Below, piece after piece: positions 1-33,883 of a stretch of 33,883 nt of DNA. The stretch lies in the IMG/VR virus record IMGVR_UViG_3300005664_000028, positions 1 through 33,883 of that record; one strand, written 5' to 3'. How positions within the stretch are numbered: position 1 is the stretch's first letter; every line of letters begins with the position of its first letter. The position numbers and the translations under genes were made by a program. The notes beneath the pieces were generated by a model. That model saw only the letters and a list, made by a program, of their open reading frames with translations. It did no database searches and was not told where the DNA came from. Source of the DNA: a virus.

Positions 1-278
1 TGGTTTGATCTTTGAATGACAAACTCTTTACCTTCACCAAGCACCGTACGGAACGCGCGAAGAATCTTGTTTGTTTCATCAAGACCTTCTTGAAGATTGT
101 CAAGGAATTCTCCGGCCAAACCTTTCTTCCACCGACCAGTGCCGGGGGCGTCGTATTCATCCCCTACTATGAAAAGTTTGTTTGGCTCGAAGTCAGAAAC
201 GAACTCCGTAACAGCAGAGATAGCAGGAAAATCATGACTAGGAACCTGCATATCCGAAATGAATACGTACGTTTCCAA
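1..278 (-). CDS. Calcineurin-like metallophosphoesterase, N-terminal part
   Basis: The reading frame stays open to the left edge, so only about 92 N-terminal residues are visible. The protein begins with a hydrophobic strand ending in ISDMQVPSHD, followed by a second strand IVGDEYDAPGTGRW. These fit metallophosphoesterase motif I (D-x-H, here D-x-Q) and motif II (GDxxD). The next metal motif (GNH) would lie just beyond the window, and the last visible residues, VIQRSN, lead into such a position. Such enzymes hydrolyse phosphodiesters with two metal ions; the phage substrate is unknown. I chose TTG at 278 because an AGGTAGG-like ribosome site lies about 8 nt upstream. GTG at 287 is the only other option, since a stop codon precedes it. 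The preceding gene ends at 302. Confidence 0.7.
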   Translation of the reverse strand, partial: METYVFISDMQVPSHDFPAISAVTEFVSDFEPNKLFIVGDEYDAPGTGRWKKGLAGEFLDNLQEGLDETNKILRAFRTVLGEGKEFVIQRSN

Positions 279-301
279 AAGGAACACCTACCTTCACGCG
301 G

Positions 302-460
302 CTAGGTGTCCTGCTCGCCCTTCTTGTCAGGATCAACTTTCCGCACTTGGGGAATTCTTATCTCAAGCTTTCCCGTCGAGGAGTCATGCCGGTCAATATA
401 AAACCCCATAGACCTCACAAGGTTTAGCACCTTCTGCCAGTCAGCCGCCTCTATAGCCAC
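302..460 (-). CDS. Small protein of 52 aa, function unknown
   Basis: This frame starts at GTG 460 behind a strong ribosome site, AAGGAG at 470-475 with a 9-nt spacer, and ends at TAG 302-304. The product has a short amphipathic helix (ADWQKVLNLVRSMGF), then DRHDSSTGKLEIRIPQ and a basic, polar tail ending GEQDT. I do not recognise the family. The layout of a helix followed by a strand with a charged tail looks like a small accessory protein. It sits between the DnaB-like helicase and the metallophosphoesterase and has its own GCCGATAA element at 483-490, so it may be the first gene of a separately transcribed unit. Confidence 0.7.
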   Translation of the reverse strand: MAIEAADWQKVLNLVRSMGFYIDRHDSSTGKLEIRIPQVRKVDPDKKGEQDT

Positions 461-482
461 GGAATCTTTCTCCTTACAAAAC

Positions 483-510
483 TTATCGGCAAAAACACTG
501 GTCAGGTAAC
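483..510 (-). promoter_or_regulatory. Candidate phage-sigma promoter P1 (GTTAC-N15-GCCGATAA)
   Basis: On the minus strand GCCGATAA occupies 490-483, an exact match to the known -10 consensus of FliA/WhiG-type sigma factors. A GTTAC element lies 15 nt upstream at 510-506. The site falls in the 57-nt gap after the helicase stop codon. The expected start of transcription, about 476, is directly ahead of the ribosome site of the 52-aa gene. Confidence 0.55.
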
Positions 511-517
511 ACGTAAA

Positions 518-1969
518 CTAACTAAACAAGGAATCATACCTGTCAAGGTTGTCTTCTTGTTGTACTATAGTGGTAGTTCCACGCTCAGTAAAACAAGAAG
601 TAGCATAGTCAACCTGCAAAGGAACAGCATCACTAGTTTCACCATCACGGTTCTTAAGAACCTGAGCACGAACATCACCGTAACGACTTGTAGTATCTAA
701 AGCGAACACACTAACAACAACATCACTAGAGTTAGTAGCTTCCGAAGTCTCAGCCAAAGCAGACAGTGTGTAATGTCCAACACTTTCAGCTTCAGCCTGC
801 GCTGCGCGTGAAACCTGCCAAGGAGAAACGAGAGGGATACCGCGACCGTCATCAAAAGAAGTAGCAAACTGTTTACCTGCTTTGAGAATATCTGTTAGTT
901 CTTCTCGCACAGAATTGCGGCGACGATCCGACTTGAGCAGAGCAAAGTAGTCAATGATACCTAGGTCAATGTTAAACGTAGCTTGCAAACGATGGAACCT
1001 ACTCTCGACCATCGCAATCGTAGCCCCGCGCGGAACCTGCATGACATAACACACACCATGAGCAGGGTTGTTTCCGAAGTCCTCAGCTACTTCACGAAGC
1101 TTAATCTCTTGAGACTCAGTGAGCGTGCCAGCTTTAAGGTCACGCGTGTTCAAACCCTCACTCAATCCAAACTTAGATAGCTTAGAGTGTCGAGCAATCA
1201 ACTTACGACGAATCTGATCTCGAAGAGTTTCCGTTGTGGCAATGACAACATTCTTCCCTTGTTGCGTCGAAGCGTGCCATGCTAGTTGTGTGACTGAACT
1301 TGTCTTACCAGAGCCAGAAGCTCCGATGATCAAAGACATCTCACCATTCTGCAACCCGCCAACCTTTGCATCAAGAGCCGGGATGCCAAATAAAATACCC
1401 TCACCGCGACCCAAGGAATGCAATCGCTTACGCTCACTGTAATCCTCAAGGATCTCATTTACCTCAGCACGCACATCACCTTCAGGTGTGTCCTGCATCG
1501 ACAACTCACGATCAATCTCAGCAAACTTTGTAAGCAAGTGAGAACGTGCGTCAGAGTGTCCTGTGAGTTCATTGCCATCAGGAAGTTCAATACCCTTAGT
1601 AAGAATGGTCGTTGCTTCACGAAGGGCCAGATCTGTCTCACGCGTAGCAACCTGCTCACGCAGTTGATTCAATGACCAACGGAAGTCTGCATCGCTGACG
1701 TTGTTGACATATAGCAAGTCGTAAGTCTCAGCGTAAACCGCTGCCTTACCGGCATCGACCCGAGCCTTAGCAAGCTGATCGAGCAATGCCTGACGAGAAA
1801 GGATAGCCCCTGTAACAGCCGCGTACCGCTCCAAGAAAAGGAACGTGTTCTTCAAGACAGGATCGAGGAAGTGCCCCTCCGTCAGGTGGCGCAATGCCTT
1901 GTCAAGGAGGTCACGACGCTCTGGTATTATCGCAGCTAGAACGATTTGAGCATGATCCAAGTCAGTCAA
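518..1969 (-). CDS. DnaB-like replicative DNA helicase
   Basis: The 483-aa product has the layout of a replicative hexameric helicase: a helical N-terminal region (about 1-160) and a RecA-like ATPase core from about residue 190. Visible motifs are Walker A GASGSGKTS (216-224), Walker B LGIIDYFALL with Asp340, and a downstream ETSEATNSSDVVVSVFA segment like the conserved H3/H4 region that lines the DNA loops. Such proteins unwind DNA ahead of the replication fork using ATP. No in-frame ATG is near the N-terminus; TTG at 1969 is the first start after an in-frame TGA and lacks a clear ribosome site. The gene follows a 78-aa protein after a 30-nt gap. No primase fusion is visible. Confidence 0.85.
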   Translation of the reverse strand: MTDLDHAQIVLAAIIPERRDLLDKALRHLTEGHFLDPVLKNTFLFLERYAAVTGAILSRQALLDQLAKARVDAGKAAVYAETYDLLYVNNVSDADFRWSLNQLREQVATRETDLALREATTILTKGIELPDGNELTGHSDARSHLLTKFAEIDRELSMQDTPEGDVRAEVNEILEDYSERKRLHSLGRGEGILFGIPALDAKVGGLQNGEMSLIIGASGSGKTSSVTQLAWHASTQQGKNVVIATTETLRDQIRRKLIARHSKLSKFGLSEGLNTRDLKAGTLTESQEIKLREVAEDFGNNPAHGVCYVMQVPRGATIAMVESRFHRLQATFNIDLGIIDYFALLKSDRRRNSVREELTDILKAGKQFATSFDDGRGIPLVSPWQVSRAAQAEAESVGHYTLSALAETSEATNSSDVVVSVFALDTTSRYGDVRAQVLKNRDGETSDAVPLQVDYATSCFTERGTTTIVQQEDNLDRYDSLFS

Positions 1970-1999
1970 GTGTCAACCCAATCACTAAAAAAGAAAGTT

Positions 2000-2236
2000 T
2001 CAAACAGATGATTTAACAAAAGCAAACAAGGTCTCGTCCATATTAAAATAGAAGACATCGTTACTGATCAGTTCAACTTTTCCACGGTACGCGTCTTTAC
2101 TTACGTGTTGAATTTTTCCTACGTCACGAACCACATCATCAGGTTCAATCTGCCCAGCAGGAACGTTCTTCCATTCACGCTTCTCAGTCGAAGACAAACT
2201 GACAGAGTTCCTACTAAAGGGCTTGGGACGTGGCAT
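2000..2236 (-). CDS. Conserved-looking small protein of 78 aa, unknown function
   Basis: The product starts with a basic segment, MPRPKPFSRNSVSL, followed by the segment KNVPAGQIEPDDVVRDVGKI and a C-terminal half that predicts as short strands. The middle part reads like a small beta-barrel such as those in accessory nucleic-acid-binding proteins, but I cannot assign a family. ATG 2236 has an AAGGA ribosome site 9 nt upstream. The gene lies between the sigma factor and the helicase in the leftward replication and regulation module. The 105-nt gap upstream of it contains a TTGACA but no convincing -10 element at the right distance. Confidence 0.65.
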   Translation of the reverse strand: MPRPKPFSRNSVSLSSTEKREWKNVPAGQIEPDDVVRDVGKIQHVSKDAYRGKVELISNDVFYFNMDETLFAFVKSSV

Positions 2237-2341
2237 ATGGGTGAATCCTTACGACGAGTAGTTGTCAAGTGGCTCTGAGCAACGCTAACATACGCGCTCG
2301 CCGCTTGTCTGGAATTGCGAACAGAATCGTGGGGAATTTCT

Positions 2342-3046
2342 TCAGGCTGTGAGAGTCTTCAAACTACTGTGCAATCTAAGCAGGGCAGTCGAATGAATCT
2401 TTGACACCTTTACCTCCGTTAAACCTAACATCTTCGCAATGATATGAAGATCGTGCCCCATATAGTAGTGAAGAGATATAATAGTAACAGTTTCTTCAGG
2501 TAGAGTTTCAATAAAATCTGACGCTAGATCAAGAACTTCGCGCTCAAAACGAGGCCCTTCTGGTGCCTGTGTTCGTAAAGAGTGTGACGCTTCAGAAGCA
2601 GCAGCCAACATATCCGGCGACATAGTGTGGTGCCCATTGTCAGCCACAGTGAGGACACGGCGTACCTGTTTCAGGGAAAGCCCAGAACGCTCAGCCATCT
2701 CCTCCTCAGTAAGCTCCTCTGCCTCCGAGATAGCCTTTAGCATCTTGGCACGAGCGCGAGTGGTACGAGTTGCCCAATCCAAAGACCGTAGGTGTTCAAC
2801 AAGCTCACCGTAAATCCTGTGCCGCGCGTACACAGAGAAGTAACTCAAGTCGTTGGGGTCATAGTCATTGCGCGCACAGTGAGGAAGCCATAAGTTAGCA
2901 GCCAACACTAGACCTAAATAAGCCTGACCCTTAAGATCGTCAAGAGAAACATTAGAACCCTGAGTCTTACGCCACATCGTGTACGCGAGAGACTCTGCAA
3001 TATCTAGGCGATCAGCGATAGCTTCTTCAAGATACGCAGGCAGCAC
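2342..3046 (-). CDS. RNA polymerase sigma factor, sigma-70 family, FliA/WhiG-like
   Basis: This 234-aa protein has all the parts of a group 3 sigma factor. Region 2 (about residues 37-97) ends in YARHRIYGELVEHLRSLDW, closely resembling the YAxxRIRGAILDELRxxDW signature of FliA and WhiG. Region 3 (about 110-132) contains EEMAERSGLSLKQVRRVL, a helix-turn-helix. Region 4 (about 175-230) contains LPEETVTIISLHYYMGHDL followed by IAKMLGLTEVKVSKIHSTAL, the -35-binding helix-turn-helix. It should redirect host RNA polymerase to phage promoters, probably the GCCGATA sites upstream of late genes (inference). The start is GTG 3046, bounded by an upstream in-frame TGA. No ribosome site precedes it, and a promoter-like -10 lies 6 nt upstream, so the mRNA may be leaderless. 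Confidence 0.88.
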   Translation of the reverse strand: MLPAYLEEAIADRLDIAESLAYTMWRKTQGSNVSLDDLKGQAYLGLVLAANLWLPHCARNDYDPNDLSYFSVYARHRIYGELVEHLRSLDWATRTTRARAKMLKAISEAEELTEEEMAERSGLSLKQVRRVLTVADNGHHTMSPDMLAAASEASHSLRTQAPEGPRFEREVLDLASDFIETLPEETVTIISLHYYMGHDLHIIAKMLGLTEVKVSKIHSTALLRLHSSLKTLTA

Positions 3047-3052
3047 CAGTCT

Positions 3053-3087
3053 ACTATATCATAACCAAGATAAAGTAGTATGTTCAA
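3053..3087 (-). promoter_or_regulatory. Candidate host-type promoter for the sigma factor gene
   Basis: The minus strand reads TTGAAC (3087-3082), an 18-nt spacer, TATGAT (3063-3058), with an overlapping TG-A-TATAGT extended -10 (hexamer 3058-3053). The distance from TATAGT to the GTG start is six bases, which fits initiation at or next to the start codon. The -35 overlaps the last codons of the SNF2-like gene. Confidence 0.5.
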
Positions 3088-4736
3088 CTGGCAATAAGAT
3101 TCAGCAATTCTAATCCAGAAAGTTGACGGAACAACTCGTTCGTCGTACCCCACACAGAATCAAGTAATGCCTGCTCACGTTCAAGAACAGCAAGATAATT
3201 CTCTTCCTGAGTATCCCGTGTCAAGAGGTTATGAACATAAACAGTCTTGTGATGACTACCATCTCGACTAATTCTACCTGCTAACTGCGTCATACGAGCC
3301 GGATTGAGAATCATATCCATGTTCACAAGGTGACGAGCACACTGCAAGTTCAATGACTGTTCGATAGCGGACGTGCCAATAAGAACTCGGCACCGAGGGT
3401 CATCCCAGAACCTGTCTTGAGAAGCCTTACGTGCCGCCTTATCTGGCTGCTCTCCCCAAATAGTTTCATACCCAATGTGTGCTGCATTTAGCCTATCTTG
3501 AATAGCACGAATAGAGTTTTTCCACTGAGCAAAGACTACAACTTTTTCAGTGGCAAACTCCCCACCATCCTCAAGACGCTCCATCAACCAATCAAGTTTG
3601 ACAGCAGTGCGAGGCCCGTCAGTTTCTCCAATAGAAACAAGACCAGTACAGATCTGAGCACCGTAAATAAGCTGAGCCATAGCCTCAGCGTGCTTGACCT
3701 GAACACCTGTCTCGCGAACAATCTTAAGAACACCTTGACGTAGCTCTTCATACTTAGCCCGCTGTGCTGGATAGAGGTCTAAGTACACATCGTTTGGAGA
3801 AATGGCAGGCATACTTACGTCATCAATATCAGACGGCGTACGACGAAGAACCATCGGAGCAATAAGACCCTTGAACTCCTGAATATTTTGGTATCCGACG
3901 ATACGCTTAGCCTTAGCCCCCGGCCCATGATACGAAGCATGAAAAACATTTTCTGTTCGCACGTATCGCTGAATGAATCGAAACTCAGAACCAAAAAGTT
4001 CCCGCCCGCCAATAGATTCCAGAACACCGTACATCTCAGGTAACCGTTTCTGCAAAGGCGTGGCAGACATGATCACCATACGAGGAGAACGATTTGCCAA
4101 ACGACGAATAGCGAACGCTGACTTGTTCTTCCTATTACGTAGCGTGTCTACGTCATCGGTAATGATGGCAGCAAACTGAAAGTTATCAAGGATCTCATCG
4201 TCTTTAAGTAGCATCTCTGGTCCGATGATGAGAACTTCCCACGAGTAACAGTACTTGTTCATACGTTCACGTTTAGTACCTGAAGCAACTTCGATTCGCA
4301 ACGACGGCATGACACGATGCAACTCATCACGCCACTGCAAAATAGCAGGAGCACGACACACAATAAGAATGCGCTTCTTTCCTCGTAGCTCGCCAGACTC
4401 CTTCATCATGGCGATCAGCAGCGCACAATTAACTGTCTTGCCGGTACCTGTCCCGTCTGCTAGAAGCGCACGCTTACGAAGGTACAACCACGTCGAGCCA
4501 ACTGTCTGGTGATTGCGAGGAAGTACTCCACAACGACGACACCCTGGCTTAGGAATCCCCGTACGAATTGTCCCATCAAAATCTTTCCACTGATGGTGGG
4601 CAAGACACGGCTTGTCATTCCACGTCTCTAGCGTAGGGAGTTGAACATGTTTTGCTATCTTAACTTGATCTGCAACCTTTAATCTATGTTCGTCAGACGC
4701 TAATACCTTAGAAAGTTTTTCTAGTTCTGGTGTCAC
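3084..4736 (-). CDS. SNF2/superfamily 2 helicase-like ATPase
   Basis: The 550-aa product carries the two-domain SF2 ATPase core. Motif I is LLADGTGTGKT (91-101), motif III is MSATPLQ (223-229), and motif VI is QLAGRISRDGS near residue 480. Motif II reads ITDDVD (192-197) where most relatives have DEAH or DEAD, so Asp replaces the usual catalytic Glu. An N-terminal C-x3-H ... C-x2-C set (C44, H48, C66, C69) could bind zinc. SNF2-type proteins translocate on double-stranded DNA and remodel protein-DNA complexes; in phages of this type they lie among replication genes. It overlaps the upstream 130-aa gene by 4 nt, so translation is probably coupled. Confidence 0.85.
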   Translation of the reverse strand: MTPELEKLSKVLASDEHRLKVADQVKIAKHVQLPTLETWNDKPCLAHHQWKDFDGTIRTGIPKPGCRRCGVLPRNHQTVGSTWLYLRKRALLADGTGTGKTVNCALLIAMMKESGELRGKKRILIVCRAPAILQWRDELHRVMPSLRIEVASGTKRERMNKYCYSWEVLIIGPEMLLKDDEILDNFQFAAIITDDVDTLRNRKNKSAFAIRRLANRSPRMVIMSATPLQKRLPEMYGVLESIGGRELFGSEFRFIQRYVRTENVFHASYHGPGAKAKRIVGYQNIQEFKGLIAPMVLRRTPSDIDDVSMPAISPNDVYLDLYPAQRAKYEELRQGVLKIVRETGVQVKHAEAMAQLIYGAQICTGLVSIGETDGPRTAVKLDWLMERLEDGGEFATEKVVVFAQWKNSIRAIQDRLNAAHIGYETIWGEQPDKAARKASQDRFWDDPRCRVLIGTSAIEQSLNLQCARHLVNMDMILNPARMTQLAGRISRDGSHHKTVYVHNLLTRDTQEENYLAVLEREQALLDSVWGTTNELFRQLSGLELLNLIAS

Positions 4737-5125
4737 CGACTTGCCCTTCTTCTTTGCTCACGTAGCTGACTCACCACCGATGTTATCGAACAGGCTGGTC
4801 CGCCCTGTGGTTTTTCAACAGAGTCTTCAATGAATTCTACGACCTTCAATTGTTTGTACTGATCTTCAGAGAACGCGCACTTACCAGTCCCGCACGGAGA
4901 CAACACCTTACACGAAAAAGCAGGAGAAGACGAGCACTTCTCCCGAGCAACTCGCTCTGCTTCCCGTAACTCGGCACGGATCTTGTAGTTGTCACGCTTG
5001 TTCTGAATGTTAACAGCCTGGTGCAGCATAGCAACAACATAAGAACTGTCTTCTTTGAAAGCACGCTTTGCTTGCGAAACAATCTGTGTCAATTCGTAAG
5101 GCTCAGGAAGCTGAGGCAACGTCAC
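4733..5125 (-). CDS. Unknown 130-aa protein with four cysteines
   Basis: I do not recognise a family. The N-terminal part (about 1-65) predicts as long charged helices (QAKRAFKEDSSYVVAMLHQA, REAERVAREKC). It is followed by a cysteine-bearing stretch, CSSSPAFSCKVLSPCGTGKC, whose four cysteines could form a metal site or disulfides, and a C-terminal helix ending in RRRASR. The start GTG 5125 overlaps the stop of the upstream gene as GTGA, and the 3' end overlaps the SNF2-like gene by 4 nt, so three genes are probably translated together. A role alongside the SNF2-like ATPase is inference from position only. Confidence 0.6.
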   Translation of the reverse strand: MTLPQLPEPYELTQIVSQAKRAFKEDSSYVVAMLHQAVNIQNKRDNYKIRAELREAERVAREKCSSSPAFSCKVLSPCGTGKCAFSEDQYKQLKVVEFIEDSVEKPQGGPACSITSVVSQLREQRRRASR

Positions 5126-5409
5126 TCTTCCCCATCGTCAATAGTCTCATCAATGTCTAAAATATCAAACGAATCTCGAAGGCACGCGGACGTGTACTCA
5201 AGAAGACCAAGACTTCTCCACACACCGTTATGAAAATCTCTTAGGTGAGTAACGTATGTATCACCGTCATCACTCGCTACCTCAACAGCAATAAGAAAGT
5301 CTGTGATGACTCCTTGAGCAGAAGGGCTACCATTCTCACGAAGCTGTAAGATCTCCTTGAGTTTTATTTTCGTCTGTCTAATGAGATCCTCAGCAGCTTC
5401 GTTATCCAC
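5122..5409 (-). CDS. Unknown 95-aa acidic protein
   Basis: The product has an N-terminal helix (AAEDLIRQTKIKLKEILQLR), a central strand-rich part (GVITDFLIAVEVASDDGDTY) and an acidic C-terminus ending DIDETIDDGEE. No family is recognised. GTG 5409 is preceded by GAGGAG with a 5-nt spacer, and the 3' end overlaps the next gene in a GTGA. A promoter candidate lies about 40 nt upstream, making this the likely first gene of the SNF2-containing unit. Confidence 0.6.
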   Translation of the reverse strand: MDNEAAEDLIRQTKIKLKEILQLRENGSPSAQGVITDFLIAVEVASDDGDTYVTHLRDFHNGVWRSLGLLEYTSACLRDSFDILDIDETIDDGEE

Positions 5410-5447
5410 ACTAGCTCCTCACAGCAGGCAATAACCAACAACCACTA

Positions 5448-5476
5448 ACGATAGCATACAAACTATTCTTCTACAA
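5448..5476 (-). promoter_or_regulatory. Candidate host-type extended -10 promoter
   Basis: The minus strand has TTGTAG (5476-5471), exactly 17 nt, then TATCGT (5453-5448) with an extended TGC just ahead. The string TATGCTATCGT resembles TATGATATAGT upstream of the sigma gene and TATGCTATAGT upstream of the capsid gene. Most of it lies in the 53-nt gap before the 95-aa gene. Confidence 0.4.
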
Positions 5477-5792
5477 GATCTTCTTCTAAATGAGTGAACT
5501 CTTTTAATTCAAGACAAAAAGTAAGTAGCTCATCCTTAGTCAGGACAGGAGCATCAGGATCACGCTCAAAGACTTCGGCAGGAGCAGTGAGCACTTGAAC
5601 TCCTACCTTACGCAACGCATCAAAAACTTCACGACGAAGAAGAACTCGAAGACTGTAGGTTTCACACTGAGTGCAAGTAAAAGAGTAGAAAGGGAAATCT
5701 CCAACAGCAGGAACAATGATGCGGACAAAATCACTATTTAGTTTGATGTCGTCATCACACACATAACAAGAAACAATAACTTGCGCGCTCAT
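5463..5792 (-). CDS. Zinc-ribbon-like protein of 109 aa
   Basis: Two CxxC knuckles (C9/C12 in SCYVC and C40/C43 in CTQC) about 28 residues apart form a likely zinc ribbon. They are followed by a helical, acidic C-terminal half ending EEDLVEE. Function is unknown; zinc ribbons of this size in phages often bind nucleic acid or act as adaptors. I chose ATG 5792 over longer frames because GGGAGG lies 4 nt upstream and the longer version would read through the C-terminal repeats of the tail tube paralogue gene in another frame. It follows that gene after 28 nt and marks the change from the tail module to the regulatory module. Confidence 0.7.
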   Translation of the reverse strand: MSAQVIVSCYVCDDDIKLNSDFVRIIVPAVGDFPFYSFTCTQCETYSLRVLLRREVFDALRKVGVQVLTAPAEVFERDPDAPVLTKDELLTFCLELKEFTHLEEDLVEE

Positions 5793-5820
5793 CGTACCTC
5801 CCTTAAACAACGACACTACA

Positions 5821-6534
5821 TCACGGCGTTGGGTACAACGTGGTTGATGGATACAACGTGGTTGATGGGTAAGTATTAGACGGAGGAGTCTCTCCCCCGC
5901 CCGGATCAGGAGGTGTGATGGGAGGAGTGTAGCCACTGCTTTCCGGCGTGTACTCTGCTGTACCCGCACCAGTGCGTGTAATGAGTCGGCCAAAGGCTCG
6001 ATTGGCAAGAGGGTACCCAAGCTCATTAACATCAGACAGTACCGCCTTTGCCTTATAACTGATAGACATACCCTCTTTATATTGTGCAGGACTAAGAGAA
6101 TACGGACTCAGCTTAACCTTAAAAAATACGAATTCAAAATTGTGAAAGTTCTCATTACTATCCTTTGCTTGAACCTTAACAAGCAAAGGAGTAGGAGAAG
6201 GATTCAAATAGTCAGGAGACCACAGATCCATAGAAAGAAAAGAGTTGTCTGGATAAATGCCCAAATTCACAAACTCAGGAGCAAACTTAGAAACCAAAGG
6301 AAGAGAAATGAAACCAGACTCAATTTCTAAATCAATACAGCTAATAGAATTCCATGTGCTCACAACAACAGAGTTACTAAGCTCATCGACTGTCTCTACG
6401 TTAGCGGAGATACTTCCAGATCGTACACCGTAGATGTCCCCATCAATTGTTCCAGCACGCGTTTCACCATCAAGAATAGCGGCGTGAGAGATAGAGAAAC
6501 CCTCAACAAAGATTGCAGGCGTGTAGATAAGCAC
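5821..6534 (-). CDS. Second tail tube protein paralogue with Pro/Thr-rich tail
   Basis: Residues about 10-195 align with the tail tube protein encoded at 17141-17698. Shared segments include EGFSISHAAIL, GDIYGV, VxSTW, LNxxxxPxxxxVxAKDxN, and RAxGRL near the end. The paralogue then adds about 40 residues rich in Pro, Thr, Gly and Tyr, ending in a six-residue repeat (YPSTTL twice). Identity is scattered, so the duplication looks old or the copy was acquired. It is the last gene of the tail module, directly after the fibre gene, and starts at GTG 6534 with AGGAG 10 nt upstream. It may form a special ring at the tail tip or a decorated tube subunit (inference). The main tube gene has its own promoter candidate; this one does not. 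Confidence 0.8.
   Translation of the reverse strand: MLIYTPAIFVEGFSISHAAILDGETRAGTIDGDIYGVRSGSISANVETVDELSNSVVVSTWNSISCIDLEIESGFISLPLVSKFAPEFVNLGIYPDNSFLSMDLWSPDYLNPSPTPLLVKVQAKDSNENFHNFEFVFFKVKLSPYSLSPAQYKEGMSISYKAKAVLSDVNELGYPLANRAFGRLITRTGAGTAEYTPESSGYTPPITPPDPGGGETPPSNTYPSTTLYPSTTLYPTP
5834..5868 (-). repeat. Short tandem repeat, period 18 bp, in tube paralogue C-terminus
   Basis: The 17-base string TACAACGTGGTTGATGG (plus strand) occurs at 5834-5850 and 5852-5868. The period of 18 bases keeps the frame and encodes the repeated hexapeptide YPSTTL. Confidence 0.85.
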
Positions 6535-6547
6535 AAGATCTCATCTC

Positions 6548-8251
6548 CTAACTGATACCCGAAGACAAAGACCAACCATTCAGATCTCGGAATCGGACAG
6601 TTTGCGTACCATACACAAGTACGCCAGCATAAATGTTTAGCTCTTCAAATTCTGCAATGATGTTCTCTTCGTTAGTACGATAGACAGCAACACCATCAAC
6701 AAAAGCAGTAGCCATAGCACTAGAAATTTCTAGTCTCATGGTGTGCCAACCGTTACTCAGAGCAGTAATAGCCTTGGCAGTAGTCTCCTGTGTCGTGCCT
6801 GCCCAGAACGTCACCTTGTCGTCGCCGCTAACTCTCAGAGAGACACCACCAGTGCCAGCCGCGAAGCCGGCTGATGTATTAACAGCAACGCCAACATACT
6901 CGCTAGCCCCATCAAGAGAAGCTTGCACTTCAAAGTCAACTTCGACAGCATACCCAGCGAAGCTAGCAGAGAAAGGAGTGTTGTGACGAGCAGTGCAAAG
7001 AGTAGAAGCGCCAGCGCCTACACAGTTCACCTGACCTGAAACAACAGTCCATGTCCCGTTCTGCGTAGTGAGGTTAGTGGTAGCAGTAAGACCATCACTA
7101 ACGTCTGCTACCCACACAGGCCAATAAGAGTATGAACGATTCAAACCGCTCAACGTACTCTTTGTCACGCGCATGATGTAGTTAAGAGCCATTGACGGCT
7201 GAACAATCCCAAACGGGAGAGACGTTCCCCCCATTCCTCCGGTGTTCCCAGTGAAGACAGGAGTCGTGTACCAGTGCGCGTGCGCTCCCGCTGCGGTACC
7301 GACTGCTGTTCCTCCTGTCTTCGTACGCGCTACGTTTTCAGTTCCACCTGAAAGGTTAGGAGCATTAATGTCTGCTTCGACGTAGTGGTAGTGCAACCCT
7401 TGAACATCGGTCGTTCCAGCAGGGTGCTGATGAGACATGGAATGCGTATGCTCTACCATGTTGGCAGGTTCCAGCGCACGAGTCCCACTACCAAACTTCA
7501 CACCAATAGAGCTAGCACCGATAGTGCTAGAGGAATAGTAACCAACGATAGTACGATCTCGAAGGTCAGGAATATTAAAATGTGTGCCGTCAGCACTGCC
7601 AAAAGTAGTACCGATAACAGCAAACAAATCAGGATAAGAGACTCGAAGAAGAGAAGCTCCGTTACAAATAGCCCAACCATCAGGAGCGGTGCTGCCAGCG
7701 TAAGCAACAATAGTACCCACAGGGGTATCAACACCAGCAGTGATACTAACGTTCAACTCACTGTTAAAGTCAATGTCTTCCCAGGAGATTGTTGAAGCCC
7801 CTGCCTTAAGATACTTTCCAGAGGAACCTTTAGTAAGCTCTGTGTACGTACCAGCACCAGTGCCGACAGCAAGAGAGCCAAGCTGAGTAAAAACTGCCTT
7901 TGGAAGATACGTACCACCAGCAGTTTGAAGACTATCAATATCGTCTTGAATAGCTGCAACGTCAGCAGCAGCAGCAAACTTCAATGTCGGACGAACCAAC
8001 ATACGAGAACCTGTTCCCGTATCTAGCCACAGAGGGTCTGTCTCGTTATCGGGTCCGTAAAACTGCACAAGTCCTTGATCGTTAGAAAGAACTTCAGTGA
8101 CAGTCTCACCAAGAATGTTGAGCAGATCAGTGACCTGAGTACCGCTAGTGCGGGAGTCCCACACCTCAACAGGAACGCTAGGTCGCGGGTTTCCCGTCGC
8201 CACATCAATGACGTAATCACCGGGAGTAGACGCGTACAAAGAGCGGGCCAT
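6548..8251 (-). CDS. Tail fibre with collar domain and C-terminal lectin-like domain
   Basis: The 567-aa protein begins with a small strand-rich domain (1-90), then a heptad-like segment ADVAAIQDDIDSLQ (96-109) suited to trimerisation. The phage tail collar domain follows (about 177-235) with PVGTIVAYAG, PDGWAICNG and FNIPDLRDR. A His-rich stretch (HTHSMSHQHP) lies in the receptor-binding head typical of collar fibres. The last 170 residues predict as an all-beta concanavalin A/laminin G-like jelly roll (WHTMRLEISSAMATAFVDG, FRDLNGWSL). It likely binds the host surface. ATG 8251 has GGAGG at a 7-nt spacer. A GCCGATAG promoter candidate lies about 40 nt upstream. Confidence 0.85.
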   Translation of the reverse strand: MARSLYASTPGDYVIDVATGNPRPSVPVEVWDSRTSGTQVTDLLNILGETVTEVLSNDQGLVQFYGPDNETDPLWLDTGTGSRMLVRPTLKFAAAADVAAIQDDIDSLQTAGGTYLPKAVFTQLGSLAVGTGAGTYTELTKGSSGKYLKAGASTISWEDIDFNSELNVSITAGVDTPVGTIVAYAGSTAPDGWAICNGASLLRVSYPDLFAVIGTTFGSADGTHFNIPDLRDRTIVGYYSSSTIGASSIGVKFGSGTRALEPANMVEHTHSMSHQHPAGTTDVQGLHYHYVEADINAPNLSGGTENVARTKTGGTAVGTAAGAHAHWYTTPVFTGNTGGMGGTSLPFGIVQPSMALNYIMRVTKSTLSGLNRSYSYWPVWVADVSDGLTATTNLTTQNGTWTVVSGQVNCVGAGASTLCTARHNTPFSASFAGYAVEVDFEVQASLDGASEYVGVAVNTSAGFAAGTGGVSLRVSGDDKVTFWAGTTQETTAKAITALSNGWHTMRLEISSAMATAFVDGVAVYRTNEENIIAEFEELNIYAGVLVYGTQTVRFRDLNGWSLSSGIS

Positions 8252-8291
8252 CAGGCAGCCTCCAAAAGACAGAAATTCTTCTCTATAAGAG

Positions 8292-8319
8292 CTATCGGCA
8301 GAATCGTCTACCTAGTAAC
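8292..8319 (-). promoter_or_regulatory. Candidate phage-sigma promoter P2 (GTTAC-N15-GCCGATAG)
   Basis: GCCGATAG lies at 8299-8292 on the minus strand with GTTAC 15 nt upstream (8319-8315), the same -35-like string and spacing as P1. It sits between the Gp37-like gene and the fibre gene, with the -35 overlapping the last codons of the former. Confidence 0.55.
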
Positions 8320-9657
8320 GACAACCAACTCTCGCAAGAGTTGAATGTTTGTTTGTAAAGTAAGCTGCGTAGAATAATCTCCCGCCTCGTCTACTGAAGC
8401 AGAGATTGCAACTACTCTTATCTTCTCCACTGACACAGGATCACTAGGTCGGCCCTCAGAAGCAAAGCCTACCCAATCTCCTACTTGATAGTCAAGAAAA
8501 GCACGATTAATAGTGATCGGATCTCCACCGCTTTGCTCAATCTCTATAAAAGGAGGAGCAGAGATTGTCCATGAACTAAGTTCTTCTTTATACTTCTCAA
8601 GCTCAGCAGAAGTAAGAGCGGCAGGGGACTGCGTAACGTCAGGCCCAGTACCGTCACCGGGAATTGTGACAAAACGTTCTCTGCGTCCCCACGAAGTACG
8701 AGACTCTACATCATGAATGCCTTTAAGGACACTGCCACCAACAGGCTGATACAAACTAGTATCAAACAACCCAAACACACTGTTACCTATGTCAGCACGA
8801 TCACGAGTCCTTGACTTCTGAAAAAGCACTGGGTTATAGAACACAACACTCTCAGAAAGATCTTCACCTAGGTCTTCTGCAACGTGCAAAATTCCACCGG
8901 GAGCCATGTAGAAAGAACTGTTCTGAATTTTGGCGCACTCCGAAAGAAGGTCTAAAAGATTGACACCGTTAGCCTGACACGTACCATCTCGATCTTGAGT
9001 AGGCGTCCACGCTACCCCGGCTGAGTCTGTAGTGACACTAAAAGAAAAGGCGAGTGTAGGAAGAAAGCTGCGCGCGAGATTGGTAACAGAAGTGTCTGCC
9101 TCATCCTTGAGAAACCTCTGCTTAGCACGCAAGTACATCTGGTACCAGTGGCGCATCATGTTCGTCTTCTCGTACGGATCTAACAGAGAAGTAGCTAATT
9201 CTCCGTACTTGTACAACATTCCACTACCTTCAGTAAAAGTAGCAGCAGTTATCTCAGCGTCGTTGATAATAGATTGCCCAGGCAACGCAGCAATATCCTT
9301 ATTGACTATAGGAGGAAGCACAATAGCGTGACGCAAGCAATCGAGAACGCCTTTACCGCTAACCGTCACTTGACGATCAAGACTCTCGTCTACATAAGAA
9401 ATCTCAGAGTTAGTAGGCAGCCAGTCAAAAACAAGCACCTCATCTAGGTAAAACTCCCAGAGGTTATCGCTCTCAAAAATCCTATCAAAGACATCGCCGT
9501 AGTCTAAGAAGTCCGAGTCCAGATCAAATGTGCATGACGCGGCACCGGGACCGTCAAGCTCAGACGACAACATCAAACTACGAAAAGGTACAACAGTGAT
9601 AAGTTCGCCAGTGACAGAACGAACCTTAACAACCCATGAGCCGGATGTATTAGACAT
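8308..9657 (-). CDS. Minor tail protein, ReqiPepy6 Gp37-like / Tal-like
   Basis: The 449-aa product is placed between the distal tail protein and the fibre, the usual position of tail-associated (Tal-like) proteins. Its N-terminal half has the strand pattern and phrases of the Siphovirus Gp37-like family (ITVVPFRSLMLSSELDGPGA, LWEFYLDEVLVFDW, VTVSGKGVLDCL). Its C-terminal half ends with the DYQVGDWVGFASEG ... QLTLQTNIQLLREL pattern of hub proteins. It likely forms the tail-tip hub to which fibres attach. I use ATG 9657, which overlaps the end of the upstream gene by 8 nt. A longer frame to 9813 would read through the upstream gene and gives an unlikely leucine-rich N-terminus. Confidence 0.75.
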   Translation of the reverse strand: MSNTSGSWVVKVRSVTGELITVVPFRSLMLSSELDGPGAASCTFDLDSDFLDYGDVFDRIFESDNLWEFYLDEVLVFDWLPTNSEISYVDESLDRQVTVSGKGVLDCLRHAIVLPPIVNKDIAALPGQSIINDAEITAATFTEGSGMLYKYGELATSLLDPYEKTNMMRHWYQMYLRAKQRFLKDEADTSVTNLARSFLPTLAFSFSVTTDSAGVAWTPTQDRDGTCQANGVNLLDLLSECAKIQNSSFYMAPGGILHVAEDLGEDLSESVVFYNPVLFQKSRTRDRADIGNSVFGLFDTSLYQPVGGSVLKGIHDVESRTSWGRRERFVTIPGDGTGPDVTQSPAALTSAELEKYKEELSSWTISAPPFIEIEQSGGDPITINRAFLDYQVGDWVGFASEGRPSDPVSVEKIRVVAISASVDEAGDYSTQLTLQTNIQLLRELVVVTR

Positions 9658-10981
9658 AAGGCTCACGATAATTAAGGAACATCTGACCGCTAAAGTCAGG
9701 AGACACTTCAACCCCAACATACTCAACAGTAACTGTATTTGCACCTTGTTGAAGAGATAGCCACAACGGATTACCGTACGAAGAAACTTTGCCAGTAACA
9801 GGACTATCAGCACGATGGATATTCAACGTTCCTACAACCCCAATAGTTGTAGGAAAAGCTGCGCTACGGTCTGATTTCACAGTGATGGACTCACTGTCAA
9901 TCGTTGTCACAACAGAGTGAACGTAGTACACAGTGCCAGCAGAACCAGTAGAGAAATTAGGCCCAGAAGAAAGAACACTAGACAGTCCAGAAGTACTAAT
10001 GTCATGAAAGTAGAGAGGGGTTCCAACAGTAAAGTCAGTCATGTCTGTGCCAGAAGGCAGAGATATGGAATTAGATCCAATATCGGTAGTACCAGCAGCC
10101 AGACTTTCACCAGAACGAAGAGCAACAGACTGATCAAAAAAGAATCTTGTACGCTCGCCAGACACAAGAGCAGTATCTTCGTACTGGAACCAATGCGCGT
10201 TTGCAGACAGTGGAGAGGCTGTCGTGACTCTGAAATCACTAGGATTAGCACCAAAAATACTCAGTGAGCAGCCATAGCCAGTAGTCACAGAACTACCAGC
10301 ATTGAATACAGGAGAAGCCAACCCCTCAAACAGTTCAACAGAACGAACAGGTCCATAGAAAAAAGGGTCACTGAGAACAAGATCAACAGAGAACGTCGCG
10401 CGATTACGACCAGTCATCTCTGGTTCCATCGCTCCACCAATCTGTGCCCGAGCAGTAGCCTCAAGAATCTTCTGTCCGGCCACCGCCCCCGACTCTCCGG
10501 CATCAACAACATCGCCAGTCTCAGAATCACGATAAACAACCTCACCGTTAGCGTCGCGTTCAAGAGTTCGCCAACGTCGTGTCAGTTCTACCTGACGGTC
10601 AGGAGTCCAGAACAGTCGCTGCAATGCTTCCCAGTTCTGATTAAACTGAAATTCAGAGTCCCCTGTTTCCAAGTTCGTATCAGGATCAAGACCGTTCACG
10701 TACATCTCAAGAACAATTGTGCGAGACGCTGCAATCTTAGGACGGAAAGCCTGTCCGGCACGGTACGCATACACAGGATCAGACCCTCGAAGGCCAGGAA
10801 ATCCACGAGGAGACCCTCCGAAATTAGATACGGCCCACGCGTACCTGTTCAGAGACACGCCATCAACAGACCACCACTCGTCAGCACTCGTCGTACGCCA
10901 TGACTCGTCAGAAGTTGTCGAAGCGCGACGGTACTGCGACAGTGTATGCACTGACGGATCGTATTGCCCTGTATCAAACAC
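9650..10981 (-). CDS. Distal tail protein (Dit-like)
   Basis: The 443-aa product follows the tape measure gene, where Dit proteins are encoded. Its N-terminal domain (about 1-200) contains WWSVDGVSLNRYAWAVSNFG, then TIVLEMYVNG and a WEALQRLFW segment, the usual phrases of Dit N-domains that form the ring at the end of the tail tube. After SDPFFYGP the C-terminal half is strand-rich with Ser/Thr/Gly-rich loops and could carry a carbohydrate-binding or galectin-like insertion. GTG 10981 is preceded by GGGAG at about 9 nt and lies 3 nt after the tape measure stop. Confidence 0.75.
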   Translation of the reverse strand: MFDTGQYDPSVHTLSQYRRASTTSDESWRTTSADEWWSVDGVSLNRYAWAVSNFGGSPRGFPGLRGSDPVYAYRAGQAFRPKIAASRTIVLEMYVNGLDPDTNLETGDSEFQFNQNWEALQRLFWTPDRQVELTRRWRTLERDANGEVVYRDSETGDVVDAGESGAVAGQKILEATARAQIGGAMEPEMTGRNRATFSVDLVLSDPFFYGPVRSVELFEGLASPVFNAGSSVTTGYGCSLSIFGANPSDFRVTTASPLSANAHWFQYEDTALVSGERTRFFFDQSVALRSGESLAAGTTDIGSNSISLPSGTDMTDFTVGTPLYFHDISTSGLSSVLSSGPNFSTGSAGTVYYVHSVVTTIDSESITVKSDRSAAFPTTIGVVGTLNIHRADSPVTGKVSSYGNPLWLSLQQGANTVTVEYVGVEVSPDFSGQMFLNYREPYV

Positions 10982-10984
10982 GAC

Positions 10985-13900
10985 TTAGTACTCCCGACTT
11001 GTCATCTTTTTGAGTTGCCGCTGGATTGAGTCCGTGGAGCGTTCCCGGTAGGGGTTATGGACGTTGATGTTTTGGTTTTCGATAGTGAAGCGTCGAGAAC
11101 TGTCATGGGTGACGTTCGTGGATTTGACTCGTGGTGCGTCTGGCACGGAAAGTTTGGGCGTGATCGGCAGGGGATTGAACGAGAATTGAGGACTCACGAG
11201 CTTCTGAGTTTGGGCATGAGTCATCACCCTGCCCCGTTCTGCCGGTAGGACGATCTCTGGGCCGTATTCGCCCACAAGGTAGGGCTGCATACCTTCGATC
11301 AGACCGCCCATTGCTCTCTTGCCCTTGGGCTTAGATTTCTTTTTGGCCTTGCCCTTGGGAGTGGCTAGCGTGCCGCCTTCTGCCGTAGGAATCATGGCGT
11401 TGATTTCACGAAGACTCACGGCGAGATCCTGAAGCGAGAAACCAAAGTCAGTCAAGGAATCACGAGCGGCAATGACTCCATCGGAGCCTTCGATACCTGC
11501 TGCTGTGAGCTTGGCGTAGTCAGCTTTGTCTTTCTCGATCTGCTTGAGGCTCTCGTCATAACGAAGCTGGGCTGCTTCGAGTTCCACCCGTGCTGCTTCC
11601 CGGTCTACCGCTGTTGAGTTGGAGTCAGCAAGCACCCGTTTAGCGTTCTGCTTGGCGCTGTTGAGTTCGCTTGATGCTTGGCGCTGAGTGAATCCTGAGT
11701 TGTGCTGAGCAACGGTCTTGCCCATGTCTTCAATTGCTACGCGTGCTTGCTCTTGGGCTTCTACGAGTGCCTGCTGAGCGCGGATCTGATCTCGAATAGA
11801 ACGGCGCTGATTCTCTAGCTCTCGATCTCGACGGCGAAGAGCTTCCTCACGATTCGTGCGGGCTTCGTTGCCAGCTTCTCTCGCATCGTAGGCACGCTGC
11901 TGGGCGGGCTTCATCTTCGAGTACTTGGCGCGTGCCTTGGCTTCGTTGAGGGCTATGGCGTATCCGGCTTCAAAAGCAAGATCTGACGGAGACTTAGCCG
12001 CTCGACCGCCTTTCTCGAATCGCTGTGCGAGTCCGACGATGCCGCCCGTGGCGTATCGAGTACGGCGCTTCCTGAAGCCTGAGTCACCCTTGCTGTTCGT
12101 CTGATTGAGTTTCTCTAGGTTGTCGTATCCGATAGCTTTCGCCGCTGACTTTCGGATCACAAACTCTCCGGGCATGAGAAGAGCTTGAACGGAATCCGTG
12201 TCGCCTTGGCCGGGAACGATACCGCCGTTCGCTCCGGCAACCTTCGTCGCTGACGTTTCTCCTCCTGATGCTCGACCGCCGCCGCCTGAGGAAAGCTGAG
12301 CCTTGAGGCTAATGGCGTTGAGTAGCTGGGATTCAATGGTGCTGATTGCTGATCCATCGACGCTGACAAGAGTTGTCTGAGACAGAATCTCTTTGTCCTT
12401 CTGAAGCTTCGAGATGATCTCGTCTGCCTCTTCGAGACTCTTGGGCTTGACGTTCGGATCTACTTCGTTGGCTTCGAGATCATGAAGCTCTTTTTCTGCC
12501 TGAGCTCTCTTTGCCGTGAGTTCGTCAATCTTCAGCGTTGCTTCTGGCGTTGCTTTCTTCCTGCTGAGCCTGTTGATCTGCGCGTCAATATCGGCAATCG
12601 TGTTGCGTAGCTTGCCTTCGTGGATCTGGATTTCAATAGGCGTGTTTGACGCGCTCTTCATCACGGAGATCAGCTTTTGGCCTTCGGTGGCGTTCTGTGC
12701 CCAAGCAGGTAGGGAGGCATATAGCTGAGCGGTCATCTGCCCGTACTTGGCCTTGGCAACGTCTGCGCTCACGCCAGACGAGAGAAGCTGTTGATAGAAC
12801 TTTTCAATGCCTTGGGCTTGGGTAGTGACTGCTTGGCCGAAAGCTCCTAAGACCGGGATGCCTTGTGCGTTCGTGGAGTAGAAAGCCTGCTGCTCGTACT
12901 TACCCTTGGCTACCGCCGTGTTGAACTTGGCTTGACTTGCCGAGAGACGAGCTTGAGCCTGCTCGACTACTGCGGCGTTAGCGGTTCCCTTTGCCAACGT
13001 GTCAAAGAACTTCTGGGCACCGACCCGTGCCTGAGTGAACGGATCTGTTTTGAACTGTTCAAGGTTGGTGCCGTACTGGGCCAGGAAACTGGTTAGCTGC
13101 GGCATCTTCTCCGCCGCCTGCTCCGTGTTGAGTCCTAGTGCCTTCACGTTATCGACAAACGTGGCGAAGCCTTCAGAATCAAGGGAGCTACCGAAAGAGG
13201 TAAGCACGGAGTCGAGCCGCTTTAGACCTTCATCCCCGACTCGTAGCGCGTCCTGCAATTCCGCCTTGAACTTCTGGGCGCGGTCGTAGGCCGCGATGTC
13301 GTCTGCGGTCGTTCCTGGTTCAAAGCGGGTGGTTGTCGTCGGTGCTGCTTGATTACTCCCGCTAGGAACTGTGGATTGAGTCGGTGGCTTCATCTTGCTG
13401 ACCACCTGGAGATCCTTGGCGTTTTGCTTGAGTTCGTCTGACCACTGGGAAGATGACTTCGCGTTGATCTCGTTTGCCGTGTACCAGTCGTTCAGCTTGA
13501 CCGCGCCCACGGTGATCGCAGCGGCCACGGCTGCGATGCCTGCTGCGATTGCGCCTACTGTTCCCGCCGCTGTGCCTGCCAAGGCCGGGATGCCAGCGAG
13601 GAACTTGGAGAACTTGCCGCCCTTGCCTGCTGCTAGTCCGCCAGCGTCTCCGACTGTCTCGACGGTCTTCAGCAAGCCAACGGCTACCGCCGCCTTCTTC
13701 GCGGCTGCCCCCAACCTAACCAGACGCGTAACAAACTTATCGTAGATACCAATAACAATAATACCAGCACCAACAAGACCAGCAACAGTTCCAGCTAGCT
13801 TAACGAACTGTCCAATAACAGGAATACTAGCAAGTGTATTAAGTATAGTAGCAAGAACATCAAATACAGTGATAAGAGAGGTAACAAAAGTTAGAACACC

Positions 13901-16099
13901 AGAGTCAATAAGCTTAGCAAAAATGCTAGCAATAGAAGCAATGGCACGAATAAACTTATCCATGTTCTCTGGCTGCCCAAGCACCCGCATCAACTCAAAA
14001 ACAGCAGGAAGAAGCTCAGTCCTGATCACGCCAATACTAGTAGTCAGCGCACCAAGATCCACCATACTAGCAAGCCCACGGAAAATATCTCCGAACAACT
14101 TACCAACCTCAGAGAGAACAGGCTTAAGGTCATCAAAGAACTTATTAAGCTTCCCTCCCTCCTGCGAAGCGCCCTTAACAGTGACAGCCCAGCCCTTTGC
14201 AACTGCGTCGAAACGTTGCATGAGCCAATCGGTCGTATCGCCCGCTGCTTTGAAGACAGAAGAGATGATAGAACCAAAGCTCTTAATAATACTGATGAAC
14301 TGTGTCAGTCTCGTACCAACAGTGTCGAAAGAGTTCTCATTGAGAGAGGCAGACCAGTCACGGAAGTCGTCAGCCAGCCCAGCAATGGTCTGACCAACAA
14401 ACTTTGTCAACGGACGGGCAGCGTCAGCGATCAGGCGGAACGCGTCCATAACAGACAGAAGTGCGTCGCCTAGAGAACCGATGACCTTGACGTTCGACTT
14501 ACCCAGACGAGCGAAGCTATCCTGCCACGGTCCAGAGGCCATCATCTCAACGCCCTTAGCTGCTACCTTACCGACAGCACCAGCAGCAGAGGAGAGGATA
14601 GGCTTCAGAGAACTCAAGATAGTCTTGAACTTACCTACCTGTGGAACGATAGGCCCGAAGAAAGATTTCTGAGCGGCCTTCTGAACCTTCTGCCACGCAG
14701 GGTAGAGATCAGTGAGCGCACCAACGACCTTACGAGCAGCGGGAGCCATCTGTGCGAGAGCTTCGGCGTACGTCTTAGGTACAGGAGACCCATTCTCCTT
14801 GCCGAACAGAGAGAACGCTTTACCCACACCCCTGAATGCAAGGGCTACACCGCCAGCAGCCGCTGCCACAGCGAGAATACCACCAGGAACAGTAGCAATC
14901 ACCCCACCGAGTTGTGCCAAAGCATTAGCGAAAACGACAGCGGCACCGCCAGCAGCAGCCAACAAGGACACAATAGACTGCAAAGAGAACGCAACAGTAG
15001 CAATACCCAGACCAAGGAAAGCAGCCTTGACTTGGTAGAAACTTCCACCAACTGCCTTCATGACCCCGGTCAGTTTAGAATACGTACGTTGTACTCTCGT
15101 GCCCTTCTTACTCGCTTCGTCTGCTTGACGATTACTCTCCGCCATAGCAGCCGCATTAGAAGCTAGCTCGTGCGCGTGAGAATCAAAGTTCTTCGCATTA
15201 GAACCAAACTCCAAGCTAAGATTGTGCATGGAATCTCGGTACGCGTTTACCTGCGTAGGTGACAACTTCCCACGAACAGCGTCCAAAGTATCCATGAAAG
15301 TCTGAAGACCACTCTCGGCCTTTTTAACCTCGGTAATAAGGTCACCAGAGCCGCCGTCAATCCTACCAAGAGCACTGGAATCTTTTCCTGAGATCTGCTT
15401 ATTAAAAACGTCAGCTAGACGCTTGTATCCAACAAGCTGCTCATCAAGATTATCCTTTATGTTCTTGTGCGCGCGTGTCTCACGTACTGCGTTCTCCTTG
15501 TAAGCAGCATCCCACGCTTTATTTATACGGCTAATCTGTTGAAGAGTTTCCTTACCCAGCTTCTCTTGTTTCGATAAACTCTCTTTGTAAGCGCGCGACT
15601 CACGCACTTCCTTCTCTTTATAAGCAGCGTTCCACGCCTTACTGATACGGTTAATCTGTCGAAAAGTCTCTCCGCCTAAACTCTTCTGACGAGACAGATC
15701 GTCTCTGTAAGAACGTGTCTGACGCGCTGTGTTCTCTTTATCAGCAGCAATCTTAGCCCTGTTAAGACGCTGAATCCACTGAAAGGTCTCCTTGCCCAGT
15801 CTCTTTTGGGCCGCTAGAGCTTCTTTGTCGGACCTCTTTTTGGCAGCCGCTGCCTTAGCTTCAGCAGAACTAACCGCAGAAGCTGTCCTCTTTGCTACCT
15901 TAGAATCTTTCTGGCGAGCAGCGGTGGTTTCTTTTACTGCGTCTGTCTGATCTTCTTGTGCGTCAGTAGCTTTCTTTGTACCCTTAACAGTTTTATCATT
16001 AAGAGCGTCAAGACGCTTCTCAACATTCTTCAGAGACTGAAGAAACTTTCCGAAGTTGGCAACGGCGGTATACTTGACGCGGTAATCTCTTTCCGCCAT
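10985..16099 (-). CDS. Tail tape measure protein
   Basis: At 1704 aa this is by far the largest gene and sets tail length; the rule of about 0.15 nm per residue predicts a tail near 250 nm. The N-terminal 220 residues are charged helices with three exact-length 40-residue repeats. Hydrophobic membrane-active stretches follow at roughly 360-440 (ATVAFSLQSIVSLLAAAGGA) and near 760-870. A Lys/Glu/Gln coiled coil precedes a C-terminus with typical tape measure phrases (LMPGEFVIRKSAAKAIG, YLVGEYGPEIVLPAERG). ATG 16099 is preferred over TTG 16105 because AAGGAGGGG lies 7 nt upstream of the ATG. The codon composition changes sharply near 13720. Confidence 0.93.
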   Translation of the reverse strand: MAERDYRVKYTAVANFGKFLQSLKNVEKRLDALNDKTVKGTKKATDAQEDQTDAVKETTAARQKDSKVAKRTASAVSSAEAKAAAAKKRSDKEALAAQKRLGKETFQWIQRLNRAKIAADKENTARQTRSYRDDLSRQKSLGGETFRQINRISKAWNAAYKEKEVRESRAYKESLSKQEKLGKETLQQISRINKAWDAAYKENAVRETRAHKNIKDNLDEQLVGYKRLADVFNKQISGKDSSALGRIDGGSGDLITEVKKAESGLQTFMDTLDAVRGKLSPTQVNAYRDSMHNLSLEFGSNAKNFDSHAHELASNAAAMAESNRQADEASKKGTRVQRTYSKLTGVMKAVGGSFYQVKAAFLGLGIATVAFSLQSIVSLLAAAGGAAVVFANALAQLGGVIATVPGGILAVAAAAGGVALAFRGVGKAFSLFGKENGSPVPKTYAEALAQMAPAARKVVGALTDLYPAWQKVQKAAQKSFFGPIVPQVGKFKTILSSLKPILSSAAGAVGKVAAKGVEMMASGPWQDSFARLGKSNVKVIGSLGDALLSVMDAFRLIADAARPLTKFVGQTIAGLADDFRDWSASLNENSFDTVGTRLTQFISIIKSFGSIISSVFKAAGDTTDWLMQRFDAVAKGWAVTVKGASQEGGKLNKFFDDLKPVLSEVGKLFGDIFRGLASMVDLGALTTSIGVIRTELLPAVFELMRVLGQPENMDKFIRAIASIASIFAKLIDSGVLTFVTSLITVFDVLATILNTLASIPVIGQFVKLAGTVAGLVGAGIIVIGIYDKFVTRLVRLGAAAKKAAVAVGLLKTVETVGDAGGLAAGKGGKFSKFLAGIPALAGTAAGTVGAIAAGIAAVAAAITVGAVKLNDWYTANEINAKSSSQWSDELKQNAKDLQVVSKMKPPTQSTVPSGSNQAAPTTTTRFEPGTTADDIAAYDRAQKFKAELQDALRVGDEGLKRLDSVLTSFGSSLDSEGFATFVDNVKALGLNTEQAAEKMPQLTSFLAQYGTNLEQFKTDPFTQARVGAQKFFDTLAKGTANAAVVEQAQARLSASQAKFNTAVAKGKYEQQAFYSTNAQGIPVLGAFGQAVTTQAQGIEKFYQQLLSSGVSADVAKAKYGQMTAQLYASLPAWAQNATEGQKLISVMKSASNTPIEIQIHEGKLRNTIADIDAQINRLSRKKATPEATLKIDELTAKRAQAEKELHDLEANEVDPNVKPKSLEEADEIISKLQKDKEILSQTTLVSVDGSAISTIESQLLNAISLKAQLSSGGGGRASGGETSATKVAGANGGIVPGQGDTDSVQALLMPGEFVIRKSAAKAIGYDNLEKLNQTNSKGDSGFRKRRTRYATGGIVGLAQRFEKGGRAAKSPSDLAFEAGYAIALNEAKARAKYSKMKPAQQRAYDAREAGNEARTNREEALRRRDRELENQRRSIRDQIRAQQALVEAQEQARVAIEDMGKTVAQHNSGFTQRQASSELNSAKQNAKRVLADSNSTAVDREAARVELEAAQLRYDESLKQIEKDKADYAKLTAAGIEGSDGVIAARDSLTDFGFSLQDLAVSLREINAMIPTAEGGTLATPKGKAKKKSKPKGKRAMGGLIEGMQPYLVGEYGPEIVLPAERGRVMTHAQTQKLVSPQFSFNPLPITPKLSVPDAPRVKSTNVTHDSSRRFTIENQNINVHNPYRERSTDSIQRQLKKMTSREY
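15446..15805 (-). repeat. Three tandem 40-residue (120-bp) repeats in the tape measure gene
   Basis: Units beginning KRLGKETFQWIQRLNRA, KSLGGETFRQINRISKA and EKLGKETLQQISRINKA follow each other at exactly 40-residue intervals. Each contains LGxETxxxIxRxxKA, an AxKE segment and a terminal RxxR-Y/H-K/R element. The DNA copies are clearly diverged, so the duplication is not recent. Confidence 0.85.
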
Positions 16100-16112
16100 T
16101 GCCAACCCCTCC

Positions 16113-16523
16113 TTACCGTGGACGAGTTATACCCGGCGCAAGGCCAGACATAAGCCGCTCATAAGAGCCTGTCTGCGGCTCCTTACTTTTCGTACTCGCT
16201 TTCTCTTCTTGTGGATCAAGTGATACTGCAAGAGCTTGTTTCACAAAGTCCTCGCCCGCGCCACTAGCTGCCGCAATAAAAGTGCTCAGTGTTTGCGTCT
16301 GCCAGGAAACGAGTGCTCTATTCTTTCGCTCCTCCATGTACCGTCGTAAAGTGATTGCCGTTGTGATCTGACGAAGCCGTTTAAGAGTGAGGTCAAGAAT
16401 TGTTTTATCATCCCAACCATACTCAAAACTAACTAAGTCAAATGCACGAGACAGTCCTCCTACTAAGCCTTCTGGGTCGATGCCTTGGAGGTCTTTGACG
16501 AGGCGCTCGGCTTGTCTTGCCCC
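16113..16523 (-). CDS. Tail assembly chaperone, second part made by -1 frameshift
   Basis: A frame in the -1 register overlaps the end of the first chaperone gene and runs to 16113. Its translation holds the expected sequence of the downstream chaperone domain: LSRAFDLVSFEYGWDD, then a helical segment with LRQITTAITLRRYMEER, followed by SWQTQTLSTFIAAA. It has no suitable start of its own near the overlap; the first ATG (16337) would remove the conserved part. The fused product from 17041 would be 309 aa. This matches the G/GT arrangement of lambda-like siphophages, where the ratio of short to long chaperone is set by frameshifting during assembly of tube and tape measure. The stop at 16113 lies within the ribosome site of the tape measure gene. 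Confidence 0.85.
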   Translation of the reverse strand, partial: GARQAERLVKDLQGIDPEGLVGGLSRAFDLVSFEYGWDDKTILDLTLKRLRQITTAITLRRYMEERKNRALVSWQTQTLSTFIAAASGAGEDFVKQALAVSLDPQEEKASTKSKEPQTGSYERLMSGLAPGITRPR

Positions 16524-17041
16524 GTCTTCAGAGCCAGTTCCAGCATCGACAGTAGGCGTTTTCCCAAGGCTGCCAAGTCCTTTGCTTCACGTCGGATAAT
16601 CAACTCGACAATCCCAAAGGTATCTTCCAGTTCAGGGTTAGCAAGTGCCTTATCAACGTCGTCCCACAAAGAGCGGTTGCGCTCAATTGCCTGCTTAGAC
16701 AGACTGTTACCCTCAGTCAGACCAACTGGCTTAACCATACTGACAAGGAAGTCAATGGTTTCCTGTTCAGCTTCAGGGATGGAGAAAACAACCATAGCCA
16801 AAAGACGACCAACGATCTCTTCGCCCTCTCCATCAAACAGGGAAGTAATACCATCTTCCATATAAGCAGGAGCACCGTGAGTAATGATACGGAAAAGGCG
16901 GAAGAACTGACGAGTCTTCAGATCTTCAATAGAAACAACCGTACCGTCAACCAGAGTGTAGGTTGCAGGAACGGGATCAAGAATATCTTCTTCTGACACC
17001 TTGATGTCAGTTTCAGTTACTTCGTCTTGCACGGCAGTCAT
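16463..17041 (-). CDS. Tail assembly chaperone, short form
   Basis: This 192-aa protein lies between the tail tube and tape measure genes, the standard place for the gpG-like chaperone. It starts with an acidic segment, then TYTLVDGTVVSIEDLKTRQF, and continues as helices (RLFRIITHGAPAYMEDG, IVGRLLAMVVFSIPEAEQE). The C-terminus is a basic, low-complexity tail (KPSASSKTSKASTQKA) that is bypassed in the frameshifted form. It is expected to bind the tape measure protein and recruit tube subunits. ATG 17041 is preceded by AAGGAG with a 5-nt spacer. It is the first gene after the tail tube hairpin. Confidence 0.85.
   Translation of the reverse strand: MTAVQDEVTETDIKVSEEDILDPVPATYTLVDGTVVSIEDLKTRQFFRLFRIITHGAPAYMEDGITSLFDGEGEEIVGRLLAMVVFSIPEAEQETIDFLVSMVKPVGLTEGNSLSKQAIERNRSLWDDVDKALANPELEDTFGIVELIIRREAKDLAALGKRLLSMLELALKTGQDKPSASSKTSKASTQKA
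16517..16523 (-). promoter_or_regulatory. Probable -1 frameshift slip site GGGGCAA
   Basis: In the short chaperone frame the codons are ACG GGG CAA GAC. A tRNA on GGG can re-pair with GGG one base back, giving GGG GCA AGA and entering the long frame. Both frames are open here and the short frame ends 54 nt further on. The site is my best candidate by eye; other positions in the overlap lack a homopolymer of four. Confidence 0.5.
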
Positions 17042-17093
17042 AGCTGCTCCTTATCTAAGAGATTCGATTTTTCATATTCAGTTATAAGTAGCC

Positions 17094-17132
17094 AGGTAGG
17101 AGGGAAACCCTTGGGATATTTCCCTCCTACCT
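17094..17132 (-). terminator. 14-bp hairpin after tail tube gene
   Basis: AGGTAGGAGGGAAA (17094-17107) and TTTCCCTCCTACCT (17119-17132) form a perfect 14-bp inverted repeat with an 11-nt loop. It lies 8 nt after the tail tube stop codon. There is no run of T on the minus strand beyond the stem, so it may be a U-tract-free terminator, a partial terminator or a 3' stabilising structure for the abundant tube mRNA. Confidence 0.65.
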
Positions 17133-17140
17133 AACTAGGA

Positions 17141-17698
17141 TTAAGATGGACGGCTAACCAAACGACCAATTGCACGGTCAGTCAGGCTAGCTCCGGTCTC
17201 GTCCACAGACGAGATGAGTGCGCGGCCTGAGTAGTTCAGCTTCAGACCATCCTTGTAGGACGGACCATCGAAGCTGAATGGCTGGAACTGCACCTTGTAC
17301 AGGATGAAGTCAAGGTTACGCGTCACACCGTTAGTGTCCTTAGCAGGAACACGAATACGCATGGGACGAGTTGGCTGGTTCAGGGACTCTTCAGTCCACA
17401 GCGGTACGCTGTAGTGGTCGTTAGGCGCTGAGCCAGACGACGTAACAGTGGTGCCGCTAAGCAGCGCAATGGTATCGAACGGGACATACCCGGCCTGGAT
17501 CGTGACGTTGGCGAAGTTGAACCAGAACCACGTCGAAAGCACAGTGTTGTCACCAGGGTTGTCAAAGCTGTCGGTATCAGCCTCAAGCGATCCTTCGTTC
17601 ACACCGTAAATATCACCGAAAGTTTCATCGGCACCAGTGGAACCATTAAGAATGGCCGCGTGGCTAATACTAAAGCCCTCAAAAGTTTTAGTAGACAT
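17141..17698 (-). CDS. Major tail tube protein
   Basis: The 185-aa protein is encoded between the head-tail joining genes and the tail assembly chaperones, which identifies the tube protein in siphophages. Its sequence is mostly strands, with FEGFSISHAAILNGSTGADE at the N-terminus and ALISSVDETGASL near the end, fitting the tube beta-sandwich fold. The codons favour C in third position compared with neighbouring genes, as in the capsid gene, consistent with high expression. ATG 17698 has AAAGGAG with an 8-nt spacer. A GCCGATAG promoter candidate lies upstream and a strong hairpin follows the stop, so it can be transcribed on its own. A diverged paralogue is encoded at 5821-6534. Confidence 0.9.
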   Translation of the reverse strand: MSTKTFEGFSISHAAILNGSTGADETFGDIYGVNEGSLEADTDSFDNPGDNTVLSTWFWFNFANVTIQAGYVPFDTIALLSGTTVTSSGSAPNDHYSVPLWTEESLNQPTRPMRIRVPAKDTNGVTRNLDFILYKVQFQPFSFDGPSYKDGLKLNYSGRALISSVDETGASLTDRAIGRLVSRPS

Positions 17699-17757
17699 GC
17701 TGTTGTCTCCTTTGAGACTAAGGAAATATGGATTAGCCTCTAGCGGCTCTACTTAAT

Positions 17758-17784
17758 CTATCGGCGCTTTCTCCTTTCTACTTA
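17758..17784 (-). promoter_or_regulatory. Candidate phage-sigma promoter P3 (TAAG-N15-GCCGATAG)
   Basis: GCCGATAG occupies 17765-17758 on the minus strand and TAAG lies 15 nt upstream (17784-17781), close to the FliA/WhiG pattern TAAA-N15-GCCGATAA. It is in the 79-nt gap ahead of the tail tube gene, giving a leader of about 50 nt. Confidence 0.6.
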
Positions 17785-18020
17785 CCCCTCGCTTCTTCTC
17801 CTCGTGCTATCTCAACTGTCTCGACAAGATCCCCAGCAAAATTAAAACGGTGAAGAACACGAGCTATATCATAGCCCTGCTTACGCAAATCACGAGCACA
17901 GTCACTACACGCAAACTCTACAGTGTTGTCATCTAAATAACGAGGACGCTCACCATTCTGCCGAAGAATAGCAAGTAATCTACCTGGCCCAGTAGGACAA
18001 CGAAGCTGAACAGAACCCAT
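17778..18020 (-). CDS. Small cysteine-containing protein of 80 aa
   Basis: The product has LRCPTGPGRLLAILRQNGE at the N-terminus, then EFACSDCARDLRKQGYDIA and VLHRFNFAGDLVETVEI. Cys8 with the C38-x2-C41 pair could bind zinc together with a histidine (H57), though one ligand is unclear. The strand-helix layout is that of a small zinc-knuckle protein; function is unknown. It starts at ATG 18020, one base after the GT-B gene ends, and precedes the tail tube promoter. Close spacing suggests co-expression with the glycosyltransferase. Confidence 0.65.
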   Translation of the reverse strand: MGSVQLRCPTGPGRLLAILRQNGERPRYLDDNTVEFACSDCARDLRKQGYDIARVLHRFNFAGDLVETVEIARGEEARGK

Positions 18021-18021
18021 A

Positions 18022-19158
18022 TCAACGCTCGCCTATTGTACTGTCTCTAAGTCCCATCTGGTACCGAGTATAAACTTCTTCACCCTTACCAGGAACATTA
18101 TCCCTGATTCGATAGAACATTTTCTCAACAACAGTGTCCCAGTTACACATCTTAGGAATCATCTGTGCAGCAAGGTCTGCCTTTGCTTTAACTTCAGCAC
18201 GATTCTTGTACGTGTGCATCATGAGTTCCTTCATGTGCTCAGTAGAAGCACGCGCTGACTTACAGTCTGGATACTCAGCACTTTCTTCGCGCAGTACATA
18301 ATCCAACGGGTACGCCCACTGAGGGTCGAGCCACTCGCGGTGGCCTCCCCAGTCAGTAGCGATCACCGTTCCGCCCGTAGTCATAAACTCAAGAGCGGGA
18401 AGATTCTTTCCTTCCCCGCGAGAAGGAGCAAGGAGAACATGCTGACTCTGATAGAACGCATTTAATACATCAGTGGGCCATGTGGCATAATGCACCCGAA
18501 GCTTAGGACACCAGTCTTCCATAGCAGGGTGGAGATTGCGAAGAGTATTCTTAAGGTGTAACTCAGCACCATCAAACTCTTTAGGATAACGCTTCTTAAG
18601 ATCAACAAAAGCTTGAATAGCAACAAACGGATCTTTACGCTCGTGCAGTTGCCCACACATCATGAACCCGAAGCGGTCCCCAAACCAGTCACGCTCCAAC
18701 GGCTGCCACTCAGACGGATCGTACCCGCCCTGCAAAATTGCAGTGTCTGTGTTTGTCAAGTAGGGCTTGAAACCTTCAACAGTAACCGAGTCATATCCAA
18801 GAAAAAGATCGAAGTCTCGCATCCTAGATTGCAAAGTCTTACGCTGAGAAGGCATCAAATTAGAAAGAGACGTGTACTCCCACATAGACCAAGCAACAGT
18901 AACGCTACCCTCTTTACGAAGAGCAGAAGGAATAGCTAATTGACCTGGATCTTCATGATCAATAACAAGGTCAAAAGGCTTCTGAAGATTTTTACTAAAA
19001 AGACTGATGACATCATCAGGAAGAGGAGGAGAAACATGCGTAGGTTGGAGATAAACGTCAGCACCGCAACGAACTAGGGCTTGAATAAGACCAATACCAT
19101 CTCGGCCATAGCCAGTGAACGTACTGATAGGAGACTTTACAAGAACCTTAACTGTCAT
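18022..19158 (-). CDS. GT-B fold glycosyltransferase (family 4-like)
   Basis: The 378-aa protein has two Rossmann-like halves. The N-terminal half opens with VKVLVKSPISTFTGYGRDG, like acceptor-side domains of GT-B enzymes. The donor side contains GFMMCGQLHERKDP, then VLLAPSRGEGKNLPALEFM with an E-x7-E pair (E249, E257), followed by TGGTVIATDWGGHREWL, the usual nucleotide-sugar binding region of family 4 enzymes. It should transfer a sugar from a nucleotide donor. Its place between tail terminator and tail tube genes suggests that a tail or other virion protein is the acceptor (inference). Modification of host wall glycans or of DNA cannot be excluded. ATG 19158 has GGAGG about 12 nt upstream. 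Confidence 0.85.
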   Translation of the reverse strand: MTVKVLVKSPISTFTGYGRDGIGLIQALVRCGADVYLQPTHVSPPLPDDVISLFSKNLQKPFDLVIDHEDPGQLAIPSALRKEGSVTVAWSMWEYTSLSNLMPSQRKTLQSRMRDFDLFLGYDSVTVEGFKPYLTNTDTAILQGGYDPSEWQPLERDWFGDRFGFMMCGQLHERKDPFVAIQAFVDLKKRYPKEFDGAELHLKNTLRNLHPAMEDWCPKLRVHYATWPTDVLNAFYQSQHVLLAPSRGEGKNLPALEFMTTGGTVIATDWGGHREWLDPQWAYPLDYVLREESAEYPDCKSARASTEHMKELMMHTYKNRAEVKAKADLAAQMIPKMCNWDTVVEKMFYRIRDNVPGKGEEVYTRYQMGLRDSTIGER

Positions 19159-19185
19159 ACGGGGTCAGACCCTCCACTGCAATAC

Positions 19186-19317
19186 TCAGAGACAAGCTTG
19201 ACTTCTCTTGTCTTCATCGAGCACACGCTCTTCTAACAAGTGCTGTGCAGAACTACAGTAAATAGTAACATCGTTATCCACTACAACGCAACCGCAAGAA
19301 AGAGAAAAGCTGCCCAC
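19186..19317 (-). CDS. Cysteine-containing peptide of 43 aa
   Basis: GTG 19317 is preceded by AGGAG with a 5-nt spacer, formed over the stop of the tail terminator gene, and the frame ends at TGA 19186-19188. The product has CGC at residues 8-10, Cys21 and Cys42, an N-terminal beta-type half (FSLSCGCVVVDNDVTIYC) and a charged helix (QHLLEERVLDEDKRSQ). Four cysteines in 43 residues suggest metal binding. The short gap on either side and the good ribosome site favour a real gene; function is unknown. It precedes the GT-B gene and might be its partner. Confidence 0.55.
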   Translation of the reverse strand: MGSFSLSCGCVVVDNDVTIYCSSAQHLLEERVLDEDKRSQACL

Positions 19318-19325
19318 AACATCTC

Positions 19326-19808
19326 CTACCCTAAAGTGATAGCAAACTTTGACCTTGAAAAACGTGCTCCATCTGTATCATTGAATGGATAGATCTTATG
19401 CCCAGCAATCTTATGACTAGTAAGAACGCGAAGCGAGTCCCACTGTAGCTCAACATGAGAAGGAACGTGCAAAAGAGAATCAACTACTTCCCAGATCTCG
19501 TTAAATCTAGGGAGAAGATTAGGCTGTGTCACATTAGCAGCGGTGTCTCGACCTGGATCAATATAAACATCAACAGACAGAGCAGGAAATCCCATTGTGT
19601 TGTGTCTATTACTTTGCGACCAATCCCCGTCCGGCCACAATACGATAGCCGCACGCTTCGTGCCCTCCATCGGAACCATAGGACGAGCACTCGCGTCCTG
19701 TCCGCGAAAGATCCACGTATCAAACCCGGAGCCGGTACCAAGGAGTGTCGTCAACTCAGCAGAGTCAGAAAGAAAACGACGCGCAGCTAAAACAATATCA
19801 ATACTCAT
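19326..19808 (-). CDS. Tail terminator protein
   Basis: The 160-aa product lies third after the adaptor gene, the usual position of the tail terminator (gpU-like) in siphophages. Its N-terminal helix (IVLAARRFLSDSAELTTLLG) followed by strands (AAIVLWPDGDW, ALSVDVYIDPGRD) fits that alpha/beta fold. The C-terminal phrase ARFSRSKFAITLG resembles the last strand of such proteins. It would cap the tail tube for joining to the head. The start ATG 19808 overlaps the upstream stop as ATGA. Confidence 0.7.
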   Translation of the reverse strand: MSIDIVLAARRFLSDSAELTTLLGTGSGFDTWIFRGQDASARPMVPMEGTKRAAIVLWPDGDWSQSNRHNTMGFPALSVDVYIDPGRDTAANVTQPNLLPRFNEIWEVVDSLLHVPSHVELQWDSLRVLTSHKIAGHKIYPFNDTDGARFSRSKFAITLG

Positions 19809-20170
19809 TTTGCAAAGTGTCCTCTGATGATAGTCTCGGCCCAGATGCCGTCCATTACTGGATTTTCAATACCTTCCATAAAATCATGTCCGGGACGGCG
19901 CTGTTCAAACCACGCATAAGAATTGTACGAAGGGCTAGTAGGCTGGAAAGCGTCATACATAATCTCCCCCTCCCACGAAATGACACCCCTACTAGACTCA
20001 GTATCCCCAGAACGGATCAACTTAGTAGTGTCAACGTGTACGTCCATCTGAGTAATAAAAAAAAGTTCTTGGAGAGTGTCGTTAAGTTCACGACGTAGCC
20101 TACCACCGGGATGAAGAAGACGACGTACTTCTTTCAGTGCGTCACTAGGATCAACGTCAATGATAATCAT
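19805..20170 (-). CDS. Neck/tail completion protein (HK97 gp10-like)
   Basis: The 121-aa protein lies between stopper and tail terminator genes. A charged N-terminal helix (DALKEVRRLLHPGGRLRREL) is followed by a strand-rich half with WEGEIMYDAFQPTS and AWFEQRRPGHDFM, similar to small neck proteins of the gp10 type. Role in head-tail joining is inferred from position and length. It follows the stopper gene after 9 nt and overlaps the terminator gene by 4 nt. Confidence 0.6.
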   Translation of the reverse strand: MIIIDVDPSDALKEVRRLLHPGGRLRRELNDTLQELFFITQMDVHVDTTKLIRSGDTESSRGVISWEGEIMYDAFQPTSPSYNSYAWFEQRRPGHDFMEGIENPVMDGIWAETIIRGHFAK

Positions 20171-20179
20171 GTGACTCTC

Positions 20180-20569
20180 CTAAGTAGTAGCAGGAAGGTA
20201 AGCAGCTACATTCTGAGCAACCTCAACAACTTGAACTTCAATATGGTGTGCAGAACCGTAATCCAGCGCCTGATCGGGCACAGCCTTAATGGCAAACGTA
20301 CCAGTGACCGGGCCTGAAACTGTTCTGATGTGATCTCCTGGCTTAAGAGCAACAGAAGACGCACAAAACATAACCCCCACACGATCAGGAGCACGGCCCG
20401 CTTCCACAGGAGCGGGCTGATCCTTTCCAGGACGAAGAAAGTTCAGGTCCAAACGACAGGACACTCGCTGCAAAGAAGAAACAGCAGACCACTCATACTC
20501 AACAGCACCATCTTCAGACGACATAGTAAGACGATAAACAGCCACAACAGAACTAAACAAATGATTCAT
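20180..20569 (-). CDS. Head-tail stopper (head closure) protein
   Basis: The 129-aa protein is almost all strand, with RVSCRLDLNFLRPGKD, then VALKPGDHIRTVSG and DYGSAHHIEVQVVEV. This order matches the small beta-barrel stopper proteins (SPP1 gp16 or HK97 gp7 type) that close the portal channel until the tail joins. It follows the adaptor gene by 2 nt. Assignment rests on fold pattern and gene order. Confidence 0.65.
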   Translation of the reverse strand: MNHLFSSVVAVYRLTMSSEDGAVEYEWSAVSSLQRVSCRLDLNFLRPGKDQPAPVEAGRAPDRVGVMFCASSVALKPGDHIRTVSGPVTGTFAIKAVPDQALDYGSAHHIEVQVVEVAQNVAAYLPATT

Positions 20570-20571
20570 TG

Positions 20572-21093
20572 TCAGTTCCTAGTAAAAACTTGATCGCCTG
20601 AAAATCCAAACAAATTAGAAGAGTTCTCACCCTCTGGCCCTAGAAGCACACGACGACCGTTAACTTCGCTAATGCCGTAGTCCTCAAAAATCGTAGTGGC
20701 AGAATGCGAGACAGTCACACCTGAATCGCAAGACCCGTAATTCTGTATGGCTAGATCAAACCAGCCAACCCCAGTCGGAAGTCCCTGAGAAACCTGAGAC
20801 GACATCTTCGAGTAAGAGTAGCTACCAATAGTCTCAGAAGAAAACGGACTAGCCTTAGCAGTAGAATACTGTTGACCCAAGTACAACCTGTCGGCCATAT
20901 CAAGAATGGCATTGACACAAACATCGTAATCTACAGACGTAGTATCTGTAGGAAGCGCGTCAAGACAAGAAGCAATCTGAAACAACACAGTCGCTTGAAC
21001 TAGTGCCTGGTCTGCAAAGTCAGTGTAGGACTCTTCTTCTCTGCCACTAAACACAGCCAACTGTTCAAGAGACGGAGGCGTTATTCGGGCCAC
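20572..21093 (-). CDS. Head-tail adaptor (connector) protein
   Basis: The 173-aa product is mainly helical. It contains FADQALVQATVLFQIASCLD and a FSSETIGSYSYSK segment; this SExxGxYSYS phrase is typical of adaptor proteins of the HK97 gp6/SPP1 gp15 kind that dock on the portal. Its C-terminal third is strand and loop (EVNGRRVLLGPEGENSS). It is the first gene of the joining module after the acidic 179-aa protein. Confidence 0.7.
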   Translation of the reverse strand: MARITPPSLEQLAVFSGREEESYTDFADQALVQATVLFQIASCLDALPTDTTSVDYDVCVNAILDMADRLYLGQQYSTAKASPFSSETIGSYSYSKMSSQVSQGLPTGVGWFDLAIQNYGSCDSGVTVSHSATTIFEDYGISEVNGRRVLLGPEGENSSNLFGFSGDQVFTRN

Positions 21094-21110
21094 AAGAAGA
21101 CTCCCTCTTA

Positions 21111-21650
21111 CTAAGTAATCGGAGGCTTCCGATTACGCTTCAACTCCCGAGCAAGGTACTCTGGATCTGAGCTAGGCTCTCCAAACCACGGACCTTTACG
21201 GAACATTACCTTGCCAAACCGTTTTGCTTGCTCATAATCATTATCGACCAAATCGAGCCACGACTCTCCATTACGATCAAGAGTAGCCTCGTATGAGCGT
21301 GAACCCTTTACAACTTCCAACTCTTGTCCGCGATACCACACAGTAGCAAAAGCAGAGAATCCATCTTCGATAAAGTGAAGAAGGATAGTTTGATCTACCT
21401 CATCAGGCTCAGTCTCATCAAAGCGATCCTCTGGAAGCTGACGTGCTCCCTCCAACAAAGCCTGAGCATGAGACGCAGACTCAGCATCTTGCTCAACAAC
21501 CTCTTCTACAGGAGCCTCTTCCACAACAATGTCTTCAACTTCAACCTTGACTGAAGAAGGCTCAACGATCTTAGTCTCAGGTTCAGGAACAGCGACGCTC
21601 TCACTGTCATTCAAAAGATCGTCAATGTCAGAGTTTAAAGACAGCGGCAT
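21111..21650 (-). CDS. Acidic protein of 179 aa following the capsid gene, unknown
   Basis: The N-terminal 80 residues are acidic and low in complexity (EVEDIVVEEAPVEEVVEQD). The C-terminal 100 residues look folded: TILLHFIEDGFSAFATVWYR, EATLDRNGESWLDLVDND, QAKRFGKVMFRKGPWFG. The folded part is typical of conserved phage proteins found next to the capsid gene; I cannot name the family. A role in head completion or joining is inference. ATG 21650 (MPLSLNSD) is chosen over the longer frame to 21695 because AAAGG lies 7 nt upstream. A terminator stands between it and the capsid gene, so it depends on readthrough or on a weak promoter. Confidence 0.65.
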   Translation of the reverse strand: MPLSLNSDIDDLLNDSESVAVPEPETKIVEPSSVKVEVEDIVVEEAPVEEVVEQDAESASHAQALLEGARQLPEDRFDETEPDEVDQTILLHFIEDGFSAFATVWYRGQELEVVKGSRSYEATLDRNGESWLDLVDNDYEQAKRFGKVMFRKGPWFGEPSSDPEYLARELKRNRKPPIT

Positions 21651-21702
21651 GTGCAAACCTTTCCAAAGAATAAGTGAACACAGGAAGTGTACCACAAATA
21701 AA

Positions 21703-21739
21703 GAAGAGAGCCAGTACCCGAAGGTGACTGGCTCTCTTC
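21703..21739 (-). terminator. Intrinsic terminator after major capsid gene
   Basis: GAAGAGAGCCAGT (21703-21715) pairs perfectly with ACTGGCTCTCTTC (21727-21739), a 13-bp stem with an 11-nt loop. On the minus strand the stem is followed by TTTATTTG. It begins 20 nt after the capsid stop codon. Confidence 0.85.
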
Positions 21740-21759
21740 CTTTAAAAGGCTAACGCATC

Positions 21760-22761
21760 TTAAGTGAGGTCAGCGTAAACAAACTGCTCAGTCCGAGTAA
21801 TGACTGGCAGGAAGTGCCACTCAAGAAGGATCTGGCGAGCCGAAGGATCTTTTTCCTTCCACGTCTTGCTGAACTTTCCGGTGAATCCGCCTGGAGCTTC
21901 GTCATCAGCAGTCGGACCCTCCATCAGTTCAATCGGACGGTTCTCATCAAAGTTTCCAATGACAACGTGGTTGTCATCTAGGAAGTTAGTGATGGTTCCG
22001 TTCGACGCTTCGTAGACGGACTCTGCCAGGTTCCAGTTCAGACCCATGAAGCCGGGAATGACACCGTTCTGGTAGTACTCGTCCTTCATACGATCCGACA
22101 GGAGCGCACCGGCAGGAGCGTTGGACGCACCCGTTGACGCGAAGCTATCGAAGACGTTAGCAACAGCAACCTCAGTTGCGTATGCGTCCTTCGCAGCGAC
22201 ACGACCATCACGGGTGATGAGGCGCTTCCACGCACGAACGTCATCAACGATCTGCGACGGAGTAGCAGTTGCCCACGCAGTACCGGCTGACGGCTTGTGC
22301 GAGCTTGCAAATCCATAGTCAACAGTCGCTTGAACTTCATGCGAATCGAAGGTCAGCGTTCCCGTCAGTGCCTTCCACAAGCAGTACTCTGCAAGTGCGT
22401 TGGCGCGGTTGTCAAGATCCTGAACCTCGCGAAGAACTGCGGCCTCAGCATTGACCTTAGCAAGCTGACCCGGCTCACGGAGCCAGTGCAGAGTCGTCGG
22501 TTCAAAGACCTTCTTCTCACGCGTGTAGACAAACGACGCACTCTTCTGGCTACGAGTCAGACGTGAAACAATCTGAGCCTCAGAGTTAGGAACGTTTGGA
22601 GAAGCAATCGTACGCGAACCAGAAACAACGTCCCAGGTCACGGCGGGGAAGGGCCACGGTTGCTTCGGAACGCGGTTCAAAAGAATCATGCTCTCAGGAG
22701 CAGTCAGCTTCTCTACCACACCACGAAGAACCTGCGGCTGAAGCAGGCTAATATCTGGCAT
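21760..22761 (-). CDS. Major capsid protein, lambda gpE-like
   Basis: The 333-aa product matches the gpE-like capsid family in size and phrases. It contains WDVVSGSRTIASPNVPN at the N-terminus, then REPGQLAKVNAEAAVLREVQ, a central GTLTFDSHEVQATVDYGF and a C-terminal LIELMEGP-like segment followed by ARQILLEWHFLPVITRTEQF. It forms the procapsid shell with the decoration protein encoded at 25908-26312. Codons favour C in third position, consistent with high expression. ATG 22761 has AGGAG with an 8-nt spacer. Two promoter candidates and a hairpin lie upstream and a strong terminator follows, so it can form its own transcription unit. Confidence 0.92.
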   Translation of the reverse strand: MPDISLLQPQVLRGVVEKLTAPESMILLNRVPKQPWPFPAVTWDVVSGSRTIASPNVPNSEAQIVSRLTRSQKSASFVYTREKKVFEPTTLHWLREPGQLAKVNAEAAVLREVQDLDNRANALAEYCLWKALTGTLTFDSHEVQATVDYGFASSHKPSAGTAWATATPSQIVDDVRAWKRLITRDGRVAAKDAYATEVAVANVFDSFASTGASNAPAGALLSDRMKDEYYQNGVIPGFMGLNWNLAESVYEASNGTITNFLDDNHVVIGNFDENRPIELMEGPTADDEAPGGFTGKFSKTWKEKDPSARQILLEWHFLPVITRTEQFVYADLT

Positions 22762-22869
22762 TGGGAAAACTCCTAACTAAAGTGATGTAACAGTTAGTCG
22801 CGTTCCTTGCGGAACCGGCCTGCGCCACTCCTAAGAGTCATCCGGCTGGCCTAAGTCTATCTACTAGCA

Positions 22870-22896
22870 ATATCGGCTAAGTACAAATACAACTAC
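22870..22896 (-). promoter_or_regulatory. Candidate phage-sigma promoter P4 (GTAG-N15-GCCGATAT)
   Basis: GCCGATAT lies at 22877-22870 on the minus strand, within the 238-nt gap ahead of the capsid gene. The tetramer 15 nt upstream is GTAG, a weak match to the -35 pattern. The predicted leader is about 100 nt and contains small hairpins such as GTTCC/GGAAC. Confidence 0.5.
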
Positions 22897-22911
22897 AAAC
22901 TTTTCATAGAT

Positions 22912-22951
22912 GGTCTGTTGCACAGCCGCGAGGAAAACTGTGCAACAGACC
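22912..22951 (-). terminator. 14-bp hairpin between modification cassette and capsid gene
   Basis: GGTCTGTTGCACAG (22912-22925) and CTGTGCAACAGACC (22938-22951) are perfectly complementary, with a 12-nt loop. The minus strand lacks a T-run after the stem, so this may be a U-tract-free terminator, an attenuator or an RNA-protecting structure. It separates the extended -10 site at 22986-22994 from P4. A smaller hairpin (CCTCG/CGAGG, 22953-22971) abuts it. Confidence 0.6.
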
Positions 22952-22985
22952 CCCTCGGTAGCGAATCGAGGTCTATGTTCTACGC

Positions 22986-22994
22986 ACTATAGCA
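22986..22994 (-). promoter_or_regulatory. Candidate extended -10 promoter upstream of capsid leader
   Basis: The minus strand reads TGC-TATAGT, an extended -10 element with five of six consensus bases. It matches the string TATGNTATAGT upstream of the sigma gene. No good -35 hexamer is found at 16-18 nt, as is allowed for extended -10 promoters. It lies just after the stop of the 57-aa gene. Confidence 0.35.
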
Positions 22995-22999
22995 TAGGA

Positions 23000-23173
23000 C
23001 TATCTACTAATAAGAGAATGGACAATAGTCAACCCGCACCCAACTACCAACGAAATCAGCAAAACAGCCAACAACCATGCGTAGAATTTTCCGGCATCTT
23101 CGGAGACAAAAGCAGAGAACACAGCAAGAACTATCCAAAAACAAAAAACAAGAAAGAGAACTGCGACCGTCAT
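23000..23173 (-). CDS. Two-helix membrane peptide of 57 aa
   Basis: ATG 23173 overlaps the epimerase stop codon as ATGA and the frame ends at TAG 23000-23002. The product consists of two hydrophobic segments, about residues 2-22 (VAVLFLVFCFWIVLAVFSAF) and 32-52 (AWLLAVLLISLVVGCGLTIV), joined by a short charged loop (SEDAGK), with a basic end (HSLISR). This is a clear helical-hairpin membrane protein. Possible roles are membrane anchoring of the modification enzymes or a holin-like function; neither is shown. The tight overlap argues that it belongs to the cassette. Confidence 0.65.
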   Translation of the reverse strand: MTVAVLFLVFCFWIVLAVFSAFVSEDAGKFYAWLLAVLLISLVVGCGLTIVHSLISR

Positions 23174-24021
23174 CGCATTGCCCTCTCGATCCCTTCCTCA
23201 ATAGAAATTCTAGGGATGTAAAAATCATGCAGCTTGTCAACGTTCGCCACACGATAATGAACACCAGTAGGTTTATCAGGAAGTGTTTGAATACTAGGAC
23301 TGTAGCCAGAACGAGAAGTAAAAAGTTCAGACAACTTAAGGAAGTCAGTTGCCATACCAGTACCTATATTAATAGGGCCAGTAAAGCCAGAAGTGATAAG
23401 ACTAAGAATGGCTTCCATTATATCGTCAACATGAATCCAATCTCGTACCTGCGTACCATCTCCCCAAATAACAAAAGGGTCTTCCCGTGATAGAGCACGA
23501 GCACGAAAAGCTCCGAAAGGGTACGTAGTATCTTGATCAGAACCATAGCCAGACATAGGACGAAGACATGTCACAGGAGCAGAACAACGAGAAGCCATCT
23601 GCTCTCCGGTCAACTTAACCCACCCGTACATAGCATCAGGAAGCTCAGGCTTCTGAAGATTAATGTGATCTTCCTGAAGATGTGTATGATGCTCGCGTGT
23701 CTGCAAAGAAACAGGATACGCAGCAGAACTGCTTGGGTAAATAACATGGCCGGGACGAACGCGCTCTGCATAATTAAAAAGAGCAACGTCTAAAGCTATG
23801 GTCTGAGCAACAGCTAGGGGATTGCCGTCAATTGTGGCACGTCCACCAACTATTGCAGCAAAGTGTAGAACAATGTCAAAGTAAGTATCTGAAGCAAAAA
23901 CATCACGACAGTCGGTGCCAGATTGAATGTCAACACCTTGAACATCGTGACCTAGCTGTAGAAAAGTACGCATTGCATGACGGCCCAAGAATCCGTCCGA
24001 TCCTGTCACCAGTACCTTCAC
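23170..24021 (-). CDS. NAD-dependent sugar epimerase/dehydratase (extended SDR)
   Basis: Starting at GTG 24021 the 283-aa product opens with the nucleotide-binding loop MKVLVTGSDGFLG-type sequence (residues 1-13). It has Asp31 at the end of the second strand (GVDIQSG) for the NAD ribose, HFAAIVGG (53-60), the catalytic serine region YPSSSAAYP (95-103) and the Y132-x3-K136 pair in MYGWVK. LRPMSGYG (153-160) and DWIHVDDI fit UDP-glucose 4-epimerase-like enzymes. It likely makes or converts a nucleotide sugar for the glycosyltransferase upstream in the cassette (inference). I chose GTG 24021 because it forms a GTGA overlap with the preceding gene; a longer frame to 24045 would add eight unlikely residues. 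Confidence 0.88.
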   Translation of the reverse strand: MKVLVTGSDGFLGRHAMRTFLQLGHDVQGVDIQSGTDCRDVFASDTYFDIVLHFAAIVGGRATIDGNPLAVAQTIALDVALFNYAERVRPGHVIYPSSSAAYPVSLQTREHHTHLQEDHINLQKPELPDAMYGWVKLTGEQMASRCSAPVTCLRPMSGYGSDQDTTYPFGAFRARALSREDPFVIWGDGTQVRDWIHVDDIMEAILSLITSGFTGPINIGTGMATDFLKLSELFTSRSGYSPSIQTLPDKPTGVHYRVANVDKLHDFYIPRISIEEGIERAMR

Positions 24022-24599
24022 AGTTCCACCTTCTCTGCCACCCACATTTGCGTAGACTCGGTTCCTTCAAACACTCCACCAAGCATAACTTCATACCCAG
24101 CGCCCTCAAGAACGTTCTGAAAACCTTCCACGTCCCAGCCCCACAAATGATAAGGATAGTGAGAGTCAGGAGTCTCACCATTAGGAACAGATGCTACCAA
24201 GTATGTTGTCTGTAAGTCTTTTAAAAACCCGTGAGGGTCTACCATGTGCTCAAGAACTTCAGACAAAACAGCAACGTCACTGCGATAAGAAGTCTCCACA
24301 AAATTAGAAAACACAACAGGTCGGCCCAACTCCACCGCCTGATCGACGTTAGCCCGACAAAAGTCTAGGCCCAGAAGATCGTCTCCCTCAAGCAAAGAAA
24401 GAAGTCCGCCATTACCGCAACCGTAATCAATCAAAGACTTCTCTGTGCCAATCTCTTGAAACAAAGCATTGACAAGGCCAGCCACTGTACGAATACGTGC
24501 GCCGTGCCCCTCCTCATGAAGATGATCAGCAGCCTCTCGGTCTACGTGAAACTCCTCAGAAGAATAAAACTCCTCTGTGTCAAAACGATACTCAGTCAC
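24018..24599 (-). CDS. Class I SAM-dependent methyltransferase (second of a pair)
   Basis: The 193-aa protein has motif I LIDYGCGNGGLL (about 56-67), the acidic strand LGLDFCRANV, and the post-I segment VAVLSEVLEHMVDP. These mark the class I fold that binds S-adenosylmethionine; the LEH phrase is usual in sugar and small-molecule O-methyltransferases. The C-terminal end STQMWVAEKVEL resembles the end of its neighbour (YQMWVAR), suggesting that the two genes are paralogues. The start is GTG 24599, giving a GTGA overlap with the preceding gene; GTG 24611 is possible. Probable substrate is a sugar or a modified virion protein (inference). Confidence 0.82.
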   Translation of the reverse strand: MTEYRFDTEEFYSSEEFHVDREAADHLHEEGHGARIRTVAGLVNALFQEIGTEKSLIDYGCGNGGLLSLLEGDDLLGLDFCRANVDQAVELGRPVVFSNFVETSYRSDVAVLSEVLEHMVDPHGFLKDLQTTYLVASVPNGETPDSHYPYHLWGWDVEGFQNVLEGAGYEVMLGGVFEGTESTQMWVAEKVEL

Positions 24600-25150
24600 C
24601 GTGCCACCCACATCTGGTAACGAACGTCCAACTCTGGAAACTCTAAGAACGACATAGCAACAGGCTGAAAAGAAGCAGCCTCCAACATAGCCGCAACGTC
24701 AGAAGCTGACCATGCCCAGTAATGTTCAAAATTAGGGATGGTCTCATCACAAGGAGTAGACAACACTAGCTGACGAGTCTTAGCACGAAGCTCCCTGAGC
24801 ACAGCATCAGGATCATCGAGATGCTCTAACGTTTCAGAAAGCACAAAAGCTCCCACAGAAGGAATCTGATGGACAGTCTCTTCAATGGGTCCGCAATACA
24901 CGTTACCTTCTACAAAATCTCCGAGGTAAACAGTGACACCGCGAAAATTCTCCGCGATGCCAGTAGCAATGTAACCATCGCCGCAAGACAGGTCTGCGAT
25001 AGAAGTAAAAGGTTCAAGGTTTGCGGAAGCAAACTTCACAGTCTCTTCAACTCGAATAATATGATCTGTCCATTTCGTATGGTCATATGTATTCGAGTAA
25101 ACCTCAGCAAGCTGACGCTCTGAGTACTTCGGACGCAGACGCTTTCTCAC
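24596..25150 (-). CDS. Class I SAM-dependent methyltransferase (first of a pair)
   Basis: The 184-aa protein has a basic N-terminus (MRKRLRPKYSERQLAEVYS), motif I SIADLSCGDGYIA (about 50-62), the strand VTVYLGDF, and VLSETLEHLDDPDAVLRELR, which together define a class I methyltransferase. A WAWSASDVAAMLEAA segment matches the typical C-terminal helix before the final strands. GTG 25150 overlaps the stop of the upstream glycosyltransferase as GTGA. It probably methylates a sugar or other group within the same pathway as its neighbours. Confidence 0.82.
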   Translation of the reverse strand: MRKRLRPKYSERQLAEVYSNTYDHTKWTDHIIRVEETVKFASANLEPFTSIADLSCGDGYIATGIAENFRGVTVYLGDFVEGNVYCGPIEETVHQIPSVGAFVLSETLEHLDDPDAVLRELRAKTRQLVLSTPCDETIPNFEHYWAWSASDVAAMLEAASFQPVAMSFLEFPELDVRYQMWVAR

Positions 25151-25824
25151 CAGAGAGCCTTCACCTTCTCTACATCTGACTGAAACTGCGTAGCCAGATA
25201 GTTTTGATATGCCAACGAGTCATCAGAGTACATCTTTTCTGAGTTGACTTCCGCATAAAGAGCGTCTTGCGTAGACTTTCCAGTAGAAAAATGTAAGTGC
25301 TCAAGAATCACATCGGGAAGATACGTGATACGTCCAACTGCCTTACCAAGATCTAGCCAATAATTATCAAGGTACAAGTGCGTCTGCTCTGGTGGACAGT
25401 ACTGACCTGTCGCCAAGATAATGTCACTTGAAATAAGAATAGCCGTGGGCAAAGCCTCACCTTGCAAAAGATCATTAGCGTAAGCCATGCCCCCGCCCCC
25501 TACAGCAAATGCTAAGGACTCGTCCCAGCACGGAGTCTTAGGGCAGTGATCATCGCCCAAGAACCCGACCGACGCGTACTCTCCGGCCAATCGCACACCG
25601 ACATCATTAAGAGTTGGACCAAGACGAAGACGCGGACCAACCTCTACGCGAAACTCTGGGTATGTCTCTTCATCAAGAAGTGCCAAGTACTGATCGACAG
25701 TAGGATCATCGTCATCAATACGAACAACAAGGTCAGCTACAGCAGAAGTAGCTTTCCATGCCTGCAAAAGTCGAGCAATGTTATTAGGTCGTCCCCTAGA
25801 AGGACACAGCCAAACTGATTCCAT
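25147..25824 (-). CDS. GT-A fold glycosyltransferase
   Basis: The 225-aa product starts with VWLCPSRGRPNNIARLLQAW, typical of nucleotide-diphospho-sugar transferases, followed by VVRIDDDDPTVDQY (D37-D40), which provides the DxD metal site. The phrase SVGFLGDDHCPKTPCWDESL (D91, D92) marks the acceptor-side half, and ITYLPDVILEHLHF the end of the core. It is short for a full family 2 enzyme but complete for a minimal GT-A domain. It is the first gene of the head-module cassette. ATG 25824 is used; GTG 25830 is also possible, and neither has a clear ribosome site. A terminator lies 48 nt upstream, so it needs readthrough or its own promoter. Confidence 0.8.
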   Translation of the reverse strand: MESVWLCPSRGRPNNIARLLQAWKATSAVADLVVRIDDDDPTVDQYLALLDEETYPEFRVEVGPRLRLGPTLNDVGVRLAGEYASVGFLGDDHCPKTPCWDESLAFAVGGGGMAYANDLLQGEALPTAILISSDIILATGQYCPPEQTHLYLDNYWLDLGKAVGRITYLPDVILEHLHFSTGKSTQDALYAEVNSEKMYSDDSLAYQNYLATQFQSDVEKVKALW

Positions 25825-25867
25825 AATCACACACTATCAGAAAGTCAAACAAAAAGAAGTGGAACAC

Positions 25868-25892
25868 AAAAACCCCCTCCAAAGGAGGGGGT
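25868..25892 (-). terminator. Intrinsic terminator after decoration gene
   Basis: ACCCCCTCC (25872-25880) and GGAGGGGGT (25884-25892) form a perfect 9-bp GC-rich stem with a 3-nt loop. The minus strand continues with a T-run (TTTTG). It lies 15 nt after the decoration stop codon and separates the head genes from the modification cassette. Confidence 0.9.
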
Positions 25893-25907
25893 CTTCATGA
25901 CTAAGCG

Positions 25908-26312
25908 TCAGAACTTGAATGTATCGCGAACCGTGTCCGACACCGAACCAAGGTCAGTGATAGAACCAGCATCGGCACCTGAAATCTTGGAGTTCACCAA
26001 GAGACCAGAAACGACGATGTTCCCCTGAACAGTTGGACCGGCAGCATCAGTTCCAGTATCAACTGCCTGACGAAGGATGCCACGAGCAACCTGTTCGCCG
26101 TTGCTGTTGCTGTTGTTATACAGCACATACAACTTAGAAGCCGTCAAGCGACCAAGAACAGTACCAGCAGGAAGAATTCCCTGCCCTGCCTTGAGAGTTA
26201 CACCAAACTGGCGAAGTCCCACGGTAGAAGCAAGAATCTCAGTATCGGCACTGGTGGGTCCGTCCGTAACTCCTGGCGAGTTGAGGACATTTCCTGGGTA
26301 TTCAATAGACAT
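25908..26312 (-). CDS. Head decoration protein, lambda gpD-like
   Basis: The 134-aa product contains LRQFGVTLKAGQGILPAGTV, then LGRLTASKLYVLYNNSNSNG and EQVARGILRQAVD, the usual phrases of the gpD-like decoration family, whose trimers stabilise the expanded capsid. It also has IVVSGLLVNSKISG and ends in VRDTFKF. It lies directly after the protease/scaffold gene (13-nt gap), as in lambda, while the capsid gene has been separated from it by a 3-kb insertion of modification genes. Confidence 0.88.
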   Translation of the reverse strand: MSIEYPGNVLNSPGVTDGPTSADTEILASTVGLRQFGVTLKAGQGILPAGTVLGRLTASKLYVLYNNSNSNGEQVARGILRQAVDTGTDAAGPTVQGNIVVSGLLVNSKISGADAGSITDLGSVSDTVRDTFKF

Positions 26313-26325
26313 TTTTTATATCCCC

Positions 26326-26862
26326 TTATCGAAGAGTTGCGGAAAGACGAGCAACTTCTGCGTCAATATCTTCTTCCTGCTTCCGACTATCTTCGTCGGT
26401 AACAGACGTACCTGACTCAGCCGACAGTTCAACGACTGCTGCTTCAGGAACGAGCTTGTCGAACATCTCCTCATTGCTGAGACGAAGCTCAATCATCGCG
26501 TCACGCTGTGCCGGGATGATCCGACCTTCAGCAACGAGAGCATCAACCGTATGCTCTGCGTCTGACTTGATATAGGTTTCTAGCTTTGCCGACAGAGTGA
26601 TGTTTTCCTCACCCAGCGCGACAATTGAACCAACGATAGAATCGCCGGTAAGTTCTTCGCCAGCAGACAGCTTCACAAAGTCCGACTCAACAAGAGCAGA
26701 CGAAAGCTTAGCCGAAAGCTCGACGGCAGGCTTGGCTTCAGCCAATTCAGCAACGAGTCCTTCGTTCTGAACAGACAGAGTTTCGACCTGTGCAGTAAGG
26801 GCAGCAACGTCTACCCCGTAGGTGGTCTTCAACTCAGCAATGAGTTCTTCTTGCGTAGGCAT
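26326..26862 (-). CDS. Nested scaffold protein (internal start in protease gene)
   Basis: ATG 26862 lies in frame inside the protease gene and has its own ribosome site, AAGAGGAG, with a 6-nt spacer. The 178-aa product begins MPTQEELIAELKTTYGV and is mostly charged helix with coiled-coil character (VETLSVQNEGLVAELAEAKP), as expected for a scaffold. The arrangement matches lambda C/Nu3 and Mu I/Z, in which scaffold is made from an internal start and is the protease's C-terminal part. A GCCGATAA string at 26903-26910 lies 40 nt upstream but has no -35 partner and is in coding sequence. Confidence 0.65.
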   Translation of the reverse strand: MPTQEELIAELKTTYGVDVAALTAQVETLSVQNEGLVAELAEAKPAVELSAKLSSALVESDFVKLSAGEELTGDSIVGSIVALGEENITLSAKLETYIKSDAEHTVDALVAEGRIIPAQRDAMIELRLSNEEMFDKLVPEAAVVELSAESGTSVTDEDSRKQEEDIDAEVARLSATLR

Positions 26863-27423
26863 ACGGTACTCCTCTTGCGACAGGACGACTACTTCACCAA
26901 CATTATCGGCAGAAGCAGCAATCAACTCTTCATAATCTTCTAGTTCAGTAATGTAAGGACGGTTTGTCACACACACATGCAGCAAAGTAGGTCCGACCTT
27001 CTCACCACTCTTAGTATCAGTGTAGTCCAAGTGCATCATTGCTGACGCGCCTAGCAACGTCTTACCAAGCTTATCCGCAGCATCAGCATCACGAGCATCA
27101 ATAACTGCGTAAATCTTTCCGTCAACTTCTTCAATGCCGACAACCTCACCGATATTACGAGTGGGATCTTCGGTATGTTCATTCGACGGACCAGCGAGCG
27201 GAACCTGAACAATGTCACAAACATTGTTGTCAAAGTTACTCTTCAACTTTGACACGAAGTCTTCGTCCACCTTCAACGTCTGCTTCGTAGCAGGGTGAAT
27301 AAGGTTACCCATATTCAAAATGTGCTTACGAAACAACCTGCCCCGCTTCGTACGAGACATCTCAACAAAGCTGCCATCTTCCGTACGAGACGGAATGATA
27401 ACTGCGCCCTCAAAGTCAGGCAT
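26326..27423 (-). CDS. Prohead protease with C-terminal scaffold (Mu I-like)
   Basis: The 365-aa protein has an N-terminal protease-like domain (about 1-165) and a C-terminal helical scaffold part. Likely catalytic residues are His83 (GPSNEHTEDPTRNIGEV) and Ser127 in LLGASAMMHLD, followed by LLHVCVTNRPYI, which match the order seen in I-like and assemblin-type proteases. It would cleave scaffold and itself during capsid maturation. ATG 27423 has AAGGAG with a 6-nt spacer and overlaps the end of the upstream gene by 8 nt. The assignment of catalytic residues is by pattern only. Confidence 0.78.
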   Translation of the reverse strand: MPDFEGAVIIPSRTEDGSFVEMSRTKRGRLFRKHILNMGNLIHPATKQTLKVDEDFVSKLKSNFDNNVCDIVQVPLAGPSNEHTEDPTRNIGEVVGIEEVDGKIYAVIDARDADAADKLGKTLLGASAMMHLDYTDTKSGEKVGPTLLHVCVTNRPYITELEDYEELIAASADNVGEVVVLSQEEYRMPTQEELIAELKTTYGVDVAALTAQVETLSVQNEGLVAELAEAKPAVELSAKLSSALVESDFVKLSAGEELTGDSIVGSIVALGEENITLSAKLETYIKSDAEHTVDALVAEGRIIPAQRDAMIELRLSNEEMFDKLVPEAAVVELSAESGTSVTDEDSRKQEEDIDAEVARLSATLR

Positions 27424-28807
27424 CTTCTTCTCCTTCCGAATCAACGGAGTCGGTAACTACTTCTTCTTCAGTAGAATCAATCACGTCGTTGTGATCGTCT
27501 ACGTCCTCCACCACTTCACCAGAGGCTTCTTCTTGGACATCTGGGACTTCTCCACCCTCTTCAACATCTTCTGGTACTGATGGTGGTTCGGGATCGGATA
27601 CAGAGTCAGACCCTGTATCTGGCAACTCAGAAGAGTCAACAACCTCTTCACCGATACTATCGTCAATATCATTATCAATAGTTTCAGGAACAGCTTGATC
27701 ATCTGGTGCCTCCTCAGTAGTGAGTGCTATTGACTCGTCCTGAAAATCAGGAACGAAAATAAGGGGCATATCAATGCCAGCAAGTTTCACTTCAGGACGT
27801 TTCCGTTTCTTCGGGAGGGACTTGACTTCCTCACTGACTCCCTTAATAAAACGACTACGAACTTGCTTACCAGTAAGATCCTTTGTTTCACCGTACTGAT
27901 TAACCTGCTTACCAGTACCATCCTTATACACAATCATGTGGCTAGTTCCCTTGCCTGCCTTGGTATAGATGCCGTGCTTAACGCCACCCACCTCATCAAG
28001 AGAAGCAAAGAACTTACGAACAGAATTACCAGAAGGCAGCTTTCGAGAAGGGACGTTGTTGCCACTATCGTCAACCCCGCTCACCATCCCTGTTTCTGGG
28101 TCATACCAAAAAAAGAAAGCTGGGGTACCAGGAACCTGAGGAGGAAGTGTGCCCACACGAGCACCTACGGGAACGCGAACATCTCGACCTTTCCAGTGGA
28201 AGATCTCTGTCTTTACCTCGCCCTTCTTATCCTCCTCAACAGCGTCTATCTGAGGAGGAGCATCTTGTGACTGAGGATCTTTGGCAGCAGGAGCCTCAGC
28301 AGCAGGATCAAAATCAATGTTCTCTAGTTGAGCAGGAAGATTGCCTTGTTCAATACCCTTCAACCGATTCATAAACAACTGAAGCTGCGCTGCGGTTGAT
28401 CCTTTAGCAAGCTGCTCAACTGCAATATCCGCGCGAGCCTCCAACGCACCCTTCTGCAAAAGAAGTTTAACAAGTGCTCCCTTGGCAGCAGTCATTTCCT
28501 TCTTATCACGCGAACGCAACTTCGGAGCCTGCTCCCCTTGAGAAGGTTCTGCCTGCTTCTTATCCTTAGCGGCGGGAACTTTAAGCTCTGTTTGCTTTGT
28601 CTCGATCAGTTTATTGCGAACAGATCTGACAGCGGTACGAGCAGACGGACGAGCGCCCGACTGTTCATATGCGTCCTTCTCCACAATAGAACCGATAGGC
28701 TGTCCGTATCGTTGCGCTCCCGCCTCCGTGCGAACACGCAAGACAGCAAGCTCAGCCTCCCCATCAGGAGACTGAAGCAACGAAACAAGATCAGACACAC
28801 GAGACAA
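27416..28807 (-). CDS. Unknown 463-aa head-module protein with acidic tail
   Basis: The best start is TTG 28807, with AGGAGG at a 7-nt spacer. The product has a helical N-terminal third with Ala/Lys-rich low complexity (LKVPAAKDKKQAEPSQ), a middle folded part (about 205-340) with strands such as KGRDVRVPVGARVG, TPAFFFWYDPETGMVSG and GIYTKAGKGTSHMIVYKDG, and a strongly acidic C-terminal 100 residues (EEVVEDVDDHNDVIDSTEEE). I do not recognise a family. Its position between the MuF-like and protease genes suggests a head protein, perhaps internal to the capsid or assisting assembly (inference). Confidence 0.6.
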   Translation of the reverse strand: MSRVSDLVSLLQSPDGEAELAVLRVRTEAGAQRYGQPIGSIVEKDAYEQSGARPSARTAVRSVRNKLIETKQTELKVPAAKDKKQAEPSQGEQAPKLRSRDKKEMTAAKGALVKLLLQKGALEARADIAVEQLAKGSTAAQLQLFMNRLKGIEQGNLPAQLENIDFDPAAEAPAAKDPQSQDAPPQIDAVEEDKKGEVKTEIFHWKGRDVRVPVGARVGTLPPQVPGTPAFFFWYDPETGMVSGVDDSGNNVPSRKLPSGNSVRKFFASLDEVGGVKHGIYTKAGKGTSHMIVYKDGTGKQVNQYGETKDLTGKQVRSRFIKGVSEEVKSLPKKRKRPEVKLAGIDMPLIFVPDFQDESIALTTEEAPDDQAVPETIDNDIDDSIGEEVVDSSELPDTGSDSVSDPEPPSVPEDVEEGGEVPDVQEEASGEVVEDVDDHNDVIDSTEEEVVTDSVDSEGEEDA

Positions 28808-28839
28808 AACGGTTCCTCCTACACACATAATCGGCAAAA

Positions 28840-29046
28840 CTATATAAGTTCTCTCACTGTAATACTTTTCATCGAACGAACCTCTTCAAGAATCTTAGTA
28901 ATATCTCCGTCTACTACCAACCCAGATCGTAAAAGTCTAGCCGGATCAAGAGATTCAATCCAGAAAACTGCGTCAGAAGAACGAGCAACAGCCAGAACTG
29001 TCTCAACAGCAAGAGGCACATCCCCACCTAAAGAAACCCTAGCCAT
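28840..29046 (-). CDS. Small protein of 68 aa, unknown
   Basis: ATG 29046 overlaps the MuF-like gene's stop by 8 nt. The product reads MARVSLGGDVPLAVETVLAV, followed by SDAVFWIESLDPARLL and a charged helix ending in ITVRELI. It looks like a small alpha/beta protein. The same frame is open further upstream, but that part overlaps the MuF-like gene and encodes an unlikely sequence. Function is unknown; it lies within the head gene cluster. Confidence 0.6.
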   Translation of the reverse strand: MARVSLGGDVPLAVETVLAVARSSDAVFWIESLDPARLLRSGLVVDGDITKILEEVRSMKSITVRELI

Positions 29047-30106
29047 CAGATTTCCTCCAAGAGAATGCCTTACGGACAGTGTTGAGGATAGTATCGCGAA
29101 ACTCAAAAAACTTTTTCTGCGGCAAGTCTTTAATCTGTTGAGAAGAGATACCAAAGAAAGCATTGACTACCTTCTTTGACTGCTTCTGAGCAAAAGAACG
29201 AAGACCGGCAGGAGAATTTTTCCCCTTGTAAACAGTGTCCTCTTTCTTCAATGCAGTAATAAGAAGAACGCACCGACAGTGAGGGTGTCGAGGAGGTCCG
29301 TACAAATCAAGATAAACTTTCGGAGGCGTGGCATAAGACTGCGTAGCACTGAACTTACCGTTCAAAGGAACTTCTGTACCGTGCAACGCCGTACAGGTAG
29401 GACACGGCGGCTTAGTGGTGTCAGAAAAGTTTGCTACCCATACCTTGCTGAGCTTCCACTCCTTGCCAACAGAAGCATATGCCTGCGCGTGCCCTTCAGT
29501 CATTCCACGCTGAACAGCCACAGACGCACTAGCGTTAGATCGGGAGGCTACTGGCCCCAATGCCTTGATCACAGACTCAGCTACCCAACGCGAACGTCGA
29601 ATGCTTGTCTCACGGCGCTGCTGAGTTGTTTGCTTAGGATCGTCCTCGAAACGCGAAGACTCATACAATGTCTGAAATGCGTCAAATGCCCGCTTCTCCA
29701 TATCGTAAGACTGCTCACGCACATCCTTGATAAGAGCCTTCAAGTAGGGAGACGTTCCAACAGATCCCTCTTTTATATCTACGCCCAGCAACGCAGCTTC
29801 TTCCTTTGCCTGCTCGTTGCCGACTAGCGCCCCATCTGCAAAAGCCTTCTCAACAATCTTGACTACACTGATACGCGTCTTATCAAGAGCCTTAGCAAAA
29901 GCAGTCTCTACATCACTACGATGAAGAATCTCTTCAACAGTAGAACTGTTATTGCGTTGAATGATCTTTGTAAGAATCTGAAGAAACTCTACTAGTGCCT
30001 CGTTGTACGCGTCACGAACATCAGCGCGAGCCTTAAGATCTAGCTGAACAGCTTGCGGTTTGTACTTATCAGTCAGAGCTAGAAGATCCGTAAACTCTGC
30101 AACCAT
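29039..30106 (-). CDS. MuF-like minor head protein
   Basis: The 355-aa product is helical in its N-terminal two thirds, with SRWVAESVIKALGPVA and the EGHAQAYASVGKEWKL region. It then shows the zinc-binding-like pattern of Mu gpF C-terminal domains: KPPCPTCTALHGTEV, a loop with FSATQSYATPP, then GPPRHPHCRCVLLI. Such proteins are packaged in the head next to the portal. The gene starts at ATG 30106 in a TAATG overlap with the portal stop codon, which also supports this assignment. The C-terminal 70 residues end in a basic helix (RDTILNTVRKAFSWRKSDG). Confidence 0.8.
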   Translation of the reverse strand: MVAEFTDLLALTDKYKPQAVQLDLKARADVRDAYNEALVEFLQILTKIIQRNNSSTVEEILHRSDVETAFAKALDKTRISVVKIVEKAFADGALVGNEQAKEEAALLGVDIKEGSVGTSPYLKALIKDVREQSYDMEKRAFDAFQTLYESSRFEDDPKQTTQQRRETSIRRSRWVAESVIKALGPVASRSNASASVAVQRGMTEGHAQAYASVGKEWKLSKVWVANFSDTTKPPCPTCTALHGTEVPLNGKFSATQSYATPPKVYLDLYGPPRHPHCRCVLLITALKKEDTVYKGKNSPAGLRSFAQKQSKKVVNAFFGISSQQIKDLPQKKFFEFRDTILNTVRKAFSWRKSDG

Positions 30107-31593
30107 TACAACTCCAAAGAGTCAGGATCTGCAAGAGTCTCCATTGCGGATAGAGCAGCAGGGTCTTGCGGTGGCACGTTTCCACTCGAAGAATCCTGCG
30201 GAACTGCGGCGGCAGAATCTAACCCAGCACTACTCAAAAAGTCTTGAAACGCCTGATCATTAACTCCTTCAGAAGCAGCCTTCGCCCGAGCACGTTCATC
30301 AATAACCGCATAGTCAATGTCCAACCCAAGCTCCTGTGACATGCGCTTCTCAAGCTCAGCCATGAACTCAGGAGTGACGTTCGCTCCGGCTCCGGCTGTA
30401 GCCAAACGATCAAAGAGAAGAGAGATAGAGCGACGTTGCTCATCAGTGAACGTACCCCAACTAAAGGTTGGGTACTTCCCAGTGCCAAAGTTCCAATCAA
30501 TGAACTTAGGAATCAAACGCTGGTTAATAACATCAGCAACTTCTCCCATAATGGACTGAAGCATCATGATGAACATAGCGTCAGACTGCTGACCAAAGTC
30601 AACAATAGCCTTGTCACCGCCCTCTTGCTGATCGAAGAACGCAGCAAGAACAGACTTAGACATCTGAGAATTGTGGTGATTGATCATGCTCAAGAAATCA
30701 AACGAAGATCCAGGATACTCATTACGAACCTTAAAACCGGGAGGAAGCATCAAAGACTGAGCGAACCCAAAGTCTCGCAACGCAGCTTTAAACTTAGCAG
30801 TATCAGACGCAGAAGCCCCAGAAGGAATGTCACCAATACGAGAACCGACCGCACGGTGTTGAGCAGCCAAGTGCGCTAGATAGTAAAGCTTAACCTTCTT
30901 ATCATAGTGGTAGAAGGCACTCTGAAAATAAGACACTCCGTAAAATGGGCGTTCCTCATCATTAGCAGTAATCCAGAAAGCTCTACTACCGGGAATGTTT
31001 ACATCTTTAAGCTCGCCCTTAAACATAACACGCTGACGAAACCCAGTAAAGTTTCCGTTACCGTCAACCAAGAAAGATACAGTCTCAGACGGACGGTACG
31101 CCGCTTTCTTCAGACAAACCTTCCCCTTCAAAGGTCCAACATTAGGAACGTGGTAGACCTCTTCAAAAGCAGCAAAGCCGTCAAAGACAGACATCAACAT
31201 CTGAGAGATAACCTGAGAGAAAGAAATCTCCATCCCACCAGAAGAGTAAGGAAGGTTGAACATTCGATCAATAAATTCTGCCTCCTCAGTGCCATCTTCA
31301 GAGGGGATAACCTTCACAGATTTAAGAGCGGAACGAATAGGCAAAGTAATAAGACGGTACAGTGCGCGTGCCTGACCATCCGTACGACGCATAGCCACAA
31401 GCTGCGAAATAGACGGACCATCTTCCTCGGAATAAGAAGACTGAATCTCTATCTGACCAGCAGGAGCACCGGGAGAAGTGTATGCAGAAGCGAAGGGAAG
31501 GTTAAGCGTAACCCCCATCTCTGCGCCTATCTCAGACTTTGACGGCTTAGGCAAAGCACCAACTGACTGTTGACCAGTCCCTTTAGTTGCCAC
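30106..31593 (-). CDS. Portal protein
   Basis: The 495-aa protein lies between terminase and MuF-like genes, the standard portal position. It contains RALYRLITLPIRSALKSVKV, ISQMLMSVFDGFAAFEEVY, a wing and clip region with GFRQRVMFKGELKDV, and FYGVSYFQSAFYHYDKKVKL followed by GGDKAIVDFGQQSDAMFIMM. The pattern fits the large portal family that includes Mu gp29-like members. The N-terminus and the last 40 residues are low in complexity (Ser, Pro, Gly-rich). GTG 31593 has GGAG about 8 nt upstream. A dodecameric portal is the entry for DNA and the docking site for the packaging motor. Confidence 0.85.
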   Translation of the reverse strand: MATKGTGQQSVGALPKPSKSEIGAEMGVTLNLPFASAYTSPGAPAGQIEIQSSYSEEDGPSISQLVAMRRTDGQARALYRLITLPIRSALKSVKVIPSEDGTEEAEFIDRMFNLPYSSGGMEISFSQVISQMLMSVFDGFAAFEEVYHVPNVGPLKGKVCLKKAAYRPSETVSFLVDGNGNFTGFRQRVMFKGELKDVNIPGSRAFWITANDEERPFYGVSYFQSAFYHYDKKVKLYYLAHLAAQHRAVGSRIGDIPSGASASDTAKFKAALRDFGFAQSLMLPPGFKVRNEYPGSSFDFLSMINHHNSQMSKSVLAAFFDQQEGGDKAIVDFGQQSDAMFIMMLQSIMGEVADVINQRLIPKFIDWNFGTGKYPTFSWGTFTDEQRRSISLLFDRLATAGAGANVTPEFMAELEKRMSQELGLDIDYAVIDERARAKAASEGVNDQAFQDFLSSAGLDSAAAVPQDSSSGNVPPQDPAALSAMETLADPDSLEL

Positions 31594-31621
31594 GTCTCAA
31601 CTCCACAGTATGTAATAAGGC

Positions 31622-33883
31622 TTACCCATTATATCGGCTGAAACCGCCTATACTGTACAAGTCCATGCCCGAAGGGGTTTCTGGAAACCCAATAGGATAG
31701 CTGTCATAAACAGAAGCAGTCTCGAATACAATATCAGACTCTTCCTCAGTTTCAGCCCCGCCAATAGACACAGCAGATAAAGCAGCACACGCCACCGCGT
31801 CAGCAAGGTCTTTACCAGAAGATGCAGGATGATCAACTTTCCCATTGGGCATCTTCATCAACGCAGTAAGTTCTTCATACAACATCTTGGAATTAGGAAG
31901 ACTAATACGTCCCTCATACATCAGATCTCGAAGGTTGCGCCACACACTATCATCACGGTCAGCACTTACTTTCTTAGTTCTGATTCCCTGAGTGTGCAAA
32001 ATCTGCATACTGTCGGCACTGTTATGAACAACAACACCAGAGGACACAGCAAAATTATGGTGCTCATCTACAGAAATGTCGTACACGTCTTGAGTAGGAG
32101 CAGGAACAACAGACACAACCTTATGGTTATAAACAGCCTGTTTACTTCTCCAACGGCGTGACTTCATAGCATTATAGCTAGGAGGGTTTCGATAATCTTT
32201 ATACTCCCGCCACTGGTTGTACCCGTGCTCGCGCGCACGAGCAATCACTGTGGTTCGAGAGCAACCAAGTTCTGCGGCTACTTCACGTAAACCAATAGTA
32301 AGACCCTGCTCTAAGAGGCTAGTAACTGCCTCTTCTACTAATTCCCACGTAAGATCCTGCTTGTACCTATTAGTGTTTTTCCCTCTAAGACCAGACTGTC
32401 TCTCGGAGAGACTGGCACTAATTCGTTTCTTATGGGCCTCTGCCCACTCAGGGTCAGACCACAACTTCTCAAACCTACCACTAGCAAGACGTGAATGAAG
32501 AGCAGAATGATCTGAGCTACTCATAATCTGCAAGTTATCTGGACTGTTATTAGTGCTAGAGAGATCAACGTGATGAACAACCTCGCCCTTATCAGCAGGA
32601 CGATGAACAGCGCCAGCCGACATACTGTGAGTATACTGCCATCGAGACTGACCAACAGCCGCCTCAGGATGGTGAACCTGCTCGTACTCCCGAGACGTAG
32701 GAGAAATCTTTCTCGTCCTACGATAAAGCGGCATAAGACTGTCACCCTCAGCAAGAAGACCGGCTTCCTTATACGAACCATCTCGCAACATAAACAGGTG
32801 GTCAGAAGTACAGGTGACTGTCTCACTGTTATCTAACGTGACAGTCACCATGTCAGAACGAGTGCCAGTCTTCCAAGCCTTTGTCACCTTGCCGGGAACT
32901 ATACGCCCGTCTTTGTTGACAGAATAGACCCAAAATCCTCCTTCAGGATGAGTCTCGGCAAGCTCCTTGATCGGAACCTCCCGCCCGTCTAGCAACGAGA
33001 TAGAAGTGTCTCCCGACAAGCACTGGAACTGGTCGTAGGACACAAGAGCGATGTTGAACCCTCGTCGTCTAAGTTCTAGTACTAACTGTCGAACCCACCT
33101 AATCTGAATCTCACGCTCTGGTTTCTGAGAAAGGTCTGCCTCATAACCGATAGCAAAATCTACATAGATATTAGGACGAGACTCCCATAGCTCAGTCTCT
33201 GCTCCGTCCTCGTCCGTAGTTATTGAACTAACGTCTTGCCAATCAAGAACATGAAGCATCGCCAGTCCAGCGCGGTCGTGACGAAGAGCCAAGTCCGCAT
33301 GAATGACGTACAAAGCCCCCGGCTTAGGAACCATAGTCCCAAAATCGTGGTCTGCTCGCCACACAGGAGCACCAGACTCACTACCAAGAGAGTAGCTAAT
33401 AGTGAGAGGACTATCATCGGCACGCATACAAGATCTGATAGCTTGAAAGTTTCGGAAGTACGGATCAACAGCACGCTCTGGCTTGCACTCATACTTTGTA
33501 CGAGCCATGAGAGGATCTTTTTTGTAGTCGTCAGCGAAGTGTGACTTCTTCCTATTGGGGTGAACTTCCCACGTAGCGTACGGACCCGACGTGTAGTACC
33601 GAGACTCCTCGCCCATCTCCTCTTGATCTTGCTTACCGCGTTCCAGCAATTTCAAAATGGGAGACCCCACATACCGGGGGTAAGAAATATGAACGACCTT
33701 AAATGCTTCGGGGAAACGTGTCTTAGAGGACGTGTGCAACATATCAATAATAGTCTCGGCGCTATTAACAAAGTCCCTAGCCCTAGCGCCAGGAGCATCC
33801 TTCGACTTAAACCCATCAAGCTCATCAGCCACACCGAGAAGAAGGTTCAAACCTTCCTGAGACTCTGCCTCTGAGTGACCAGA
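31622..33883 (-). CDS. Terminase large subunit, 5' truncated, with intein
   Basis: The frame is open to the right edge, so the N-terminal ATPase part is missing. The first visible residues (SGHSEAESQEG, then LLLGVADELDGF) hold the Walker B region of the packaging ATPase. The C-terminal RNase H-like nuclease has YVIHADLAL with one catalytic Asp, SYDQFQ/SADSMQIL with the second, and SSGKDLADAVACA with the third. An in-frame intein splits the second motif between Gln and Ser. The protein cuts and packages phage DNA into the prohead through the portal encoded next. Excluding the intein, 419 residues are visible, so perhaps 100-200 are outside the window. Confidence 0.9.
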   Translation of the reverse strand, partial: SGHSEAESQEGLNLLLGVADELDGFKSKDAPGARARDFVNSAETIIDMLHTSSKTRFPEAFKVVHISYPRYVGSPILKLLERGKQDQEEMGEESRYYTSGPYATWEVHPNRKKSHFADDYKKDPLMARTKYECKPERAVDPYFRNFQAIRSCMRADDSPLTISYSLGSESGAPVWRADHDFGTMVPKPGALYVIHADLALRHDRAGLAMLHVLDWQDVSSITTDEDGAETELWESRPNIYVDFAIGYEADLSQKPEREIQIRWVRQLVLELRRRGFNIALVSYDQFQCLSGDTSISLLDGREVPIKELAETHPEGGFWVYSVNKDGRIVPGKVTKAWKTGTRSDMVTVTLDNSETVTCTSDHLFMLRDGSYKEAGLLAEGDSLMPLYRRTRKISPTSREYEQVHHPEAAVGQSRWQYTHSMSAGAVHRPADKGEVVHHVDLSSTNNSPDNLQIMSSSDHSALHSRLASGRFEKLWSDPEWAEAHKKRISASLSERQSGLRGKNTNRYKQDLTWELVEEAVTSLLEQGLTIGLREVAAELGCSRTTVIARAREHGYNQWREYKDYRNPPSYNAMKSRRWRSKQAVYNHKVVSVVPAPTQDVYDISVDEHHNFAVSSGVVVHNSADSMQILHTQGIRTKKVSADRDDSVWRNLRDLMYEGRISLPNSKMLYEELTALMKMPNGKVDHPASSGKDLADAVACAALSAVSIGGAETEEESDIVFETASVYDSYPIGFPETPSGMDLYSIGGFSRYNG
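31631..31657 (-). promoter_or_regulatory. Candidate phage-sigma promoter P5 (TACA-N15-GCCGATAT)
   Basis: GCCGATAT lies at 31638-31631 on the minus strand with TACA 15 nt upstream (31657-31654), three of four matches to TAAA. It overlaps the last codons of terminase and would give a leader of about 30 nt for the portal gene. Confidence 0.5.
32021..33022 (-). mobile_element. Intein with HNH-type homing endonuclease region in terminase
   Basis: The 334-residue element begins with Cys (CLSGDTSISLLDG, block A) and ends with VSSGVVVHN followed by Ser as the +1 residue. Block B is visible as TVTLDNSETVTCTSDHLFML with the T-x2-H motif, and the C-terminal block F as YDISVDEHHNFAV. Between them are VVHHVDLSSTNNSPDNL and a second H (SSDHSALHSRL), fitting an HNH nuclease. 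A helix-turn-helix (LREVAAELGCSRTTVIARA) and a basic YKDYRNPPSYNAMKSRRWRS segment probably bind DNA. All splice-critical residues (Cys1, block B His, final His-Asn, Ser+1) are present, so splicing should be active. No LAGLIDADG motif is seen. Confidence 0.92.

Follow-up and report, generated by a model that had tools for sequence, protein, structure and literature searches.

Sigma factor gene and GCCGATW elements in the window

The window, by which we mean the whole 33,883-nucleotide stretch of viral DNA analysed here, carries on its minus strand a gene (2342–3046) for a FliA/WhiG-like sigma factor of 234 amino acids with domains 2, 3 and 4, adjoined by a gene for an SNF2-type helicase (3084–4736, minus strand) whose synteny is kept, and with a gene for a DnaB-like helicase (518–1969, minus strand) downstream. 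The assignment draws on the TIGR02479 profile (E 4.7e-27, 95.2 bits), on PDB sequence matches, all of them to FliA or WhiG, with E. coli FliA and S. venezuelae WhiG as the nearest solved structures, and on a structure model (pLDDT 87.4) that is all-helical and has the sigma fold with all three domains. FliA_WhiG is the best-scoring sigma subfamily, followed by PRK06986 FliA, with SigBFG at 1.1e-12. Foldseek placed SigD, sigma-28 and WhiG as the top matches of the model with probability 1.0 and TM-scores of about 0.3, which are low because the domain placement differs. In Pfam, region 4 alone passes its cut-off, and the curated TIGR02479 cut-off (189.6 bits) was reached by none of the 40 records searched. 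A previous sequence-only reading had described the gene as a phage homologue of a motility or sporulation sigma resembling FliA/WhiG; both gene and likeness hold, with the qualifier that, at 95 bits against a cut-off of 189.6, the homologue is divergent and the resemblance distant. In region 2.4/3.0, residues R87, D90, R94 and R97 of the window sigma align with R84, D87, R91 and R94 of FliA, which we take to be involved in reading the -10 element; D90 and R97 are invariant in the sigma family and R87 and R94 nearly so.

The word GCCGATA occurs eight times on the minus strand of the window and not once on the plus strand, reproducing the earlier counts. Dinucleotide shuffles of the window gave a mean of 1.92 matches over both strands together and never eight, so that chance accounts for about one match per strand and not two, as had been supposed. 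Gene gaps hold four of the eight, coding sequence holds three, and the remaining one falls within the closing codons of the terminase gene. The true starts of the eight are 484, 8293, 12589, 17759, 22871, 26243, 26904 and 31632, the positions given before being 0-based. All five of the sites previously placed at gene junctions are indeed there, although the one before the portal gene falls within the terminase and not in a gap, and gaps make up about 6–8% of the window by our gene calls. Counted as GCCGATW, the gaps contain five sites, where first-order Markov sequences built from them predict 0.14.

On the minus strand, these elements precede a gene for a 52-residue protein (302–460; element 484–490, predicted +1 475, with an SD-bearing leader), the tail fibre gene (6548–8251; element 8293–8299, +1 8284), the major tail (tube) gene (17141–17698; element 17759–17765, +1 17750), whose relative in phage Magritte is annotated as a major tail protein, the major capsid gene (21760–22761; element 22871–22877, +1 22862) and the portal gene (30106–31593; element 31632–31638, +1 31623). 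A sixth junction site, overlooked before, is a GCCGATT at 28829–28835 (predicted +1 28820) in the 32-nt gap ahead of the gene at 27416–28807. The strongest feature common to the junction sites, also absent from the earlier account, is an RTAR exactly 6 nt after the 7-mer at all six (GTAA, ATAG, GTAG, GTAG, GTAA, GTAG), an offset that places an A at a plausible +1 and at which RTAR is absent from every coding GCCGATA match in the window. The -35-like tetramer proposed previously fared less evenly: a GT at -20 is present at 484, 8293, 17759 and 31632, but site 22871 is one base off and 28829 has none. The identical GTTAC boxes of two sites, 484 (506–510) and 8293 (8315–8319), were found again; both are weak, and such a box does not recur in the family-wide leaderless set described below. 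The portal element overlaps a perfect TATAAT, and the GTAA that follows it shares bases with the stop codon of the terminase gene. TATAG or TATATAG occurs near several of the window sites.

Conservation, leaderless starts and late-gene bias in relatives

A search of IMG/VR with the window sigma returned no matches, because the protein evolves rapidly, family members sharing about 30% identity, and relatives were therefore retrieved with the capsid protein, yielding phages of about 130 kb from IMG/VR together with Microbacterium phage Magritte; among 84,980 bacterial and archaeal genomes, no capsid relatives were found. A FliA/WhiG-like sigma is present in 16 of 16 relatives longer than 100 kb, and it lies near the SNF2 helicase gene in 13 mapped genomes; the sigma of Magritte is gp47. 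The sigma alignment was too divergent for genome scanning, and a single family sigma had only two weak bacterial matches.

Upstream of the capsid gene, CCGATW occurs between -150 and -100 in 20 of 66 loci, with 46 lacking it there, as compared to 0–2 loci in any other 50-bp bin and none on the antisense strand of the same bin. This plain positional count took the place of a 16-position matrix built from leaderless sites, which failed to tell the sequences upstream of capsid genes apart from the reverse strand of the same sequences (Wilcoxon p 0.13), perhaps because spacer composition varies with GC content. The bare GCCGATA word showed no genome-wide excess in 13 other genomes, and only position-aware tests were informative.

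One such test concerns starts that lack a ribosome site, where CGAT lies exactly 13 nt ahead of 80 of 2,934 start codons. In 14 genomes, CGAT was found at this distance 40 times, the remaining offsets having a median of 4, and in 47 other loci the result was replicated (40 against a median of 2). Among 180 permutations of GCCGAT, the true word occurred nine times at the 13-nt offset and no other permutation more than twice; flanking C, T/A and GGC-ATG are also enriched in this set, and SD-type purines are depleted. Neither TTGAC nor the GTWA-like box of the window is seen in this class, and no clear TAAA -35 stands out in the window or the leaderless set. The family also contains a separate leaderless class of host type, with TTGAC at -35 and TANNNT at -12, which in the sampled genomes occurs only at non-late genes. 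In group A, the CGAT class comprises 22 late and 16 other genes, as compared to 0 late and 14 other genes in the host-type class (p 9e-5); the 16 of 38 are not near structural genes. A leaderless class of GTCCTA type in one genome (G017) turned out to be the host-type TTGAC class. In four actinobacteriophages without a FliA/WhiG-like sigma, the CGAT leaderless class was found at 0 of 327 starts.

Downstream of the capsid promoter lies a strongly covarying leader RNA with four helices (22798–22852, minus strand, 53.7 bits), which begins 10 nt after the predicted +1. In its alignment, 94.8% of cells are paired and covariation is 0.522 against 0.189 when shuffled; CCGATW stands within 50 nt upstream of it in 11 of 20 new contigs. 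Rfam 15, searched with the leader from the window and from one relative (L006), gave only chance-level matches far below gathering scores.

A proposed sigma-switched late regulon and its alternatives

The element with its fixed distance to leaderless starts, its conserved position at the capsid gene, its late bias, its absence from the sigma-less phages and the conservation of the sigma bear out the earlier reading of these sites as promoters. The sigma gene, the oriented motif before structural genes and the host-type promoters elsewhere fit a phage-encoded late sigma, and GCCGATW / NCCGATTA elements fit the published FliA/WhiG -10 consensus, GCCGATAA, which is the same for flagellar and WhiG factors (PMC8325347). 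The GCCGATW sites are probably late-promoter -10 elements read by the phage's own FliA/WhiG-like sigma on host core RNA polymerase. The earlier claim of a late regulon driven by that sigma stands as to the promoters; a role of the sigma as driver is suggested by the agreement of the sites with the flagellar consensus and by its co-occurrence with them.

Since the consensus is shared, a host sigma of the FliA, WhiG or SigD type could read the same sites, leaving the phage sigma to act otherwise, for instance on host genes. We consider this improbable: Hendrix and Quhwah, phages of Microbacterium foliorum without a FliA-like sigma, show no CGAT leaderless class, the sigma gene belongs to the core of the phage family and keeps its synteny, and every locus with a second sigma subtype has another type of capsid promoter, a shift that follows a single clade split and counts as one evolutionary event only. 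It is less probable still, and in our view very unlikely, that the sites are ordinary sigma-A promoters or parts of them with an incidental likeness to GCCGATA; host sigma could use the portal site with its internal TATAAT, and the TATA-like words near other sites point the same way, but the CGAT class has no TTGAC, and the TTGAC/TANNNT class exists separately and is absent from late genes in every genome sampled. Chance and codon usage could be invoked from the three coding matches among eight and from the lack of enrichment of the bare word in relatives, yet a lucky placement at junctions is contradicted by shuffling and by tests of position, both in the window and in relatives independent of it, making it extremely unlikely.

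For the late regulon under the phage sigma, we infer the binding, the timing and the actual transcript starts as follows. The host vegetative sigma would transcribe early genes from TTGAC/TANNNT promoters until enough phage sigma had been made to shift RNA polymerase to GCCGATW, from which portal, scaffold, capsid, tail tube, fibre and other late genes would be transcribed. Transcription is predicted to start at an A or G 9 nt past the last base of the 7-mer, which in many relatives would be where the start codon begins, giving leaderless mRNA. Most likely, widespread and mostly uncultured large phages switch on their late genes in this way without the host's main sigma factor. Evenly poised, in our judgement, is a joint proposal that an entire group of large phages recruited a sigma of the flagellar/sporulation type as its dedicated switch for late genes, that sigma and promoter co-diverged into two subtypes (GCCGATW against GATCC/CAATCC types), that late mRNAs are often leaderless and that an undescribed structured leader RNA tunes capsid output.

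What emerges is a concrete transcription programme that can be tested in a large group of phages of about 130 kb, nearly all of them uncultured; with one isolate, Magritte on M. foliorum, a test is possible now. If correct, a motility/sporulation type of sigma serves as a viral late switch, offering natural sigma-promoter pairs for specificity studies. The capsid leader suggests that a new RNA element is associated with the major capsid gene.

Comparison with known systems

In phages T4 and SPO1, late genes are switched on by phage sigma factors (gp55 in T4) acting on host core polymerase, an arrangement that the present phages would share. T4 late promoters (TATAAATA) require the DNA-replication clamp, SPO1 has other motifs, and to our knowledge neither sigma is FliA/WhiG-like. 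Phages phiEco32 and 7-11 encode a sigma that serves middle and late promoters (PMC4331800); here, too, a phage sigma is found with a phage-specific motif before structural genes and host-type promoters for the early part, but their core motif is TGATGT, whereas the present phages have a FliA/WhiG-like sigma, GCCGATW and many apparently leaderless starts. Phage-encoded sporulation sigmas of the SigF/SigG type, which affect host sporulation (PMC9429907), are likewise homologues of developmental bacterial sigmas; in contrast, the window sigma scores 48 bits against SigB/F/G and 95 against FliA/WhiG, and its own genome contains matching sites. Microbacterium cluster EC phages combine a sigma-annotated gene, in Quhwah only 77 codons long, with an oriented intergenic 18-bp motif suspected to be regulatory (PMC7302621), but that motif is unrelated and lies 21–30 bp before starts. 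With bacterial FliA, SigD and WhiG, the window sigma shares its best-scoring subfamily, the three-domain architecture and the -10 consensus, and it differs in scoring under the curated cut-off, in having no clear TAAA -35 and in an apparent regulon of phage late genes.

Promoter-like elements at gene junctions

The 33,883-base record is probably a fragment of a virus genome, and its minus strand carries 33/33 called genes: terminase, portal, MuF-like protein, scaffold/protease, decoration, capsid and tail tube, together with chaperone, tape measure, tail genes, SNF2 helicase, sigma and DnaB. GCCGATA occurs eight times on this strand and never on the plus strand, as the sequence-only reading had counted, and dinucleotide shuffles of the window (mean 1.92 on both strands together, maximum 6) never reach eight. 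Five of these had been placed at junctions; four do lie in gene gaps, and the fifth falls within the terminase's final codons, immediately ahead of the portal gene. The remaining three (12589, 26243 and 26904) lie inside genes, as claimed. GCCGATT at 28829 adds a sixth junction site to those at 484, 8293, 17759, 22871 and 31632 (all minus strand).

Alignment of the six sites revealed RTAR exactly 6 nt past the 7-mer in 6/6, a feature absent from the earlier reading, and in 0/3 coding hits; 1.7% of gap positions fit RTAR, giving a probability near 4e-10 for 6/6 with ~15 selectable offsets allowed for. The A 9 nt after the last base of the 7-mer would be where the transcript starts. The proposed −35-like box is suggestive only, with GT starting at −20 in four junction sites, one base off in the fifth and missing from the sixth. 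The window junction sites have leaders with ribosome sites, unlike the putative leaderless sites in relatives.

Other features of the window include an intein-like insert of ~330 aa (CLSGD...VVVHNS; about 32024–33022, minus strand) with HNH endonuclease matches, which splits the terminase large subunit and is absent from the same place in 13 relatives. Two major tail (tube) protein paralogues (5821–6534 and 17141–17698, minus strand), 37% identical, both match phrog_36442 (function unknown). Nucleotide-sugar epimerase and glycosyltransferase genes (18022–19158 and 23170–25830, minus strand) lie between the decoration and capsid genes, with a further glycosyltransferase ahead of the tube gene, syntenic in relatives.

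Putative leaderless sites and the phage sigma

Searching with the capsid protein gave 166 relatives in IMG/VR, of which 80 were kept, and a single isolate, Microbacterium phage Magritte (60% capsid protein identity). Magritte has been published as a singleton, with no transcription programme described for it (PMC11663251). A search of 84,980 bacterial and archaeal genomes gave no capsid relatives, which fits virulent phages.

Genes of the relatives were called with a simple script of our own that favours starts having ribosome sites, a bias that works against the leaderless result. In 14 genomes (window included), CGAT stood exactly 13 nt ahead of a start codon 40 times, whereas the median for the other offsets was 4, and this was replicated in 47 further non-redundant loci (40 versus a median of 2). 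GCCGAT followed by W occurred nine times at offset 15, with all other permutations at ≤2 (180 tested). In the 80 pooled CGAT sites, C precedes CGAT, T/A follows, GGC stands directly before the start codon and a purine-rich ribosome site is missing; the natural reading of these sequences is a leaderless promoter, in which the start codon would be +1. Four control actinobacteriophages without an annotated FliA-like sigma (Crosby, Colucci, and Hendrix and Quhwah, which infect the same host as Magritte) had CGAT at offset 13 in 0/327 starts, versus 80/2,934 (p 4e-4).

The suggested FliA/WhiG resemblance of the 234-aa sigma (2342–3046, minus strand) held as to subfamily, TIGR02479 being best (E 4.7e-27, versus 1.1e-12 for SigB/F/G; no other sigma subfamily was better), at a score of 95 bits, far under the curated cut-off of 189.6. 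Among solved structures, E. coli FliA and Streptomyces WhiG are its nearest relatives. For a structure model built from 18 phage sigmas (pLDDT 87), Foldseek ranked SigD, sigma-28 and WhiG at the top, with low TM-scores owing to the different placement of the domains. The residues aligned with FliA R84, D87, R91 and R94 (arginines and an aspartate), putative readers of the −10 element, are invariant or almost so. Profile searches detected a FliA/WhiG-like sigma in 22/40 records, and in 16/16 of those >100 kb; in 13 fully mapped relatives its gene lies near the SNF2 helicase, downstream of the structural module.

Where sigmas of one group of relatives (A) have DWxxR, those of the other (B, including Magritte) are mostly DHVPRRQR-like. 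At the capsid promoter position, CCGAT[ATG] is present in 10/12 group A loci and 0/11 group B loci, which have an ATCC-type sequence before GAG in 11/11 (several near-identical). Since group B is a single clade in both the capsid and sigma trees, this match of sigma subtype and promoter type counts as one event and lends modest support. CCAATCC-TGAGTAGC-like sequences at this position in six loci (L036, L038, L039, L041, L047 and L053) are probably the group B promoter.

Late genes and the capsid leader

Taking genes ≤3 kb from a recognised structural gene as late, the group A CGAT class comprised 22 late and 16 other genes, versus 0 late and 14 other for host-type leaderless promoters (TTGAC near −35 with TANNNT at −12; p 9e-5). 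Eight more host-type sites, from three group B genomes, were 8/8 non-late. In genome G017 (L173, L174), several small non-late genes have leaderless promoters of this host type (TTGAC ... GTCCTAAGATAGAGAC-ATG; contig coordinates 75942, 77515, 91286, 94331, 95655 and 96273); these are a second leaderless class in the phage family. Of 66 distinct loci, 20 have CCGATW at −150 to −100 relative to the capsid gene, compared with 0–2 for each of the remaining 50-bp bins between −500 and +500; none has an antisense match in the −150 to −100 bin.

A 54–66 nt element with a strongly covarying structure lies downstream of the promoter in most relatives, roughly 85–135 nt ahead of the capsid start (window 22798–22852, minus strand; capsid leaders of L001–L080; L081:20024–20084). 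Its four-helix structure pairs in 94.8% of cells on 49 leader sequences, with changes on both sides in 13/15 base pairs and a covariation score of 0.522, versus 0.189 for shuffles and ≤0.145 for slid structures. In 13/14 genomes (parts searched), including Magritte and the window, the model detected a single copy, at the capsid gene; there was no match in the remaining genome (G014) or in the control phages. An IMG/VR pattern search returned 47 stretches; a capsid homologue follows the leader in 20/20 new, non-redundant ones, and CCGATW lies ≤50 nt upstream in 11/20, with 0 antisense matches. Rfam gave nothing credible for this RNA, possibly the most novel of the side findings; our guess is that it could control capsid translation or act as a binding site.

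A probable late regulon and known systems

The element, its spacing, conservation and late bias, and its co-occurrence with the sigma are observed, and a late regulon is the most likely account of them. Early genes would be transcribed by host sigma; the phage sigma would then shift core polymerase onto GCCGATW promoters, serving portal, scaffold, capsid, tube, fibre and other late genes. We infer the sigma as reader of the element, the timing and the start points.

T4 and SPO1 have phage sigmas with late promoters. In the open-access literature, we found no account of late promoters matched to a FliA/WhiG-like phage sigma. Phage sporulation sigmas are known (PMC9429907), and Microbacterium cluster EC phages have a sigma and motif pair with a putative link (PMC7302621, PMC9224216). 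The present phages resemble phiEco32 and 7-11, in which a phage sigma with late promoters is already known (PMC4331800).

Follow-up and report, generated by a model that had tools for sequence, protein, structure and literature searches.

The viral DNA analyzed here (positions 1 to 33,883 of IMG/VR record IMGVR_UViG_3300005664_000028; this whole stretch of 33,883 nucleotides is called the window) encodes two paralogous tail tube proteins. One is the ordinary tube subunit. The other is a strongly diverged copy whose gene lies directly behind the tail fiber gene, and which ends in a flexible Pro/Thr-rich tail. We tentatively propose that this second copy serves as an accessory subunit with the tube fold, present in few copies at the tail tip or where the fiber attaches.

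Two tail tube genes in the window

The features that bear on the two genes are collected in Table 1. The copy at 17141-17698 is the tube, as identified by its identity to a Microbacterium phage major tail protein and by the chaperone and tape measure genes that come after it, in the same order as in phage Magritte. The second gene lies about 11 kb away, with the genes for the tape measure protein (TMP) and the fiber in between. It directly follows the Collar-domain fiber gene, at the tip and fiber end of the tail module, so that the earlier note was right to place it beyond the fiber. Its neighbors on the other side, from 5463-5789 onwards, belong to the genome's non-structural part. Its in-frame codon score, 0.144, is typical of genes in the window, whereas scores are negative in the two remaining forward frames (-0.13) and in all three antisense frames (-0.05 to -0.26).

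Table 1. Coordinates of the tube genes, their parts and neighboring genes in the window
Feature	Position	Strand	Description and evidence
Second tail tube gene	5821-6534	-	GTG start, 237 aa
Shine-Dalgarno-like AGGAG	6545-6549	-	Overlaps the fiber stop codon; GTG 10 nt further on
Tube-fold domain of the second paralog (residues 1-187)	5974-6534	-	BLASTP, phrog_36442, AlphaFold2 and structure match
Residues 51-55 (ELSNS), in place of the conserved NTGDD loop	6370-6384	-	Alignment to canonical tubes
Flexible Pro/Thr-rich C-terminal tail (residues 188-237)	5824-5973	-	Composition and block-mean pLDDT
YPSTTLYPSTTLYPTP repeat	5824-5871	-	Two 18-nt DNA copies, 94% identical
Fiber gene with tail Collar domain	6548-8251	-	PF07484, E 1.8e-21; tail fiber PHROGs
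Main tail tube gene	17141-17698	-	185 aa; 62% identical to Microbacterium phage Magritte gp33, 'major tail protein'
Glycosyltransferase gene (GT1-type)	18022-19158	-	PF13692, E 2e-8

Several other genes of the window deserve mention. The glycosyltransferase gene stands two genes upstream of the main tube gene, with a homologue similarly placed in Magritte and Kitkat, and its product is a possible candidate for modifying tail proteins; the Thr-rich tail of the second copy, which the earlier note suggested as a glycosylation target, would be a purely hypothetical substrate. The interval from the capsid gene to the decoration-protein gene (23170-25830, minus strand) holds a sugar-nucleotide epimerase (PF01370), two methyltransferase-like genes and a 227-aa gene; together with the glycosyltransferase, this block could be a putative virion glycosylation set. 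Virion glycosylation is reportedly described for mycobacteriophages in work of Freeman and colleagues from 2023. The ORF at the high end of the window (31622-33850, minus strand), which we take to be the large terminase, contains an intein (PF14890, E 7.3e-21), part of which is HNH-like. At the replication end, 2342-3046 (minus strand) encodes a Sigma-70-like protein (PF04545, E 5e-11) with homologues in Magritte and in G001, the contig with the closest tube protein.

The second copy is a paralog of the tube protein with the tube fold

BLASTP aligns residues 11-187 of the second copy to the main tube protein without gaps, with 65 identities over 177 positions (37%, 131 bits), and the E-value of 4e-43 led us to reject chance similarity between the two. 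Judged by sequence, the 237-aa protein is a real paralog of the tube protein. The full-length pattern that the earlier note had pointed out (EGFSISHAAIL, GDIYGV, STW, AKD-N and RAxGRL) is present. Each of the two window tube proteins matches phrog_36442 and no other PHROG (E 3.5e-26 for the second copy and 3.4e-44 for the main one), with residues 10-185 of the second copy aligned to positions 7-192 of the 196 in the profile. PHROG annotates this family as 'unknown function'; it is the tube protein family of Magritte, Kitkat and KellEzio. In Pfam, neither protein matched any family.

An AlphaFold2 model of the second copy, built from 58 aligned relatives, has a mean pLDDT of 77.8 and a pTM of 0.71, and consists of a beta-sandwich and a helix up to about residue 190, followed by a disordered tail. 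Its best match in the PDB is the tail tube 8xkn_B (Z 13.2, rmsd 3.4, 167 residues aligned), followed by 8ygm_A, 9jgh_G, 9jgi_O, 8zdj_S and 8rk3_f at Z 12.0-13.0. The main tube protein (pLDDT 93.8) also finds 8xkn_B first, at Z 13.7 and rmsd 3.5 over 169 residues. Foldseek E-values of the second copy against the PDB are modest, the best being 6.9e-5; its best fold match in BFVD is the KellEzio tube homologue (E 8.7e-18). The structure prediction that the earlier note had called for thus returned the tail tube fold for the second copy, and no unrelated fold. A sequence search of the PDB with the tube family profile found no solved relative, its single row being a non-phage entry at E 0.75.

In the family tree the second copy sits on a branch of length 3.85 (median end branch 0.15), and its fork was drawn open. 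It has in common with P0002 and L001 a seven-residue gap before RAxGRL, but other single-copy groups also lack this segment and the gap was therefore not used as proof of kinship.

Conserved residues are lost in the second copy

We used 56 ordinary tubes as the canonical set, and took as conserved the 56 positions at which at least 90% of them agree. The second copy differs at 26 of these 56 positions, in both alignments used for the count. When each canonical tube was left out in turn, the largest deviation was 8 of 57 and the median row deviated at 1 of 56. The changed positions include N51, G53, D54 and D55 of the NTGDD loop, S91-S92-G93 and G149-P150. At the loop the canonical residues are found in 56 of 56 tubes (N51, G53 and D54) or 53 of 56 (D55), and all four are altered in the second copy. 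The 30 positions that are kept include E11, G12, F13, S14, A18, A19, L21, G74, W105, Y152, K153, G155, G182 and R183.

In the model of the main tube, the NTGDD loop (residues 49-52) connects the two longest strands. In lambda gpV, a D61A/D62A change in the b2-b3 loop stops tube growth at the ring interface (PMC8718954). HHalign gave no usable alignment between the tube family and gpV, and because the families cannot be aligned by profile, the comparison of the Asp residues is only an analogy. By this analogy, the loop residues would make ring-to-ring contacts, and their loss would mean that the second copy has given up ordinary stacking.

These losses bear on the main rival reading, in which the second copy is a minor subunit mixed into the regular tube, its C-terminal tail decorating the surface at intervals, as with SPP1 gp17.1* or with the additional major tail protein (MTP) that cluster DJ phages have. 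The tube fold of the second copy is full-length, and precedents exist, with gp17.1 and gp17.1* at a ratio of 3:1 in SPP1 (PMC8718954) and two MTPs in FortCran (PMC12859696). Against this reading stand the loss of nearly half of the near-invariant residues, with the NTGDD loop among them, the place of the gene beyond TMP and fiber (the three MTP genes of phage Camille are all upstream of TMP), a low GC3, and a tail that is disordered and without an Ig or FN3 domain. With these loops lost, the protein is less likely to be mixed at random into the regular tube, which would favor the other option of the earlier note, a special ring or tip part. We consider a mixed tube unlikely, though ahead of a role outside the virion or in assembly, which in turn ranks ahead of decay.

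The GC3 values are as follows. Capsid (0.577), main tube (0.589) and TMP (0.542) form the high group in the window; the second copy (0.388), the fiber (0.411) and the two genes before the fiber (0.417 and 0.381) are low. In Camille, the capsid (0.895) and the first MTP (0.889) stand against 0.628 and 0.594 for the other two MTPs, while Magritte and Kitkat have no such split. The split hints at a low copy number for the extra MTPs. TMP is a low-copy protein in siphophages generally, and its high GC3 of 0.542 fits ill with low GC3 as a sign of low copy number, which makes the proxy a weak one. The Camille locus (L216:10906-14404) encodes three paralogous major tail proteins whose C-terminal extensions differ. 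As only the first has a capsid-like high GC3, the pattern hints that this one is the main tube subunit and the other two are minor.

The C-terminal tail carries a repeat found in other tail-like proteins

The extension beyond GRLITR is about 50 residues long. The earlier note had counted about 40 residues with YPSTTL repeats: extension and repeat are there, but the extension is longer, and the repeat amounts to two full YPSTTL units and a YPTP, derived from the two near-identical DNA copies of Table 1. The 49 residues from 189 on include 12 Pro, 11 Thr and 5 Ser. Block-mean pLDDT is down to 58-44 from residue 191 on, so that the extension, unlike the one on SPP1 gp17.1*, does not look like a folded surface domain. 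In the canonical tubes compared, the domain is followed by 22 residues at most.

A tblastn search of phages with the C-terminal tail found no match, for which the low-complexity filter may be responsible. Our scan of viral contigs for DNA coding for YPSTTLYP identified 24 stretches. Two adjacent copies of the motif, some of them imperfect, occur in 12 of these (L193, L196, L198, L199, L204, L206, L208, L209, L210, L212, L214 and L215), and five of the 12 resemble one hub-type family. Of these five, the proteins of L196 and L206 were scanned and match PF24032 (YQBQ-like) with 28.1 and 24.9 bits, the cut-off being 27. Among the other tandem-motif proteins, that of L210 has a lectin domain and those of L209 and L215 have weak tail-protein matches; in L198 and L209 the motif is at the end of the protein. 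The remaining 12 stretches comprise four glycosyltransferase-like ORFs (of which L192 was tested by PHROGs) and otherwise short ORFs with a single copy. A hub repeat peptide and a hub-type protein, one of each, were also used as sequence queries of the PDB and gave no match. Given this spread among hub-type, lectin-domain and weakly tail-matching proteins, the YPSTTLYP repeat appears as a recurring piece of tail-like proteins, often terminal or as an insert. The tandem peptide is present in several phage proteins that are unrelated to one another, and may be a module that tails use generally for docking or as a linker.

A second, distal tube copy is rare

Profile scans of viral contigs found 131 and 144 relatives of the tube protein, of which the best 80 of each were listed. 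We searched 133 whole records, made up of the distinct records of the first list, 49 new ones from the second, 18 others (partly the same) and three phage genomes; one listed relative, L173 (2,061 bases), was left out. One tube gene was found in 129 of the 133 records, and since many of the records are fragments, the absence of a second copy from many of them is weak evidence. Among the records of at least 100 kb, 31 of 32 have one tube gene. Of annotated phages, seven records match the window tube proteins, each in one place.

The closest relative by tube protein, G001 (73% identity), has no second copy. Its gene order is tube, chaperone, a 74-aa gene and TMP, with a 130-aa gene and a helicase later. 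The second copy of the window is the sole distal copy of its kind found near its own lineage. As the sole query of viral contigs it found no relative and no close orthologue, a profile scan of genome contigs with alignment A1 had no match, and neither did a megablast search of phages with window positions 4700-20000.

Three contigs (G069, G070 and G071) hold a tandem pair of tube genes, with identical DNA in all three. The two genes (L107:2769-3985, also L108 and L109) encode proteins identical at 181 of 198 residues. From its sequence, this pair is a recent duplication caught early.

The contig G058 (139,587 bases) encodes an ordinary tube protein and, about 30 kb away, a second tube domain (L126:10001-11572, which is G058:C1 at about 69.0-70.6 kb, minus strand). 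This domain is the C-terminal part of a 524-aa protein; about 330 residues with D-T-G-rich repeats, ending in YPPLAEYPSLGNF, precede it, and a stretch reading YPPLAEYPS adjoins it. The N-terminal 337 residues have no match in phages, and the whole protein has none in Pfam. The second copies of G058 and the window align at 23% identity, less than either reaches with its best canonical tube (44% and 37%, respectively). On these identities, the two distal copies probably arose separately. The G058 copy keeps the two Asp of the loop, so the loop loss is not common to both, and a parallel loss was rejected (9 shared changed positions for 7.4 expected, p 0.26).

Rarity suits a further reading, in which the second copy derives from the tube but acts apart from the completed tail, for instance as a starter or cap in assembly or through an effect on the host or rival phages. 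Having one tube gene in nearly all records is what an accessory factor would give, a capping subunit might well lack the residues that are likely to serve stacking, and the gene adjoins the non-structural part of the genome. But the gene directly follows the fiber gene, tail-like proteins from other phages share the YPSTTLYP repeat of its tail, and neither PHROGs nor Pfam gave an enzyme or regulator domain in the second tube protein; we regard this reading as distinctly improbable. A decaying, functionless duplicate that is open by chance would account for the very long branch and the sole occurrence near this lineage, but is highly improbable given an intact frame of 237 codons without a gap over the aligned residues, the codon use of a working gene, a Shine-Dalgarno-like site, and 30 of 56 near-invariant residues kept, among them G74, W105, Y152, K153 and G155.

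A proposed role at the tail tip

We favor, at a confidence that stops just short of even, a low-copy accessory part of the tail tip or fiber attachment with the C-terminal tail as a flexible arm. Paralogy and fold, the place behind the fiber gene with spacing suited to translation, the loss of conserved residues, the low GC3, the presence of YPSTTLYP in tail-like proteins and the distal copy of G058 were counted for it. Duplication of the tail tube protein would have given rise to an accessory part of the virion, produced in few copies alongside the tip and fiber proteins. Without the loop that likely carries ring-to-ring contacts, it would not build the repeating tube and might instead sit at the end of a ring. 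The Pro/Thr-rich YPSTTLYP end would be a flexible, outward-reaching arm, either holding or helping to dock the fiber encoded just before it or touching the host surface.

More broadly, and more doubtfully, a spare tube subunit may have become a tail-tip anchor at least twice independently in this large family, whose isolates infect Arthrobacter and Microbacterium. The tube fold would serve as a socket, with stacking residues given up and a YPS-repeat arm or fiber-like part added at a terminus, and YPSTTLYP would be a docking or linker module shared by tip hub, fiber and tube-fold proteins of unrelated phages.

Tail tips are the parts of siphophages that vary most and evolve fast, and the tube fold is common to several of their core proteins. 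A duplicate still recognizable as a tube protein, with its gene among those of the tip, would show how tip proteins begin. Residues that a tube needs for stacking alone should be the ones lost from the second copy, which can thus be used to test which residues these are, and the YPSTTLYP repeat could help to pick out further tip proteins from genes of unknown function.

Comparison with known systems

Paralogous major tail proteins, one of them with a C-terminal extension, are already published. All 56 sequenced cluster DJ phages of Gordonia are reported to have two MTPs, and those of FortCran to be 43% identical, one with 51 extra C-terminal residues (PMC12859696). Damascus and the cluster EL phages of Microbacterium have two MTPs by their authors' account (PMC11080557). 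The three annotated MTPs of Camille (gp17, gp19 and gp20) are 42-48% identical over about 220-255 residues. The window resembles these phages in having paralogous tube proteins in one genome. In DJ and EL phages, however, the MTP genes are close together, whereas those of the window lie on either side of TMP, with the second behind the fiber gene. The window copy is also far more diverged from its own family and nearly a one-off. Neither Camille nor the DJ phages are among the seven phage records matched by either window tube protein.

SPP1 likewise has, in gp17.1*, another form of its tube protein that is longer at the C-terminus; it arises from a single gene by frameshift, which adds a folded FN3 domain (PMC8718954). 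The second copy of the window is instead a separate, diverged gene with its own start, and a frameshift origin was rejected on this ground. Its extension is disordered and Pro/Thr-rich, with no folded Ig or FN3 domain and no Pfam match. The idea in the earlier note that a separate gene could supply an extended minor tube form thus holds for the gene and the C-terminal extension, but not for an added surface domain with a fold of its own.

Within phrog_36442, the second copy has the full-length match and the tube fold but departs from the conserved core. The usual place of the family, upstream of the chaperone and tape measure genes, is that of the main copy and not of the second. The G058 copy is alike in being a diverged, distal tube domain beside a YPS-containing stretch, and differs in having its tube domain C-terminal, behind other residues. 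By description, a possible working model for the second copy is lambda gpM, which forms a hexameric ring below the last tube ring and binds the tube through a beta-sandwich domain (PMC10721106); we do not claim membership of that family. Our search of mostly open-access literature found no description of a tube paralog at the fiber end. What is new here is the place behind the fiber gene, the strong loss at conserved positions, the YPS-repeat end, and a second distal case in G058 that is probably independent.
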